Assembly: GCA_022652545.1 (NCBI GenBank)
Contig: JALCRM010000007.1
Span: forward strand, 1-64,000
Direction of reading: 5' to 3'
Origin: Lachnospiraceae bacterium
GTDB taxonomy: Bacteria > Bacillota > Clostridia > Lachnospirales > Lachnospiraceae
Length of the DNA: 64,000 nt
This document shows positions 1-64,000 of this stretch, one piece after another. Position 1 is the first letter of the stretch, and each line of letters opens with the position of its first letter. Made by a program: the position numbers and the translations under genes. The notes beneath the pieces were generated by a model. It was not told where the DNA came from, made no database searches, and saw only the letters and a list, made by a program, of their open reading frames with translations.

Positions 1-50
1 CTGAAGACTGCTGGGCTGCAGGACAATACAACACACAAGGAGCAAAACAA

Positions 51-815
51 ATGGCAGAACCACTGTTACAGGTACGCGATCTGTCCGCTTCCATCGAAGA
101 AGGGGAACTTCTGCACGATATCACGTTAAACGTGGGGGCAGGGGAAACACACGTGCTCATGGGACCGAACGGCGCCGGCAAATCTACGCTGGGCTTTACG
201 CTGATGGGAAATCCCGCCTACAGGGTGACCAAAGGCAGCATTCTTTTCGACGGTGAGGATATTACGGGGCTTCCGGCGGACAAGCGGGCACAGAAGGGAA
301 TGTTCATGTCCTTCCAGACGCCGCTCGAAGTGCCGGGCCTTACGCTCGAATCCTTCCTGCGCGCCGCGATCAGGCAGAAGACCGGCGCGCCGGTCAAACT
401 GTTTGCCTTTAAGAAAGAACTCGGGGAGACCATGGACCTGCTGCATATGGATGAGTCCTATGCGGAACGCGATCTCAACGTGGGCTTTTCCGGGGGTGAG
501 AAAAAGAAGGCGGAGATCCTGCAGCTGCTGATGCTGCGTCCGAAGTTCGCGATCCTGGATGAGACGGATTCGGGACTGGATGTGGACGCGGTGCGCACGG
601 TATCCCTGGGGATCGAAGAGTACAGGAAGAAGCGCGGCGGCGCCCTGCTGGTCATCACGCACAGCACGAAGATCCTGGAGGCCCTGGATGTCGACTATAC
701 GCACGTGCTCGTGAAAGGGCATATCGTCTTTACAGGCGGAGCTTCCCTGGTCGAAGAGATCAATGAGCAGGGATTTGAAAGATTCACGGGCCCGGAAACA
801 CAGCAGACGGTCTGA
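51..815 (+). CDS. sufC: SufC, Fe-S cluster assembly ATPase
   Basis: Cytosolic ABC-type ATPase of the SufBCD scaffold, which builds Fe-S clusters. The 254 residues show Walker A GPNGAGKST (about 38-46), the ABC signature FSGGEKKK (146-153) typical of SufC, and Walker B FAILDE (166-171). Length is normal for the family. AAGGAG lies just upstream of the ATG. It is the first suf gene visible; any promoter lies before the window. A 125-bp gap with three hairpins separates it from sufB, whereas the later suf genes are tightly packed, so sufC and sufB translation may be set separately. Confidence 0.97.
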   Translation: MAEPLLQVRDLSASIEEGELLHDITLNVGAGETHVLMGPNGAGKSTLGFTLMGNPAYRVTKGSILFDGEDITGLPADKRAQKGMFMSFQTPLEVPGLTLESFLRAAIRQKTGAPVKLFAFKKELGETMDLLHMDESYAERDLNVGFSGGEKKKAEILQLLMLRPKFAILDETDSGLDVDAVRTVSLGIEEYRKKRGGALLVITHSTKILEALDVDYTHVLVKGHIVFTGGASLVEEINEQGFERFTGPETQQTV

Positions 816-836
816 AATTTTCCTGCAGAGGTATAA

Positions 837-870
837 GTTTGAAGGTGCCGCTGATGCAGCACTTTCAAAC
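837..870 (+). promoter_or_regulatory. Long hairpin in the sufC-sufB gap
   Basis: Arms 837-848 and 859-870 pair over 12 bp with one G-U, around a 10-nt loop. No T-run follows, so it is not an ordinary terminator. It could be a 3' stabiliser of sufC RNA or part of the structured sufB leader that follows directly. Confidence 0.6.
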
Positions 871-879
871 CGCAGCATA

Positions 880-935
880 GGTGCTGGCGCACCGGCTGCC
901 CATTTCGGAGGATCTGAGGATCCTCCTCATGGAGG
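880..935 (+). promoter_or_regulatory. Two-hairpin leader element, copy A (before sufB)
   Basis: Hairpin 1 is GGTGC-TGGC-GCACC (880-893). A 13-nt linker (894-906) ending TTC follows. Hairpin 2 has perfect 8-bp arms GGAGGATC (907-914) and GATCCTCC (919-926) around TGAG. Then come TCAT and the Shine-Dalgarno GGAGG (931-935), five bases before the ATG at 941. CCTCC can pair with GGAGG on either side. The same architecture recurs at 28048 and 28454. Function is not known to me; I infer control of translation. Confidence 0.75.
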
Positions 936-940
936 AAAAG

Positions 941-2341
941 ATGGCGAAAAAACCGAAGATCGCGGAAGTCGACCGCAGCCTGTATGATTTTAAGGATGAC
1001 GAGTCCGACTTTTACAGAATAAAGGCGGGCCTCACTGAGGAGATCGTGAACCAGATCTCCGACGAGAAGCACGATCCTGACTGGATGAGGGCCGAGCGCC
1101 TGGAATCCCTGAAAATATACAACAGCCTCAGAGTGCCGGACTGGGGGCCTTCCATAGAGGGGCTCGACATGGACAGCATCGCTACCTACGTGCGGCCCAA
1201 CACCGGCATGAAAGGCAGCTGGAACGAAGTGCCGGAGGAGATCAAGAGCACCTTTGAAAAGCTCGGTATCCCGCAGGCGGAACGCGAAAGCCTGGCGGGT
1301 GTCGGCGCGCAGTATGATTCGGAGCTGGTCTATCACAACGTGAAGGAAGAAGTGGCCGCACAGGGCGTGGTATATACCGACCTGGAGAGCGCGCTGACCG
1401 GAAAATACGAGGATATGGTGCGCACGCACTTTATGAAGCTCGTTCCGCCTACCGACCACAAGTTTGCGGCGCTGCACGGCGCGGTGTGGTCCGGCGGCTC
1501 GTTCGTTTATGTCCCGGCGGGCGTGCACGTGGAGATTCCGCTGCAGTCCTATTTCAGGCTGAACGCAAAGGGCGCGGGCCAGTTTGAGCACACGCTGATC
1601 ATCGTCGACGAGGGTGCAGACCTGCACTTTATCGAGGGCTGTTCGGCTCCTAAATACAACGTGGCCAACCTGCATGCCGGCTGTGTGGAACTGTATGTCG
1701 GCAGAGGCGCGCACCTGCGCTATTCGACGATCGAGAACTGGTCCAAGAACATGTACAACCTGAATACGAAGCGGGCCCTGGTGGAGGAAGGCGGCAAGAT
1801 GGAATGGGTCTCCGGCTCGTTCGGTTCCCACACGTCCTACCTGTATCCGACCACCATCCTCAAGGGTGACGATTCCCATTGTGAATTTACCGGCATCACC
1901 TTTGCCGGTGCTGGACAGAATCTGGATACGGGCGCCAAGATGATCCATATCGGGGAGCACACGTCCTCCTACATCAATACGAAGTCCATCTCCAAGAGCG
2001 GCGGGATCAGCACTTACCGCAGCGCCGTGCAGATCATGTCCGGTGCACACGGGGCAAAAGCTTCCGTATCCTGCGCTTCCCTGATGCTGGATGCCGAGTC
2101 GCGCTCCGATACGATCCCGGCTATCGAAGTGGACACGGACGACGCGGATGTCGGACACGAGGCCAAGATCGGCAGGATCAGCGACGAAGCGGTGTTTTAC
2201 CTGATGAGCCGCGGCATTGCCGAGGCAGAAGCGCGCGCCATGATCGTGAGCGGCTTTGCGGACACAGTCAGCAAAGAGCTGCCGCTGGAGTACGCCGCGG
2301 AAATGAACAATCTGATCAAGATCGAAATGGAGAACGGCTGA
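941..2341 (+). CDS. sufB: SufB, Fe-S cluster scaffold subunit
   Basis: Scaffold subunit of SufBC2D on which the nascent Fe-S cluster forms. The body is a right-handed beta-helix; family landmarks such as FVYVPAGVHVEIPLQSYFR and the C-terminal stretch GHEAKIGRISDEAVFYLMSRG are clear. I start it at ATG 941 (MAKKPKIAEVD, 466 aa) because GGAGG sits five bases upstream. An in-frame ATG at 929 and GTG at 881 lie inside the hairpin leader and are less likely. The stop overlaps the sufD start by one base (TGATG), so the two are probably translationally coupled. Confidence 0.96.
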   Translation: MAKKPKIAEVDRSLYDFKDDESDFYRIKAGLTEEIVNQISDEKHDPDWMRAERLESLKIYNSLRVPDWGPSIEGLDMDSIATYVRPNTGMKGSWNEVPEEIKSTFEKLGIPQAERESLAGVGAQYDSELVYHNVKEEVAAQGVVYTDLESALTGKYEDMVRTHFMKLVPPTDHKFAALHGAVWSGGSFVYVPAGVHVEIPLQSYFRLNAKGAGQFEHTLIIVDEGADLHFIEGCSAPKYNVANLHAGCVELYVGRGAHLRYSTIENWSKNMYNLNTKRALVEEGGKMEWVSGSFGSHTSYLYPTTILKGDDSHCEFTGITFAGAGQNLDTGAKMIHIGEHTSSYINTKSISKSGGISTYRSAVQIMSGAHGAKASVSCASLMLDAESRSDTIPAIEVDTDDADVGHEAKIGRISDEAVFYLMSRGIAEAEARAMIVSGFADTVSKELPLEYAAEMNNLIKIEMENG

Positions 2342-3495
2342 TGAGCGATCTCATTATGATAAACAATCTTCCATGTCTTACATGGAACCGCCTGGATCTC
2401 AACCGGGCGGCGGTCGACAGCAGGGATCTGGAGGTCAATACAGAGGTCCCGGTCGAGTTCCTGACACTTCCGGACGGCGTCAGCTGCCGGCCCGTTACCG
2501 GTGCAGCGGCGGCAAAACTGCTCGCACGCACGCCCGTACAGGTACCCGAGCGCGTACAGGCCGGCAAAGTCCCGATCTATCACCCGCAGCGGTTTGCGAC
2601 GGGGCTCGGCGGGGACTTTGACAGACTGGCATCCGCGGCGGCAGATGCCGCGGGGAAAAAAGTACAGCTGCTGGAAGTCAGACCCGGGGCGGCACCTGCG
2701 CGGCCTATCCTCTGGCACACCGAATACCACGACGGCAACCGGGCGTTGTCCCGGCAGATCATCCACGTCGGGGAAGGCGCTTCGCTGACGCTTGTGATGG
2801 ATTTTGTCTCCGGGGCGGAGGACGGCGGGATGGCCGGTGTTTCGACCGGCGTGATCCTCGACAGGGGGGCCAGGCTGGATCTTTGCCGCGTGCAGATGCT
2901 GGGAAGCTCGTATGTGCATTTTGACGACATGGGCGCGTCCCTCGGCGAAGAAGCCGCAATGACGTACCGCCAGCTGGAACTGGGCGGGAGCAGGACTTAT
3001 GCGGGAGCGCAGGCGGAACTGATCGGCAGGCGCAGCTCCTTTACGGCCAGGATGGGCTACTTTGCAACGGAAACGGCGAAGATGGACATCGGCTATAACG
3101 TGGTACAGCGCGGCCGCCGCACAAAGAGCGACATGACCTTTGACGGCGCGCTGGCGGGGCACGCGGCCAAAACATTCCGCGGCACGATCGATTTTAGAAA
3201 CGGTTCCGCGGGTTCCACCGGCGACGAGCAGGAAAATGTCCTGCTGCTTTCCCCTGCGATCGTCAACAAAACGATCCCTGTCATCCTCTGCGAAGAGGAA
3301 GATGTACAGGGCCGGCACGGAGCGACCGTCGGCAGGCTGGCCGATGATATCCTGTTCTACTTCGGAACGAGAGGCGTCGGCATGCGGGAAGCGCAGGAAA
3401 TGATGGTCACGGCGCGCCTCGGCGCCGTTGCGAGGGAGATCCCGGACGAGGATCTGCGCAGCCGTATCGATGCATTTATCAGCGGAAAAATCTGA
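2341..3495 (+). CDS. sufD: SufD, Fe-S cluster assembly subunit
   Basis: SufB paralogue that completes the SufBC2D complex. The 384-residue protein has a variable N-terminus and a conserved C-terminal half, including RTKSDMTFDGAL and GRHGATVGRLADDILFYFGTRG, the SufD counterpart of the SufB C-terminus. It starts one base inside the sufB stop. A 47-bp gap leads to sufS. The gene order C-B-D-S-U differs from the sufCDSUB order of Bacillus. Confidence 0.94.
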   Translation: MSDLIMINNLPCLTWNRLDLNRAAVDSRDLEVNTEVPVEFLTLPDGVSCRPVTGAAAAKLLARTPVQVPERVQAGKVPIYHPQRFATGLGGDFDRLASAAADAAGKKVQLLEVRPGAAPARPILWHTEYHDGNRALSRQIIHVGEGASLTLVMDFVSGAEDGGMAGVSTGVILDRGARLDLCRVQMLGSSYVHFDDMGASLGEEAAMTYRQLELGGSRTYAGAQAELIGRRSSFTARMGYFATETAKMDIGYNVVQRGRRTKSDMTFDGALAGHAAKTFRGTIDFRNGSAGSTGDEQENVLLLSPAIVNKTIPVILCEEEDVQGRHGATVGRLADDILFYFGTRGVGMREAQEMMVTARLGAVAREIPDEDLRSRIDAFISGKI

Positions 3496-3542
3496 CCGCT
3501 CCGGGAAGCCCGCTGCGGGCTGCCCGGGAGAAAGGTGTTACC

Positions 3543-4754
3543 ATGTCATCTTACCGTGAGGACTTCCCGATTTTCAAGGGAAGCGATGTGATCTATTTTG
3601 ACAATGCAGCCACTTCCCAGAGGCCGCGCCAGGTCATCGAGGCGATGCGCTCCTTCAATGACAGCTGCAACGCCAATCCGCTGCGCGGCCTGTACGACTG
3701 GAGCGTCCGGACGACCGACGCCTACGAGGCGGCCCGGCACGCGGTGGCGCACTTTATCGGAGCGGAGCGCGACTGCGAGATCGTATTTACGAGGAATACG
3801 ACCGAATCGATCAACCTCGTCGCCTACAGCTGGGGCCTTGCGAATCTCCACGCCGGGGACGAGATCGTGCTCACCGTTTCGGAGCACCACTCCAACATTC
3901 TGCCGTGGCAGATGTGTGCGCGGCGCACCGGCGCCAGGCTGGTCTACATGGAGTGTGAGAAGGACGGCACCCTGCCGGCTTCGGAATATGAAAGCAAGAT
4001 CACGGACCGGACAAAACTGGTGGCAGTCGCCGAAGTTTCCAATGTGCTGGGTGCCGTGAACCCGATCCGGGAGATCGCGGATGTCGCGCATAGGAAGGGC
4101 GCGGTCGTACTGGTGGACGGCGCGCAGAGCACGCCGCACATGCCGGTCGACGTGAAAGCGCTCGGGGCGGATTTTTATGCGCTGTCCGGGCACAAGATGC
4201 TCGGTCCTATGGGGATCGGGGCTCTTTACGGCAGGATCGCCCTGCTCGAGGAGATGCAGCCGTTCCTGACCGGCGGGGAGATGATCGAAACGGTGACCAG
4301 GGAGAGCGCCACTTTTGCGCCGGTGCCGGAGAAATTCGAAGCCGGTACGGTGAATGCGATGGGCGCCGTGGGGCTGTCCGCAGCGATCGATTACCTGAAC
4401 GGCGTCGGCTTCGATACGATCATGCGGAAGGAACGGGACCTGACAGGCCTGCTGCTCGATCGCATGCGGAAAATGCCGGAAGTGACGGTCTACGGCTCAG
4501 AGGATCCCGCAAAACACTGCGGCATCGTGACATTCAACATCGAGGGGTGCCATCCGCACGACGTGGCTTCGGTGCTCGACTCCGAACACATCTGTATCCG
4601 AGCGGGACACCACTGCGCACAGCCCCTCATGAAATATCTGGGCGTATCGTCCACGGCGCGCGCAAGCCTTTATTTTTACAACACGGAAGAAGAAGTGGAA
4701 CGTTTTGCGGATGCACTGACCAAAGTAAGGGGGTGGCTCGGCTATGGAGCTTAA
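3543..4754 (+). CDS. sufS: SufS-type cysteine desulfurase
   Basis: PLP enzyme that takes sulfur from cysteine as a persulfide and passes it to SufU. The 403 residues are normal for group II NifS/SufS proteins. The PLP lysine is in SGHKMLGPMG (Lys218) and the catalytic cysteine in RAGHHCAQPLM (Cys358). The N-terminal YFDNAATSQRP motif fits. It overlaps sufU by 11 bp, which suits a desulfurase-acceptor pair. Confidence 0.96.
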   Translation: MSSYREDFPIFKGSDVIYFDNAATSQRPRQVIEAMRSFNDSCNANPLRGLYDWSVRTTDAYEAARHAVAHFIGAERDCEIVFTRNTTESINLVAYSWGLANLHAGDEIVLTVSEHHSNILPWQMCARRTGARLVYMECEKDGTLPASEYESKITDRTKLVAVAEVSNVLGAVNPIREIADVAHRKGAVVLVDGAQSTPHMPVDVKALGADFYALSGHKMLGPMGIGALYGRIALLEEMQPFLTGGEMIETVTRESATFAPVPEKFEAGTVNAMGAVGLSAAIDYLNGVGFDTIMRKERDLTGLLLDRMRKMPEVTVYGSEDPAKHCGIVTFNIEGCHPHDVASVLDSEHICIRAGHHCAQPLMKYLGVSSTARASLYFYNTEEEVERFADALTKVRGWLGYGA

Positions 4755-5280
4755 GCAGCTGTACAGAGAGATCGTGAACGAACACAACCTGCATCCTTCG
4801 CACAAAAAGGATATCGCCGATCCGACGATGGTCCTGAACGGCGTGAACCCGAGCTGCGGCGACGACATAACCCTGCAGCTTTCCGTAAAGGACGGCAGGA
4901 TCGCCGACGCTTCCTTTAACGGCAGCGGCTGTGCGATCTCGCAGGCCTCGGCAGACATGATGTGCGACCTGATCATCGGGAAACCCCTGGAGGAGGCAAA
5001 ACAGCTTTCAGCCGATTTCATGGGCATGATCCGGGGCACGGCAACGCAGGAACAGATCGAAAAGCTGGATGAGGCGGCGGCGCTGTCTGATATCGCGCAC
5101 ATGCCCGCACGCGTGAAATGCGCGGTCCTCGGATGGCGCACGATGTCGGAAATGGTGGACAAGCTGAACGCGGAGGGTCCGCAGGAGGCCACGGCTGCCG
5201 GGAGCAGCGAGTGCGGCGCCTGCGCGGACAACAGTGCCGCGGTATGCAAGAAAAACTGCACCAGCAGACGCTGCGGCTGA
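4744..5280 (+). CDS. sufU: SufU sulfur acceptor with extra Cys-rich tail
   Basis: Zinc-dependent sulfurtransferase that accepts persulfide sulfur from SufS. The zinc and acceptor residues are in place: NPSCGDD (Cys38, Asp40), GSGCAIS (Cys63) and VKCAVLGW (Cys126). From memory SufU is about 145-150 residues; this one has 178. The extra C-terminus follows an Ala/Gly-rich linker and has five cysteines (157, 160, 168, 172, 177) in the last 22 residues. I do not know a role for that tail; it could bind metal or carry sulfur. Last gene of the suf run. Confidence 0.92.
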   Translation: MELKQLYREIVNEHNLHPSHKKDIADPTMVLNGVNPSCGDDITLQLSVKDGRIADASFNGSGCAISQASADMMCDLIIGKPLEEAKQLSADFMGMIRGTATQEQIEKLDEAAALSDIAHMPARVKCAVLGWRTMSEMVDKLNAEGPQEATAAGSSECGACADNSAAVCKKNCTSRRCG

Positions 5281-5304
5281 GATGTCCTGCTGTGCGTGAT
5301 GTAG

Positions 5305-5393
5305 TATAATGACACTGTCAGCAAAGGCAGCGGCGAACAGCCGGAAAATGTCAGACGACCATCGGGAGTGGGATGTCAGATTCAAATGTGACA
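5305..5393 (+). promoter_or_regulatory. TATAAT -10 and clustered TGTCA/TGACA half-sites
   Basis: A TATAAT (5305-5310) lies in the gap before the regulator gene. Its last base begins the perfect palindrome TGACA-C-TGTCA (5310-5320). More half-sites follow: TGTCA at 5349, TGTCA at 5374 and TGACA at 5389, the last two an inverted pair spanning the start codon. No good -35 is visible. The layout fits autorepression by the TetR-type protein downstream. Confidence 0.5.
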
Positions 5394-5915
5394 AAAAATG
5401 CGCTGGCCGCATCCATGAAGAAACTGATGAAGGAGGAGCCGTTCGAAAAGATCAGCGTCTCCGACATCTGCAGCGACTGCGGGATCAACCGCAAGAGTTT
5501 CTACTACCATTTCAGGGACAAGTATGACCTGGTGAACTGGATCTTTTATGTGGGCTTTGTGGGAGAGATGGACCTGAACAGCTATCGCACGGGCTGGGAC
5601 TGGATCGCCGACATCTGCATCTTCTTTTACAGGGAACGCGATTTTTACCGCTGTGCCCTGGAAATAGAAGGCCAGAACTCCTTCCGCGACTACCTGATCG
5701 ATACCGTCCGCCCGGTGGCGGAGTTTTTCCTGCGGGACAGCTTCCCGGAGGAAGGGAGCCGCGAATTTCAGCTCACGTTCGTGATCGATGCCCTGCTGAC
5801 CTCCATTGTCCGCTGGCTGTCCGGAGGATACGATACAAAAACGCACAAATACAACGCCGAGGAGTTTGTTTCGGAAATCCATGAGATCGTCCGCCGCATA
5901 GGAGAAAAGAAATGA
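5373..5915 (+). CDS. TetR-family transcriptional regulator
   Basis: The 180 residues begin with a TetR-type helix-turn-helix domain: EEPFEKISVSDICSDCGI, then NRKSFYYHFRDKYDLVNW, where the recognition helix and the following YYHF are typical. The C-terminal half is helical and would bind a ligand I cannot name; it resembles the DhaS-like subgroup. The start ATG follows GGGAGTGGG. It has its own -10 and a palindrome overlapping it, so I infer autoregulation. Next to suf, it could sense redox or metal state, but nothing in the sequence proves this. It is convergent with the next gene, 18 bp apart. Confidence 0.88.
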   Translation: MSDSNVTKNALAASMKKLMKEEPFEKISVSDICSDCGINRKSFYYHFRDKYDLVNWIFYVGFVGEMDLNSYRTGWDWIADICIFFYRERDFYRCALEIEGQNSFRDYLIDTVRPVAEFFLRDSFPEEGSREFQLTFVIDALLTSIVRWLSGGYDTKTHKYNAEEFVSEIHEIVRRIGEKK

Positions 5916-5933
5916 TACGGACGGCGGGCGGTT

Positions 5934-7013
5934 CTATTCGTTGTTGACCGTCGACACGTCGATCGCGGGCATGACTTCACAGAGAGCATCCATCAGGGGC
6001 AGGCTGAAGGGAAAAACTTCGCCCGCCTTTTCCTTGGGGTGAATGATCCTGCCGTCAGCACCGATCTCGAGAAGCGTACGGTGGTTGGCCATTTTGTTGA
6101 ACAGTGCGGCAACATCGCCGTAATAGTCGATGATGAACGTGGGGCTTTCCTGCTTGAAACGCGATTCGTAGCAGAGCCTGGTCACCCGCCGGATACCTTC
6201 CTCGGAGACCTGGTCGCTGGCGACCGTCAGGAAAAAGGCCGCTTCCGTGGAGATGACGTTCTTCATGGCGCTGCTGAGCGCTTCCGACTGGTCTTCATCC
6301 GTTGAATAGGTCATATAGAGCCCGAAGAGGATCTTCTGGTCGCGCAGGAGAGGCGCAGTGAGTGCCGTTTCCGGGTCTTCCGCAGGCAGCATCGTCATGG
6401 TGTTGCGGCACAGCTTGAGGAGCTGGATCTGCGCGGCGGTCAGCCGGCCGGTGGGGCGGCAGATCACAAAGGCACAGTCAGGATTCTGCTGGCACAGCTC
6501 GAGCAGCTCGTAGGAGTCGGAAGGAGTACCGACCTCACGGATATAGTAGGAAAAAATGCCGAGCTTCTGTCCGGCTTTCACCAGGGAACGGATACGGTCG
6601 ATCGTCAGCGAGGAAGGATCCTCCTGCGCGGTGCTGTCGCGGTGGTAGCGCAGCATCAGTGTGGGAGGCAGCATGTGCCCCGTCTGCTTTTCTTCTTCCC
6701 GTATTCTCCGCGCGCCGTAGGTCCAGGAATCGTAGCCCATGTTGACGCCGAATTCCTTGATCGAGGCGTGGTCCGTGTTTTTGAGCAGATTGGCCATCAT
6801 ATCATAGTAGCTGCTGTTTTCATTTTCCAGCAGTTCCTGCATGATGCCGAAGACTTCTTCCTGAAAACGGCTCTTGGAAAACTGTTTTCCGAGATCAGCC
6901 AGCCTTCGCACACTGCGCTTGGGATCTTCCTCCATGCTGCGTATGCCGTGTGCCACGGTGGATTCGATCATTGCCCGTGTAATGGTGTAAGTATCCACTT
7001 TTGATCTCTCCAT
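5934..7013 (-). CDS. Radical-SAM-like protein lacking cluster cysteines
   Basis: I start it at MERSKVDTY (359 aa); an upstream frame to 7346 runs through promoter-like DNA. The order of segments follows, from memory, a clostridial radical SAM/SPASM family: a helical N-terminus, then PPTLMLRYHRDST where the family has PW-ILxDPTxxCNLxCxGC, then LVKAGQKLGIFSYYIREVG (family: GKELGVY-YxYTGGEP), then the CAFVICRPTGRLT strand. Near the end IIDYYGDVAALFN and LLEIGADGRIIHP replace the stretch with GCxAGGR and GDVEPC. All cluster-binding cysteines are therefore absent. It is probably not a radical SAM enzyme today; a regulatory or structural role is a guess. Confidence 0.6.
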   Translation of the reverse strand: MERSKVDTYTITRAMIESTVAHGIRSMEEDPKRSVRRLADLGKQFSKSRFQEEVFGIMQELLENENSSYYDMMANLLKNTDHASIKEFGVNMGYDSWTYGARRIREEEKQTGHMLPPTLMLRYHRDSTAQEDPSSLTIDRIRSLVKAGQKLGIFSYYIREVGTPSDSYELLELCQQNPDCAFVICRPTGRLTAAQIQLLKLCRNTMTMLPAEDPETALTAPLLRDQKILFGLYMTYSTDEDQSEALSSAMKNVISTEAAFFLTVASDQVSEEGIRRVTRLCYESRFKQESPTFIIDYYGDVAALFNKMANHRTLLEIGADGRIIHPKEKAGEVFPFSLPLMDALCEVMPAIDVSTVNNE

Positions 7014-7052
7014 TCCTGTTTTCCGGTAAAATTCCATCTTGTTTTGGGAGTT

Positions 7053-7081
7053 ATTATAGAACAATCCGCGCGGTGCAGAAA
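7053..7081 (-). promoter_or_regulatory. Promoter of the radical-SAM-like gene
   Basis: Read leftward: a poor -35 TTTCTG (7081-7076), 17 bp, then a perfect TATAAT (7058-7053), about 40 bp before the chosen start at 7013. This supports that start over the longer reading frame. Confidence 0.5.
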
Positions 7082-7257
7082 GCAACAAAAATGCCAAACT
7101 GTCCGCAGAGCGCGGGGTCGTTTGCGCCCTCACTGCCGCTGCAGCGGGACATTCGGCGCTTCCGCTGCGGATACAGGCGAAAAAACGTTCCGGAAATGAT
7201 ATAATTCTGCTGTACATCTGCAGGCTGCAGGGCAGCCGTGCGGAAGGGGGCCACAGA

Positions 7258-8037
7258 ATGGAAGATGAAGAAAAGATCAGTAAACTCGGAGAGATCATCG
7301 CCGGCAGCAGTAATATCGTGTTCTTCGGCGGGGCAGGAGTGTCCACGGAGAGCGGGATCCCGGATTTCCGGTCGGTGGACGGCCTTTACAACCAGAAGTA
7401 TGATTACCCTCCGGAAACGATCCTCAGCCACACGTTCTATGAGAGAAAACCGGAAGAGTTTTTCCGTTTTTACCGCGATAAACTGCTGGGCCCTCTGATG
7501 GACCCGAAGACAAAACCCAACAAGGCGCACATGACTCTGGCCAAATGGGAGAAGGAGGGCAGGCTGAAGGCAGTCGTGACGCAGAATATCGACGGCCTGC
7601 ACCAGGCGGCCGGCTCCCGGAATGTCATGGAACTGCACGGCAGCGTCATGCGCAATACCTGCGAGCGCTGCGGGAAGCACTACAACGGCATGGAAGCCGT
7701 CAGAATGATCGCACAGAGCCGGGAGGTCCCGGTATGCGGAGAATGCGGCGGCAGGATCAAACCCGATGTCGTGCTTTACGAAGAAAGTCTGGATATGGAT
7801 ACGATGGAGAGCGCGGTCTCCTTCATACGGAACGCGGATGTGCTCATCATAGGCGGCACCTCGCTGGCCGTTTATCCGGCGGCGGGGCTCATCGACTATT
7901 ACCGGGGCAATAAACTGATCCTCATCAACAAGAGCACCACCCCGAGGGACGGGCAGGCAGATCTTGTGATCGCCATGCCCATCGGCGAGGTACTCAGCGC
8001 CGCGGATGCGGCGGCGGGCCTGAAAGGCCGGGCATAG
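7258..8037 (+). CDS. cobB: SIR2-family NAD-dependent protein deacylase
   Basis: Cytosolic sirtuin that removes acyl groups from lysines using NAD+. All landmarks are present: GAGVSTESGIPDFRS (NAD site), TQNIDGLHQAAG, catalytic His in ELHGS, four zinc cysteines in two pairs (CERC and CGEC), and the GGTSLAVYPAAGL loop. The 259 residues are normal for bacterial class U/III sirtuins. GGGGG precedes the ATG. A TATAAT at 7200-7205 may be its -10. The stop directly abuts the next ATG, so it is co-transcribed with the DUF951 gene. Confidence 0.94.
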   Translation: MEDEEKISKLGEIIAGSSNIVFFGGAGVSTESGIPDFRSVDGLYNQKYDYPPETILSHTFYERKPEEFFRFYRDKLLGPLMDPKTKPNKAHMTLAKWEKEGRLKAVVTQNIDGLHQAAGSRNVMELHGSVMRNTCERCGKHYNGMEAVRMIAQSREVPVCGECGGRIKPDVVLYEESLDMDTMESAVSFIRNADVLIIGGTSLAVYPAAGLIDYYRGNKLILINKSTTPRDGQADLVIAMPIGEVLSAADAAAGLKGRA

Positions 8038-8226
8038 ATGGATATAGCGGCAGGAGACATCGTGAGGATGCGCAAGAAACATCCCTGCGGAAGCGAAGAA
8101 TGGAAGGTACTGCGCGCCGGTGCGGATTTCCGCCTGGAGTGCATGGGCTGCGGACATCAGGTCATGCTGCAAAGGCGCACACTGGAGAAAAGCCTGCGCG
8201 GGATCGTGAAGGCACAGGACAGGTAG
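8038..8226 (+). CDS. DUF951 family small protein
   Basis: 62 residues matching the DUF951 pattern as I remember it: DIVRMRKKHPCGSEEWKVLRAGADFRLECMGCGHQVMLQRR. The conserved HPCGS and CMGCGH cysteines suggest a small zinc site. Such genes often stand just before rpsF in Firmicutes, as here. The function is unknown. It begins on the base after the sirtuin stop. Confidence 0.85.
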   Translation: MDIAAGDIVRMRKKHPCGSEEWKVLRAGADFRLECMGCGHQVMLQRRTLEKSLRGIVKAQDR

Positions 8227-8240
8227 TATAAGCTTCGCAG

Positions 8241-8262
8241 CACGCGGCAGCGCGTGTGTTTT
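8241..8262 (+). terminator. Weak terminator after the DUF951 gene
   Basis: Perfect 6-bp stem CACGCG/CGCGTG around GCAG, followed by TGTTTT. It lies 15 bp after the DUF951 stop and before the rpsF promoter, so a partial terminator is likely. Confidence 0.5.
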
Positions 8263-8284
8263 GGCTGCCCACCAGCATTTTCCC

Positions 8285-8313
8285 TTGAAACTGCGGCAGC
8301 GATATGTTATTAT
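8285..8313 (+). promoter_or_regulatory. Promoter of rpsF-ssb-rpsR
   Basis: TTGAAA (8285-8290), 17-bp spacer, TATTAT (8308-8313): a sigma-A type promoter. It gives a leader of about 75 nt before rpsF. Confidence 0.75.
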
Positions 8314-8395
8314 CAAACTCCGTGGGATATTTACCCGCAGCTCAATCCTTGCTCTTCACAGTTGAAGGGCCAAAGACCGAAAGGAGGTAGAAAGC

Positions 8396-8686
8396 ATGAG
8401 CAAATACGAGTTAGCCGTTGTTGTGAATGCGCAGATCGATGACGATGCCAGAACAGCGACCGTCGACAAGTGCAAGGATCTGGTAACCAGATTCGGAGGC
8501 ACTGTCACCAATGTCGACGATTGGGGAAAGAAAAAGCTGGCGTACGAGATCCAGAAGATGAATGAAGGTTATTACTACTTCATCCGCTTCGATGCTGAAG
8601 GCAGTGCGATCGCTGAGATCGAGAGCCGGATGCGCATCATGGACAATGTCATCCGTTATCTGTGCGTGAAACAGGACGAGGCGTAA
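8396..8686 (+). CDS. rpsF: Ribosomal protein bS6
   Basis: 30S subunit protein that pairs with bS18 on the platform. 96 residues; MSKYELAVVVNAQ at the start, the WGKKKLAYEIQKMNEGYYYFIRF core and RIMDNVIRYLCVK at the end are characteristic. A strong AAAGGAGG precedes the ATG. First gene of the conserved rpsF-ssb-rpsR operon. Confidence 0.97.
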   Translation: MSKYELAVVVNAQIDDDARTATVDKCKDLVTRFGGTVTNVDDWGKKKLAYEIQKMNEGYYYFIRFDAEGSAIAEIESRMRIMDNVIRYLCVKQDEA

Positions 8687-8704
8687 CGGAAAGCAGAGGT
8701 CAGC

Positions 8705-9190
8705 ATGAACAAAGTCATTCTTATGGGCCGCCTTACAAGGGACCCGGAAGTCAGATATTCCCAGGGCAGTACGCCTACCGCCATTGCAAAATACACACTG
8801 GCTGTGGACAGACGTTTTTCAAGAAACAGCCAGGACGGCCAGACAGCCGATTTCATTTCCTGCACCGCTTTCGGGAAATCTGCGGAATTCTGTGAGAAGT
8901 ACTGCCACAAGGGCACGAAACTCATCGTTACCGGCAGAATTCAGACAGGCAGCTATACGAACAAGGACGGACAGAAGGTCTATACGACCGATGTCATTGC
9001 CGAGGATCAGGAGTTCGCGGAAAGCAAGTCGGCGCAGGGCGGCAGTTATGTTCCTGCGGACAACGGCGGTGCGCATGCACAGGAGCATGCCTCTTCCGAA
9101 AGAAACGCGGGCGGAGATCAGCCGGCACCGGCGGGAGACGGTTTCATGAATATCCCGGACGGGATCGACGAGGAACTTCCTTTTTCATAA
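8705..9190 (+). CDS. ssb: Single-stranded DNA-binding protein
   Basis: Binds single-stranded DNA as a tetramer in replication and repair. The OB-fold fills the first 105 or so residues (MNKVILMGRLTRDPEVRYS, DFISCTAFGKSAEFCEKY, GSYTNKDGQKVYTTDV). A Gly/Ala-rich linker follows, and the tip ends DEELPFS, the acidic partner-binding tail. 161 residues. It lies 18 bp after rpsF in the classical operon. Confidence 0.97.
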   Translation: MNKVILMGRLTRDPEVRYSQGSTPTAIAKYTLAVDRRFSRNSQDGQTADFISCTAFGKSAEFCEKYCHKGTKLIVTGRIQTGSYTNKDGQKVYTTDVIAEDQEFAESKSAQGGSYVPADNGGAHAQEHASSERNAGGDQPAPAGDGFMNIPDGIDEELPFS

Positions 9191-9238
9191 ACCGTGTGTC
9201 TGAAGACCGTGTCGGAATAAGACAGGAGGAACACTGAA

Positions 9239-9505
9239 ATGGCATTCGACAGAGCATCAGGAAAGTCCGATTCTCCCTACAAGAAGAGAGGCGGCTTCCA
9301 TAGAAAAAAGAAAGTCTGCGTCTTCTGCGGAAAAGATAATGTCATCGATTACAAGGATACCGCGAAGCTTCGCAAGTACATCTCCGAGAGCGGTAAGATC
9401 CTGCCGAGGAGAATCACCGGTACCTGCGCCACTCACCAGAGGGCGCTGACGGTTGCGATCAAGAGGGCACGCCACATCGCTCTGCTTCCTTACACGGAAG
9501 ACTGA
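9239..9505 (+). CDS. rpsR: Ribosomal protein bS18
   Basis: 30S protein that binds next to bS6. 88 residues with [41 protein letters not shown] and a basic C-terminus; the CxxC and the later Cys are the metal-binding form. AGGAGG lies upstream. A strong terminator follows. Confidence 0.97.
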
Positions 9506-9561
9506 TCACAGCAGCTTACGGATAACGCAGTGCGGTGTCCGCAGAACGTACAAGACCGAGA

Positions 9562-9593
9562 GACCGGAGCGGGCAGCCGCCCCGGTCTTTTTC
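9562..9593 (+). terminator. Terminator of rpsF-ssb-rpsR
   Basis: Stem GACCGG-A-GCGG / CCGC-C-CCGGTC with loop GCAG, followed by TTTTTC. It ends the ribosomal operon 56 bp after rpsR and lies before the gdpP promoter. Confidence 0.88.
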
Positions 9594-9636
9594 TGCCCTC
9601 CCGCGGGACGTTGCGGCTGATGTAACGGCACAATTA

Positions 9637-9645
9637 TGCTATAAT
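9637..9645 (+). promoter_or_regulatory. Extended -10 promoter of gdpP
   Basis: TGC-TATAAT (9637-9645), an extended -10. No good -35 is seen at 17-18 bp. It lies 54 bp before the chosen gdpP start. Confidence 0.6.
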
Positions 9646-9699
9646 ATTTCCAATGCCCGGGAGCGGATGCTGCGGGCAGATCGGAAGGACAGCACGGGC

Positions 9700-11748
9700 A
9701 TGAACAATCACGTAAAGCTGAAGGGCAGGCTGGCCAATTATTTTGACGCCCCTCTCCGACTTGGCTTTTTCCTGATTCTCGTCAATCTGATGATCTATTT
9801 TGTAGACTGGCCCAGCGGGCTGCTCCTGACCTGCTTTACCATCATCTACTTTGTTGTCGTTCTGTCCATGTACATGAACAACCGTACGCTGCTGATGAAT
9901 GAACTCGTCAGTTTTGCCACGGAATACGGGCAGATCCAGCGGCAGCTGCTGCGGGATCTCAAAGTGCCGTACGCGATCCTCGATTCTGCGGGGCGTATCA
10001 TCTGGACCAACCAGGCGTTCGAAAATGCCACGCACAAGGAAAAGGGATATAACAAGGCCGTCACGACGATCTTCCCGACACTGACCAAGGACGTCATGCC
10101 CATGGAGCAGAACGAGACAGACGTGCGGATCGAGTATGAAAACGGGTGGTTCGACGCTCACATGACGCGCATACCGCTCGAGGAAATGGCCGAAAACAGC
10201 GACATCATCGATGCGGAAGGCTACCACGACTATCTCGTGGCGCTTTACCTGATCGACGAGACGGCCACGCGTCTGGCGATACAGGAAGTGGATGACCAGA
10301 GCGTCGCAGTGGGCTTCATCTATCTGGACGATTACGAGGAAGCGCTCGAAAGCGTGGAGGATGTCCGCAGGTCCCTGCTGGTGGCCCTGATCGACAGAAA
10401 AGTCAACAAATACGTTTCTTCGATCGACGGTATCTGTTCCAAGATCGAGAAGGATAAATATTTCATCGTGATCCGCAAAAAAGCCCTGCGCCAGCTGCAG
10501 GAGAACCGTTTTGAACTCCTCAACGATGTGAAGACCGTCAACATCGGGAACGAGATGGCCATAACGATCAGCATAGGCGTAGGCGTGGACGGGCTTACCT
10601 TCGCACAGAATTATGAGTTTGCGCGGAGCGCCGTCGACCTGGCACTCGGCAGGGGCGGAGACCAGGCGGTGCTGAGGACGCCGGAAAACACGTTTTACTA
10701 TGGCGGCAAGACCCAGCAGGTGGAGAAGAACACACGTGTCAAAGCACGTATCAAGGCGCAGGCTCTCAAGGAGATCGTGTCGCAGAGGGACCGTGTCTAT
10801 ATCATGGGACACCGCCTCAGCGATGTCGACAGCTTCGGCGCCGCGATCGGCATTCACTGCATCTGCAGTGCGCTGGACAAGGAATCCCATATCGTGCTGA
10901 ACGAGGTCACGAACTCGCTGCGTCCCATACTCGACCTGTTCAGCGGCAATCCTGAATATGAAGACGGACTGTTTGTCACCAGCCAGCAGGCGCTCGACGG
11001 TGTGACGGAAAATTCCGCTCTGGTCGTCGTGGATGTCAACAAACCGGGTATCACGGAGTGCCCGGAGCTGCTCAAAAAGTGCAGTTCCATCGTGGTTTTC
11101 GACCACCACCGGCAGAGTACGGAAGTAATAGAAAACGCGACGCTGTCCTATGTGGAGGCCTTTGCTTCGTCCACCTGCGAGATGGTCTCAGAGATCCTGC
11201 AGTATACGGGGGAGGATATCCACGTCCGGCAGGAAGAGGCCGATGCCATGTATGCGGGCATCGTCGTCGACACGAATAATTTTGTCAGCAAAACAGGTGT
11301 GCGCACCTTTGAAGCGGCAGCCTTTCTGCGCAGGAACGGCGCGGACGTGACGCGGGTCCGCAAACTGTTCCGCGAAGATGCGCAGGATTACAAGGCCAAG
11401 GCCGATGCAGTTTCGCAGGCTGAGATCTACCGGGACACCTATGCGATCTCCACCTGTGACGGCAAGGGGCTGCAGAGTCCTACGGTCACGGGCGCGCAGG
11501 CGGCGAACGAACTGCTGAATATCAAGGGCGTAAAGGCCAGCTTCATCCTGACGGATTACCAGGGCGAGATCTTTATCAGCGCCCGCTCGATAGATGAGGT
11601 GAATGTGCAGGTGATCATGGAGCATATGGGAGGCGGCGGCCACATGAACATTGCGGGCTGCCAGATGAAGAATGTATCCATCCCCGAGGCGATCGGCGTG
11701 CTGAAGCACACCATCGACACCATGATCGAAGAAGGGGAACTGAGTTGA
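9700..11748 (+). CDS. gdpP: GdpP, c-di-AMP phosphodiesterase
   Basis: Membrane enzyme that degrades c-di-AMP. I start it at MNNHVKLKG (682 aa); longer frames cross the upstream terminator and promoter. Two membrane segments come first (LGFFLILVNLMIYFV and LLLTCFTIIYFVVVLSMYM), then a PAS-like region, a degenerate GGDEF domain, and a DHH/DHHA1 module with IMGHRLSDVDSFG, VVVDVNKPG, VFDHHR and GGGGHMNIAGCQ. It heads gdpP-rplI-dnaB, a common Firmicute arrangement. Confidence 0.95.
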   Translation: MNNHVKLKGRLANYFDAPLRLGFFLILVNLMIYFVDWPSGLLLTCFTIIYFVVVLSMYMNNRTLLMNELVSFATEYGQIQRQLLRDLKVPYAILDSAGRIIWTNQAFENATHKEKGYNKAVTTIFPTLTKDVMPMEQNETDVRIEYENGWFDAHMTRIPLEEMAENSDIIDAEGYHDYLVALYLIDETATRLAIQEVDDQSVAVGFIYLDDYEEALESVEDVRRSLLVALIDRKVNKYVSSIDGICSKIEKDKYFIVIRKKALRQLQENRFELLNDVKTVNIGNEMAITISIGVGVDGLTFAQNYEFARSAVDLALGRGGDQAVLRTPENTFYYGGKTQQVEKNTRVKARIKAQALKEIVSQRDRVYIMGHRLSDVDSFGAAIGIHCICSALDKESHIVLNEVTNSLRPILDLFSGNPEYEDGLFVTSQQALDGVTENSALVVVDVNKPGITECPELLKKCSSIVVFDHHRQSTEVIENATLSYVEAFASSTCEMVSEILQYTGEDIHVRQEEADAMYAGIVVDTNNFVSKTGVRTFEAAAFLRRNGADVTRVRKLFREDAQDYKAKADAVSQAEIYRDTYAISTCDGKGLQSPTVTGAQAANELLNIKGVKASFILTDYQGEIFISARSIDEVNVQVIMEHMGGGGHMNIAGCQMKNVSIPEAIGVLKHTIDTMIEEGELS

Positions 11749-11796
11749 CCGCAGCATCGGCGCTTGCGTGCCGGCTGCCGGTGCAGTGCACAATTT

Positions 11797-11818
11797 AAAA
11801 TCCGTGACACCGGATTTT
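11797..11818 (+). promoter_or_regulatory. Hairpin before rplI
   Basis: Perfect 8-bp stem AAAATCCG/CGGATTTT around TGACAC, 30 bp before the rplI ATG. It could be a weak attenuator between gdpP and rplI or a ribosomal-protein leader structure. The T-run is part of the arm itself. Confidence 0.45.
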
Positions 11819-11848
11819 GAATTCAATGTTTATTTCATGGAGGGAAAG

Positions 11849-12295
11849 ATGAAGCTTATTCTGTTGTCAGATGTAAAGGCACTCGGCAAGGCAGGCGATG
11901 TCGTCAAGGTAAGCGACGGGTATGCACGCAACATGCTGCTTCCGCAGGGACTGGCCGTAGAAGATACCGACAAGAACAGGAATGACCTGAAGCTGAAGAA
12001 GCAGCACGAGGACAGGATCGCGGCGGAAAGAAAAGCGGAAGCCGAAGAACTGGCGTCGAAGCTGCAGGAACTCAAGATCACCGTCTCCATGAAGGCCGGA
12101 GAAGGCGGAAAGCCGTTTGGCTCGGTCTCTTCCAAGGAGATCGTCGAGGCTGCCAGGGAGCAGTTCGGGCTCGAACTGGACAAGAAGAAGATACAGATGG
12201 ATGAACCGATCCGTACCTTCGGCATGCGGCAGGTCCCGATCAGACTGCATCCGCAGGTGACGGGGACTCTGTATGTGCTGGTGAGAGAGCAGTGA
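11849..12295 (+). CDS. rplI: Ribosomal protein bL9
   Basis: 50S protein. MKLILLSDVKALGKAGDVVKVSDGYARNMLLPQGLA is the conserved N-domain, followed by the long connecting helix rich in Glu/Lys and the C-domain ending in VTGTLYVLVREQ. 148 residues, normal length. GGAGGG precedes the ATG; an in-frame upstream start at 11768 would add a non-conserved extension. Confidence 0.96.
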   Translation: MKLILLSDVKALGKAGDVVKVSDGYARNMLLPQGLAVEDTDKNRNDLKLKKQHEDRIAAERKAEAEELASKLQELKITVSMKAGEGGKPFGSVSSKEIVEAAREQFGLELDKKKIQMDEPIRTFGMRQVPIRLHPQVTGTLYVLVREQ

Positions 12296-12317
12296 GGAAA
12301 TCCGGCAGCAGGGGAGC

Positions 12318-13682
12318 ATGGCCATGCCTGAAGATGTGATCAAAAGAATCATGCCGCACAGCCTGGAGGCCGAACAGTCGGTTCTGGGCTCCATGATTGT
12401 GGATACGGAAGCCGTGGAAACGGCTTCCGAATATGTGACGGCGGATGATTTCTATTCCAGACAGAACGGCATCGTATACGATGCGATCTGCGAACTGTCG
12501 GCCGAAGGTGCCGATGTGGATGCTGTGACGCTGCAGACGCGGCTCAAGGAGAAGAACCTGCCGCCGGAGGCCTGCAGCACGGAATATCTGCGTTCACTGG
12601 TGGCCCTCGTCCCCACTTCTGCCAATATCCGTTCCTATGCGCAGATCGTGGCGGAAAAATCCATGCTCCGCAAACTGATCAAGGCCTCGGACAAGATCTC
12701 CAACGACTGCTACGCGGAAACGGACCGTCTGGACACGATCATGGACAGCGCGGAAAAGAGCATTTTCGAGCTGAGCCAGAAGAGAAATACGACAGATCTG
12801 GTGCCGATCCAGAAGATCGTCATCGACGCCGTGAAAAAGATCGAGCAGGCTTCCCTGACCAAGGGCAATGTGACCGGCATCGCGACGGGCTTTACGGACC
12901 TGGACAACCGCACCGCCGGGTTCCAGCGTTCCGACCTTATCCTGATCGCGGCGCGCCCTTCCATGGGCAAGACGGCGCTGGCCCTGAATATCGCGGAATA
13001 TGCCGCTTTTCACGACGACCGCTGTGTGGCCATCTTCTCCCTTGAAATGTCCAAGGAACAGCTGGTGAACCGACTGATCGCCATGGAATCGCACGTGGAT
13101 GCCCAGAAGATCCGCACCGGGGATCTCGATGAGGCCGAGTGGATCGAGATCGTAAAGGGCGCGGGCAGGATCGGCCGCAGCAGGCTGATCATCGATGACA
13201 CACCCGCGATCAGCGTACCGGAGATACGCAGCAAATGCCGTAAGTACAAGAGCGAATTCGGACTGCAGATGATATTCATCGATTACCTGCAGCTGATGAG
13301 CGGTTCCGCACACAGCAGCGACGCTTCGCGGCAGCAGGAGATCTCCGATATTTCCCGTGCGCTCAAGTCGCTGGCCAGGGAACTGGAAGTGCCCGTGATC
13401 GCGCTCTCCCAGCTGTCCCGTGCCGTAGAAGGCAGGCCCAACCACCGCCCCATGCTTTCCGACCTGCGTGAATCCGGCGCCATCGAGCAGGACGCAGACG
13501 TTGTCATGTTCATTTACCGCGACGATTATTATAACGAGGATTCCGAGAAGAAGGGCCTGGCGGACATCATTATCGCAAAACAGAGGAATGGCCCGATCGC
13601 GACCGTGGAACTGTCCTGGCTGCCGCAGTATACGAAATTTGCAAATTATGCGGGCCCGCAGCCGCCTGCAGGCGGAGACTGA
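12318..13682 (+). CDS. dnaB: Replicative DNA helicase DnaB
   Basis: Hexameric helicase that unwinds DNA at the fork. 454 residues: an N-terminal primase-binding domain (MPHSLEAEQSVLGSMI), a linker, then the RecA-like domain with Walker A ARPSMGKTAL, Walker B-like LQMIFIDYLQLM and the arginine-finger region near SDLRESGAIEQDADVVMFIYR. No intein. It starts 22 bp after rplI. B. subtilis uses the symbol dnaC for this helicase. Confidence 0.96.
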   Translation: MAMPEDVIKRIMPHSLEAEQSVLGSMIVDTEAVETASEYVTADDFYSRQNGIVYDAICELSAEGADVDAVTLQTRLKEKNLPPEACSTEYLRSLVALVPTSANIRSYAQIVAEKSMLRKLIKASDKISNDCYAETDRLDTIMDSAEKSIFELSQKRNTTDLVPIQKIVIDAVKKIEQASLTKGNVTGIATGFTDLDNRTAGFQRSDLILIAARPSMGKTALALNIAEYAAFHDDRCVAIFSLEMSKEQLVNRLIAMESHVDAQKIRTGDLDEAEWIEIVKGAGRIGRSRLIIDDTPAISVPEIRSKCRKYKSEFGLQMIFIDYLQLMSGSAHSSDASRQQEISDISRALKSLARELEVPVIALSQLSRAVEGRPNHRPMLSDLRESGAIEQDADVVMFIYRDDYYNEDSEKKGLADIIIAKQRNGPIATVELSWLPQYTKFANYAGPQPPAGGD

Positions 13683-13683
13683 T

Positions 13684-15093
13684 TTGACAGCAGCGCAGAA
13701 GAGAGACAGACGGCTCACACTGACGATCCTCATCCTGTCATTTGCAGCGGTATTCATTTATAACCTGCTGACACCGATGATCACGGACGATTTTTACTTT
13801 GCGGCGGAATCGCGCAGGGCGGGTTCGTTTGCGGCCATCCTGCAGCAGAACTGCGAGGAGTATCTTACCTGGACGGGACGGTTTGTCCCGCATCTTCTGG
13901 GGCGTGTTTTTCTTGCCCTGCCTGCGATCCTTTTCAAGGTGCTCAACAGTGTCATGTTCGGGCTCCTGACATGGCTGGTCTATCTCAATATCCGCAGGCG
14001 CGCCACCTGGGATCCGTTCGTCATGCTCCTTGTGTCCCTGGGCATGTGGCTGTTTTCCGTCAATTTTGCCGAGACAGTCCTGTGGGAAACAGGCGCGTTC
14101 AATTACCTCTGGGCCGTCGTTTTCATTCTGGGCTTCATGACCATGATGCGCCGTACCCGCCGGAGGACCTACAGCGTGCCGGCTGCCGCCGTGATGGCGG
14201 TCCTGTCCTGCGCCTTCGGCCTGCTGGCGGGCTCCTGCAGCGAAAACACGTCCGGCGGCTGTCTGCTGTACATGCTGCTGCTTCTGTTTTCCGGGCTGCG
14301 CCGGAAAGAAAAACTGCGTCCGCACTTTCTGGCCGGGCTCGCCGGCAATGTGGCCGGTCTGCTCATTCTGGTCAGGGCTCCGGGCAACGCGGTGCGCTAC
14401 GATGCAAAACAGAGCGTGGAACTCCACACGGGGCTGTACGGGATGTTTGCGCGTATGCAGAAGGTCACACTGGCAGTGCGGGACTGCCACTTTGTCCTGC
14501 TGGCCGTCCTGACGGCAGCGATCGTACTCACGGCGCTGCAGCTGCGGCATGAGCCGCTGCGCCGCAGAATAACGGCAAATAAGGATATACTGGTCTTCGG
14601 TTTTCTTGCGGCGGCGACCTCGTATGCGCTGATCCTGACTCCGGAACCGCAGAACCGCGCACTGTACGGGGCGGGTATTTTCCTGCTGATCGCGGCGGTG
14701 CAGGGCGTGCGTAATATCACACTGCGCGAGGCCGCGGAGGACAGGTCCATTCTGATGCGCAGCGTCTGCTACTGCGCGACGGCGGTGCTCCTGCTTTATT
14801 TCTTCTTCCTTTATGTGGACTGCGGCGCCAACCTGGCGCGCGTGAACAGGGATGAAGAGGAACGTGAGACCTATATTGCGGAGCAGAAGGACGCGGGGAA
14901 CGACGACATTGTGGTCGCCCAGCTGCACCCTGATTTCAACAACCGCTACACCATCATCTATTCGGCAGACCTGACAGATGACCCGGCCTACTGGGTCAAC
15001 GGCATGTACGAGAACTATTTCGGCGTGACCAGCATCCGTGCGATCCCCTACGATGAGTGGGAGACCCGGTACGGCAGCGGTTCGTCGCAGTGA
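13684..15093 (+). CDS. Polytopic membrane protein, DUF6056-like
   Basis: I start it at TTG 13684, one base after the dnaB stop, with GGAG six bases upstream; this gives 469 residues. About ten hydrophobic segments alternate with short loops. Near the N-terminus LLTPMITDDFYFAAES, then WTGRFVPHLLGR, match the pattern I recall for the DUF6056 family, whose fold resembles GT-C glycosyltransferases. The substrate is unknown. The soluble C-terminal part (from about NRDEEERETY) would face outward. A bidirectional terminator follows. Confidence 0.75.
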   Translation: MTAAQKRDRRLTLTILILSFAAVFIYNLLTPMITDDFYFAAESRRAGSFAAILQQNCEEYLTWTGRFVPHLLGRVFLALPAILFKVLNSVMFGLLTWLVYLNIRRRATWDPFVMLLVSLGMWLFSVNFAETVLWETGAFNYLWAVVFILGFMTMMRRTRRRTYSVPAAAVMAVLSCAFGLLAGSCSENTSGGCLLYMLLLLFSGLRRKEKLRPHFLAGLAGNVAGLLILVRAPGNAVRYDAKQSVELHTGLYGMFARMQKVTLAVRDCHFVLLAVLTAAIVLTALQLRHEPLRRRITANKDILVFGFLAAATSYALILTPEPQNRALYGAGIFLLIAAVQGVRNITLREAAEDRSILMRSVCYCATAVLLLYFFFLYVDCGANLARVNRDEEERETYIAEQKDAGNDDIVVAQLHPDFNNRYTIIYSADLTDDPAYWVNGMYENYFGVTSIRAIPYDEWETRYGSGSSQ

Positions 15094-15132
15094 TCACAGC
15101 GGCCGGCAGCCGCTGTGCAGCAAAGGCAGAAT

Positions 15133-15170
15133 AAAAAAAACACGGATGCAGACGCATCCGTGCTTTTTTT
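15133..15170. terminator. Bidirectional terminator
   Basis: Perfect 9-bp stem CACGGATGC/GCATCCGTG around AGAC (15141-15162), with eight A before it and seven T after it. It can stop rightward transcription from the membrane-protein gene and leftward transcription from the ferredoxin gene. Confidence 0.92.
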
Positions 15171-15201
15171 GACATTTTCAGATGTCAGATCCCGGCAGAA
15201 C

Positions 15202-15372
15202 TCAGGCCTGGCTGATTGCGCCGACGGGGCACTGCGCCTCGCAGGAACCGCAGTCGATGCAGGTATCCGGGTTGATCTCATAGTGGGAATCACCCTGCTT
15301 GATAGCGTCCACAGGGCACTGCGCAGCGCAGCTGCCGCAGCTGATGCAGGTATCACCGATTACACGTGCCAT
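15202..15372 (-). CDS. 2[4Fe-4S] ferredoxin
   Basis: A 56-residue protein found by reading the complement: MARVIGDTCISCGSCAAQCP, then, after a middle stretch, DTCIDCGSCEAQCPVGA. It has two CxxCxxCxxxCP cluster motifs and the usual clostridial ferredoxin length. CGGAGG lies before the ATG. It is 106 bp downstream of nifJ on the same strand, so it is probably the electron acceptor of that pyruvate oxidoreductase. Confidence 0.95.
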   Translation of the reverse strand: MARVIGDTCISCGSCAAQCPVDAIKQGDSHYEINPDTCIDCGSCEAQCPVGAISQA

Positions 15373-15427
15373 TTTATTTACCTCCGTATTGTCTGTTAAC
15401 AGTGTGTGTTGTATTTATCTTTTCACC

Positions 15428-15451
15428 GGCCCCGCCCTTCCGGACGGAGCC
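15428..15451 (-). other. Stem-loop between nifJ and the ferredoxin gene
   Basis: Read leftward, a 10-bp stem with two G-U pairs (15451-15442 and 15437-15428) around GGAA. No T-run follows, so it may stabilise or process the nifJ mRNA rather than end it. Confidence 0.45.
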
Positions 15452-15478
15452 GTATGAAATGATCCGTTCAGGCTGAGA

Positions 15479-18400
15479 TCAGTTGTTGTAAAGATCGTTC
15501 AGCTTCTGCAGGTAGTTGTAATGCTGCTCTGCATTCTTTGCAGCCTGTGCGAAGAGCTTTGCTGCCTTCTCCGGATTCTTGAGTTCCAGGGAGGTGTAGC
15601 GGGCTTCTCTTTCGAGGAAGTCCTGATAAGGTGCGCTGGCTGCCTTGCTGTCGAGCGAGAACTTCTTTTCGCCGTTCGGGTTGTAGCGGAACAGATTCCA
15701 GTAGCCGGTCTGCACTGCTGCCTTTTCCTCATCCATGACCTTGGACATGCCGCCCTTGACCTTGATGTGGTGGTTGATGCACGGTGCATAGGCAATGATC
15801 AGTGAAGGTCCCGGATAAGCTTCCGCTTCCGCGATCGCCTTGACAGCCTGGTTCATGTCGGCACCCATGGAGATCTGTGCAACATATACGTAGCCGTAGC
15901 TCATGGCGATGCTTGCGAGATCCTTCTGCTTGGTCTCTTTGCCGCCTGCAGCGAACTGTGCGACAGCGCCGAGAGGAGTAGCCTTGGAGGACTGTCCACC
16001 GGTATTGGAGTAAACTTCGGTGTTCACGACGAGGACGTTGACGTCCTGGCCGCTTGCAAGCACATGGTCAAGTCCGCCGAAGTCGATATCGAACGCCCAG
16101 CCGTCACCGCCGAAGATCCACTGTGACTTCTTGGACACGAAATCCTTGTTCTTCAGAACGAACTTTGCTTCCTCGGAGCTGTCATCCTTCAGGGAATCGA
16201 GCAGTGCAGCGGAAGCCTTGGCGTTTGCAGCGCCGTTTTCAAAGGTATCGAGCCATTCCTTCGCGGCGGCATTGCCCTTGTCGGCAAGTACCTGTACCTT
16301 GCTGGAAATATTGGCACGGATCGCCTTCTGTGCGAGCAGCATGCCGTATCCGAACTCGGCGTTGTCTTCAAACAGAGAGTTGCTCCATGCAGGTCCCTGT
16401 CCCTTGGCGTTCACCGTGTAAGGAGTGGACGGTGAGGAGTTGCCCCAGATGGAGGAGCAGCCGGTCGCATTGGCGATGTACATACGATCGCCGAAGAGCT
16501 GTGTGATCAGCTTTGCATAAGGTGTTTCGCCGCAGCCTGCGCATGCGCCTGAGAACTCGAGCAGCGGCTTCTTGAACTGCGAACCCTTGACGGAGGCTTC
16601 CTTGAACTTTTCGACGACTTCGTCCTTCTGGGAGATGCCGACGCCGAAGTCAAAGAACTTCTGCTGACCCATGTTGGCTTCCAGGTCGACCATGGTGAGG
16701 GCCTTTGCACCCTTCATGCCAGGGCAGACATTCTGGCAGCTTCCGCAGCCTGTGCAGTCCAGAGCGGAAATGACGATCGCGTACTTGTAGCCGGGCATGC
16801 CCATGAGATCCTTGATCTGCATGCCTTCGGGCGCCTTTGCAGCCTCTTCGGCAGTCATGGCCACTGCGCGGATCGCAGCGTGCGGGCAGACGAAGGAGCA
16901 GAATGTGCACTCGATGCAGTTTGCGGAGTTCCAGGAAGGAATATTTACCGCAATACCGCGCTTCTCATAAGCGGCAGATCCGGACGGTGTGGAACCGTCT
17001 GCGTAAGGAAGCAGGTCGGAGACCTTCAGGGAATTGCCTTCCTGAGAGTTGACCTTGGCCTGAATGTTGTTGACAAAGGAAACGACGTCCTCGGCACCCT
17101 GATCAGCATGGCCGACCAGAAGACCTTCGTCAGCACAGTCGCCCCAGGAATCCGGAACGGTGACTTCCACGACGTTCTTGGCGCCGGCATCGATTGCCGC
17201 GCAGTTCTTGTCGACGACGTCCTGCCCCTTGCTGCCGTATGTCTTGGCGGCGGCCTTCTTCATGAGGTCGATGGCCTGTTCGGTGGGGATGATCTTGGCC
17301 AGCTGGAAGAAAGCGGACTGCAGGATGGTGTTGATACGTGTCGGGCCCATGCCGGTCTCGATACCGAGTTTCACACCGTCGATGATATAGAATCTGATCT
17401 TGTGGTCATGGATGTACTTCTTGACCTGTCCGGGCAGTTCCTTGTCAAGCTCTTCCACCGTCCAGGGGCAGTTCAGCAGGAAAGTACCGCCGTCTACCAG
17501 TTCCTGGACCATGTTGAAGTGGCGTACATAGGAAGCCTTGTGGCAGGCTACGAAGTTCGCCTGATGGATCAGGTAGGTGGACTTGATCGGCAGTTTGCCG
17601 AAGCGCAGATGAGACATCGTTACGCCGCCGGACTTCTTCGAATCATAGTCGAAATAAGCCTGCGCGTACATGTCGGTGTTGTCGCCGATGATCTTGATGG
17701 AGTTCTTGTTTGCACCGACAGTGCCGTCGGCGCCGAGGCCCCAGAACTTGCAGCAGATCGTGCCTTCCGGTGTGGTGACGATCTCCTTGCCTGTAGGCAG
17801 GGAAAGGTTTGTTACATCGTCGACGATGCCGATCGTGAATCTCTTCTTATCCTGGTTGTCGTATACAGCGATGATCTGTGCAGGCGTGGTGTCCTTGGAA
17901 CCCAGGCCGTAGCGGCCGGAGAACACGGGAACGGTCTCGAACTGCGTGCCCTTGAGGGCTGCGATGACATCCAGTGCCAGGGGCTCTTCGATGGAGCCGG
18001 CTTCCTTTGTCCTGTCGAGGACGGAGATCTTCTTTACGGTAGCGGGGATGGCCTTTACAAGTGCTTCCGCGCTGAAGGGTCTGTACAGGCGGACCTTGAT
18101 AAGACCGACCTTGCGTCCCTGTTTTGCCAGGTAGTCGATGGTCTCTTCAATGGTGTCGTTGACGGAACCCATTGCGATGATGACCTGTTCCGCATCCGGA
18201 GCGCCGTAGTAATTGAACAGCTTGTAGTCGGTGCCGAGCTTTGCGTTGACCTTGTCCATGTACTCCTGGACGATGCCGGGCATATTGTCGTAGGTGGTGT
18301 TGCAGGCTTCGCGTGCCTGGAAGAAGATATCCGGGTTCTGAGCGGAGCCCATCTGACGGGGATGATTCGGATTCAGGGCGTTGGCGCGGAAAGCGTCGAT

Positions 18401-18997
18401 GGCGTCGTGGTCGATCATTTCGTCGAGGTCAGCGTAGTCCCACATCTCGATCTTCTGGATCTCGTGGGAAGTGCGGAAACCGTCGAAGAAGTTGATGAAC
18501 GGAAGTTTTCCCTTGACTGCGGCGCAATATGCCACAGGTGTGAGGTCCATGACTTCCTGTACACTGGATTCGCAGAGCATTGCGGCACCGGTCTGCCGGC
18601 ATGCATAGACGTCGGAGTGGTCGCCGAAAATGTTCAGGGCGTGTGAGGAGACGGCACGGGCGGAAACATTGAAGACTCCCGGAAGACCTTCGCCGGCGAT
18701 CTTGTACAGATCAGGGATCATCAGAAGCAGTCCCTGGGATGCCGTGAAGGTAGAAGTCATGGCACCGGCTGTAAGAGCACCGTGAACGGCACCCGCAGCA
18801 CCGCCTTCGGCCTGCATTTCAGTAACCCGCACTTCCTGACCGAAGATGTTTTTCCTCCCCGCGGTAGCCCATTCGTCAATGTGTTCAGGCATGACGGATG
18901 AAGGCGTGATGGGGTAGATGGCAGCGACTTCGGTATACGCATATGCTACGTGCGCGGCCGCTTCGTTGCCGTCCATGGTTTTCATTTTTCTAGCCAT
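15479..18997 (-). CDS. nifJ: Pyruvate:ferredoxin (flavodoxin) oxidoreductase
   Basis: Single-chain PFOR: pyruvate + CoA + oxidised ferredoxin gives acetyl-CoA + CO2 + reduced ferredoxin. I start it at MARKMKTMDGNEAA (1172 aa), which has AGGAGG upstream. Domains in order: pyruvate-binding domain I (AAIYPITPSSVMPEH), domain II, the gamma-like domain, an 8Fe ferredoxin domain (CIECTFCSFVCPHA and CTGCGSCQNVCPG), then the TPP domain with the proximal-cluster CAGCGETPYAKL and GDGWAFDIDFGGLDH. Length is normal. It has its own promoter and is followed by a ferredoxin gene. Confidence 0.97.
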   Translation of the reverse strand: MARKMKTMDGNEAAAHVAYAYTEVAAIYPITPSSVMPEHIDEWATAGRKNIFGQEVRVTEMQAEGGAAGAVHGALTAGAMTSTFTASQGLLLMIPDLYKIAGEGLPGVFNVSARAVSSHALNIFGDHSDVYACRQTGAAMLCESSVQEVMDLTPVAYCAAVKGKLPFINFFDGFRTSHEIQKIEMWDYADLDEMIDHDAIDAFRANALNPNHPRQMGSAQNPDIFFQAREACNTTYDNMPGIVQEYMDKVNAKLGTDYKLFNYYGAPDAEQVIIAMGSVNDTIEETIDYLAKQGRKVGLIKVRLYRPFSAEALVKAIPATVKKISVLDRTKEAGSIEEPLALDVIAALKGTQFETVPVFSGRYGLGSKDTTPAQIIAVYDNQDKKRFTIGIVDDVTNLSLPTGKEIVTTPEGTICCKFWGLGADGTVGANKNSIKIIGDNTDMYAQAYFDYDSKKSGGVTMSHLRFGKLPIKSTYLIHQANFVACHKASYVRHFNMVQELVDGGTFLLNCPWTVEELDKELPGQVKKYIHDHKIRFYIIDGVKLGIETGMGPTRINTILQSAFFQLAKIIPTEQAIDLMKKAAAKTYGSKGQDVVDKNCAAIDAGAKNVVEVTVPDSWGDCADEGLLVGHADQGAEDVVSFVNNIQAKVNSQEGNSLKVSDLLPYADGSTPSGSAAYEKRGIAVNIPSWNSANCIECTFCSFVCPHAAIRAVAMTAEEAAKAPEGMQIKDLMGMPGYKYAIVISALDCTGCGSCQNVCPGMKGAKALTMVDLEANMGQQKFFDFGVGISQKDEVVEKFKEASVKGSQFKKPLLEFSGACAGCGETPYAKLITQLFGDRMYIANATGCSSIWGNSSPSTPYTVNAKGQGPAWSNSLFEDNAEFGYGMLLAQKAIRANISSKVQVLADKGNAAAKEWLDTFENGAANAKASAALLDSLKDDSSEEAKFVLKNKDFVSKKSQWIFGGDGWAFDIDFGGLDHVLASGQDVNVLVVNTEVYSNTGGQSSKATPLGAVAQFAAGGKETKQKDLASIAMSYGYVYVAQISMGADMNQAVKAIAEAEAYPGPSLIIAYAPCINHHIKVKGGMSKVMDEEKAAVQTGYWNLFRYNPNGEKKFSLDSKAASAPYQDFLEREARYTSLELKNPEKAAKLFAQAAKNAEQHYNYLQKLNDLYNN

Positions 18998-19080
18998 TTC
19001 TTTTCCTCCTGATTTATTTTTGATGCTTTTCATGCCGGACACAGCAATGATGCTGTATACAGCAGAGCATTCTTATTTAG

Positions 19081-19109
19081 ATAGTATCATCGGGGAACGC
19101 TAATTGCAA
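19081..19109 (-). promoter_or_regulatory. Promoter of nifJ
   Basis: Read leftward: TTGCAA (19109-19104), 17 bp, TACTAT (19086-19081), about 84 bp before the nifJ start. A sound sigma-A promoter. Confidence 0.72.
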
Positions 19110-19205
19110 CGCGCTTTTGGCATGTTTGCATAATAGAACACTGCGGTTTTGCGCGGCTTGCAGTACTTTTTCACAATGATTTCACAATGGCGCAGACAAT
19201 GTCCG

Positions 19206-19234
19206 TTGCGGTTTCGGAAAAGATGGGATATACT
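19206..19234 (+). promoter_or_regulatory. Promoter of the DUF1858 gene
   Basis: TTGCGG (19206-19211), 17 bp, TATACT (19229-19234), about 90 bp before the chosen start. It lies inside the longer possible reading frame, which argues for the downstream start. Confidence 0.6.
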
Positions 19235-19324
19235 CCCATGCATAACCAGGAACTGATGCGGCGGCCCGGCCGGCGCATTTTATCCGCAGACGGTGAAGAC
19301 CCTGCGAAATGGATCGGAGGAAAT

Positions 19325-19525
19325 ATGGAAGACATCAGACAGGATATGACAATCGGAGAGGCGCTGCAGGCGAGTCCCAAGATCGCGCCTGTGCTCATGC
19401 AGATCGGCATGCACTGCCTCGGCTGCCCGGCTTCAATGGGCGAGACGCTCGAAGAGGCGGCAATGGTACACGGGATCGATGTGAACGAACTGATGGACCA
19501 GATCAAAATGGCTGTGGAGGAGTGA
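19325..19525 (+). CDS. DUF1858 redox-disulfide domain protein
   Basis: I start it at MEDIRQDMTIGEAL (66 aa) because GGAGG lies four bases upstream and the DUF1858 domain begins there. The family pattern is clear: ALQASPKIAPVLMQIGMHCLGCPASMGETLEEAAMVHGID, with the conserved CxxC (Cys-Leu-Gly-Cys). TIGR03980 members are associated with hybrid-cluster proteins and thought to carry a redox disulfide. The exact partner is unknown. A strong terminator follows. Confidence 0.85.
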   Translation: MEDIRQDMTIGEALQASPKIAPVLMQIGMHCLGCPASMGETLEEAAMVHGIDVNELMDQIKMAVEE

Positions 19526-19564
19526 TCCCCGCGCCCTGACAGTTCCATGCGGAAACACAGAAAA

Positions 19565-19608
19565 ACGGTGCACAGGCGGAAGAGATCCCGCGGGTGCACC
19601 GTTTTTTA
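19565..19608. terminator. Bidirectional terminator between DUF1858 and mecA
   Basis: 9-bp stem ACGGTGCAC (19565-19573) / GTGCACCGT (19594-19602), with A-run before and TTTTTT after. It lies between convergent genes and can serve both. Confidence 0.88.
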
Positions 19609-19625
19609 TGCTGTTTTCAGTTTCC

Positions 19626-20534
19626 TCAGTCTTTACGGGCTACGCGCGCCAGTATATCCAGCGCGTTTTCCGGGCAGATCACTTTGCAGTGCTCCTGCAG
19701 GTACTGTTCCCGTGCGTACGTCATGACCTCCGGCTCCCCGTATTCCGAGAGCAGGGCAAGTACATTCTGCGCCGCCGGTACGTCCTTCATGTCATCGAAC
19801 ACCAGCGTGAGATAGTATCTGCTGTCATCCGGATTGGCGTACAGCGCATTGTATCCCCTGAAGGTGCCGCCGATCAGCCCTGCGGCCTCTACGACCTGGT
19901 TCAGGGAACTGAAGGTATAGAGACGGTGGCGGAAAATATAGCGTCTGATCTTCTGGGCTTCCCGCAGCTGTCCTTCCTTGGAGGACTGTCCGGGATCCGC
20001 TTCCTTCCGGGCTTGTCCCTGCCCGGGGCTGCGCTTTACACCCTCATTGCCGCCCGGACCGCTCAGGCCGTGCGGGTCGGCTGCATCCGCGCTTTCCGTA
20101 AAGCTGTCGCCGGGGCCGCCGTCCGCGTCACTGTCAGTTCCGCTGTCTTCGGCATCTGCACTGCCGGCGCTGCGGCGGATCGCATCCAGCAGTTTTTCAA
20201 AAGTCGTGCTGGCCTCCGCGGGCGAGTCGTCCGTCTGGCTCTGGACGGACGGCGCAAAGCTTGAAAACCGCGTATCCAGTTCTTCAGGATCCTCGACCTT
20301 CGTGACGATCAGCACGATGCTGTCAGAGTTCAGGGGAATGGCTTCTATCATGAGCGGCATGTTTTCCGCATCGAAACCGCACTGCAGGGAAGCCTGCTGC
20401 ATCATGTCGCTGAACAGTTTCTTGGCTTTGTCCGTGCCGTATGCCAGTTCACTGATCTTGAGACTTCTCTGCGCGAGATCGCCGGCACTCAGCGTACAGC
20501 GTATCTGGTTTTCACTTACTCTCTCGATTTTCAT
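19626..20534 (-). CDS. mecA: MecA-family adaptor protein
   Basis: Adaptor that brings substrates to ClpC/ClpP. I start it at MKIERVSENQIRCTLS (302 aa), preceded by AAGGAGG. The N-terminal substrate-binding domain is clear (ELAYGTDKAKKLFSDMMQQA, CGFDAENMPLMIEAIPL). The C-terminal Clp-binding domain has YIFRHRLYTFSSLNQVVEAA and LYANPDDSRYYLTLVFDD. The two are joined by an unusually long acidic Ser/Gly/Asp-rich linker of about 75 residues, longer than in Bacillus MecA as I remember it. Confidence 0.9.
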   Translation of the reverse strand: MKIERVSENQIRCTLSAGDLAQRSLKISELAYGTDKAKKLFSDMMQQASLQCGFDAENMPLMIEAIPLNSDSIVLIVTKVEDPEELDTRFSSFAPSVQSQTDDSPAEASTTFEKLLDAIRRSAGSADAEDSGTDSDADGGPGDSFTESADAADPHGLSGPGGNEGVKRSPGQGQARKEADPGQSSKEGQLREAQKIRRYIFRHRLYTFSSLNQVVEAAGLIGGTFRGYNALYANPDDSRYYLTLVFDDMKDVPAAQNVLALLSEYGEPEVMTYAREQYLQEHCKVICPENALDILARVARKD

Positions 20535-20568
20535 ATACAGGCCTCCTTCCATTCAATATTGTAACTGA

Positions 20569-20597
20569 TTTATACTCTCGCCCGGGAGCGAATTCAA
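20569..20597 (-). promoter_or_regulatory. Promoter of mecA
   Basis: Read leftward: TTGAAT (20597-20592), 17 bp, TATAAA (20574-20569), 35 bp before the mecA start. Confidence 0.65.
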
Positions 20598-20750
20598 TAG
20601 AAGAAAAACATATTTTAGCAAAGCTTTATGAATATTGCGGAGGGAGTACAGCCTGAAGACCGGGGATGCGGGGATACCGTGTTTTTTAACACAGGACTTC
20701 GGCAATTCTCACAAAAAGGCCTGTTTTCTGTGTTTCTGCCGCCCGACTTA

Positions 20751-20780
20751 TTGCCGGCATCCGGAGCCCGCTGCTATAAT
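20751..20780 (+). promoter_or_regulatory. Orphan promoter
   Basis: TTGCCG (20751-20756), 18 bp, TATAAT (20775-20780). No clear gene follows; a short transcript to about 20990 is possible. A small stem CTGA-CTTG-TCAG lies at 20961-20972. Confidence 0.5.
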
Positions 20781-20987
20781 GGCACAAGGATATGGAACAT
20801 GCGATGTATCGGAAAGGGGGTGCAGGCAGATACAGCGGTTCCGTTCACCGGTCTTATTCCGACACGAATCAGCAGTTGTGGAACCAATTCTGTAAATCAT
20901 ATCAGATATTTTCAAAGCAAGAGTCTGTTCCATTGTCTTAAGAACTGCCAATCTTTTTCACTGACTTGTCAGAACAGATTTTCCGAA

Positions 20988-21215
20988 TCATAAATCCATA
21001 CGGTAACAATCCGGGCAGTGCCCCGCAAGGGCGAATCCTGCCATTTCCGATTTTCTGACGATACGTTTCATATCCGGTCGGCTGCGCGCCGGACTGCGGG
21101 CGAATCCCACGAAGAATTTCCCGACGGCTTTGGAAGGCGGCAGCCCCATCACGTCTGTACAGGCACCGTCTGTCAGTTTTTCCTGCGACAGGACGGCAGC
21201 CCGTGTCTTACCCAC
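20988..21215 (-). CDS. Possible small protein or gene remnant
   Basis: A 75-codon leftward frame with a GTG start and CAGGAA just before it. Third positions are fairly G+C-rich (about 61% by my count), a little like the coding genes nearby. The stretch TDGACTDVMGLPPSK faintly recalls the C-terminal part of Maf proteins, but no Maf N-terminus is found upstream, where a stop lies three codons away. I do not recognise it; it may be chance or a decayed gene. Confidence 0.22.
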   Translation of the reverse strand: MGKTRAAVLSQEKLTDGACTDVMGLPPSKAVGKFFVGFARSPARSRPDMKRIVRKSEMAGFALAGHCPDCYRMDL

Positions 21216-21362
21216 TTCCTGTCAATCTGAGATCAAATCTTTAGGGCACATGAAATCCGTTTCAAAGTCTGAGGACCCCGCCTTGTGTGGCAACGGATGA
21301 CGTGTGCCCTGTCTGTGCGGCGGTACGGGCTGCCCTTGCCTGTCGCACACGCGGAGAATACA

Positions 21363-21371
21363 TGCTATAAT
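21363..21371 (+). promoter_or_regulatory. Extended -10 promoter of the GH18 gene
   Basis: TGC-TATAAT at 21363-21371, 49 bp before the ATG at 21421. No convincing -35. Confidence 0.6.
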
Positions 21372-21420
21372 AATACGAAAAATTCCGGGTTCGGAGAAAA
21401 ACTTACAAGGGAACGGGGCT

Positions 21421-23436
21421 ATGAGCGGCAGGGATTACGGTTATTTTGATGACGAAGACGAACTGGACGCAGCCGAAGAAGACACCGGCTATACGAAGGA
21501 CAGACGGCAGACCCGGGACAGCGGGTACGGCCGGAACAGTTCCGGAAGCGGGCGCAGTTCAGGCGGCAGCGGCAGCAGAAACGGGCGCAGTTCCGGGAGC
21601 AGAGGCGGATATGGCTCCGGGAGCAGCGGCAGCTGGGCAAACGATTCCCGCAGCCGCGGCACGGCCGGGGGACGCAGTACCGGAGGCGGCTACGGCCGGC
21701 GAACGGACAGCTATGGCAGCAGCGGCCGGCGCAGAAAGAAAAAGAGAGGCTTTCCCTGGCAGCTGGGTGTCGTGCTGCTCATCTTTGTCCTGCTGGGAGC
21801 TTTTGCGCTGACGCTGTACCAGAAGCGGTATTCCTATTCGACGGTACAGGCTGACCTGAACTCCTATTTCGGGGAGACGGACGACGCCTCCGTGGTGCCG
21901 GTCATGCTGCAGAACGACAAGAGCGATACCACTGTCAGGCTGTTTGACGGGACGCCCTACATGAGCATCGATGCCGTGCAGAGCATGCTGAACAGGCGCT
22001 TTTATTATGGGAAGGAAGACAATGTGGTGCTCTACTGCCTGCCGGACGATGTGGTGACAACGACGATCGGCACCAGTGACTGGTCGACGGGAAGCGGCAC
22101 CAGCACCGAAAAATACATGCCGGCGCGCATGGACGGCGAAACCCTGTATCTTGCACTCGACTATGTAAAGAAGTTCACGAATTTTTCGTATCAGCTGTAT
22201 ACGGATCCCAACCGCATGCAGATCTATACGCAGTGGGGAGATGTCAACACCGCGATCGTGTCGAAGAAGACGGGGCTGCGCACGACCGGCGGCGTGAAGA
22301 GCGATGTCCTGACCTATCTTGAGAAGGGTGCCAAGGTCGAGGTCCTGGAGACCATGGAAAACTGGTCCAAGGTGAAGGCCGACGGCTGCTTTATCGGCTA
22401 CGTGGAAAACAAGGTCCTGAAGGACCAGGCAAGCGAGACGCAGACACCGGTCACGGATGCACTGAATCAGACGTTTACCCCGAACCTGCTCGGCACCAAG
22501 GTCAACATGGCCTGGCACAATGTGGCGAGTACGGGAGGAAACGACACGTATGCGGCCTATATGGCAAACACCAAGTCGCTGAATGTACTTTCCCCGACCT
22601 GGTATCCGCTGCAGGATGACGCCGGGGATCTGGACAGCTACGCCAGGCAGGACTACATGGATCAGGCGCATGCCGCCGGTCTGAAGGTGTGGCCGGTCGT
22701 GGACAACTTCAACAATCCCGACGTGAATCACAACAATTTCCTGGCAAAACAGGCTTCGCGTACGCATGTGATCGACCAGCTCATGGACGAGGCGTCGAAG
22801 TATGGTTTTGACGGCATCAACGTCGACTTTGAACAGATCGACCCGGATTACGGACAGGATTTCATCGAGTTTGTGCGCGAACTTTCGATCCGCTGCCGCA
22901 AGGCCAAGCTCACGCTGTCCGTGGACAACTACGTCACGTATGATTTCAATGACTATTACCATATGGATGAGCAGGCGGATTTTGCCGACTATGTCGTCAT
23001 CATGGGGTATGACGAGCACTACGCGGGCGACAAGGAAGCAGGCAGCGTCGCGGACATCGACTATGTAAAGTACGGCATTGAACGCGCCCTGCAGGAAGTG
23101 CCGAAGGACCAGCTTATCAACGGCATTCCGTTCTATACAAGGCTCTGGATCGAGGACGAGTCCGGCCTGACGTCCCAGTCGCTGGATATGACGCAGGCGG
23201 CGCAGTTCTGCACGGATCACGGGCTGACGCCGAAGTGGGATGAAAAGACCTGCCAGAACTACGTGGAGGCCACGGAAGGCAGCAAGACCTACAAGATGTG
23301 GCTGGAGGACGCGGAGTCCATCCAGGCCAAGCTTTCCGTGATGCAGGCAGAGGGCATCGCGGGTGTGGCGGAATGGAAGCTGAGCTTTGAGACGCCGGAT
23401 ATCTGGGACGTGATCGCCAGCTATATGGCACAGTGA
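21421..23436 (+). CDS. Membrane-anchored GH18 glycoside hydrolase
   Basis: 671 residues from MSGRDYGYFDDEDE. Residues 1-108 are a low-complexity Ser/Gly/Arg-rich stretch ending RRRKKKRG, then one membrane segment (LGVVLLIFVLLGAFALTLY). Outside come a copper-amine-oxidase-like/stalk region, an SH3-like stretch (KTGLRTTGGVKSDVLTYLEKG), and a C-terminal GH18 barrel with the catalytic motif FDGINVDFEQID. This architecture is like YaaH/CotE-type enzymes that act on peptidoglycan or chitin-like glycans. The stop overlaps the next ATG by 4 bp. Confidence 0.88.
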   Translation: MSGRDYGYFDDEDELDAAEEDTGYTKDRRQTRDSGYGRNSSGSGRSSGGSGSRNGRSSGSRGGYGSGSSGSWANDSRSRGTAGGRSTGGGYGRRTDSYGSSGRRRKKKRGFPWQLGVVLLIFVLLGAFALTLYQKRYSYSTVQADLNSYFGETDDASVVPVMLQNDKSDTTVRLFDGTPYMSIDAVQSMLNRRFYYGKEDNVVLYCLPDDVVTTTIGTSDWSTGSGTSTEKYMPARMDGETLYLALDYVKKFTNFSYQLYTDPNRMQIYTQWGDVNTAIVSKKTGLRTTGGVKSDVLTYLEKGAKVEVLETMENWSKVKADGCFIGYVENKVLKDQASETQTPVTDALNQTFTPNLLGTKVNMAWHNVASTGGNDTYAAYMANTKSLNVLSPTWYPLQDDAGDLDSYARQDYMDQAHAAGLKVWPVVDNFNNPDVNHNNFLAKQASRTHVIDQLMDEASKYGFDGINVDFEQIDPDYGQDFIEFVRELSIRCRKAKLTLSVDNYVTYDFNDYYHMDEQADFADYVVIMGYDEHYAGDKEAGSVADIDYVKYGIERALQEVPKDQLINGIPFYTRLWIEDESGLTSQSLDMTQAAQFCTDHGLTPKWDEKTCQNYVEATEGSKTYKMWLEDAESIQAKLSVMQAEGIAGVAEWKLSFETPDIWDVIASYMAQ

Positions 23437-24524
23437 TGAAGACAGAATACATTTCCATGACGGAAGAAAACATAGACCGGCAGGGCATCGAACGTGCCGG
23501 TGAGATCCTGCGGGCCGGCGGCCTGGTGGCATTTCCCACCGAGACCGTGTACGGACTCGGCGGGGACGCGCTGAATCCGGAATCCTCGAAGAAGATCTAC
23601 GCGGCCAAGGGCAGGCCTTCCGACAACCCGCTGATCGTACATATCTGCCGCCTGGAAGATACGGAAGCGATCGCGGAAAAGATCCCTGAGACATACTACA
23701 GGCTGGCAAAGGCATTCTGGCCGGGACCTCTGACCATCATTCTGAACAAGAGCAGCCGCGTACCCGTAGAGACGACGGGCGGACTCGGTACAGTGGCGAT
23801 CCGCTTTCCGAGCAACCGCATCGCGCACGCACTGATCGAAGCGGAGGGCGGCTTTATCGCGGCACCCTCTGCCAACCGTTCCGGACGGCCGAGCCCCACG
23901 CTGGCAAAATACTGCAGGGAAGATCTGGACGGCCGCGTGGAGATGATCATCGACGGGGGACAGGTCGGTATCGGCGTGGAGTCCACGATCGTGGATCTCA
24001 CGGAGGGCAGGCCTGTTATCCTGCGCCCGGGCCGCATCACGAAGGAAATGCTGGATGCGGAGCTCGGCAGCGTGGACGTGGACCGCACGATCCTGTCGGC
24101 GGATTCCGGCATCAGGCCGAAGGCTCCCGGCATGAAATACAGGCACTATGCGCCGAAGGGCGATCTGAAGATCGTCTGCGGCAGCAGGGACAATGTCGTT
24201 GCCTACATCAATGAAGCGGCGGCTGCGGCACATGCGGCCGGCGGGAAGACGGGCGTCATCGCGGCGGAGGACACCTGTGCCATGTACAGGGCGGATTCCG
24301 TAAAATGTGCGGGCAGCAGGCAGGACGAGGAAACGGTCGCAAGAGAGCTCTTCCGTATCCTGCGCGAGTTTGACGACGAGAACTGCACGGTCATGTTTTC
24401 CGAGGCATTTGACGACAGCGGCATAGGCATGGCGGTCATGAACCGCCTCACCAAGGCGGCGGGGCACCAGATCGTGGATGCCGACGCATACAGACAGAAG
24501 GAGAATGGAGGTGTAGGTGTATGA
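23433..24524 (+). CDS. ywlC: L-threonylcarbamoyladenylate synthase (Sua5 type)
   Basis: Makes threonylcarbamoyl-AMP from threonine, bicarbonate and ATP for the t6A37 modification of tRNA. The YrdC domain covers about 15-210, with GLVAFPTETVYGLGGDAL, the KGRPSDNPLIVHI loop and the SANRSGRPSPT motif. A Sua5 C-terminal domain follows the linker APGMKYRHYAPKG. 363 residues fit the long form. ATGA overlaps join it to the genes on both sides. Confidence 0.94.
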   Translation: MMKTEYISMTEENIDRQGIERAGEILRAGGLVAFPTETVYGLGGDALNPESSKKIYAAKGRPSDNPLIVHICRLEDTEAIAEKIPETYYRLAKAFWPGPLTIILNKSSRVPVETTGGLGTVAIRFPSNRIAHALIEAEGGFIAAPSANRSGRPSPTLAKYCREDLDGRVEMIIDGGQVGIGVESTIVDLTEGRPVILRPGRITKEMLDAELGSVDVDRTILSADSGIRPKAPGMKYRHYAPKGDLKIVCGSRDNVVAYINEAAAAAHAAGGKTGVIAAEDTCAMYRADSVKCAGSRQDEETVARELFRILREFDDENCTVMFSEAFDDSGIGMAVMNRLTKAAGHQIVDADAYRQKENGGVGV

Positions 24525-24946
24525 TAGCGATCGGTTCGGACCATGGCGGCTTTGACCTGAAGACATCCGTGATTGCCCATCTGGAAGCAAGGGGCATGGA
24601 ATACAGGGACTTCGGATGTTTTGACAAAAAATCAGTGGACTATCCGCAGTATGCGAAGGCAGTTGCGCAGGCTGTGGCTTCCGGCGAGGCGGAAAAGGGC
24701 ATCGTGATCTGCACGACGGGGATAGGCGTCTCCATCGTCGCAAACAAGGTGCACGGGATACGCTGTGCGCTCTGCAGCGAGGTCTCCACGGCCAAGCTGA
24801 CGAGACTCCACAACGATGCGAACGTGCTTGCCATGGGAGGCGGAATGATCGGTCCCAAAGCGGCCGATGACATTGTGGATACTTTTCTGGACACGCCGTT
24901 TTCGGGCGAGGAAAAGCATAAAAGAAGGATCTCCGAAATAGAATAA
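24521..24946 (+). CDS. rpiB: Ribose-5-phosphate isomerase B
   Basis: Interconverts ribulose-5-P and ribose-5-P in the pentose phosphate pathway. 141 residues with IAIGSDHGGFDLK at the start and the catalytic CTTGIGVSIVANKVHGIRCALC (active-site Cys in the CTTGIG loop); HNDANVLAMGG follows. The start overlaps the preceding stop. Some family members act on other sugar phosphates, so the substrate is inferred. Confidence 0.93.
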   Translation: MIAIGSDHGGFDLKTSVIAHLEARGMEYRDFGCFDKKSVDYPQYAKAVAQAVASGEAEKGIVICTTGIGVSIVANKVHGIRCALCSEVSTAKLTRLHNDANVLAMGGGMIGPKAADDIVDTFLDTPFSGEEKHKRRISEIE

Positions 24947-24998
24947 AGCCGGCAGGACAGATTTCACAGCGCCGTAAAGGCGCAGAAAAGAGGAAGCA

Positions 24999-25628
24999 AT
25001 GGGAAAAGTAGTGATCATGGACCACCCGCTCATCCAGCACAAGATCGGTTATATCCGCAGGAAATCCACCGGGACCAAGGATTTCCGCGAAACGGTCGGA
25101 GAGATCGCCATGCTGATCTGTTTTGAGGCGACCCGCAGTCTGGAACTCCAGGATGTGGAGATCGAGACGCCCATCGCAAAGACGACGGCCAAGGAACTGA
25201 AGGGCAAGAAAATGGCGATCGTGCCGATCCTGCGCGCCGGACTCGGGATGGTAGACGGTATGCTGACGCTCATTCCCACTGCAAAGGTCGGCCATATCGG
25301 GCTGTATCGCGACCCGGATACACTGAAGCCCGTCGAATATTACTGCAAGCTTCCGAAGGACTGCAGCGAGCGCGAGGTCTTCGTGGTGGATCCCATGCTG
25401 GCCACCGGCGGTTCGTCCGTGGCAGCCATCGAGATGCTCAAGCACCACGGCTGCAAAAACATTCATTTCATGTGCATCATTGCGGCGCCGGAAGGCATCA
25501 AGGCCCTGACGGCGGCACACCCCGACGTGGATGTATACGTGGGGGCCGTGGATGACCATCTGAATGAAAACGGCTATATCGTACCCGGCCTCGGCGACGC
25601 GGGAGACCGTATCTTCGGCACAAAGTGA
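24999..25628 (+). CDS. upp: Uracil phosphoribosyltransferase
   Basis: Converts uracil and PRPP to UMP in pyrimidine salvage. 209 residues, normal length. It has [24 protein letters not shown], the [12 protein letters not shown] loop, the PRPP-binding [22 protein letters not shown], and an aromatic/acidic C-terminus with [31 protein letters not shown] hairpin (24969-24983) lies just before the ribosome site. rpiB, upp and the dCMP deaminase form a nucleotide-linked run. Confidence 0.96.
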
Positions 25629-25659
25629 GCGGGAACCAAACGCGGATCGGAGGCAGTTC

Positions 25660-26148
25660 ATGTCAGGCAAACGCGCAGATTACATCACCTGGGACGAGTA
25701 TTTCATGGGCGTTGCAGCCCTGGCCGGCATGCGTTCCAAGGATCCGAACACACAGGTCGGCTGCTGCATCGTCAGCGATGCGCACAAGATCCTGTCCATG
25801 GGGTACAACGGTTTCCCGCTCGGCTGTTCCGACGAGGATTTTCCGTGGGAACGCGAGGGCGAGGACAGCCTGCATACAAAGTATCCATATGTAACGCACA
25901 GTGAACTGAACGCGATCCTGAATTTCCGCGGGGGCAGTCTCGAAGGCTCTTCTATTTACGTGACGCTTTTTCCCTGCAACGAATGCGCCAAGGCGATCAT
26001 CCAGTCCGGCATCCGCAGGGTGGTCTACCGGAGTGACAAGTACGCGGATTCGGAAAGCACGATAGCGAGCAAGAAAATGTTCGATGCGGCCGGGGTGGCA
26101 TATGTGCAGTACCAGCCTACCGGGCGCAGGATAGAGATCGATCTGTAA
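25660..26148 (+). CDS. dCMP deaminase family protein
   Basis: Zinc-dependent deaminase, probably dCMP to dUMP. I start it at MSGKRADYITWDEYFMG (162 aa) with GGAGG upstream. Zinc and catalytic motifs: THSELNAIL (His and catalytic Glu) and LFPCNECAKAIIQ (two zinc Cys). RSKDPNTQVGCCIV is also conserved. It follows upp by 31 bp. A ComEB-like role in competence is possible but is not needed to explain it. Confidence 0.9.
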   Translation: MSGKRADYITWDEYFMGVAALAGMRSKDPNTQVGCCIVSDAHKILSMGYNGFPLGCSDEDFPWEREGEDSLHTKYPYVTHSELNAILNFRGGSLEGSSIYVTLFPCNECAKAIIQSGIRRVVYRSDKYADSESTIASKKMFDAAGVAYVQYQPTGRRIEIDL

Positions 26149-26184
26149 AGGAAAGCGGCAGCGAAGTTCCGCCGGGGAGTCTGT

Positions 26185-27369
26185 TTGAATAAAAGTACGG
26201 CAGGCAAAACAGGAGTGAAAGCGGCGGCTCTTTTCGTGGCCGCGGCAGTGGCGGCGGCAGCGATGCCGTCTTCTGTCAGTGCGACCTCAGCCGAAACACA
26301 GAAACAGCTGGAAGAGGCGCAGCAGCAGAAGGAGGACACCGAGAATGCGCTCGGCGAGAACCAGCAGGACATCAATTCGCTGAGCGGGCAGAAAAGCGGA
26401 CTGGAGGGGAAGCTCAGCACGCTGAATACGCAGCTGACCGAAGCAGGGCAGAACCTGACCGACATCGAAGCCAGGATCACGGACAAAAACAGCGAGATTG
26501 AAAAAACAAGCAGCGAGCTGGACGCGGCGACCGCCAGGGCGGACCAGCAGTACGCGGATATGAAGAAGCGTATCCAGTTCATGTACGAGAAGGGGCGGGG
26601 AACGTATTTCCTGGAGATGCTGCTTTCTTCCGGCAGCTTTACGGAATTTCTGAACCGCCAGGACTACATCCAGGATCTTTCGCAGTACGACCGCAGGATG
26701 CTGGAGGAGTACAAGCAGACAAAACAGGATATTTCAGACAGGAAGGCGGAACTGGAGCAGGAGCGCACCGATCTTGAAGACCTGAAGTCGCAGGCAGAGG
26801 CGGAACAGGCGAGGGTATCCTCGCTCGTCAGCCAGACCTCCGGCAGCATCAGCGCGACGGACAGTGAGATCGCGGGGGCACAGGCCAATGCCGATGCGCT
26901 GCAGAACCAGCTGGAGACACAGAACGCGCAGATCTCCGCACTGGAGGCGCAGCTCGCGGAGGAACGCCGTCTGGAAGCTCTGTCCAAGGCTTCCGTATGG
27001 AGAAACATCTCACAGGTCACCTTTGCGGACGGCGACCGGGAGCTGCTTGCCGAACTGATCTACAGCGAAGCTGGCAACCAGCCCTACGAAGGACAGCTGG
27101 CTGTAGGGTCGGTCGTGATCAACCGCGTACTGAGCGGCGCATTTCCGGATACGGTGGTGGGTGTCATTTACCAGGCTAACCAGTTCGCACCCGTAGCAGA
27201 CGGGCACCTGGCGCTGGCGCTGGCAGAGAAGAGAGCGACGCCTTCCTGCTACCAGGCGGCGGATGCGGCTATGTCGGGACAGACGAATGTTTCGGACTGT
27301 ATCTTTTTCCGCACGTGGATCCCCGAGATCACGCCGCGCTATACCATCGGCGCCCATATATTCTACTGA
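26185..27369 (+). CDS. Secreted coiled-coil cell-wall hydrolase (SleB type)
   Basis: 394 residues with a TTG start and GGGGAG five bases upstream. A signal peptide (about 1-35, ending SSVSATSA) leads to a long coiled coil of Gln/Glu/Asp/Leu heptads (about 38-265) like NlpC/EnvC-type activators. The C-terminal domain is hydrolase_2: LAELIYSEAGNQPYEGQLAVGSVVINRV and ANQFAPVADG. It likely acts on peptidoglycan as in SleB/CwlJ proteins. Its 3' end overlaps the convergent DUF402 gene by 7 bp. Confidence 0.9.
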   Translation: MNKSTAGKTGVKAAALFVAAAVAAAAMPSSVSATSAETQKQLEEAQQQKEDTENALGENQQDINSLSGQKSGLEGKLSTLNTQLTEAGQNLTDIEARITDKNSEIEKTSSELDAATARADQQYADMKKRIQFMYEKGRGTYFLEMLLSSGSFTEFLNRQDYIQDLSQYDRRMLEEYKQTKQDISDRKAELEQERTDLEDLKSQAEAEQARVSSLVSQTSGSISATDSEIAGAQANADALQNQLETQNAQISALEAQLAEERRLEALSKASVWRNISQVTFADGDRELLAELIYSEAGNQPYEGQLAVGSVVINRVLSGAFPDTVVGVIYQANQFAPVADGHLALALAEKRATPSCYQAADAAMSGQTNVSDCIFFRTWIPEITPRYTIGAHIFY

Positions 27370-27848
27370 TCGCAGAGTTCTTCGATCGGACGCATGAGGG
27401 ACGGAAACTGTCTGCTGTATATGATTTCCAGGAGCCTGCTGCAGTTGCGGAGGCTCCTTTTTATACATTCGGCATCGATGAGGCCGCGGTCGAATGCATC
27501 GGCCAGCTCGTCGAGGTCGACGACCTTGAGGCGGCCGTCGGGATAGACGATCACGTCGGCAAGCAGGTCAGTCACGAGCAGGCTGTTGTTCTCATGATCC
27601 CAGTCGTAGTCGACGATATCGCAGTACCAGTACATCAGTTTCCCGTCTGCGGAGATGAATTTGCTGACTTTGATCCCGCGTTTCAGGTAATAGCAGGAAT
27701 AGCCGCGGGAGAGTTCTCTTTTGGGATGCAGTGCCTTCCAGGCAGTGACGATGACATCTCCGTCGCAGCGCAGGACCACATCATCTTTCAGTTCCACGCA
27801 CTCCTCCGGGATCAGACGCTTACGGTAAAGCTTCGGACAGTTATCCAT
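27363..27848 (-). CDS. DUF402 family protein
   Basis: 161 residues. The DUF402 core is clear: LMYWYCDIVDYDWDHENNSLLVTDLLADVIVYPDGRLKVVDLDELADAF. Some DUF402 proteins are nucleoside di/triphosphatases or linked to translation, and the conserved acidic residues here (CDIVDYD, TDLLAD, DLDEL) would suit metal binding; the exact substrate is unknown. It runs against sleB, with 7-bp 3' overlap and no terminator between them. Confidence 0.85.
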   Translation of the reverse strand: MDNCPKLYRKRLIPEECVELKDDVVLRCDGDVIVTAWKALHPKRELSRGYSCYYLKRGIKVSKFISADGKLMYWYCDIVDYDWDHENNSLLVTDLLADVIVYPDGRLKVVDLDELADAFDRGLIDAECIKRSLRNCSRLLEIIYSRQFPSLMRPIEELCDQ

Positions 27849-27966
27849 GGTGCGGCTCCTGTATTGCCCTGCCTGAGACAGGGCGTTTCCGGGATTCGGA
27901 TCGTATAAAAGAGATCATAGGCGCGGCTGTATGAAAAGTCAATTTTTCAAAGAACTCCTGATTTGA

Positions 27967-27995
27967 TTGAATTGTACCCGCCGTTAAGGTAAAAT
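27967..27995 (+). promoter_or_regulatory. Promoter of the V-ATPase operon
   Basis: TTGAAT (27967-27972), 17 bp, TAAAAT (27990-27995). It lies 116 bp before ntpF, so the transcript has a leader of about 110 nt that includes leader copy B. Confidence 0.72.
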
Positions 27996-28009
27996 GCTCT
28001 ATACATGCG

Positions 28010-28034
28010 GCAATGTTTTTTTGCCCGTTTTTTC
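28010..28034 (+). other. Short stem with T-runs in the V-ATPase leader
   Basis: GGCAA and TTGCC can pair around a T-rich loop, and CGTTTTTT follows. It looks like a weak intrinsic terminator just inside the leader and could act as an attenuator ahead of leader copy B. Confidence 0.35.
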
Positions 28035-28047
28035 TTGTTTTGCATGA

Positions 28048-28103
28048 GGTGCTGATGCACCGCCTGCCCACTTCGGAGGATATGAAGATCCTCCTCATGG
28101 AGA
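28048..28103 (+). promoter_or_regulatory. Two-hairpin leader element, copy B (before ntpF)
   Basis: Hairpin 1 GGTGC-TGAT-GCACC (28048-28061), 13-nt linker ending TTC, hairpin 2 arms GGAGGATA (28075-28082) and GATCCTCC (28087-28094) around TGAA with seven outer pairs. TCAT and GGAGA (28099-28103) follow, then ATG at 28111. Compared with copy A, the loops and single linker bases differ while the pairing is kept, apart from one lost closing pair in hairpin 2. Confidence 0.75.
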
Positions 28104-28110
28104 AAAAGAC

Positions 28111-28422
28111 ATGGTAAAGGAAACGATCGACAGAATACGGGAGGCTGAGACGGCGGCAGCAAAAAAAGAAAAAGAAGCCGCGCAGAAAGCCGATGAACTG
28201 GTGCGTGCCGCGAAGGAAAACGCAGATGCGCTCGTCGCGTCCCGCACAAAAGAAGAAAAGCAGGCCGGAGAGAAAGCGCTGAAGGAAACACAGGCCGAAG
28301 GGGAGCGCGCCATGCAGGAAGCCATGGCCGGTACCGACGGCGAACTGGAGGAACTGGAAGCGCAGGCCCGGGCGAAGATGCCGGAGGCTGCAGCTGCAGC
28401 TTTGAAGGCGCTGACCGAGTAA
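28111..28422 (+). CDS. ntpF: V-type ATPase peripheral-stalk subunit (G/H type)
   Basis: 103 residues, almost all one charged helix: KKEKEAAQKADELVRAAKENADALVASRTKEEKQAGEKAL. Such a small coiled-coil protein at the head of a V-ATPase operon is the peripheral-stalk partner of subunit E, called NtpF in Enterococcus hirae or AhaH in archaea. It is recognised mainly by position and composition. Leader elements stand both before and after it, so its expression may be tuned apart from ntpI. Confidence 0.8.
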   Translation: MVKETIDRIREAETAAAKKEKEAAQKADELVRAAKENADALVASRTKEEKQAGEKALKETQAEGERAMQEAMAGTDGELEELEAQARAKMPEAAAAALKALTE

Positions 28423-28453
28423 GGGTACGGCGCACGGGAACTGTTGCGGCAAA

Positions 28454-28514
28454 GGCGCCGGAAAACGGTGCCGGCCGCCTGATTCGGAGGATCCGGGGAT
28501 CCTCCTCACGGAGG
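28454..28514 (+). promoter_or_regulatory. Two-hairpin leader element, copy C (before ntpI)
   Basis: Hairpin 1 is a different 7-bp stem GGCGCCG/CGGTGCC with one G-U around GAAAA (28454-28472). The 13-nt linker (28473-28485) again ends TTC. Hairpin 2 arms GGAGGATC (28486-28493) and GATCCTCC (28498-28505) surround CGGG. TCAC and GGAGG (28510-28514) follow, and ATG is at 28522. Hairpin 1 keeps its place while its bases change. Confidence 0.72.
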
Positions 28515-28521
28515 TGTATGC

Positions 28522-31036
<2,515 letters not shown>

Positions 31037-31087
31037 TGCGGAGGCCTGCGGTACAGAGCCGGTAAATCGGAACGGGAAGGAAATACT

Positions 31088-31678
31088 ATGGGAATAGACA
31101 AAATACTGGAAGACATCCGTACGGAGGCAGATGAGACTGCCGCCGATATCATGACGGCGGCCGGCACGAAAGCCGACGCCATCCGGCGGGACGGCGAGGA
31201 AGCCGCACAGAAGGCGGCGGACGCCATTGCCGCGGAAAATGCGAAGAAGATCGCCGGTATGAAGGCGCGCTCCGCGTCTTCACTGACGCTGCGCAAAAGG
31301 CAGCGTATCCTCGAGGCAAAACAGAAACTCATCGCAGAGACCATGGAAGCCGTCCTGAAGCAGGTCGATGAAATGCCGGACGACCGGTATTTTTCCGTAC
31401 TTGCCGCAATGGCTGCCAGGGCGGCGCACAGCGGACAGGGAACCATTGCGTTCGGCCGCAGGGATCTTTCGAGACTGCCGGAAGATTTTGCCGTGCATCT
31501 GGCGGAAAAACTGCCGGCGGGTGCCGTGCTGAAGACGGCGCAGGATCCTGCGGATATCCGCAGCGGCTTCGTGCTTTCCTACGACGGGATCGAAGAGAAC
31601 TGCTCCTTTGAAGCGCTGCTTTCGGAACGCCGCGAAGAGCTGCAGGATCTCGTTGCCGGGATCCTCTTTAAGGGGTAG
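31088..31678 (+). CDS. ntpE: V-type ATPase subunit E
   Basis: Peripheral-stalk subunit linking the catalytic head to subunit I. 196 residues: an Ala/Glu/Lys-rich N-terminal helix (IDKILEDIRTEADETAADIMTAAGTKADAIRRDG) and a globular C-terminus with RSGFVLSYDGIEENCSFEALLSERREELQD, a typical E-subunit ending. It follows ntpK by 51 bp and precedes ntpC by 2 bp. Confidence 0.92.
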   Translation: MGIDKILEDIRTEADETAADIMTAAGTKADAIRRDGEEAAQKAADAIAAENAKKIAGMKARSASSLTLRKRQRILEAKQKLIAETMEAVLKQVDEMPDDRYFSVLAAMAARAAHSGQGTIAFGRRDLSRLPEDFAVHLAEKLPAGAVLKTAQDPADIRSGFVLSYDGIEENCSFEALLSERREELQDLVAGILFKG

Positions 31679-31680
31679 AC

Positions 31681-32646
31681 ATGGCAGATAACAGTTATAT
31701 TTATGCGGATGCCCGCATCCACGTACATGAGAGCACGATGCTCAATGCCGCGTTCATGGAACAGCTCCTGTCTGCGCCGGATGAAGCGGCCTGCCTGAAG
31801 CTGCTGCAGGAACACGGCTGGGGCGCGCCCGGGATGGCTGCGGAAGCGATGCTGGAAGGCGAAACGGCGAAAACATGGGAACTGATCGCGGAACTTGTGC
31901 CGGATCTGTCTGTTTTTGATGTGTTTCGTTACGAAAGCGATTACCACAATCTGAAGGCGGCCGTCAAAGAGGCATGCACCGCGGGAAAGCACCCGGGCAT
32001 CTATCTGCACGACGGTACGGTGGAACCTGAAAAACTGGAAGAGAGCCTTACGGCGCGCGATTTCGATGCGCTTCCCGAAGAGATGCGGGAACCTGCCAGA
32101 CATGCTCTGGACACGCTTCTGCAGACCAGGGACGGGCAGCTTTGCGACTGCATCGTGGACCGCGCGGCACTGACGGCGATCCGCAGCGCCGGGGAAAGAT
32201 CCGGGAGCGAACTCCTTGCGCTCTACGGAGAGATCACGGCGGCAGTCGGGGACCTTAAGATCGCGGTGCGCGCGCTTGCCACCGGCAAGGAACGGGATTT
32301 CATGGAACTTTCGCTGGCTCCCTGTGCAACGCTCGATGCGGGCCGGCTTGCGGACGCGGCTACAGACAGCATGGAATCGCTGGCGGCTTATCTGTCCTCA
32401 ACGCGCTATGCAGGAGCTGCGGAGGAACTCAAAAAGTCTTCCACGGCGCTGGAATGCTGGTGCGACAATTACATGATCGAACAGATCCGGCCGCAGCTCC
32501 ACAATGTGTTCGGCCTCGATCCGCTGGCGGCCTACATTCTGGGGCGCCGCATGGAGATCCGCTCCGTGCGCATCATCCTGACGGGCAAACGCAATGAAAT
32601 GGCGGATGCCGAGATCAGGGGAAGGGTGAGGATGACCTATGTCTAA
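31681..32646 (+). CDS. ntpC: V-type ATPase subunit C (d-type)
   Basis: Funnel-shaped subunit joining the central shaft to the rotor ring. 321 residues, helical, with the family pattern YIYADARIHVHESTML near the start, FDVFRYESDYHNLKAAVK in the middle, and FGLDPLAAYILGRRMEIRSVRIILTGKRN at the end. It overlaps the next gene by 8 bp. Confidence 0.93.
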   Translation: MADNSYIYADARIHVHESTMLNAAFMEQLLSAPDEAACLKLLQEHGWGAPGMAAEAMLEGETAKTWELIAELVPDLSVFDVFRYESDYHNLKAAVKEACTAGKHPGIYLHDGTVEPEKLEESLTARDFDALPEEMREPARHALDTLLQTRDGQLCDCIVDRAALTAIRSAGERSGSELLALYGEITAAVGDLKIAVRALATGKERDFMELSLAPCATLDAGRLADAATDSMESLAAYLSSTRYAGAAEELKKSSTALECWCDNYMIEQIRPQLHNVFGLDPLAAYILGRRMEIRSVRIILTGKRNEMADAEIRGRVRMTYV

Positions 32647-32968
32647 AGCAGCAGTGATGGGAGACTGGGACAGCATCTACGGATTCGGGGCGCTGGGTCT
32701 CGACACCTTCCGCTTTGATCCGGACGATCCGGATGACGCCGCAAAGACGCTGCGCAGGCTGGCCGAAGAAGACTATGCGGTGATCTATATCACCGAGGGA
32801 CTGGCGGCCTGCATACCGAATGAGATCGAACGGTATCGTTTTGATCCGCAGCCGGCCATTATCCTGATCCCCGGTATTTCGGGCAACACAGGGGAGGGGA
32901 TCGCCTCCGTACGGAAGTCTGTAGAACAGGCTGTCGGCTCCGACATTCTGTTCGGCAGCGGAAAGTAA
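32639..32968 (+). CDS. ntpG: V-type ATPase subunit F (NtpG)
   Basis: Small shaft subunit of 109 residues with a Rossmann-like fold. Typical features: [21 protein letters not shown] near the start, the [14 protein letters not shown] strand and the [13 protein letters not shown] loop. In the E. hirae scheme this is NtpG (archaeal F). The 8-bp overlap with ntpC suggests coupled translation. A 73-bp gap with a small hairpin leads to ntpA. Confidence 0.92.
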
Positions 32969-33041
32969 AGACGAAACGGCGGGACCTGCCGCGTGGTTTG
33001 TACGGCGGCTCCTTCATAGAAGAAAGGAAAGCAGGAGACTT

Positions 33042-34820
33042 ATGAGCAAAGGGACGATCAAGAAAGTAGCCGGACCGCTTGTGGTCGCGGAAGGCATGCG
33101 CGACGCCAACATGTTCGATGTCGTGCACGTCAGCGAGAACAATCTGATCGGGGAGATCATTGAGATCCGCGGAGACCTGGCATCGATCCAGGTATACGAG
33201 GAAACGGCCGGTCTGGCACCGGGAGCTCCGGTCGAGAGCACGGGCATGCCCATGAGTGTGGAACTTGGACCCGGGCTGATCGGCAGCATCTATGACGGCA
33301 TACAGAGGCCCCTTGATGCGATCCGCGAGCAGACGCACAGCAATCTGCTGCAGAGAGGCATACAGGTCCCTTCGCTGAACCGCAGCAAAGTCTGGCATTT
33401 CACACCTTCCGTCAAGGCCGGCGATGCGCTGGCAGCAGGCGATATCATCGGCACGGTCAAAGAGAGCAATATCGTCACGCAGAAGATCATGCTTTCCCCT
33501 CTGATGCCGGAAGGCAAGGTCAGGGAGATCAGGGAAGGGGACTTCACGGTCACCGATACCGTGGCGACCATCGCGTGCAGCGACGGAACGGAATATCCCG
33601 TCACCCTGATGCAGAAATGGCCGGTGCGCAGAGGGCGCCCCTACAAAGAAAAGCTTTCGCCTGAAATGCCTCTCGTTACAGGACAGCGGGTCATCGATAC
33701 ACTGTTCCCGATCGCCAAGGGCGGCGTCGCGGCAGTGCCCGGTCCCTTCGGATCAGGCAAAACAGTTGTCCAGCACCAGCTCGCCAAGTGGGCGGATGCG
33801 GATATCGTCGTTTACATCGGCTGCGGCGAACGCGGCAATGAGATGACGGATGTTCTGAACGAATTTCCTGAGCTCAAGGACCCGAAGAGCGGATATTCCC
33901 TGATGGAGCGTACCGTACTGATCGCCAACACCTCCGATATGCCGGTGGCGGCCCGTGAAGCTTCCATTTACACGGGCATCACGATCGCCGAATATTTCCG
34001 CGACATGGGATATTCCGTAGCGCTGATGGCGGATTCCACTTCGCGCTGGGCCGAGGCTCTGCGTGAAATGTCCGGACGTCTCGAAGAGATGCCCGGCGAG
34101 GAAGGCTATCCGGCTTACCTGGGTTCCCGCCTCGCGCAGTTCTATGAACGCGCCGGCAGGGTAAAGACCTGCGGTTCCGACGACCGCGAGGGTGCACTTT
34201 CCGTGATCGGGGCCGTTTCCCCGGCCGGCGGAGATATTTCCGAACCGGTCACGCAGGCAACGCTCCGTATCGTCAAGGTATTCTGGAGCCTCGATGCGGA
34301 ACTGGCTCACGAACGGCATTTCCCTGCGATCAACTGGCTGACGAGCTATTCCCTGTACCTGGAATCGCTGGGCGGCTGGTTCGATAAGAACGTGGATCCG
34401 CAGTGGATGAAAAAGCGGGGCGATATCATGCTGATCCTGCACGATGAATCCCAGCTGAAGGAAATGGTACAGCTTGTCGGTGAAGACGCCCTGAGTGCAC
34501 AGGACCGCCTGAAGATGGAAACGGCGCGGTCCATTCGTGAAGACTATCTGCACCAGAACGCCTTCCATGAGACAGATACCTACAGTTCGCTGCACAAACA
34601 GGACCTGCTGATGGACCTCATCCTCGATTTTTACGAGGACGGCAAAAAGGTGCTCGAGAGCGGAGCCTCCATTGAAAAGATCGTTTCCCTGCCCGTGCGC
34701 GAGCAGATCGGCCGTTTCAAGTATGTGCCTGAAGAGCAGGCGGACGCGGAACACGACAAGATCGACGCGGAACTGAATGCAGAAGTTGAAAAGGTGATCG
34801 CCGAGAAGGAGGACTTCTGA
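33042..34820 (+). CDS. ntpA: V-type ATPase catalytic subunit A
   Basis: Catalytic subunit, 592 residues. It has the P-loop [13 protein letters not shown], the V/A-type non-homologous insert before it, [19 protein letters not shown], and [35 protein letters not shown] hydrolysis or synthesis in three A-B interfaces drives shaft rotation. An AGGAG site precedes the ATG. The stop overlaps the ntpB start by one base. Confidence 0.98.
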
Positions 34821-36211
34821 TGCCTAAGGAATACAGAACGATCCAGGAAGTTGCGGGTCCGCTGATGCTGGTGCGCGGAGTGACCGGCGTGGCTTACGAT
34901 GAACTGGGCGAGATAGAACTGGAAAACGGAGAAAAAAGGCGCTGCAAGGTCCTGGAGATCGACGGCGGCAACGCACTGGTACAGCTGTTTGAAAACGCGA
35001 CCGGCATCAACCTGGAGTCCAGCAAGGTCAGATTCCTCGGCAAGAGCATGGAGCTCGGCGTTTCGGAAGATATGCTCTCCCGCGTTTTCGACGGTCTCGG
35101 ACGCCCGATCGACGGCGGCCCCGACATTCTGCCGGACGAGCGCCGCGATATCAACGGCCTGGCCATGAACCCGGCTGCGCGCAGCTATCCGCAGGAATTC
35201 ATACAGACCGGCGTCTCCGCCATAGACGGGCTGAATACGCTCGTCCGCGGCCAGAAGCTGCCGATCTTTTCAGCCTCCGGCCTGCCGCATGCGCAGCTGG
35301 CGGCACAGATCGCCAGGCAGGCCAGAGTCGTCGGCACAGATGAACCCTTCGCCGTTGTCTTTGCCGCCATCGGCATCACCTTTGAGGAATCCAATTACTT
35401 TATCCAGAGCTTCAGGGAGACAGGCGCCATCGACAGGACAGTGCTCTTCATCAACCTGGCCAACGATCCGGCCGTCGAACGTATCGCCACGCCCCGTATG
35501 GCCCTGACGGCAGCCGAGTATCTGGCATTTGAGAAAAACATGCACGTGCTGGTCATCCTGACCGACATCACGAACTATGCGGATGCGCTGCGCGAAGTTT
35601 CGGCCGCCCGCAAGGAAGTGCCCGGCAGGCGCGGCTACCCCGGCTATATGTATACGGATCTCGCCTCCCTCTATGAACGCGCAGGCAGGCAGAAGGGCCG
35701 CAGCGGTTCGATCACGCTGATCCCGATCCTGACAATGCCGGAAGACGACATCACGCACCCGATCCCTGACCTTACCGGCTACATTACGGAAGGACAGGTC
35801 ATCCTGAGCCGCGATCTGTACCGCAAGGGCATCGAGCCGCCCATCGACGTGCTCCCGTCCCTGTCCCGTCTGAAGGACAAGGGCATCGGCAAAGGCAAAA
35901 CACGGGAAGATCACGCGGATCTCATGAACCAGCTCTTTGCGGCGTATGCGCGCGGCAAGGAAGCCAAGGAACTGATGGTCATCCTCGGGGAGGCTGCGCT
36001 GACAGACGTCGACAAGCTGTACGCCAGGTTCGCGGATGAGTTTGAACGGCAGTATGTTTCACAGGGCTACAGGACGGACCGCAGCGTGCAGGAGACACTG
36101 GACATCGGCTGGAAGCTGCTCCGCATCCTGCCGAGGACAGAACTCAAGCGGGTAAAGGACGAATACCTGGACAAATACTACGAAGATGCGGCGCAGGCCG
36201 GACGGTGCTGA
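34820..36211 (+). CDS. ntpB: V-type ATPase subunit B
   Basis: Non-catalytic head subunit, 463 residues. It keeps the fold of subunit A but has [19 protein letters not shown] in place of a P-loop, as usual for B. Other marks: [27 protein letters not shown] and [18 protein letters not shown]. Translation is probably coupled to ntpA (TGATG). The stop lies one base before the ntpD start region. Confidence 0.98.
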
Positions 36212-36212
36212 T

Positions 36213-36899
36213 ATGGCTGCAACTACGATAAATCCTACAAGAATGGAACTGACCAGACTGAAGAAAAAGCTGGTCACGGCGCGCAGGGGCTATAAACTGC
36301 TCAAGGACAAACGCGACGAACTGATGCGGCAGTTCCTGGACCTGGTCCGTGAAAACAAGGAGCTGCGCGAAAAGGTAGAAAGCGGGATAGCGGAAGCCAA
36401 CCGCAGTTTTGCGCTGGCCCGTTCCGGCATGTCCGATGAGGCCGTGCGCGTGGCGTTCATGTCTCCCAAGCAGGAGGTCTCGCTGAACGTGCACACGCGC
36501 AACATCATGAGTGTCGACGTGCCCGTCTATGACTTCGAGACCCGTACGCCCGACAGCAATGACATCTACTCCTACGGGTTCGCCTTTACCTCGGGAGACC
36601 TCGACGCGGCTGTCGGCCGCCTGTCCGGACTGCTGCCTGACATGCTGAAGCTGGCGGAGAGCGAGAAGACCTGCCAGATGCTCGCATCGGAGATCGAGAA
36701 GACGAGGCGGCGTGTCAATGCGCTGGAGCATGTCCTCATCCCCGACATGGTGGCGAATATCAAATTCATTACCATGAAGCTGGATGAAAACGAAAGAAGT
36801 TCCCAGACGCGCCTGATGAAGGTCAAGGACATGATGCTGGAGCAGGCACATCACTACAGCGAGAAAAACACGGAGCCGGTACAGGAGCAGGGCACCTGA
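36213..36899 (+). CDS. ntpD: V-type ATPase subunit D
   Basis: Central shaft subunit, a long antiparallel coiled coil like gamma in F-ATPases. I start it at MAATTINPTRMELTRLKKKL (228 aa); the motif NPTRMELTRLKKKLVTARRGYKLLKDKRDELMRQF is classical. The C-terminal half has ANIKFITMKLDENERSSQTRLMKVKDMMLEQA. It starts one base after the ntpB stop and completes the order F-I-K-E-C-G-A-B-D, the E. hirae order. Confidence 0.95.
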   Translation: MAATTINPTRMELTRLKKKLVTARRGYKLLKDKRDELMRQFLDLVRENKELREKVESGIAEANRSFALARSGMSDEAVRVAFMSPKQEVSLNVHTRNIMSVDVPVYDFETRTPDSNDIYSYGFAFTSGDLDAAVGRLSGLLPDMLKLAESEKTCQMLASEIEKTRRRVNALEHVLIPDMVANIKFITMKLDENERSSQTRLMKVKDMMLEQAHHYSEKNTEPVQEQGT

Positions 36900-36911
36900 G
36901 GAAATAAAGTT

Positions 36912-39431
36912 TTGAGGAATCCGATCATCAAAATCATATATACGGCGGCAGTATTTGCAGTCGCAGTCGTACTGCTGGAGATCTTCCTTTACAGGGGAGG
37001 CAGCACCAGTATGACCGGTGATCTGCAGAACGCTTCCCTGCCGGTCATTACGCTGGAAGTGACAGGGAAGACCGTCAATGAACTGCACGGATGTACGTCT
37101 GAAAGGGATCTGAGCCGTTTCAGAACCGTCATCACACCGCTTTCCGAGGACAGGAAGGTCACGTTTACCGTAGATACTTACGGGAATACGGAAGCCGGCC
37201 TGTCCTTTGAAGTGCGCTCCGCCGACGGCAGCGAACTCATCGAAGACGGTGTGATCGACGGCGCACAGCAGGACGGGAGTGACAGACTGCAGGCGTCCTT
37301 CAGCCTGCGGGACCTCATCGAAAAAGATACGGAATACATGCTAGTGCTCATCATCACCGGGACAGACGGCACAAAGGTCCGCTACTATACAAGGATCGTT
37401 GAAACGGATACGGACGGGGCCGAGAAGGAACTCGATTTCGCAAAGCGCTTTCACGATGCGGCCATTGCCGGAGACGGAGAGACCGCGATCCAGCCTTATC
37501 TGGAGACCGACGCCCAGGAGACCGATATATCCTACGAAAATGTGTCGATCCACAGCAGTCTTTCGCAGGTCACGTACGGCACACTGGCGCCGGAGGAGAC
37601 CGTCGCGCCGGTCATACAGATCCGCGACCTGCAGAGCGAGACAGCCATGCTGCGCATGGAGTACATTCTGACGGTGAGCGGGGAGAACGGCACCGACCGC
37701 TATCTGTGCACGGAGAACTACCGTCTGCGCAACGGCACCGACAAGGTGCATCTCATCGACTACGACCGCACAATGCGGCAGATCTTTGATCCGTCCCGGG
37801 CAGACAGCTTTTCCGACGATGTGATCTCGCTGGGCATCAACGACAGCACTCTGCAGATGAAGGAGAGCGACGGCGGTTCTGCCCTCGCTTTTGTGGATGC
37901 GGGCAGGCTTTACAGCTGCATACCGTCCGAGTCCACGGTCGCAACTGTCTTTTCCTTCGGCAGCCCGGACAGCACGGATGCGCGGGAGAACGACAGGGAC
38001 TACGGGATCCGCATCCTGGACGTCGACGAAGCCGGCAACATCAATTTCATCGTGTACGGCTATATGAACCGCGGCAGCCACGAGGGTGAGATCGGCACCG
38101 CCGTCTATCTGTACAGCAGCATGTACAAGACGGTGGAGGAACTGGCTTTTCTTCCCTATTCGGGTTCTTTCGAGCTGCTGAAGGCGCAGACCGAGGAAAT
38201 GTCCTTCCTGAACAAAAGCAATATGCTGTACCTGCTGATCGACAGCACACTCTGGCAGATCCGCCTGACGGACCGCTCGACTACGGCTGTCGCGCAGGGC
38301 CTAACCAGCGGTACCTTCAGGGCCTCTTCCTCCGGCAGGATGATATGCTGGAAGGAAAACGGCAAACTCACGCTGATGGACTGCATGAATATGCAGCAGA
38401 AGACGGTCAGTGCGGCCTCCGGAGAGATGGTGGTGCCGCTCGGCTTCATCGAGGATGACCTGATCTACGGACTGGCGAGGAAATCCGATATCATTACGGA
38501 CCCGACCGGGAATGAAGTGGACCCGATGTACAGAGTGATCGTCTGCGACCAGGACCTGAATATCCTGGAAAAGTATGAGCAGAGCGACTGCTATGTGGTG
38601 TCCGGTGAGGTGAGCGGCAGCCAGGTGAATCTGCACAGGATGCGCAAAGCTTCTGACGGCACGTTCACGGAGGCGGAGGATGACCAGATCCTCGATTCAA
38701 AAGCATCCGGTCAGGCGACCAACGTGCTGACAACGGCGCCGACGGAAGACCGCGAGACCGTCTGCGAGATCGATGTCAGGGGACTGAACGGAAGTTCCGT
38801 GAAGAGCGTTCTGCCCAAACAGGTCCTTTTTGAAGGCAGCCGTGTAGTTACGCTGCCGGAAGTGCAGGAAAAAGATACGGAGTTTTATCTGGTCTACGAC
38901 ATGTACGGCGTTGCCGGTGTTTTCGGCAGTCCGTCGGAAGCGGTGCAGCTTGCGGAAGAGCGCGGCGGGAATGTAGTGGACGGCAGGAACAGATACATCT
39001 GGAAGAAAGGAAACCGCCTGGCATCGAATCAGATCATGGCGATCACGGCGGTACAGGATGCGGGCGAAGGCAGCTTTGCGGACTGCCTGAACGCCATTTT
39101 CTCCCTCGAGGGAGAGGCATCCAACGCAGCCGCGAAACTGGCCGGCAACAACATGGCGCAGGCGATCGAAGAGACAGTGCCTGGCGCCCTTTCACTGAAC
39201 CTTACAGGCTGCAGCCTGGATGCGGTACTTTACTATGTGAGCTGCGAAAAGCCCGTGACGGTGATCACCGACGGAGGAAACAAAGCGGTGCTCATCACGG
39301 GCTATAACGACAAGGAAGTCGTGATCATGGATCCGGAGGCCGGGACGCTTTCCAAGGTCACCAGGGAAGAAGCGGAGAAAATGCTCACAGGCACCGGCGA
39401 CAGCTGCCTGGCCTACCTCGTCCTGCAGTAA
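36912..39431 (+). CDS. Membrane-anchored protein, propeller-like, C39-like tail
   Basis: 839 residues from a TTG start 12 bp after ntpD. One N-terminal membrane segment (IIKIIYTAAVFAVAVVLLEIFLY) anchors a large extracytoplasmic part. The first 200 residues are beta-rich; the middle (about 290-620) has repeated four-strand units that look like a propeller. The last 110 residues resemble a papain-like C39 domain: GCSLDAVLYYVSCEKPV, then GGNKAVLITGYND and MDPEAG. The position usually held by the catalytic His before VLITGY carries Asn/Lys, so it may be inactive. Function unknown; the placement links it to the V-ATPase. Confidence 0.8.
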   Translation: MRNPIIKIIYTAAVFAVAVVLLEIFLYRGGSTSMTGDLQNASLPVITLEVTGKTVNELHGCTSERDLSRFRTVITPLSEDRKVTFTVDTYGNTEAGLSFEVRSADGSELIEDGVIDGAQQDGSDRLQASFSLRDLIEKDTEYMLVLIITGTDGTKVRYYTRIVETDTDGAEKELDFAKRFHDAAIAGDGETAIQPYLETDAQETDISYENVSIHSSLSQVTYGTLAPEETVAPVIQIRDLQSETAMLRMEYILTVSGENGTDRYLCTENYRLRNGTDKVHLIDYDRTMRQIFDPSRADSFSDDVISLGINDSTLQMKESDGGSALAFVDAGRLYSCIPSESTVATVFSFGSPDSTDARENDRDYGIRILDVDEAGNINFIVYGYMNRGSHEGEIGTAVYLYSSMYKTVEELAFLPYSGSFELLKAQTEEMSFLNKSNMLYLLIDSTLWQIRLTDRSTTAVAQGLTSGTFRASSSGRMICWKENGKLTLMDCMNMQQKTVSAASGEMVVPLGFIEDDLIYGLARKSDIITDPTGNEVDPMYRVIVCDQDLNILEKYEQSDCYVVSGEVSGSQVNLHRMRKASDGTFTEAEDDQILDSKASGQATNVLTTAPTEDRETVCEIDVRGLNGSSVKSVLPKQVLFEGSRVVTLPEVQEKDTEFYLVYDMYGVAGVFGSPSEAVQLAEERGGNVVDGRNRYIWKKGNRLASNQIMAITAVQDAGEGSFADCLNAIFSLEGEASNAAAKLAGNNMAQAIEETVPGALSLNLTGCSLDAVLYYVSCEKPVTVITDGGNKAVLITGYNDKEVVIMDPEAGTLSKVTREEAEKMLTGTGDSCLAYLVLQ

Positions 39432-39460
39432 GTCGTTCTGTCCGGCGGCAGCGGCGGCAG

Positions 39461-39479
39461 GGACGCAGCCGTCCTTTTT
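39461..39479 (+). terminator. Terminator of the V-ATPase operon
   Basis: GGACG-CAGC-CGTCC followed by TTTTTC, 30 bp after the last gene and before the convergent prs. A short but perfect stem. Confidence 0.65.
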
Positions 39480-39498
39480 CCGGCGACGGCCTGTCTTT

Positions 39499-40707
39499 TC
39501 AGTCGCTGTCGTCGTCTCCGTCGCCCTGTTCCGCACGGTACCTGTTCAGCGCATTCTGGATGCGGTCGTTCGGATTCAGCAGGTCGCTGATGGAACTGTC
39601 GTGGTTCAGGGTATCGATGAGATAGGCGATGTATTTACTCATGTCGCAGTTGCAGTACCAGGGACGTTCCAGCAACTCCGGCATCTGATAGATCAGATTC
39701 GTCGTAAGCACCTTGTCAAAGACGCCTTCGTTGTATGCCTGGTCGAAGGTGTCGAGGCCGGCCGTGAAGAGGCCGAAGGTAGCCATCAGGAAAATGCGGT
39801 TTGCCTTCCTTTCCTTCAGGGCCCTGGAAACTTCGAGGATACTTTCTCCGGAGGAGATCATGTCGTCGACGACGATCACGTCCTTGCCCTCCACGCTGGT
39901 GCCGAGGAATTCATGTGCCACGATCGGATTGCGGCCGTCTACGACGACCGTATAATCCCTTCTCTTGTAGAACATACCCATGTCGAGTCCGAGCACGTTG
40001 GCAATGTAGACAGCTCTCTGCATGCCGCCCTCGTCCGGGCTGACCACCATCATGTGGTCGGAGTCAAAATTGAGATCCGGCACATTCTTGAGCAGTCCCT
40101 TGACGAACTGGTAGGCGGGCTGCACGGTCTCGAAGCCGGAAAGAGGGATCGCGTTCTGCACACGGGGATCATGGGCGTCGAAGGTGATGATGTTGTCCAC
40201 GCCCATGCGTACCAGCTCCTGCAGCGCCAGCGCGCAGTCCAGAGATTCGCGCGCGGAGCGCTTGTGCTGGCGGCTCTCATAGAGGAACGGCATGATGACG
40301 GTGATCCGGCGGGCCTTGCCGCCGACGGCTGCGATCACACGCTTCAGGTTCTGGTAGTGGTCGTCCGGAGACATGTGGTTCTCCTGGCCGAAGAGAGAAT
40401 AGGTCATGCTGTAGTTCACGACGTCCACCATGATGTACAGATCCATGCCCCGTACGGATTCGCGCAGAACGCCCTTGGCTTCGCCGGTGCCGAAACGCGG
40501 CACGTCGCATTTCACTACGTAGGTAGGGCGCTGGTAGCCTGCGAATGCAAGGCTGTTACGGTGCTCGCTCTCACGCTCCGCGCGCCATTTGGTAAGGCAC
40601 CAGTCCACCTTTTCGCCCAGTTTTGCACAGCCCGCCAGAGGGATGATGCCGAGTGAACCGACGGGGATCGTTTCCAGTGTGCGCTTTTCTTCTCTTCTGG
40701 ATTCCAT
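39499..40707 (-). CDS. prs: Ribose-phosphate pyrophosphokinase (PRPP synthetase)
   Basis: Makes PRPP from ribose-5-P and ATP. I start it at MESRREEKRTLETIPVG (402 aa), with GGAG about ten bases upstream. This is the longer clostridial form with SEHRNSLAFAGYQR and PRFGTGEAKGVLRESVRG near the start. It keeps MPFLYESRQHKR, FDAHDPRVQNA and the PRPP loop VIVVDDMISSGESI. Last gene of the leftward murC-dnaD-dnaC-prs run. Confidence 0.94.
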   Translation of the reverse strand: MESRREEKRTLETIPVGSLGIIPLAGCAKLGEKVDWCLTKWRAERESEHRNSLAFAGYQRPTYVVKCDVPRFGTGEAKGVLRESVRGMDLYIMVDVVNYSMTYSLFGQENHMSPDDHYQNLKRVIAAVGGKARRITVIMPFLYESRQHKRSARESLDCALALQELVRMGVDNIITFDAHDPRVQNAIPLSGFETVQPAYQFVKGLLKNVPDLNFDSDHMMVVSPDEGGMQRAVYIANVLGLDMGMFYKRRDYTVVVDGRNPIVAHEFLGTSVEGKDVIVVDDMISSGESILEVSRALKERKANRIFLMATFGLFTAGLDTFDQAYNEGVFDKVLTTNLIYQMPELLERPWYCNCDMSKYIAYLIDTLNHDSSISDLLNPNDRIQNALNRYRAEQGDGDDDSD

Positions 40708-40763
40708 TGTGATACTGTCTCCTTTATTGATTATTCGTTGAGTGGCTGCTGCGCGGGACACGG

Positions 40764-41771
40764 TCAGTCAGGGGGCGCGGCCTGTTTTGCCAGAAGTTTC
40801 TTCTGCAGGCGGATATCGTTCCCCGTGAACTGAAAGATACTGTAGTCGCTGGTGATCCTGGAAAAAACACGGTCGGAATAGCGCGCCTGCAGCTCCGCCA
40901 GCGAAAGGTTCGTGGAAATGAGCGTGGATCTGCCGCGGAGGTGACGCTCGTTGATGCAGGCAAACAGCTGCGAGGTCACGAAGGTATTCGTCGTTTCCGT
41001 GCCCAGGTCATCGATGATGAGCAGGTCGCAGCCGTACAGGTCTTCATAGAGGCCGGCCAGGGACTCTCTGGCTTTGTAATCGAAAGAGTAGGAAGAAATT
41101 TTTTCGAAAAGGCTGATCGCCGAAAAGTAGAGGACGGAATGGCCGCTCTCTATCAGGTCGTGGGCAATGCAGACGGACAGGAAAGATTTACCGGTGCCGA
41201 CGGTGCCGTAAAAATACAGGCTGCGGCTGTGTGTATCGAATTCTCTGACAAACAGGCGGGAGGCTTCGGCAGCCTTATGGAAACGCTGCAGGTCGACGCC
41301 CTTGTACCACTTTTCCGAAAGAACGGAGAAATTTTCAGTACGTGCGAGTTCACATACGTGCGACTGGCTGTAAAGCAGGGAGACCTCCTGCCGGATGAAG
41401 CAGCGGCACTTGTGACCGTCCGTGAAGCCGGTGTCCCGGCAGACCGGGCAGTCGTACAGCGGTTCCAGATAGTTTTCGGGATATCCGTGCGAAACGAGGA
41501 GGTCTTTTTTCTTCTGCGCGGCAGCCTCAAATTCCTTTTTCAGGGATGCCTCCGCACCTGCGGGATCAAATCCGTCTGCGTCCGCACCTGCCTCCAGCGA
41601 GGCAGTCAGATAAGACAGGCTCTTCGCCGGTACGCTCTCTTCCAGGGCCCGGTATTCGGGAATAGCGGCGTATACTCCGGCACGCCGCCTTTCGAGTTCC
41701 CGGCGGTGACGGTCCTGTTTTTCCGCATATGTCAGCATGATGCTTTGGTACTGATCACTGGTGAGAGCCAT
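40764..41771 (-). CDS. DnaC/DnaI-type helicase loader ATPase
   Basis: AAA+ protein that loads the replicative helicase. 335 residues. The N-terminal half has a zinc site, CPVCRDTGFTDGHKCRC, as in DnaI. The AAA+ domain has Walker A YGTVGTGKSF, Walker B CDLLIIDDLGTE and sensor STLISTNLSLAEL. It lies 17 bp after the DnaD-like gene, the usual pairing in Clostridia. Confidence 0.92.
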   Translation of the reverse strand: MALTSDQYQSIMLTYAEKQDRHRRELERRRAGVYAAIPEYRALEESVPAKSLSYLTASLEAGADADGFDPAGAEASLKKEFEAAAQKKKDLLVSHGYPENYLEPLYDCPVCRDTGFTDGHKCRCFIRQEVSLLYSQSHVCELARTENFSVLSEKWYKGVDLQRFHKAAEASRLFVREFDTHSRSLYFYGTVGTGKSFLSVCIAHDLIESGHSVLYFSAISLFEKISSYSFDYKARESLAGLYEDLYGCDLLIIDDLGTETTNTFVTSQLFACINERHLRGRSTLISTNLSLAELQARYSDRVFSRITSDYSIFQFTGNDIRLQKKLLAKQAAPPD

Positions 41772-41788
41772 GAAACTCCTTACCCGGT

Positions 41789-42655
41789 TCAGTTGTCCAG
41801 TATATCCTTCTCCAGCTCCCCGAAATCATAACGGTTCTGCTGAAAGCGGTTGAACTGGTTGGCAGCGGGGGTGCCGGCTGTCTTCCTGCCCTTTGTCTGG
41901 GCACTCTGCGCCTGCAGCGGGGTCGTGATCCCCTTTTCCGACCAGTTGACGGCTACTTTTTCAATGTAGCGGAAATCCTTTTTGCCGCGGTCCACGCAGT
42001 ACTGGAACAGATAGTCGATCAGCTCGTCCGAAAAATGCAGATCTTCGGATATGTAGCAGACGGTCCTGATCTCGTTCACGGCAAGCGGCTTGCCGATGTA
42101 CTGTTCGATGATGAAGAGCAGTTCCGCCCGTTTCCTGTCGGAACGGAACGCTTCCAGTGCCTCTTCCGAACGGTCGCGCCCGCGTGCGGAGGTTTTGCCT
42201 GCGGCCGTCTGTGCGGCGGATACAGCCGGTGCTGCCGGCGCAAAGGAAGCGTCAGCGAACAGAGAACTGTCTGCAGGGGCAGAGGCAGCGGCATAGGCGG
42301 CGAGCATCGGCGTGATGGAGATGACGCGTTCACTCATGCGCGTGCTGTCTTCCGCATGGCGGGGCTCCAGCAGGCGGATGCCCACCAGGTCGTCCTTCGA
42401 ATCGAGATCGAGGGAGAGCAGTCCCTTCTTTTCCCAGTAGCGCAGCGAACGCACAACGTCCTTCTCCGTATGGTTGAACCTGTCAGCCATGCCGGAAATA
42501 CTGGTCGCACTTCCGGTCGAGACCATGCGCAGCAGATACAGATAGATCTTGATCTGCGCATCGTTCGCATCCTTCATGTATTCGTCGATAAACAGGTTCG
42601 ACACGTTGGTCGAACCCCGGTCGCTTTCACTGTATATAGTGAACACCTCAGTCAT
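41789..42655 (-). CDS. DnaD-domain primosome protein
   Basis: 288 residues from MTEVFTIYSES. The N-terminal winged helix is clear (LFIDEYMKDANDAQIKIYLYLLRMV and GMADRFNHTEKDVVRSLRYWEKKGLL). An Ala/Pro-rich linker follows, then the DnaD/DnaB C-terminal domain (LLFIIEQYIGKPLAVNEIRTVCYISEDLHFSDELIDYLFQYC). The start may be GTG 42646, since GGGGG lies directly against the ATG but nine bases from that GTG. An extended -10 TGCTATACT lies upstream. It acts in replication restart with the DnaC-type protein. Confidence 0.88.
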   Translation of the reverse strand: MTEVFTIYSESDRGSTNVSNLFIDEYMKDANDAQIKIYLYLLRMVSTGSATSISGMADRFNHTEKDVVRSLRYWEKKGLLSLDLDSKDDLVGIRLLEPRHAEDSTRMSERVISITPMLAAYAAASAPADSSLFADASFAPAAPAVSAAQTAAGKTSARGRDRSEEALEAFRSDRKRAELLFIIEQYIGKPLAVNEIRTVCYISEDLHFSDELIDYLFQYCVDRGKKDFRYIEKVAVNWSEKGITTPLQAQSAQTKGRKTAGTPAANQFNRFQQNRYDFGELEKDILDN

Positions 42656-42737
42656 CCCCCGGCGTAAAAATTCTGAACAGGTCACAGTATAGCATCCGGT
42701 CCGGGAGCCCGGAATAGTCAAAACAGACAAAATCCCT

Positions 42738-42877
42738 GCGGGGGAAACGGCCTCCCCGCGCGGCTTTCCGGCAGGTGGAAAAAGTGGATTGGGTGCAGAA
42801 CGGAGAGAAGACTGCGGCAGCCCGTATCCGTGGGAAATACTTTTCCACCGAACCTTCGTTCGACTGACTGTGGATAA
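42738..42877. other. Structured murC-dnaD gap with DnaA-box-like sites
   Basis: This gap holds one exact DnaA box (complement of TTATCCACA) at 42869-42877 and two looser ones, GGTGGAAAA (42774-42782) and TTTTCCACC (42841-42849), which are perfect inverted repeats of each other. A GCGGGG/CCCCGC hairpin lies at 42738-42759. It sits upstream of the helicase-loading genes. Confidence 0.45.
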
Positions 42878-42890
42878 CCGGTAAAAGATC

Positions 42891-44282
42891 TCAGGAGAGC
42901 AGGTCTTCCGCGATGTCTTCGACGTTTCCGGCGCCCATGGTTATCAACAGATCATTTTTGTGACAATTTTCGAGCAGAAATTTTTCTATCCCGGCGAAGG
43001 AATCAAAATAGTCGCAGGGATGGCCGAGGTCCAGGATCTCCTTCTGCAGGGTTCTGGAACTGATGCCCAGATCATCGGTCTCGCGCGCCGGATAAATGTC
43101 GGCGAGCACTACTCTGTCAGCCAGGCAGAGGGCTTCCGCAAATTCGTGCATCAGCGCCTTTGTGCGGGTGAAGGTGTGGGGCTGGAATACGCACCAGATC
43201 CTGTCGTGGGGAACTTTTTCCGCGGCGCACAGGGTGGCCCTGATCTCGGTGGGGTGATGCGCATAGTCGTCAATGATGTCGAAGCCGTTCCTGCTGCCCT
43301 TGAATTCGAAACGGCGGTCGGTGCCGGTGAACTTTTTCAGTGCGCGCAGAGAGGTCCCGCGGTCTATGCCGAAGAGGTCCGCCGCCGCGAGCGCAGCCAT
43401 GGAATTGAGAACGTTGTGTTCGCCCGGGACGCTGAGGACGACCGCGTCGGTGCGCTCTTTTCCGGTCTTTGCATCCCGGCTGTGCAGCGTATAGGACGGG
43501 TGCGCGAACCTGTCGTAGACGATATCGGTGGGATAATAGTCGGAGCTGCTGTCGCTGCCGTAGGTGACGACTTTGCAATGCACGCCTTCCGTGATCTCGT
43601 CCCTGTTTTCAATGTCACCGTTCAGGATGAGCGTGCCGTCCGGTGAGACCTGCTGCGCAAAGGTGTGAAAGGAATGGCGGATATCCGCGAGATCCTTGAA
43701 GAAATCCAGATGGTCTGCGTCTATGTCCAGGATGATCGCGGTCTTCGGCCAGAGGCTGAGGAAACTGTTGGTGTATTCGCAGGCCTCCGCAACGAAGCAG
43801 TCGGACTTTCCGACGCGGACGTTGCCGCCTATATCCTTGAGGATGCCGCCGATCGAAAGCGTGGGGTCGGCGTTTGCCTCCAGCAGGATCTCGGAGATCA
43901 TGGAGGTGGTCGTTGTTTTGCCGTGCGTACCGGAGATGGCGATGGAACGGTCGTACTGCTTCATGACCTGCCCGAGCAGCTGCGCTCTTGTGAGCATGGG
44001 GACAGACAGCTCCTGTACGCCGATATATTCAGGGTTGTCGGGATGTATCGCCGCGGTAAAGACGGCCACGTCGATGTCCGGCGTGATGTTCTCCCGCTTC
44101 TGGCCGTAGAAGATACGGACCCCTTCTTCCTCCAGACGTTTTGTGACAGGCGATTCCTGCCGGTCGGAGCCGGAGACCTTAAAGCCCCGGGAGATCAGGA
44201 TCTCGGCCAGGCCGCTCATGGATATGCCGCCGATGCCGACAAAATAGACGTGTACGGGATGACTGAAATCGATTTGATACAT
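42891..44282 (-). CDS. murC: UDP-N-acetylmuramate--L-alanine ligase
   Basis: Adds L-alanine to UDP-MurNAc in peptidoglycan synthesis. I start it at MYQIDFSHPVHVYFVGIGG (463 aa), with AAGGGG upstream. Marks: HVYFVGIGGISMSGLAEIL, the ATP loop SGTHGKTTTTSMI, FVAEACEYTNSF, and DDYAHHPTEIRATL in the C-domain. Normal length. It heads the leftward run. Confidence 0.97.
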   Translation of the reverse strand: MYQIDFSHPVHVYFVGIGGISMSGLAEILISRGFKVSGSDRQESPVTKRLEEEGVRIFYGQKRENITPDIDVAVFTAAIHPDNPEYIGVQELSVPMLTRAQLLGQVMKQYDRSIAISGTHGKTTTTSMISEILLEANADPTLSIGGILKDIGGNVRVGKSDCFVAEACEYTNSFLSLWPKTAIILDIDADHLDFFKDLADIRHSFHTFAQQVSPDGTLILNGDIENRDEITEGVHCKVVTYGSDSSSDYYPTDIVYDRFAHPSYTLHSRDAKTGKERTDAVVLSVPGEHNVLNSMAALAAADLFGIDRGTSLRALKKFTGTDRRFEFKGSRNGFDIIDDYAHHPTEIRATLCAAEKVPHDRIWCVFQPHTFTRTKALMHEFAEALCLADRVVLADIYPARETDDLGISSRTLQKEILDLGHPCDYFDSFAGIEKFLLENCHKNDLLITMGAGNVEDIAEDLLS

Positions 44283-44352
44283 GAAAGCCCCTTCCTGCAT
44301 GCAAACGTGCAAAAGGATATGCACACCGGTCACTTCGTTTCACCGCTACCTA

Positions 44353-44358
44353 ATTATA
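44353..44358 (-). promoter_or_regulatory. -10 of murC
   Basis: Read leftward, TATAAT at 44358-44353, about 70 bp before the murC start. The -35 region (TTTTC-like) is weak. Confidence 0.5.
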
Positions 44359-44503
44359 GTGTAAAACATCGAAAAGAAAACCCTGCAAAATTTCGTCCGG
44401 CGGCGGCGCCGTGTTTTTTGTGTTTTTACGTAAACACAGAAAATCATTCGCGCTTCCATTGTGTAAAATTCACAGATTTACCCGCAAAAAGCGCCGGAAA
44501 ATG

Positions 44504-44532
44504 TTCCTTTTCCACAATCGCTGTGCTATACT
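44504..44532 (+). promoter_or_regulatory. Promoter of glgCD
   Basis: TTCCTT (44504-44509), 17 bp, extended -10 TGC-TATACT ending 44532. It lies 87 bp before glgC. Confidence 0.6.
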
Positions 44533-44618
44533 TTTTTTACAGTCAGGGGCCCGCCGGGCAGCTTCGGATCCGTTTCCGGCGCATCCTTCTGCAGTAAATC
44601 CATGTGAGGTGCCGTGCA

Positions 44619-45896
44619 ATGATGGTCAAAAAGGAAATGATCGCCATGCTCCTGGCCGGTGGCCAGGGGAGCCGTCTGGGTATCCTGACGGCGAAAATGG
44701 CAAAGCCTGCCGTGTGCTTTGGCGGAAAATACAGGATCATCGATTTTCCCCTGAGCAACTGCATCAATTCAGGCGTTGACACAGTCGGTGTGCTGACACA
44801 GTATCGCCCGCTCAAGCTGAACACCCATATCGGGATCGGCATTCCGTGGGACCTGGACAAAAATGTGGGCGGTGTGACGGTACTTCCTCCCTATGAAAAG
44901 ATGGAAGATACCGAGTGGTATACAGGCACCGCGAACGCCATTTACCAGAACATCGATTACATGGAAAGCTACAACCCGGATTACGTGCTGATCCTGTCCG
45001 GCGACCACATCTACAAAATGGATTATGAAACGATGCTGGACTTCCACAAGGAGAACGGCGCGGACGTCACGATCGCCGTCATGCCCGTACCCATGGAAGA
45101 GGCCAAGCGTTTCGGGATCATGATCACGGACGACGACCGCAGGATCACGGACTTTGAGGAAAAACCCGAGCATCCGCGCAGCAATCTGGCTTCCATGGGC
45201 ATCTACATCTTCTCCTGGAAGGCCCTGAAAGAGGCGCTGATCGAGAATTCTTCGCAGCCCAACCTGGATTTCGGCAAGCATGTCATCCCGTACTGCCACA
45301 GCAAGGGGATGAATCTTTTCGCCTACGAATTCAACGGCTACTGGAAGGATGTCGGAACGCTCACTTCCTACTGGCAGGCCAACATGGAACTGATCGATAT
45401 CGTGCCGGAATTCAACCTGTACGAGGAATACTGGAAGATCTATACGCGCAATACGGCGCTGCCGCCGCAGTATTTCGGACCGAACAGCAGCGTGGAGCGT
45501 TCGATCATCGGCGAGGGCAGCGAGATCTACGGGCAGGTCATCAACTCGGTGATCGGCACGGGAGTCACTGTCGGCGAAAATTCCGTCATCCGGGATTCGA
45601 TCATCATGAACGACACCGTGATCGGCGACGGCTGCAGCCTGGAGAAGGTCATTGCGGCCGAAGAAGTGAAGATCGGCAACAACGACCGCTTTGGGGAAGG
45701 CGAGGAAGCCGTCAATGAGACCGACCCGAATATCTACACGGACGGCCTTGTCGTCCTGGGCGGCCGGTGCGTGGTGCCTGACAATGTCGTGACAGGCAAA
45801 AACGTCCTCATTGGCGGCACGACGGTCATCGGGGACTATCCGGGCGGCCGTCTCGAAAGCGGCAAATCTCTTGTTAAGGCAGGTGACGAACAATGA
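44619..45896 (+). CDS. glgC: Glucose-1-phosphate adenylyltransferase
   Basis: Makes ADP-glucose for glycogen synthesis. I start it at [21 protein letters not shown] (425 aa) with GAGGTG upstream. The nucleotidyltransferase domain has [38 protein letters not shown] and [10 protein letters not shown]; the C-terminal part is a left-handed beta-helix of hexapeptide repeats ([19 protein letters not shown]). An ATGA overlap couples it to glgD. Confidence 0.96.
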
Positions 45897-47011
45897 GGGC
45901 GATAGGGATCGTACTGGCAGGCGGCAACAGCAAGCGCATGAAGGAACTTTCCGAGAAGCGGGCAGTCTGTGCAATGCCGATCGCAGGCAGCTACCGCAGC
46001 ATTGACTTTGCACTGAGCAACATGGAGTGGTCGCATATCCAGAAGGTCGCGGTACTCACGCAGTACAACGCGGTCAGCCTCAATGAACACCTCAGTTCCT
46101 CCAAGTGGTGGGATTTCGGAAGAAAACAGGGAGGCATGTTCCTGTTCACCCCGGCGCTCACCAAAGAGAGCAACAGCTGGTACAGGGGCACGGCGGACGC
46201 CATTGCGCAGAACCTCAACTTTCTGAAGAATTCGCACGAGCCTTACGTGGTGATCGTTTCCGGCGACTGCGTATACAAGATGGACTATAACGATGTCCTG
46301 CAGTATCACATCGACAAGAAGGCGGACATCACGGTGGTCGTCAAGGAGATGCCGGCCGGCCGGAGCGTAGAGCGCTACGGCACGGTGCGCCTCGACAGCG
46401 ACGACAGGATCACGGACTTCGAAGAGAAGCCCATTGTAGCCAAAACAAATATCATTTCCTGCGGGATCTACGTCATCCGCAGAAGACAGCTGATCGAACT
46501 GCTGGAGAAGGCGCAGGAGGAGAGCAGGTACGATCTCGTCAAGGATATCCTGATCCGCTACAAGGATGTGAAGCGGATCTACGGCTATAAAATGAATGAT
46601 TACTGGAGCAATATCGCTTCGCTGGAGGATTACTACCGCACCAACATGGAGTTCCTGAAACCGGAGGTGCGGGACTATTTCTTCAAGCAGTATCCGTCCG
46701 TGAATTCCAAGGTGCTGGATCTGCCCCCGGCAAAGTTCAACGTCGGCGTGACGGTCCACAACAGTCTGCTGGCAGCCGGCTGCATCGTCAACGGCACAGT
46801 GGAGAACTCCATTCTTTTCCAGAAGGTCTATGTCGGCAACAACTGTGTGATCCGCAATTCGATCATTCTGAACGACGTGTACATCGGCGACAACACGTAT
46901 ATCGAGAACTGTATCGTCGAAAGCCAGGATACCCTGCAGGCGAATGCCTACTACAAAGGGGTGAACGGCGTCAAGATCGTAGTGGAAAAGAACGAACGCT
47001 ATACCATGTAG
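45893..47011 (+). CDS. glgD: GlgD, regulatory partner of GlgC
   Basis: 372-residue GlgC paralogue. It keeps the fold ([60 protein letters not shown]) and the hexapeptide C-terminus. In Firmicutes GlgD acts mainly as a regulatory subunit of a GlgCD complex. No other glycogen genes follow here, so glgB/glgA lie elsewhere. Confidence 0.93.
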
Positions 47012-47020
47012 CAATGTGCG

Positions 47021-47057
47021 GCTGCCGGCCTGCGGCTTTTCGCCCCGGGCCGGCAGC
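47021..47057 (+). other. Hairpin after glgD
   Basis: Perfect 10-bp arms GCTGCCGGCC (47021-47030) and GGCCGGCAGC (47048-47057), ten bases after the stop. No T-run follows directly, so it may be a 3' protective or weakly terminating stem. Confidence 0.5.
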
Positions 47058-47095
47058 TGCTGTTCAGGAAAGCCGCGTTTTCTGTTTTGTCCTGT

Positions 47096-47124
47096 TTGAC
47101 ATCCCATCTGCTTTGTCGTAAATT
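47096..47124 (+). promoter_or_regulatory. Promoter of pth-mfd-srtB
   Basis: Perfect TTGACA (47096-47101), 17 bp, TAAATT (47119-47124), about 115 bp before pth. Confidence 0.72.
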
Positions 47125-47239
47125 TTCCTTGTTGGTGCACACGACGGCAGCCGGACATCCCCCTTTCAGGGGAGGCCGGCCGTAATGCTGTGCGGGTAAG
47201 GCACAGAGCTCGGGAAACGGGCTCCGGAAAGAAGAGAAC

Positions 47240-47872
47240 ATGGATGGGATCGTGATCATTGCGGGACTGGGAAATCCCGGCCGCGAATATCAGCATACGC
47301 GCCACAACGTGGGTTTTGAGGTGGCGGATATCCTGGCGGACAGGAGCGGCATAGAAATTGCCACGCGCGACGGGAAATCCCTTATCGGGAAAGGGCAGAT
47401 CGCCGGCCGGCGCGTCGTGCTCATGAAACCCATGACCTATATGAACCTGAGCGGAGAGGCCATACGCGAACAGGTCACCTTTTACAAGGCGGATCCGTCC
47501 GCTCAGCTGATCGTTGTGAACGATGATATCGACCTGCCGGAAGGGCAGCTGCGTATCCGCACGAAAGGAAGCGCAGGCGGGCACAACGGCCTGAAAAACA
47601 TCACGCTCAACCTCGGGACGGATGCTTTCACCCGTATACGCGTAGGGGTGGGCGCAAAGCCTTCCCCGGACTACGACCTTGCGGACTATGTGCTCGGACA
47701 CCCGACCGGCAGCGACAGGAAGACGCTGGACGAGGCGGAATCCCTCGCGGCCGACGCCGTCGAGATGATCCTGAAAATGGGCGCCGACGCGGCAATGAAC
47801 TGTTTTAACCGCAAAAAAGACGACTCCGCCGGAAACGGCGCGGCAGACACGGAAAGAAACGTACACGCATGA
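47240..47872 (+). CDS. pth: Peptidyl-tRNA hydrolase
   Basis: Frees tRNA from stalled peptidyl-tRNA. 210 residues with IIAGLGNPGREYQHTRHNVGFEV (catalytic His in HTRHNVG), LMKPMTYMNLSG, NDDIDLPEGQLRIRTKGSAGGHNGLKNI and FTRIRVGVGAKP. A variable C-terminal tail adds about 20 residues. ATGA overlap with mfd; pth-mfd is a common Firmicute pair. Confidence 0.96.
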   Translation: MDGIVIIAGLGNPGREYQHTRHNVGFEVADILADRSGIEIATRDGKSLIGKGQIAGRRVVLMKPMTYMNLSGEAIREQVTFYKADPSAQLIVVNDDIDLPEGQLRIRTKGSAGGHNGLKNITLNLGTDAFTRIRVGVGAKPSPDYDLADYVLGHPTGSDRKTLDEAESLAADAVEMILKMGADAAMNCFNRKKDDSAGNGAADTERNVHA

Positions 47873-50800
47873 ATTTTTTACTGGCTCCTCTCAAAGAATC
47901 GGAATCCTTCAGGAAAGCGGAAGCACTGCTCAGGCCGCAGGCCGGGGCCGTACTGGCCGACGGCTGCGCGGATTCGCAGAAGATCCACCTGGCCTTTGCG
48001 CTCTCCGAGGCCCCGGACGGGGCAAAACAGGCGCCGAACCGGCTTTTCCTCACCTACAGTGACCTGCGGGCGCGGGAGATCTACGAGGACTGCTGCCTGT
48101 ACGACCGCAACGCTGTCCTGTTCCCGGCGCGTGACCTGATCTTTTATCAGGCGGACCTGCGCAGCCGCGACATCGAAAAGCAGAGGCTTTCCTGCCTGCG
48201 CCGCATTTCGGAGCGCCGGTCCGTCACGGTGGTGACGACCTTTTCGGCGCTGATGACGCCGCAGGTGCCGCTCCAGGTGCTGCGGGAGAATATTTTCCCC
48301 GTTTCGCGCGGAGAGACGATCTCCGAGGAGACGATCGCGTCAAGACTCACTGCCATGGGCTATGAGAGAAACTATCAGGTGGACAGCCCGGGACAGTTTT
48401 CCATCCGCGGCGACATTGCGGATATCTTTGACCTGACGGAGGAAAACCCGGTCCGTATAGAACTCTGGGGGGATGAAGTAGAGTCCATCCGCAGTTTTGA
48501 TATCCTGAGCCAGCGGTCCATAGAGGAACTGGAATCGGTCAGGATCTTCCCGGCTTCCGAGCTGCTGGTATCCGCAGCGCGCCGCGCCGACGGTTTCCGC
48601 CGCATCCGCGAGGACGAGGAGCGGCGCATTGCCGCGCTGCAGGGAGAGTTCCGTACCGAGGAGGCCGCGCGGCTCAGGAAGGAGATCGACGGCGCGCTCG
48701 AACAGGCCGAGAACGCCGGGGACCTCAGCGGGCTGGAAGCCTGCATCCGTTACTTCTATCCGAATGCGGAGAGCTTCCTCGGCATGTTCGGGGAGGACAG
48801 CACGATCCTGTTCTTTGACGAGCCGCACCACGTCCGCGAGCATGCGGACGCGGTGGAGACGGAATTCCGGGAGAGCATGATGCAGCGGGCGGAGAAGGGC
48901 TATATCCTGCCCGGCCAGATGGATCTTCTGTTTCCGGCTTCCGGGATCGAAGCCGGGACCGGCAGCTACCGCCGCGCGGCGCTGACCCAGCTCGGCCCCT
49001 CCGACGAACTGTTTCCGGAAAGCGCCCGCGTTTCCATGCACGCGCGTACGATCGCGCCGTACAATAACAGCTTTGAAGCGCTCAAGGACGACCTGGAAAA
49101 ATTCCGCAGGCAGGACTGCCGCACGGTCATCCTCTGTGCGTCGAACAGCCGCGCGAGACATCTGGCGCAGGAACTGACCGACAGCGGCATCACGGCCTTT
49201 GCGAGCGACGATCCGGACAGAGTGCCGCAGGCGGGAGAGATCGAGACGGCCTGCGGGCATGTTTTGCACGGCTTTGAATACCCGGACCTGAAATTCATCG
49301 TCATTGCCGAGACGGACATATTCAGCGAGGAAAAGAAAAAGAAACGCCGCGAGCACCGGTTCAGCGGCAGCGACCGCATACGCAGCTTCAATGACCTGAA
49401 GCCCGGGGATTATGTGGTGCACGAGGACTACGGCATCGGGATCTACCGCGGCATCGAAAAGATCGAAGTCGAGCACATCGAAAAGGACTACATCCACATC
49501 GAGTACGGCGGGAAGGACAACCTTTACATACTTCCCACGGAACTCAACGTGCTGATGAAGTACTCCGGGGGCGGCGAAGGCAAGGCAAAGCCGGCACTGA
49601 ACCGCTTCGGCACGCAGGAGTGGAGCAACACGCGCCGGAAGGTACAGAAGGCCGTGGATGAGGTCGCCGACGACCTGGTCCGGCTGTATGCGGACAGGCG
49701 CGACAGGGAAGGGCACGTTTTCGGCCCGGACACCATCTGGCAGAAAGAATTTGAAGAACTTTTCCCGTACGAGGAGACCGAGGACCAGCTCACCGCGATC
49801 GAGGACACCAAGCGCGACATGGAATCCCCCCGCATCATGGACCGCCTGATCTGCGGCGACGTAGGCTACGGCAAAACAGAGGTCGCCCTGCGCGCAGCCT
49901 TCAAGGCGGTGCAGGACAACATGCAGGTGGCGGTGCTCGTGCCCACGACGATCCTGGCGCAGCAGCATTTCAACACCTTCGTGGAGCGCATGCGCAGTTA
50001 TCCGGTGACGATCGAAATGCTTTCGCGCTTCCGCTCGTCCGCCGAGCAGAAAAAGACGATACAGGGTTTGCAGAGCGGCCGGGTCGATATCGTGATCGGT
50101 ACGCACCGTCTCCAGTCCTCGGATGTGAAATTCAAAAATCTGGGACTGCTGGTCGTCGACGAGGAGCAGAGGTTCGGCGTCGCGCACAAGGAAAAGATCA
50201 AAAAGCTCCGCAGCAATGTGGATGTCCTCACGCTGACGGCTACACCCATCCCGCGTACGCTCCACATGAGCCTGTCCGGGATCCGCGACATGAGCATCCT
50301 CGAAGAGGCGCCGGGAGAACGGAGGCCGATCCAGACCTATGTCCTCGAATACAATGAAGAAATGATACGAGAGGCCATCGTCCGCGAACTTTCCAGAAAC
50401 GGCCAGGTCTACTATGTCTACAACCGCGTGAACGATATTGCGGAAGTGACCGCGCGCCTGCAGAAGCTGGTGCCGGAAGCGCGCATGGCTTTCGCAGACG
50501 GCCAGATGCCGGAAAACGAACTGGAAGATATCATGTACCGCTTTATCAGCCGCGAGATCGACGTACTGGTGGCTACGACGATCATAGAAAGCGGACTCGA
50601 CATTTCGAACGTCAATACGATCATCATCCACGATTCCGACCGCCTCGGCCTCGCACAGCTCTACCAGCTGCGCGGCCGCGTGGGACGGTCCGACCGCACC
50701 GCATACGCTTTCCTCATGTACAGGAAGGACAGGATGCTGCGGGAAGAAGCCGAAAAACGTCTCTCTGCGATACGCGAATTCACGGAACTGGGGAGCGGCT

Positions 50801-51423
50801 ACCGGATCGCGATGCGCGACCTTGAGATCCGCGGCGCCGGCTCCGTGCTTGGACATGCGCAGCACGGGCACATGGCCGCGGTCGGCTACGACCTCTACTG
50901 CCGCATGCTCAACACCGCGGTAAAAAAGGCGGAGGGCGAAACGGTAGAGGAAGAGAAAAACACGAGCGTGGATCTGAACGTGGATGCCTTCATCCCGGGC
51001 ACCTACATCGTGAACGAGGAACAGAAGCTCGACATCTATAAGAAGATCTCGGCCATTTCGTCCACGGACGACGTCGAAGACATGAAGGACGAGCTTGTCG
51101 ACCGCTTCGGCGAGATCCCGCAGCCCGCGCAGAATCTTCTGCGCATCGCCCTGCTGCGTTCGGTGGCGCACCGGCTGGAGATCTCCGACATCAACGGCCG
51201 CAGCGGCATGATCAGGATCGTGCCGGATGAAAATGCGGCGCTGAAGGTGGAAAACATCCCGCAGTTCCTCACACGCTTCAAGGGGCAGCTGCGCTTCATC
51301 GCCCGGGGGAAGCCGTGTTTTGAATATTCGTTCCGCCCGTCCGGCGTGACGGAAAAGGACGAGGAGACGCTGCTGTCGGTCACGGAAGAACTGCTGATCG
51401 CCATCGAGAGGGACCTGCGCTGA
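47869..51423 (+). CDS. mfd: Transcription-repair coupling factor
   Basis: Removes stalled RNA polymerase and recruits UvrA. 1184 residues, normal. In order: UvrB-homology region, RNA polymerase interaction domain (LKPGDYVVHEDYGIGIYRGI), then the SF2 translocase with CGDVGYGKTEVALRAAFKA (motif I), VDEEQRFGV (DEEQ), LTLTATPIPRTL and the later RecA motifs QLRGRVGRSDR, and the C-terminal D7 domain. Confidence 0.97.
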   Translation: MNFLLAPLKESESFRKAEALLRPQAGAVLADGCADSQKIHLAFALSEAPDGAKQAPNRLFLTYSDLRAREIYEDCCLYDRNAVLFPARDLIFYQADLRSRDIEKQRLSCLRRISERRSVTVVTTFSALMTPQVPLQVLRENIFPVSRGETISEETIASRLTAMGYERNYQVDSPGQFSIRGDIADIFDLTEENPVRIELWGDEVESIRSFDILSQRSIEELESVRIFPASELLVSAARRADGFRRIREDEERRIAALQGEFRTEEAARLRKEIDGALEQAENAGDLSGLEACIRYFYPNAESFLGMFGEDSTILFFDEPHHVREHADAVETEFRESMMQRAEKGYILPGQMDLLFPASGIEAGTGSYRRAALTQLGPSDELFPESARVSMHARTIAPYNNSFEALKDDLEKFRRQDCRTVILCASNSRARHLAQELTDSGITAFASDDPDRVPQAGEIETACGHVLHGFEYPDLKFIVIAETDIFSEEKKKKRREHRFSGSDRIRSFNDLKPGDYVVHEDYGIGIYRGIEKIEVEHIEKDYIHIEYGGKDNLYILPTELNVLMKYSGGGEGKAKPALNRFGTQEWSNTRRKVQKAVDEVADDLVRLYADRRDREGHVFGPDTIWQKEFEELFPYEETEDQLTAIEDTKRDMESPRIMDRLICGDVGYGKTEVALRAAFKAVQDNMQVAVLVPTTILAQQHFNTFVERMRSYPVTIEMLSRFRSSAEQKKTIQGLQSGRVDIVIGTHRLQSSDVKFKNLGLLVVDEEQRFGVAHKEKIKKLRSNVDVLTLTATPIPRTLHMSLSGIRDMSILEEAPGERRPIQTYVLEYNEEMIREAIVRELSRNGQVYYVYNRVNDIAEVTARLQKLVPEARMAFADGQMPENELEDIMYRFISREIDVLVATTIIESGLDISNVNTIIIHDSDRLGLAQLYQLRGRVGRSDRTAYAFLMYRKDRMLREEAEKRLSAIREFTELGSGYRIAMRDLEIRGAGSVLGHAQHGHMAAVGYDLYCRMLNTAVKKAEGETVEEEKNTSVDLNVDAFIPGTYIVNEEQKLDIYKKISAISSTDDVEDMKDELVDRFGEIPQPAQNLLRIALLRSVAHRLEISDINGRSGMIRIVPDENAALKVENIPQFLTRFKGQLRFIARGKPCFEYSFRPSGVTEKDEETLLSVTEELLIAIERDLR

Positions 51424-52412
51424 GACCTGCCGCACAAACTGCAAAACAGAAACAGCAAACAAAGATCCGCATCCTCGCGCTGCTGACCCGCCTGGCGGCA
51501 GGCACGGCGCTTTGGGCACTGCTGATGGCGCTGCTTCTTGCGGCCGATGACCTGGCAGGCGCGGAGGCCGGGAGACGGCTGCAGGAAGCGGTTAAGCTGC
51601 AGGTCTCCCCGCCTTCCGAAGTCGGAAACGCCGCGATCCTCCGGGCTGCGCAGGCGCGCGCACCGGCAGAGGAAGCCGCGTCGGCGGCCGGGACCGTAAC
51701 GGCCGCGGAGGCCGTTACGGCGGCAGAAAGCGTTCCGACATACCAGGGGCAGGTATCCGGCACTTCCCGGGCTGCGCCGGATCCGGCCTCTTCCGACATG
51801 TTTTTTCCTGACCCGGGCATGGACCCGGCGGCACTCGCCCGTATCAACCCCGATTTTGCCTGCGTTCTTTACATCCCTTCCCTCGACCTGCTCTATCCGG
51901 TCGCCTATTCCGCAGATAACACTGAATACCTCTCCCGGTCTTTTGACGGACTGCCTTCCGTATCCGGCAGCCTGTTCGTCGACTGCCTTGCCTCGCGCGG
52001 CTTTACGGATCCGAGGACGCTGATCTTCGGGCACAATATGAAAAACGGGACCATGTTCGGAAGCCTGAAAAGGTTCGCCGGGGATCCCGCGCTGTGCCTT
52101 TCCGATCCGTATCTCTATCTCTATGAAAAGGGGACTGCCTGCAGGTACAGGATCTTTTCCTGTCATATTGCGGCGCCGGACAGCTTCGTCTATGCGCCGG
52201 TGCGGAATGAGGCGGAACGCAGGCAGTACATAGCCGCGGCGCTGTCCGCTTCGTCCCTCACCGGATACAGCGGCGGGGACATCGACTTTCCGGGGGCAGG
52301 CGGCATCCTTACGCTTTCGACCTGTCAGGGAATATCGCACCGGGAGTATTTCGTCGTCCATGCCGTGAAGGTGGCGGAAAAGAAGACCGCCGGGCAGCAG
52401 GCTCCCCGCTGA
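51420..52412 (+). CDS. Class B sortase
   Basis: Cysteine transpeptidase that attaches proteins to the cell wall. The catalytic motifs are present: IFGHNMKNGTMFG (His) and TLSTCQG (Cys302 in this numbering), then HREYFVVH (Arg). Between the anchor and the catalytic domain is an Ala/Glu-rich stalk. The only in-frame ATG (51525) would cut the membrane segment KIRILALLTRLAAGTALWALLMALLLA in half. No ATG/GTG/TTG lies upstream in frame, but CTG 51420 overlaps the mfd stop as CTGA with GAGAGGG seven bases before. I propose CTG as the start (330 aa). Confidence 0.8.
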   Translation: MRPAAQTAKQKQQTKIRILALLTRLAAGTALWALLMALLLAADDLAGAEAGRRLQEAVKLQVSPPSEVGNAAILRAAQARAPAEEAASAAGTVTAAEAVTAAESVPTYQGQVSGTSRAAPDPASSDMFFPDPGMDPAALARINPDFACVLYIPSLDLLYPVAYSADNTEYLSRSFDGLPSVSGSLFVDCLASRGFTDPRTLIFGHNMKNGTMFGSLKRFAGDPALCLSDPYLYLYEKGTACRYRIFSCHIAAPDSFVYAPVRNEAERRQYIAAALSASSLTGYSGGDIDFPGAGGILTLSTCQGISHREYFVVHAVKVAEKKTAGQQAPR

Positions 52413-52417
52413 CCGCT

Positions 52418-52483
52418 TTACGTGCTTTTTACTTTGAATTTACTTCCGGCTGGTTTCGTCACCTGCGGGTGCGGCATAGTATG
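52418..52483 (+). promoter_or_regulatory. Pho-type box and promoter of pstB-phoU
   Basis: TTTACG (52418-52423), TTTACT (52429-52434) and TTTACT (52440-52445) recur every 11 bp. After 9 bp comes TTTCGT (52455-52460), 17 bp, then TAGTAT (52478-52483). The same layout with the same spacings stands before pstS. Repeats of this size and phase are typical of PhoP sites. Confidence 0.72.
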
Positions 52484-52509
52484 GGTACCGTAAAGAAAGG
52501 AAGCCAGCC

Positions 52510-53283
52510 ATGAATGAACAGGTGAATGAAAATACCGGGATCCGTGTGGACGGGCTGAATCTATGGTATGGGGAGAACCATGCGCTGAAGGATATCTGCA
52601 TGGACATTCCCGAACACGGGATCACGGCTTTCATCGGCCCCTCCGGCTGCGGAAAATCCACTTTCCTGCGCACCCTGAACCGGATGAACGACATGATCCC
52701 CGGAATAAGGATCGAAGGAAAGATCCTGATGAAGGGAATGGATATTTACGCACCGGGCGTGGATGTGACGCTGCTGCGCAAGAGGGCGGGGATGGTCTTC
52801 CAGCAGCCGAACCCGTTTCCGATGTCGGTGTGGCAGAACGTGGCGTACGGGCCGAAGATCCACGGGATCCGCGACCGCCGCACGCTGGACGGGATCGTGG
52901 AGCGGTCGCTCAGGAGCGCCGCGATCTGGGAGGAACTGAAGGACAGGCTGAACAAATCCGCCCTGGGGCTTTCGGGAGGACAGCAGCAGAGGCTCTGCAT
53001 CGCGCGTGCGCTGGCAGTCGAGCCGGAGGTTCTGCTGATGGATGAGCCGACTTCCGCCCTGGATCCCGTCTCCACGCTGAAGATCGAAGATCTCATGCAG
53101 GAGCTGAAGAAAAAATACACGGTGGCCGTCGTTACCCATAACATGCAGCAGGCAGCCAGGGTGTCGGACCATACCGCCTTCTTCCTTCTGGGCGAGGTGG
53201 TCGAGTCGGGCGGGACAAAACAGCTGTTCAGCAATCCTGCCGACGAGCGGACGGAAAGATACATTACCGGAAGATTCGGCTGA
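52510..53283 (+). CDS. pstB: Phosphate ABC transporter ATPase
   Basis: ATPase of the high-affinity phosphate importer. 257 residues: Walker [12 protein letters not shown]-loop [24 protein letters not shown] (PstB signature), ABC signature [11 protein letters not shown], Walker [14 protein letters not shown], switch His in VVTHNMQQA. It is separated from pstSCA by 6.7 kb, an unusual arrangement. It has its own Pho-type promoter. Confidence 0.96.
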
Positions 53284-53293
53284 GGAGGGTACT

Positions 53294-53998
53294 GTGCGGA
53301 CTGCGTTTGAGGAAGAACTGAAGCAACTGAAGAATGATGTGCTCACGATGAGCTCGGGGATCCTTCGCAGCTACGGTGCACTGCGGAAGGCTGCCGCCGA
53401 AGGGGACAGAGCGACGCTGGAGCAGATCGTCGGCGGGGACTCGGGGACCGGCCTCACGGAGCGGAGGATCGAAGACCGCTGTATGTCGCTCATCATTTCC
53501 CAGCAGCCGGTGGCCGGTGACCTGCGGTTCATCACCGCAAGCCTCAAGATGGTGACCGACCTGGAGCGGGTGGCCCATCACCTGGCGGATATTGCCGAGC
53601 TGGTCATCCGCCTGCGCTGCGTTGACACCGCAGGATATTCGGGCCATCTGGACAAAATGGCAGCCCGGGCGGGAGAGAGCTTTTCTTCCGCAGTGAGTGC
53701 TTTCCTGACCGGCCGGACGGACGAGGCGAGGCAGGTCGTCGAAGGAGATGACGAGATAGATGCGCTGTTCAACGAGGTAAAGGACGATCTGGTCAGGAAG
53801 CTGCGCCAGCCGGATGCCGGAAGGCAGAAGGGCGGGGAGGACGAAACAGACGGAGGCACCTGCGACGCGGATGTCGCGGATGTCTGTGTGGATCTGCTCA
53901 TGATCGCCAAGTATCTCGAAAAGATCGGCGATCATGCAGTCAACATCGCGGAATGGGGGATCTTTCAGGAGACAGGTGAGATGACGCATATCATGTGA
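53294..53998 (+). CDS. phoU: PhoU, phosphate signalling regulator
   Basis: Links phosphate import to the PhoR/PhoP system. 234 residues from a GTG start with GAGGAGG upstream. Two three-helix PhoU repeats: ERRIEDRCMSLIISQQPVAGDLRFITASLKMVTDLERVAHHLADIAE and DVCVDLLMIAKYLEKIGDHAVNIAEW. A short Gly/Asp/Glu insert (about 178-196) sits between the repeats. It follows pstB by 10 bp. Confidence 0.94.
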   Translation: MRTAFEEELKQLKNDVLTMSSGILRSYGALRKAAAEGDRATLEQIVGGDSGTGLTERRIEDRCMSLIISQQPVAGDLRFITASLKMVTDLERVAHHLADIAELVIRLRCVDTAGYSGHLDKMAARAGESFSSAVSAFLTGRTDEARQVVEGDDEIDALFNEVKDDLVRKLRQPDAGRQKGGEDETDGGTCDADVADVCVDLLMIAKYLEKIGDHAVNIAEWGIFQETGEMTHIM

Positions 53999-54003
53999 CC
54001 GGG

Positions 54004-54048
54004 GCCGTCTGAAACGCATATGAAAAAGGCATATGCAAAACAGACGGC
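54004..54048 (+). other. Nested palindrome between phoU and the Na/Pi transporter
   Basis: Outer arms GCCGTCTG/CAGACGGC (54004-54011, 54041-54048) and inner arms GCATATG/CATATGC (54016-54022, 54030-54036) form a nearly perfect 45-nt hairpin with an AAAAAGG loop, six bases after phoU. There is no T-run after it. It may be a terminator variant or a protein-binding site. Confidence 0.55.
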
Positions 54049-54062
54049 ACGGTCTGCTGTCC

Positions 54063-54091
54063 TTGTCAAATATCGGGCCAGGGATTAAAAT
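54063..54091 (+). promoter_or_regulatory. Promoter of the Na/Pi transporter-phoPR unit
   Basis: TTGTCA (54063-54068), 17 bp, TAAAAT (54086-54091). A plain sigma-A promoter with no 11-bp repeats, unlike pstB and pstS. Confidence 0.68.
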
Positions 54092-54180
54092 CGCTGTGTA
54101 TACCTATCACAGATGAATAAAAACAGCGAGTCGGAGAGCCCCGGCAAATGCCGTACGTCTTGTGCGGCATGGAGGACAGT

Positions 54181-56175
54181 ATGACATTTCAGAGTTTCAT
54201 TTCCCTGTTGGGCGGCATAGCCCTGTTCCTTTACGGCATGCAGATCATGGGCAGCGGCCTGCAGGATGCGTCCGGCGGCAAGCTGGAAAAGATCCTTGAA
54301 AGGCTGACATCGAACAAGTGGAAGGGAATGCTCCTCGGTGCCGGTGTCACGGCAGTCATCCAGTCCTCCGGCGCTACCGCGGTCATGGTAGTGGGACTCG
54401 TGAATTCGGGCATCATGGACCTGAACCAGGCGGTCGGCGTCATCCTCGGCGCCAACGTCGGCACGACGATCACCGCGTGGATCCTTTCGCTGACCGGCAT
54501 CAAAGCCACGAACATTCTGGTCGCCATGCTGCAGCCGGCGTACTTTTCACCGGTGCTTGCACTGATCGGCGTGTTCCTCCTGATGTTTTCCAAGAAAGAC
54601 AAGACAAAACACATAGCCACCATCATGATCGGCTTTTCGATCCTGATGATCGGTATGACGACGATGTCGGGCGCTTTTGCACCGCTGTCGGACGACCCGA
54701 AATTCACGGGCATTCTCACGATGTTTTCCGACCGGCCCCTGATGGGACTTCTGGCAGGCCTGGCTGTCACGGCTATCCTCCAGAGCTCCTCCGCTTCCAT
54801 CGGTATCCTGCAGGCCATCTCCATGAGCGGCACGCTGACGATCGCCTCCGCCATCCCGGTGCTCATGGGTGAAAACATAGGCTCGGCCATCACGGTGCTG
54901 ATCGGGGCGATCGGTTCCAACCGCAACGCCAAGAGGGCGGCATGGATCCAGATGTTCTACTGCCTGCTCAAGACGACGTCCTTCATGATCCTGTTCTACG
55001 CCGCGAATGCCATCGTGCATTTCCCGTTCATGAACGTGATCACGAACCCGGTCATGATCGCCGTCATACACAGCTGCTTCAACATTGTGGCGGTGCTGGT
55101 ATTCCTTCCGCTTTCCGACATTCTTGTGCGCATGGTCCAGAAGTTCATTCCGGCCAGCGAAGAGGAAAAGGAGGAGATCCGCAAGATCCAGATCCTCGAC
55201 GAGCACTTCCTCGCCTCCCCGTCCTTTGCACTGGAGCAGTGCCGGACAGCCGCCAATGAGATGGCCCAGTACTCCAAGGACGCGCTGTATGTTGCGATGG
55301 ACCTTGTGAGCGAATACAGCGAGGAAGGCGCCAAAAGGGTAGACCGCCTGGAAAAGACGGTCGACCAGTATGAGGATCAGCTGGACAGTTATCTGGTCAA
55401 ACTGAGCCGGAAGACGCTGACGACGCGGGACAGCCATGAACTTTCGCTTCTGCTGCACTGCGTGAGCGACTGGGAAAGGATCACGGATCACGCGCTCAAT
55501 GTCATGCAGGCGGCCCGCCAGCTGCACGAAAAGGAACTCAGCTTTTCACCGCGCGCGAAGGAAGAAATGCAGGTCTTCAGCGACGCTGTCCGCAGTATCG
55601 TCAACATGGCGCTGCTGGTCTTTACGAACAATGACCTGACGCTGGCCACCGACGTCGAACCGCTTGAAGAAGTGATCGACGGCATCAATATGGAAGAAAA
55701 GCGCCGCCATATCCGCAGGCTCCGCAAGGGCAAGTGCGTGATCGAGGCAGGTTTCATCCTGTCCGATATCACCACGGATTACGAGCGCATCGCGGACCAC
55801 TGCTCCAATATCGCCGCTGCGCTGCTGCAGGTGCAGGAGGACGGATTCGATACGCATGAGTACCTGAACCGGATCAAGAGCAATGAGTCTCCCGAATTCG
55901 AAGCGTCCGTGCACCGTTATGAAGAGAAGTATGCACTTCCGAAGCTTAAGAAGGAAGAAGACATAGCCGTCTCCGACAAACCGGAGAAGGGCGTGGAAAA
56001 GAGCGACAAGCCGGAGAAGCCGGAAAAGCCCGGCAAGGCCGAAAAACCCGCCAAATCCGAAAAGCCGGGCAAGGCCGAGAAGTCCGGGAAAGCCGAAAAA
56101 TCCGGCAAGGCCGGGAAGCCGGCAAAGGCGGACAAGCCCGAGAAGCCGGGGAAAGCCGGCAAGGGAACGAAATAG
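54181..56175 (+). CDS. Na+/phosphate cotransporter with PhoU-like domain
   Basis: PNaS/NptA family, 664 residues from ATG 54181 (GGAGG five bases upstream). About eight membrane helices with the two inverted QSSGAT/QSSSAS repeats (AVIQSSGATAVMVVGLVNSGI and AILQSSSASIGILQAISM) that form the substrate site. A cytosolic PhoU-like helical domain follows (about 340-560). The last 65 residues are a repetitive Lys/Pro/Glu/Gly tail (KPEK, KPGKAEK, KSGK units). Together with phoPR and pst it forms a phosphate locus. Confidence 0.92.
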   Translation: MTFQSFISLLGGIALFLYGMQIMGSGLQDASGGKLEKILERLTSNKWKGMLLGAGVTAVIQSSGATAVMVVGLVNSGIMDLNQAVGVILGANVGTTITAWILSLTGIKATNILVAMLQPAYFSPVLALIGVFLLMFSKKDKTKHIATIMIGFSILMIGMTTMSGAFAPLSDDPKFTGILTMFSDRPLMGLLAGLAVTAILQSSSASIGILQAISMSGTLTIASAIPVLMGENIGSAITVLIGAIGSNRNAKRAAWIQMFYCLLKTTSFMILFYAANAIVHFPFMNVITNPVMIAVIHSCFNIVAVLVFLPLSDILVRMVQKFIPASEEEKEEIRKIQILDEHFLASPSFALEQCRTAANEMAQYSKDALYVAMDLVSEYSEEGAKRVDRLEKTVDQYEDQLDSYLVKLSRKTLTTRDSHELSLLLHCVSDWERITDHALNVMQAARQLHEKELSFSPRAKEEMQVFSDAVRSIVNMALLVFTNNDLTLATDVEPLEEVIDGINMEEKRRHIRRLRKGKCVIEAGFILSDITTDYERIADHCSNIAAALLQVQEDGFDTHEYLNRIKSNESPEFEASVHRYEEKYALPKLKKEEDIAVSDKPEKGVEKSDKPEKPEKPGKAEKPAKSEKPGKAEKSGKAEKSGKAGKPAKADKPEKPGKAGKGTK

Positions 56176-56216
56176 CGTTCTGCCGGGCATGCGGCACACA
56201 TACAGGAGGCATGGAA

Positions 56217-56909
56217 GTGGCACAGATCTATGTACTGGAAGATGACGTCAATATCCAGGAGATCGAAATGTACGCACTTACGGCCTCCTCTTTTTCTGTC
56301 CGGGCGTTCTCCACGGCCGCGGCCTTCCGGGAGGCGCTGCACGAACGGAAGCCTGATCTGCTGGTCCTGGACCTGATGCTTCCGGACGCCGACGGGTACG
56401 ACATAGTGCAGGAAATGCGGTCTGATCCGTCATATTCGAAGATCCCCATCCTCATGGTCACGGCCAGGGGCAGCGAAATGGACAAGGTGCGCGGCCTGGA
56501 TCTGGGGGCCGACGACTACCTGGCAAAACCCTTCGGCATCATGGAACTGATCTCCAGAGTCAAGGCGATCCTGCGGCGCACTTCCCCGGCAGACAGTGAC
56601 AGCGGGCTCTGCAGGGCCGGCAGCATCCTGATGGACGACGAGAAACACGAGGTGCGTGTGGACGGCAGGCCCGTCGAACTGACCTTCAAGGAATACTCCC
56701 TGCTGAAGCTGCTCATGGACAACGCCGGCAGGGTGCAGACCAGGGAAGAGATCCTCGATAAAGTCTGGAATACGGATTTTGCCGGGGAATCCAGAACGCT
56801 GGACATGCATATACGCAGTCTCAGAAAAAAACTCGGCAATGCGGGGGCGCAGATCCGTACGCTCCGAAACGTGGGATACATACTGGACGATGTGACCCGG
56901 CCGCAATAA
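56217..56909 (+). CDS. phoP: Response regulator, PhoP/PhoB-like
   Basis: OmpR-family regulator; 230 residues from GTG 56217, which has GGAGG seven bases before it (the ATG at 56211 is only two bases away). The receiver domain has VLEDD at the start, phospho-acceptor Asp52 in LVLDLMLPD, and Lys in YLAKPFG. The DNA-binding winged helix includes TFKEYSLLKLLMDNAGRVQTREEILDKVW and RTLDMHIRSLRKKLG. Between the Pi transporter and a PhoR-type kinase, so the PhoP role is inferred from context. Confidence 0.9.
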   Translation: MAQIYVLEDDVNIQEIEMYALTASSFSVRAFSTAAAFREALHERKPDLLVLDLMLPDADGYDIVQEMRSDPSYSKIPILMVTARGSEMDKVRGLDLGADDYLAKPFGIMELISRVKAILRRTSPADSDSGLCRAGSILMDDEKHEVRVDGRPVELTFKEYSLLKLLMDNAGRVQTREEILDKVWNTDFAGESRTLDMHIRSLRKKLGNAGAQIRTLRNVGYILDDVTRPQ

Positions 56910-56951
56910 GCGCGCAGTGACGGAAAACACCTCAGGGAGCACAGATACATA

Positions 56952-58304
56952 ATGAAACGGAAACTGAACCGCTACATAATAGGGACTGCCATCCTGGCGC
57001 TGTCGCTGGCACTTGCCTTCACGACGCTTGTTTTCTGGAAGGAAAGCGAGAGGCAGTCGCTGGAGATCGTAAGATCGATCACGGAGCTGATCGCTTCCTA
57101 TGACGACGCCTCCGATCCGCAGGAACTGGAAAAGTGCATTGCGGAATGGAAACAGGGAGATACACCGGTGCGCATCACGCGGATCGCTGCCGACGGCACG
57201 GTCCTGTTTGATAACTTCGCGGATGCATCCGCCATGGAAAACCATGCGCAGCGCCCCGAGATAAAGGCAGCCATGGAGAGCGGGACCGGCTCGGCCACGC
57301 GCAGCTCCTATACGCTGGGCGGCAGGATGACCTGCTACTATGCACGCCTTCTGCAGGACGGTTCCGTACTGCGCGGCGCCGTGACGACGAACAGTATGCA
57401 GCGCGTGTTCCGGGGCGTGTTCCCGTATATTCTTGCCATTGCGGCCGGTGTCATCCTGCTGGCGGCACTGTTTTCCTGGTATCTGACCTCTCATTTCATC
57501 GACCCGATCGAAAAAATGACGGAGCATCCGCTGGAGCTTGAGGCACCCAGGGCCTACCCTGAGCTGCAGCCGCTGCTGGATACGATCAAGGACCAGCAGA
57601 AAGACGTCATCCTGGCGGCCAGGCAGAGACAGGAATTCACCGCCAATGTTTCGCATGAACTGAAGACACCGCTCACGGCGATCTCCGGCTATGCGGAGCT
57701 GATCGAAACGGGTATTGCCCCGCAGGCTGACAACGTGCGATTCGCTACGGAGATCCACAGGAACAGCGACCGTCTGCTCAAACTGATCAACGATATCATC
57801 CGGCTTTCCGAACTGGACATGAGCACGGCCGGAAGTGAGAAGACGGAACAGGTCGATCTGCAGGAGGTCGCCGCAAAGATCTCGGAAACGCTGCAGGTGA
57901 GTGCAGAGAACTACAAAGTGACGCTGAAGGAAGAAGGCAGGAAGTCCATGCTTTCCGCCGACAGACAGGAGATGGAAGAACTGATCACCAACCTTTGCGA
58001 CAATGCGATCCGCTACAACAGGCCGGGCGGCAGCGTGGATCTTCGGGTGGAACACGACAGGGAAAAGGTGATCCTGGTCGTGAAAGACACCGGCATAGGG
58101 ATCCCGAAGGAACACCAGCAGCGCATCTTCGAACGTTTCTACAGGGTGGACAAGAGCAGGAGCCGCGCTACCGGCGGCACCGGGCTGGGCCTGGCCATCG
58201 TGAAGCACATCGTGCAGAAATACGGCGGCGAGATCCGGCTGGACAGCGAAGAAGGCAGCGGTACGGAGATCACCGTACTGCTGCCCTCTGAAAAAAATGC
58301 ATGA
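56952..58304 (+). CDS. phoR: Sensor histidine kinase, PhoR-like
   Basis: Membrane kinase of the PhoP partner. 450 residues: TM1 (IIGTAILALSLALAFTTLVFW), an extracytoplasmic domain of about 135 residues, TM2 (YILAIAAGVILLAALFSWYL), a HAMP-like link, HisKA with phospho-acceptor His235 in NVSHELKTPLTAISGYAE, and HATPase with LCDNAIRYNRPGG (N box), VKDTGIGIPKEHQQRIFERF and GGTGLGLAIVKH. It ends two bases from the convergent pncB stop. Confidence 0.91.
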   Translation: MKRKLNRYIIGTAILALSLALAFTTLVFWKESERQSLEIVRSITELIASYDDASDPQELEKCIAEWKQGDTPVRITRIAADGTVLFDNFADASAMENHAQRPEIKAAMESGTGSATRSSYTLGGRMTCYYARLLQDGSVLRGAVTTNSMQRVFRGVFPYILAIAAGVILLAALFSWYLTSHFIDPIEKMTEHPLELEAPRAYPELQPLLDTIKDQQKDVILAARQRQEFTANVSHELKTPLTAISGYAELIETGIAPQADNVRFATEIHRNSDRLLKLINDIIRLSELDMSTAGSEKTEQVDLQEVAAKISETLQVSAENYKVTLKEEGRKSMLSADRQEMEELITNLCDNAIRYNRPGGSVDLRVEHDREKVILVVKDTGIGIPKEHQQRIFERFYRVDKSRSRATGGTGLGLAIVKHIVQKYGGEIRLDSEEGSGTEITVLLPSEKNA

Positions 58305-58306
58305 GA

Positions 58307-59767
58307 TCAGAGATTCTGTTCCGAGATCTCGTCCAGCAGCCGCAGTTTCATGTCATACAGCTTCTGGGAAAGATCGACATACATCTGGTGAGGATTCACG
58401 AGACGCTTTGATTCCTCCCAGAGTGTGTCCTGCTCCTTGAGGCAGTGCTCACGGATCTGCATGGTCGGCAGGGAGGTATATACGCATTCGCCGTTCTTAA
58501 AGAGCGGGACCATCACTTCCCGCAGGGTGTAACTGCCGGCTTTGTACTTTGTCTTCTTCCAGGGCTCCAGAGGATCGAAGAGCAGCAGATCGTCTTTTTC
58601 CTCGTACGTTTCTTCCTCCAGGCAGATCAGATCCGCCTGCATCTTGCCGCTTGCCCTGTCATAGACTCTGTAGATCTTCTTATTGCCGGGGTTGGTCGTC
58701 TTTTCGGAATTTTCCGAGACCTTGATCTTCGGGATAAAATTCCCGTCTGTTCCCTGTATGGCCGCCAGTTTATAAACGCCGCCGAAGGCCGGATTGTCCT
58801 TGGAAGTGATGAGGTTGGTACCGACGCCCCAGGAATTGATCGCCGCTCCCTGCGTCTTCAGGGAGTCGATCAGATATTCGTCGAGATCGTTGGAAGCGCA
58901 GATAACGGCATCTGTGAAGCCTGCTTCATCGAGCATGACGCGGGCTTTTTTGGACAGGTAGGCCAGGTCGCCGGAGTCCAGGCGGATGCCGTAGCCTTTC
59001 ATCGAGCAGCCCTTTTCTTTCATATACCGGAAAGTGCGGATCGCATTCGGCACGCCGGATTTGAGTGTGTCGTAGGTGTCGACCAGCAGGATGCAGCCGA
59101 CCGGATAGAGATCCGCATACTTTTTGAACGCGGTGAGTTCATCCGGAAAGCTCATGATCCAGCTGTGGGCGTGCGTACCCTTCACGGGTACGTCGAAGAG
59201 TTCGCCGCACAGGACATTGGAGGTACCCACACAGCCTGCAATGACAGCAGCTCTGGCGCCGTATGTACCTGCGTCGGGCCCCTGCGCACGGCGCAGCCCG
59301 AATTCCATGATGCCGTCTCCGCGCGCCGCATAGCAGATGCGGGCAGCTTTGGTGGCAATGAGGCTCTGGTGATTGATGATGTTGAGGATGGCCGTTTCCA
59401 TCAGCTGGGCCTGCATGATCGGTGCGACGACTTTGACCAGGGGCTCCCGCGGGAAGATCAGCGTGCCTTCCGGTACTGCGTAGATATCGCCGGTAAAGCG
59501 GAATTCCGAGAGGTATTTCAGAAAATCCTCGTCGAAGATCTTCAGGCTCCTCAGATATTCAATATCCTGATCGCTGAAGTGCAGTTCCTTTACATACTTC
59601 AGAAGCTGCTCCACGCCGCACATGATCGCATAGCCGCCGCCGCACGGGTTGGTGCGGTAGAAGGCGTCGAAGATCACCGTCTTGTTCTCTTCGCTGTTCC
59701 TGAAATATCCCTGCATCATCGTCAGTTCATACAGGTCTGTCAGCAGTGTCAGATTCTGTCTGTCCAT
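58307..59767 (-). CDS. pncB: Nicotinate phosphoribosyltransferase
   Basis: Makes nicotinate mononucleotide in NAD salvage. 486 residues; MDRQNLTLLTDLYELTMMQGYF at the start, the LMETAILNIINHQSLIATKAARI core, FGLRRAQGPDAG, GTHAHSWIMSF with the active-site His, and VDTYDTLKSG. CGGAGG lies just before the ATG. It interrupts the phosphate locus on the opposite strand. Confidence 0.95.
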   Translation of the reverse strand: MDRQNLTLLTDLYELTMMQGYFRNSEENKTVIFDAFYRTNPCGGGYAIMCGVEQLLKYVKELHFSDQDIEYLRSLKIFDEDFLKYLSEFRFTGDIYAVPEGTLIFPREPLVKVVAPIMQAQLMETAILNIINHQSLIATKAARICYAARGDGIMEFGLRRAQGPDAGTYGARAAVIAGCVGTSNVLCGELFDVPVKGTHAHSWIMSFPDELTAFKKYADLYPVGCILLVDTYDTLKSGVPNAIRTFRYMKEKGCSMKGYGIRLDSGDLAYLSKKARVMLDEAGFTDAVICASNDLDEYLIDSLKTQGAAINSWGVGTNLITSKDNPAFGGVYKLAAIQGTDGNFIPKIKVSENSEKTTNPGNKKIYRVYDRASGKMQADLICLEEETYEEKDDLLLFDPLEPWKKTKYKAGSYTLREVMVPLFKNGECVYTSLPTMQIREHCLKEQDTLWEESKRLVNPHQMYVDLSQKLYDMKLRLLDEISEQNL

Positions 59768-59854
59768 TTCCTGCCTCCGGGGTCGGGCGCACCCGCAGCT
59801 GACAGGAGCGCCTTTTTGTGAACGCGGGCCGCAGCAGCGGCCCGCTTATCCATG

Positions 59855-59920
59855 TTTACACACACTTTACTTATTCATTACAGTAGCATGATTTCTGTGA
59901 AAAAGCCAATCTGATAGTCT
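59855..59920 (+). promoter_or_regulatory. Pho-type box and promoter of pstSCA
   Basis: TTTACA (59855-59860), TTTACT (59866-59871) and ATTACA (59877-59882) recur every 11 bp. After 9 bp comes TTTCTG (59892-59897), 17 bp, then TAGTCT (59915-59920). Every spacing equals that before pstB. Confidence 0.75.
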
Positions 59921-59973
59921 TTGTACGTACACAGCGATGATACAACGAAATGATGAAATAAGGAGGAAATATT

Positions 59974-60975
59974 ATGAAAAATAACACTTTAAGGGCATTT
60001 GCTGCGGCTGCGGCGCTCCTGGTCGCAGTGTCCATGGCCGGCTGCGGTTCGGTCACCGGCGTGCCGACTGACACAGCCGCTTCAGCGGCGCCTGCAACGG
60101 CAGCGCCTGCAACATCAGCGCCGGCAGCGACATCAGCGCCGGCAGCTTCGGCGACGGGCGCGGCAGCGACAACAGCCGCCGGCACAGCGGTCAGCGGTTC
60201 TGTCACTGCATCAGGCTCATCGGCTCTGCTCCCGCTGGCCCAGGAGGCAGCGAAGGAATTCATGGCGACCAACCCGGACTGCTCGGTCGTGGTCAACGGA
60301 GGCGGTTCCGGTACCGGACTCAAGCAGGTCGCGGAAGGTTCCGTAGATATAGGAAATTCGGATGTTTTTGCCGGGGAAAAGCTGGATGCGTCCGCTGCCC
60401 AGGGTCTGGTGGATCATGAAGTATGCACCATCACGATGGCACCGGTCGTCAACAGTACACTGGGTGTGACGAATCTCACGACAGACCAGCTTGTCTCCAT
60501 CTTCACAGGGAAGACGACCAACTGGAAGGACGTAGGCGGCCCCGACAAAGCGATCATGCTCGTGACCAGACCCTCTTCTTCCGGCACCCGCGCACTGTTC
60601 AGGAAGTGGGCGCTGAACGGGCAGGATGAAGCTTCCAATGCCGCGCTGGAAACAGACGACTCCGGAACGCTGCTGCAGACTGTACAGCAGAATGACGGCG
60701 CGATCGGCTATGTGGCACTTTCCTACCTCGTCAATGCTGAGGGCGTTCAGGCAGTTTCGATCGACGGCGCGGAACCGAGCCTGGAAAATACAAACAACGG
60801 CACATACAAAGTATGGGGCTATGAGCACATGTACACCAGGGGAGACGGTTCGGCGGCGTCACAGGCGTTTATCAGCTACATCACCGGAGATGTCTTTTCG
60901 CAGAAGCTGGAGTCCATGGGTTACGGTGTGACCGCAAAGCTCTCTGCGGATGCGGCAGCTGCACACAGGAACTGA
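59974..60975 (+). CDS. pstS: Phosphate-binding lipoprotein
   Basis: Binds phosphate outside the membrane for PstCAB. 333 residues. Lipoprotein signal ending SMAGC (Cys24), then an Ala/Thr/Pro/Ser-rich spacer of about 45 residues. The binding domain starts GSVTASGSSALLPLAQEAAKEFM and has VVNGGGSGTGLKQVAEGSVDIGNSD, VTRPSSSGTRALFRKWAL and GAIGYVALSY. AAGGAGG precedes the ATG. First gene of pstSCA, under the 11-bp repeats. Confidence 0.96.
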   Translation: MKNNTLRAFAAAAALLVAVSMAGCGSVTGVPTDTAASAAPATAAPATSAPAATSAPAASATGAAATTAAGTAVSGSVTASGSSALLPLAQEAAKEFMATNPDCSVVVNGGGSGTGLKQVAEGSVDIGNSDVFAGEKLDASAAQGLVDHEVCTITMAPVVNSTLGVTNLTTDQLVSIFTGKTTNWKDVGGPDKAIMLVTRPSSSGTRALFRKWALNGQDEASNAALETDDSGTLLQTVQQNDGAIGYVALSYLVNAEGVQAVSIDGAEPSLENTNNGTYKVWGYEHMYTRGDGSAASQAFISYITGDVFSQKLESMGYGVTAKLSADAAAAHRN

Positions 60976-61050
60976 TCATATGGATCCGGAAAGGACACCG
61001 GGAAGGTGCCTCCGTCAGGCGGTGCGTTCCCGGTGCTGCGGTCGAGGACT

Positions 61051-61971
61051 ATGGACAGTGAGATTGTCAGACAAAACAACAGGCAGGAGAAGCTCATGCG
61101 CGGGATCACCACAGGCTGCGGGCTCCTGATCATCGCCCTTACGCTTGCGGTCGGCGGTTTCCTCATCATCCGGGGCACGGTGACCTTTACGGTTTTCAGG
61201 CACAGCGTTTCTGAATTCCTGTTTTCCCCGAACTGGGATCCGGTCGACAGCGCCGGCGGCTACGGCGGACACGTGGGAGCCGCCGTTTATATCTGCGGTT
61301 CTCTCATGACCTGCGCGCTGGCGCTGCTCATTGCCCTGCCGTTTTCACTGGCGGCCGCCGTTTTCATGACGGAGATCTCGCCGAGGGTGGGTGCGGGATT
61401 TCTTCAGCCGACGGTGGAAATCTTCGTCGGCATTCCGTCCGTCGTCTACGGCTGGGTGGGCCTGACCGTGCTGGTGCCTTTCATTAAAAATGTTTTTCAC
61501 GCGCCGATGGGAGGCTTTTCCGTGCTGGCAGCCGGGATCGTACTTTCGGTTATGATCTTTCCGACGATCACGACGATCTCTGCCGATGCGATGCGGGCGG
61601 TACCGCAGTCCATGCGGACCGCGGCCTACGGCATGGGAGCGACGAGATGGCAGATGATCAGAGGCATCGTTATTCCGACAGCCGGGGACGGCATACTCAC
61701 GGGCGTCATCACCGGCCTTTCGCGGGCATTCGGCGAAGCTCTGGCGGTGGCCATGGTCATCGGCAAGACCCGCGCCTTTCCCAAAAACATTCTGTATCCG
61801 ACCAGCAATCTGACGGCAGCCATTGCGGCCGATATGGGCAATACGGCATCCGGGGGCGAATACAACCAGGCACTCTGGACGATGGCGCTGTTTCTTCTGC
61901 TGATTTCCCTGTTTTTCATCATACTGATCCATCTGATCCCGGCGATACGGAAAAGGAGAGCGGAGTCATGA
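61051..61971 (+). CDS. pstC: Phosphate ABC transporter permease PstC
   Basis: Membrane permease, 306 residues from ATG 61051 with GAGG just upstream. A later in-frame ATG at 61096 (MRGITTGCG) has a better-spaced AGGAG and could be the true start. Six membrane segments are visible, and the permease loop is PQSMRTAAYGMGATRWQMIRGIVIPTAGDGILTGVI. The ATGA at its end overlaps pstA. Confidence 0.93.
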   Translation: MDSEIVRQNNRQEKLMRGITTGCGLLIIALTLAVGGFLIIRGTVTFTVFRHSVSEFLFSPNWDPVDSAGGYGGHVGAAVYICGSLMTCALALLIALPFSLAAAVFMTEISPRVGAGFLQPTVEIFVGIPSVVYGWVGLTVLVPFIKNVFHAPMGGFSVLAAGIVLSVMIFPTITTISADAMRAVPQSMRTAAYGMGATRWQMIRGIVIPTAGDGILTGVITGLSRAFGEALAVAMVIGKTRAFPKNILYPTSNLTAAIAADMGNTASGGEYNQALWTMALFLLLISLFFIILIHLIPAIRKRRAES

Positions 61972-62873
61972 ATACGGGGTATTCGGAAATACAAAGTGCA
62001 CGAAGAAGCAGGGCTGAGGACAAGGCAATGACTGCGGTATTCACCGGTGTCGGAGGCTTTTTCCTGCTCCTTCTGTTTGCGTTTGCGGGCTATATTCTGA
62101 TCGGCGGGCTGTCCGGTTTCCGTCCGGAGCTGCTCTCCTTCACGGACGACGGGATAGGAAACCAGTTTTTCAATACGGTCTATCTGGTGTTTCTGTCGCT
62201 TCTCATCAGCGTGCCGGTAGGCGTGTCTGCCGGCATCTACATGTCGGAGTATGCGGGAAACGGTAAATTTCTGTACTGCCTGCGCATCAGCATCGAGTCG
62301 CTTTCTTCCCTGCCGTCCATCGTGATCGGACTGTTCGGCTATCTGGTCTTCATCCAGATGACCGGAATGAAGTGGAACCTGATGGCCGGCGCGCTGGCCG
62401 TGTCGGTCCTGTCACTGCCGCTGATCACGACCACGACCGAAGACGCGGTCCGGGCCCTGCCTTCCGCCTACAGGGAAGGTTCGCTGGCGCTGGGCTCCAC
62501 GCACTTTCAGGCGATCTCCCGCGTCATCGTACCGTCCGTTGTGACCAGGATCCTGACCGGCGTCATCCTTGCCGCAGGCCGCGGATTCGGGGAAGCTGCC
62601 GCGCTGCTGTACACGGCGGGGCAGAGCACGGTGATAAACTGGAAAAACATGAATATTACCTCGGCCACCTGTCCGTTCAACCCGTTCCGTCCGGGGGAGA
62701 CTCTGGCGCTGCATATCTGGGGAATGCGGACGGAAGGCAGCCTGAACCCTGATGCGACCCGGATCGCCAACCTTTCTTCCGCCGTTCTGATCGTGATGGT
62801 CCTGTCCTTTACGCTGCTTGCGCGGTATCTGGGACGGAAGTACGAGGCAGGGACGGAAGGATCGCAGGTCTGA
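61968..62873 (+). CDS. pstA: Phosphate ABC transporter permease PstA
   Basis: Second permease of the phosphate importer, 301 residues from MNTGYSEIQSARRS. Six membrane helices and the loop LPSAYREGSLALGSTHFQAISRVIVPSVVTRILTGVILAAGRGFGEAAALLYTAG. It starts inside the pstC stop (ATGA). No pstB follows; the ATPase is encoded at 52510. Confidence 0.94.
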   Translation: MNTGYSEIQSARRSRAEDKAMTAVFTGVGGFFLLLLFAFAGYILIGGLSGFRPELLSFTDDGIGNQFFNTVYLVFLSLLISVPVGVSAGIYMSEYAGNGKFLYCLRISIESLSSLPSIVIGLFGYLVFIQMTGMKWNLMAGALAVSVLSLPLITTTTEDAVRALPSAYREGSLALGSTHFQAISRVIVPSVVTRILTGVILAAGRGFGEAAALLYTAGQSTVINWKNMNITSATCPFNPFRPGETLALHIWGMRTEGSLNPDATRIANLSSAVLIVMVLSFTLLARYLGRKYEAGTEGSQV

Positions 62874-62880
62874 GGCCTGT

Positions 62881-62900
62881 CAGCTTTCCGGAGCTGTTTT
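62881..62900 (+). terminator. Weak terminator after pstA
   Basis: CAGCT-TTCCGG-AGCTG followed by TTTT, eight bases after the stop. A short stem, so termination may be partial. Confidence 0.45.
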
Positions 62901-62923
62901 CGGCGCTTTTGCCTGACTGGTGG

Positions 62924-62952
62924 TTGCCGGGCGCCGAAGGAACCGCTAAAAT
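62924..62952 (+). promoter_or_regulatory. Promoter of the right-edge operon
   Basis: TTGCCG (62924-62929), 17 bp, TAAAAT (62947-62952), 105 bp before the next gene. Confidence 0.65.
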
Positions 62953-62962
62953 GACTCGTGTC

Positions 62963-63029
62963 GATGCACCGCCGTGCGGCAATATGCGCGCAGGTGCAGG
63001 CGCGGGGCATGGAAGCGGTCTTTTTTTGT
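62963..63029 (+). promoter_or_regulatory. Structured leader of the right-edge operon
   Basis: TGCACC and GGTGCA can close a three-way junction holding the hairpins GCCG-TG-CGGC and self-complementary TGCGCGCA. About 25 bases later comes a run of seven T (around 63020-63027) with no clear stem of its own. It could be an attenuator or riboswitch-like leader; I do not recognise the class. Confidence 0.35.
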
Positions 63030-63056
63030 CCCGGACCATGAACGGGGGAAAACAGT

Positions 63057-63410
63057 ATGTCGATCGAACGGGATTCTTTGTTCAGGATCAATTATTACCG
63101 GTACGGGGAAGCTTATTTCGGAAGTGACAGGGGCATGCGGTTCCGCATCGCACGCGAGCCGCTGGAGGATATTATTCACAACAAGCCTTCCGATGCCAAA
63201 AAGATCGTGCTTCTGGCGACGGTCTGGCCGGAGCCGCTGTGTTTTGCTGCAGCGGGGGAAAACTCGAAGGAATCCGTCGAATTCGATTTTTCCGAAGAAG
63301 GGCTCGACGCGGCGTACGAATGGCTGTGCAGAAAGCGCGAAGAGGAAGAAGCGCGCTGGAGTGCCGCAGCGGAAGCCGGAATAGATGTGAAAGGTGATCT
63401 GACGGAATGA
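63057..63410 (+). CDS. Conserved-looking small protein of unknown function
   Basis: 117 residues: SLFRINYYRYGEAYFGSDRGMRFRIAREPLEDII, then VLLATVWPEPLCFAAAGE and FDFSEEGLDAAYEWLCRKREEEEARW. The middle has alternating strands and the end is a charged helix; there is no signal or membrane segment. I recall similar proteins beside 2-hydroxyacyl-CoA dehydratase genes in Lachnospiraceae but know no function. The 4-bp ATGA overlap with the next gene supports a joint role. GGGGG lies before the ATG. Confidence 0.75.
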   Translation: MSIERDSLFRINYYRYGEAYFGSDRGMRFRIAREPLEDIIHNKPSDAKKIVLLATVWPEPLCFAAAGENSKESVEFDFSEEGLDAAYEWLCRKREEEEARWSAAAEAGIDVKGDLTE

Positions 63411-64000
63411 ATATTGCAAAAACCTACGGCAGCTGGGTGAAGAGCTGCATGGAGAAGGATCCGGAGAAGGCCGGCAGCAGGATACGCAGGGGACTGCATC
63501 TCGAGAGCTTCCGCGTACGCCATTTTTCCGACAAAAGAATGCCGAAGGCATACCGGTATCTGAATTACATGGCCATCAGACTGGTCGCCGACGCGCTGGA
63601 CAAGCCGGATACGCTCGCCTATATCAATATTTTCGCACCGGTCGAGATCCTGGAATGCTTCGGCCTCACCTGTGTGTCCATGGAAGCCCTTGCATCCTAC
63701 CTGTCCGGCTTTTATATGGAGGATGTGCTCATTGACCGCGCGGAGGCGCTCGGCATAGCCCCCACCCTCTGCACCTATCACAAGAATTTTATCGGTGCCA
63801 TGGATTCGGGCATTCTGCCGAAGCCCGAGATCGGCGTCACCACCACCATGGTCTGCGACGGTAACGTCAACACGTTCCGTTACCTGCAGGACCGCTTCGA
63901 CGTGCCCTGCTGTGTGCTCGACATACCGCACAGCTATTCGCCGGAAGCGGAGCAGTATGTCGTCCGTCAGCTCCGGGAACTGATCGCCGCGCTTGAAAAG
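63407..64000 (+). CDS. 2-hydroxyacyl-CoA dehydratase D-type protein, 5' part
   Basis: The frame runs from ATG 63407 to the window end (198 codons, no stop), so the gene is cut by the edge. The visible part fits the HGD-D/FldB/BcrC-type fold: FAPVEILECFGLTCVSMEALASYLSG, LCTYHKNFIGAMDSGILPKPEIGVTTTMVCDG and CCVLDIPHSYSPEAEQYVVRQLRELI. The early TYGSWVKSCMEKDPEKA helix and scattered Cys suit a [4Fe-4S] dehydratase subunit or a benzoyl-CoA-reductase-like relative. Substrate and activator cannot be seen. Confidence 0.8.
   Translation, partial: MNIAKTYGSWVKSCMEKDPEKAGSRIRRGLHLESFRVRHFSDKRMPKAYRYLNYMAIRLVADALDKPDTLAYINIFAPVEILECFGLTCVSMEALASYLSGFYMEDVLIDRAEALGIAPTLCTYHKNFIGAMDSGILPKPEIGVTTTMVCDGNVNTFRYLQDRFDVPCCVLDIPHSYSPEAEQYVVRQLRELIAALEK

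Follow-up and report, generated by a model that had tools for sequence, protein, structure and literature searches.

REP/BIME and IS200/IS605-derived elements are hairpin-based and non-autonomous, insert next to a short target and depend on Y1 transposases. To our knowledge, their targets are not Shine–Dalgarno sequences (SDs). The BOX repeat of Streptococcus pneumoniae is short, modular and dispersed, with a variable number of modules, and is regarded as non-autonomous and parasitic; the available part of its description (PMC3049150) places copies at the 3′ ends of genes, reports BOX-encoded frames without good SDs and describes no placement between an SD and a start codon. The palindromic elements of Rickettsia are short and mobile and occur in many unrelated genes which they leave usable, nearly half of them lying inside reading frames and being read in frame (PMC10969869, in the part available).

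The repeat analysed here is also short, modular, dispersed and variable in unit number, but in contrast to BOX it carries the SD of the gene at the end of the unit. With the Rickettsia elements it shares a palindromic, probably mobile character and a spread across many unrelated genes that stay usable, but it stands between the SD and the start codon, while the former often lie in reading frames. Covarying hairpins beside the SD and a possible SD-sequestering fold make it similar to 5′ leader riboswitches, from which it differs by having no Rfam match and no common target function, and by its absence at the orthologous genes compared.

Copies in the window and structure of the unit

The window, i.e. 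the whole stretch of DNA analysed, comprises 64,000 nt of Lachnospiraceae bacterium (GCA_022652545.1, contig JALCRM010000007.1, positions 1–64,000, forward strand); all features given below are on the plus strand. A sequence-only reading had recognised a two-hairpin leader used three times, before sufB, ntpF and ntpI (880–935, 28048–28103 and 28454–28514). All three copies (A, B and C) are real and found at these positions, with E-values of 1.4e-18, 1.5e-11 and 4.6e-14 in the covariance model R1, whose training alignment included copies A and C and excluded copy B. Their number proved too low: a fourth, diverged copy D (11751–11843, R1 E 1.3e-6), with H2, a longer diverged H3 and an SD, precedes rplI (ATG 11849; Pfam Ribosomal_L9), and about 96 copies occur genome-wide.

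Copy A was correctly recognised except for a further 5′ hairpin, H1 (837–870, GTTTGAAGGTGC...GCACTTTCAAAC with apical TGAT), which had been overlooked and is seen in the sequence and in H1 covariation. It is followed by H2 (872–899, within the R1 match 872–935), H3 (907–926, GGAGGATC-TGAG-GATCCTCC) and the repeat-borne SD GGAGG (931–935), the last two identified from the sequence and R1. The sufB gene (SUFBD_core, 941–2341, ATG 941; Pfam PF01458, 2.1e-83) has a frame also open from GTG 881 within the copy. On direct reading, an SD-like GAGG (828–831), presumably belonging to the original sufB start site, stands 7 nt ahead of the codon-like TTG (839–841) of copy A.

Copy B (28042–28103) has a partial H2, H3 (28075–28094) and the SD GGAG (28099–28102), without H1, and precedes a gene (28111–28422, ATG 28111) that has no Pfam match and owes the name ntpF to its position in the V-ATPase operon. 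Copy C (28446–28514), with H3 at 28486–28505 and SD at 28510–28514, precedes ntpI (V-type ATPase subunit I, 28522–30549; Pfam PF01496, 1.8e-29). Its first stem had been taken for an unrelated one, but corresponds to the common H2, altered by compensatory changes (GCGGC/GCCGC) and by an extended loop.

The unit, about 100–110 bp long, is modular: hairpins H1-H2-H3, a short linker, then the SD. R1 detected at least 96 copies at 77 sites in the own genome (E ≤ 0.0123) among the 150 scored of 2657 candidates, a list which is not exhaustive and in which copies lacking an SD or distant from genes are under-represented because the model contains the SD tail. Of these 96 copies, 74 are in sense orientation with a start codon 4–12 nt past their end, 19 stand further upstream in a tandem, and three are unclear. 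An ATG-opened frame lies within 15 nt of 72/96 listed copies versus 787/8400 random positions (9.4%) in the same DNA, so the placement at start codons is far beyond chance. “A plain dispersed repeat”, the other outcome considered in the sequence-only reading, does not describe the leader, because 93/96 listed copies directly precede a start codon or another unit.

Tandems occur at 16 of the 77 sites among the matches listed. Copies missing H1, H2 or H3 are present (module classes are crude and assigned partly by eye), and many copies lack 5′ parts to differing extents, whereas an incomplete 3′ end is rare. No gene was found inside the units read. Inspection by eye revealed no terminal inverted repeats: the left end (RGTTTGAAAG) differs from the SD-bearing right end, and the hairpins are internal. 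As regards a target-site duplication, an SD-like motif flanks the unit on both sides, the right-hand one belonging to the unit itself. On the left, an SD-like tetramer 4–9 nt before the unit accompanies 17/20 own and 32/41 sister H1 matches, with a chance level of 455/6480 (7.0%); copy A is missing from the 20 own matches because its H1 begins with TTGAAG. No T run was seen after H3 in the copies read, on which ground an intrinsic terminator was rejected.

The proposal that structure is kept where bases vary holds for H1, H2 and H3, all of which covary. Pair cells changed on both sides number 34 versus 9.3 in shuffled data for A1, 11 versus 2.4 for A2 and 28 versus 8.1 for H1, in each case above all 500 shuffles. 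Further pair types, one of the five covariation measures, did not rise above the shuffles (A1 500/500, A2 298/500). Palindromes may also stay paired through template switching at DNA hairpins.

Distribution and orthologous sites

The covariance model and the search of the own and related genomes that had been proposed from the sequence alone yielded more copies as well as covariation, and the view of a structured leader tied to the SD and start codon stands. A sister-form model detects the repeat in 15 of the 62 species of the genus that were covered; among the 397 Lachnospiraceae genomes sampled, it matches no further genus. A weak match in another genus (G090) has an E-value of 0.003. In the sister species H1 and H2 are retained, H3 is different, and an SD is again at the end. 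Exact pattern searches of genome contigs returned no matches for the own H3 and 55 stretches for the sister H3. Two exact repeat patterns had no matches in viral contigs, leaving a phage vehicle unsupported. The sequence-only reading had matched the leader to no known riboswitch, and Rfam likewise gave no matches at gathering thresholds in the window and none at E ≤ 0.1 in ten loci.

Inspected by eye, the unit before sufB is absent in 24/24 other species and that before ntpI in 12/12. The position of the unit in the sufB region differs: it precedes sufB in the present genome, directly follows the gene in G205 and lies about 1.4 kb upstream of it in G226. Between the close relatives G205 and G253, 12 of 14 aligned sites are filled in one species only and two in both; four further sites are filled in both, one of them with two units versus one, so that 12/18 compared sites are one-sided. 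Six of these 12 are readable, with the order host SD plus spacer, unit, ATG; among the six, no host SD is visible at the era site, and the upstream DNA is not comparable at the MEIAV site. In two of the six (the MNIQE and MNMKK pairs), unit loss is as possible as gain, because the unfilled site itself looks like the tail of a unit. This variation of presence and unit number is consistent with a mobile repeat.

From the loci fetched, 75 own target proteins (73 distinct genes) were compared with 77 sister ones (55 distinct). Apart from N-termini encoded by the unit and a partial match over 44 residues (38.6%), no own/sister pair exceeded 33% identity. As far as these targets were compared, the leader does not mark a conserved regulon.

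Competing explanations of the leader

The sequence-only reading had suggested a new regulatory RNA class, possibly a riboswitch, for Fe-S and V-ATPase genes. In its general form, a riboswitch-like or protein-binding leader would control a regulon by alternating H3 with a hairpin that sequesters the SD, CCTCC-TCAT-GGAGG. The covariation of H1–H3 agrees with this, and the alternative hairpin is formable in 99.4% of A1 pair cells; in A2 its sequence differs (CCTC-AGC-GAGG), and the figure is 94.1%. However, the SD hairpin has no double changes, the targets are functionally scattered and not common to the species as far as compared, presence is polymorphic at orthologous sites, and no other genus was matched among the 397 family genomes sampled. 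Predicted SD accessibility is also the same as in other genes (0.379 for leader genes versus 0.391 for 54 control genes, p = 0.89), on which basis SD sequestration as a default state was rejected. We rejected a riboswitch or regulon on the target sets and orthologous sites, and a cis-regulatory RNA of any kind seems to us quite improbable. A structural repeat of the BOX/REP type, which inserts anywhere or spreads via recombination at short SD homologies while selection fixes its placement, is improbable as well. It would explain the loss of H1, H2 or H3 in some copies (crude classes), which recalls the modular pneumococcal BOX, the changes in tandem copy number and the SD-sized direct repeats at junctions, but not that 93 of the 96 listed copies directly precede a start codon or another unit. 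Nor were copies seen slightly farther upstream, a place where no harm would be expected from them, although the weight of this point is reduced because only 150 of 2657 candidates were scored, by a model with an SD tail.

A translated leader, in which translation from the original SD would begin at the TTG or ATG of the unit and yield a short peptide that runs through the hairpins and is coupled to the gene, is very unlikely. The TTG does stand as far from the left SD as a start codon would, the frame beginning there continues uninterrupted and in phase into the gene in 17/23 sister and 6/12 own units, and in four of the other six own units it stops 1–4 nt from the gene ATG in a coupling-like manner. 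However, the +4 stop arises from any gene starting with ATGA, only 2/10 units of the third H1 type that directly precede a gene have their ATG in frame with it, the stops being spread between −68 and +1011, and the frame is not kept because the own SD–ATG spacing is variable. With frames and stops inconsistent, we discarded the leader peptide.

Proposed insertion at the translation start and its significance

We suggest that the leader is probably a non-autonomous, modular mobile repeat that inserts ahead of the start codon, downstream of an SD and its spacer. The unit (H1-H2-H3-linker-SD-spacer) would enter between the host SD with its spacer and the ATG, and its own properly spaced 3′ SD would replace the function of the host SD, so that the gene would keep a working ribosome-binding site. 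The new SD could in turn accept another unit, giving rise to tandems. H3 probably protects this SD, as the 3′ arm of H3 (CCTCC) could otherwise pair with GGAGG. We infer that each unit moves as a separate element targeted to the SD and has a roughly neutral effect on translation. Like MITEs, the unit is short, multicopy and without a gene of its own, with filled and unfilled sites in relatives, but unlike them it shows, by eye, no terminal inverted repeats; like BOX, it has modules lost or multiplied. Selection by itself could purge copies with a poor SD, a point that counts against the mobile-repeat explanation.

No mobilising gene was found. Y1 transposase (PF01797) is absent from the own genome and from five other carriers (G205, G229, G237, G243 and G251) and present at least once in the other 9/15, several assemblies being incomplete and the own genome 81% complete; mobilisation of the IS200/IS605 or REP type is unsupported, as Y1 is missing in 6/15 carriers and present in nine. 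More tentatively, and with considerable doubt, one can suppose a mobile element class targeting the translation start, which would recognise SD plus spacer, insert ahead of the start codon and re-create the SD with its own 3′ end. Its route may be RNA-templated, because truncation affects the 5′ parts in many copies and the 3′ end in hardly any, although this pattern would also result if selection preserved the SD.

In the open PMC literature, no title or abstract opening found describes such an element, and the terms “Shine-Dalgarno” and “start codon” do not occur in the available main text of a MITE review, according to which bacterial miniature repeats alter expression or fuse into reading frames (PMC10969869). 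The present case suggests caution, as a leader may be structured, covary and be linked to start codons without forming a regulatory class; on covariation and position alone, this one might have been taken for a riboswitch candidate. A repeat supplying an SD between SD and ATG would represent a “portable” ribosome-binding site, which could rewire the translation of operon genes singly and break or create translational coupling.

Copies of the unit in the window and in the source genome

The sequence-only reading placed three copies of a leader at 880-935, 28048-28103 and 28454-28514, and all three are present there when the sequence is read. They belong to a modular unit of three hairpins (H1, H2, H3), a linker, a Shine-Dalgarno (SD) and a spacer before the start codon. 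The copy before sufB is the most complete in the window, with H1 at 837-870, H2 at 872-899, H3 at 907-926 followed by TCAT, and the SD GGAGG at 931-935, 3' of which the sufB ATG stands at 941. No H1 was seen in the copies before the presumed ntpF and ntpI; the first stem of the latter, previously described as unrelated, is actually H2 with compensatory changes. The gene called ntpF (28111-28422) has no Pfam match and is named from its operon position. Beyond these three, a diverged fourth copy occupies 11751-11843, in the interval that separates a gdpP-like gene from rplI.

In the source genome, a perfect-H3 pattern occurs at 8 places and BLAST recovered 69 pieces, while R1, a covariance model built from 31 copies, scored 150 of its 2657 first-look candidates and gave at least 112 matches at E<=1. 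The set analysed comprises the best 96 matches (E<=0.0123), without the 16 lowest-ranked, several of them overlapping or abutting stronger matches; as the SD tail is part of R1, copies without it are under-sampled. The 3' end lies 4-12 nt upstream of a frame-opening ATG in 72 of the 96 copies, two stand upstream of a GTG or TTG start instead, and 19 are followed by another unit. The remaining three are not clearly placed: one has a further unmodelled unit after it (by eye), one carries an internal deletion with no start found, and one is a weak match. The copies are distributed over 77 sites, 61 with one unit, 13 with two and 3 with three. By chance, an ATG-opened frame occurs within 15 nt of 9.4% of random positions in the same DNA.

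Hairpin pairing and variants of the unit

In A1, the alignment of this subfamily, standard pairs make up 98.8% of the pair cells, and both sides changed in 34 cells versus 9.3 in shuffles; further pair types did not exceed the shuffles (500/500). The arms of H3 vary as GGAGGATC/GATCCTCC, GGAGAATC/GATTCTCC, GGAGAACC/GGTTCTCC, AGAGAACC/GGTTCTCT and GAAGAATC/GATTCTTC. Both-side changes affect 9 of the 14 H1 pairs (28 cells versus 8.1 in shuffles), and the H1 loop is conserved as NGAT, mainly TGAT or CGAT. As a comparison of sequences, these changes show that pairing within the hairpins matters; since the copies are mutually related and palindromes can likewise stay paired through events at the DNA level, RNA as the active form is not implied. 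Sister species retain H1 and H2 with a different H3, GGCAAAACCGC-ATTC-GCGGATTTTGCC, followed by TCAGCGAGG, which holds the SD.

A longer H3 variant, found at loci L070, L188 and L208 and at 11751-11843, has an inner hairpin around AAAATCC/GGATTTTGAATT and looks as though another palindrome had entered H3. At L055, an internal deletion, apparently at a shared GATG, fuses the H1 loop with the segment 5' of H3. A second hairpin module, GTGCCGC...GCGGCAC-GGGGTATA with an SD-like motif at its end, occurs at L253, L337 and L338 (genomes G205 and G253), where it can precede the unit or a start codon; it is matched exactly at 10 places across 5 of 62 species (reversed control, 0).

Downstream genes and distribution in the genus

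The proposal of a regulatory class for Fe-S and V-ATPase genes is not supported, as the targets are mixed and not shared in the compared set, and the sufB and ntpI junctions are empty in the relatives compared. Further copies, here and in sister species, and covariation above shuffles were borne out; consistent downstream genes were not. Read by N-terminus, the downstream genes of the source genome are functionally mixed and presumably include asd, pta, thrS, trpS, pyrI, aroQ, argB, murD, ddl, coaX, gcvH, nuo and many transport and surface genes; the names sufB, rplI and ntpI are backed by Pfam search. Comparison of 75 of its proteins (73 distinct genes) with 77 sister proteins (55 distinct; part of the sister copies) gave as homologous pairs, each of them distant, two ABC components, SufB/SufD, an MntP-like pair and a partial match over 44 residues; every other match was a unit-encoded N-terminus. 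By eye, no unit stands at the sufC-sufB junction in 24/24 other species (four with partial matches excluded) or at the ntpF-ntpI junction in 12/12 (one partial match excluded), and R2, the model of the sister form, found nothing at either. In the sufB region, the position of the unit differs among the three species that have it there.

The family is real and striking, and was found here in one genus. R1 matched 7 of 41 sampled species, the source included, and R2 15 of 62, with 1 to 75 matches per species (the single ones in G214, G241 and G250 being weak and marginal). R2 matched no other genus among 397 sampled family genomes (334 genera; stricter filters); R1 gave a weak match in one other genus (200 genomes). 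Carriers include the MAGs RUG285, RUG433, RUG554, RUG830, RUG12688 and RUG14180, which we take to be of rumen origin, as well as UBA7012 and Lachnoclostridium sp. Marseille-P6806. Among 26 H3 cores at RUG285 loci, identical 67-base stretches form groups of 6 and 4, which suggests, from sequence, recent spread.

Site occupancy, the carried SD and possible mode of spread

We consider it likely that the family represents mobile, modular, SD-terminated hairpin repeats inserted between the SD and the start codon. In two close species, G205 (RUG554) and G253 (RUG12688), 14 of 16 queried genes were aligned: 11 sites are filled only in G205, one only in G253 and two, including one truncated at a contig end, in both. 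With four extra sites filled in both (MTKHV, MKLHF, MGVTK and MAEEN, named by downstream N-terminus; MAEEN with two units versus one), 12 of 18 compared sites differ. Junctions are readable at MEPEE, MKIAI, MNIQE, MIYNF, MNITV and MNMKK: the left flank is the host SD and spacer, the unit starts with (A/G)GTTTGAAAG or similar, its TTG occupying the place of the ATG, and its right end is its own SD and spacer, then ATG. For MNIQE and MNMKK, the site lacking the unit already looks like the unit tail, so gain and loss are equally possible there; the unfilled MIYNF site has a small duplication. No left SD was seen at era, and at MEIAV the upstream DNA of the two species is not comparable. An SD-like tetramer lies 4-9 nt 5' of 17/20 H1 matches in the source genome and 32/41 in sisters (chance 7.0%), counts that include tandem units and, among the source non-matches, one unrelated coding match.

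Y1 transposases occur in 41 of 62 species, among them 9 of 15 carriers; none was found in the source genome or five other carriers. G248 has 37 Y1 matches and a single unit-model match. Many copies lack 5' parts and the SD end is almost always intact, a pattern that by analogy resembles 5'-truncated retrocopies, although selection guarding the SD predicts the same equally.

With a complete SD and spacer at the right end of the unit, the gene would stay translatable after insertion, and insertion at the SD/start site would re-create its target. H3 probably leaves the SD accessible. Although pairing between the 3' arm of H3 and the SD could form in 99.4% of cells in A1 and 94.1% in A2 (the sister alignment), predicted accessibility of the SD is alike in 61 leaders (0.379) and 54 control genes (0.391), and in silico loss of the 5' arm lowers it from 0.359 to 0.147 (mean of 48 of 61 leaders), a drop partly built in, since the complementary arm remains. 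The SD hairpin has no double changes in either subfamily, so a switch is not demonstrated. For some units a translated leader read through the unit is possible: in 6/12 source units and 17/23 sister units an open frame continues into that of the gene, and in four of the other source units it stops within 1-4 nt of the ATG, but the third H1 type keeps the frame in just 2/10. The 111-nt sister unit (L133, L151, L149 and others) is open and in frame from its TTG in 17/23; automatic gene callers may therefore add a false 37-residue N-terminal extension there.

For mobile repeats of this type, the closest known kinds are BOX elements and Rickettsia palindromic elements, as described in PMC3049150 and PMC10969869. 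Compared with these descriptions, the new feature would be insertion between the SD and the start codon with a carried SD.
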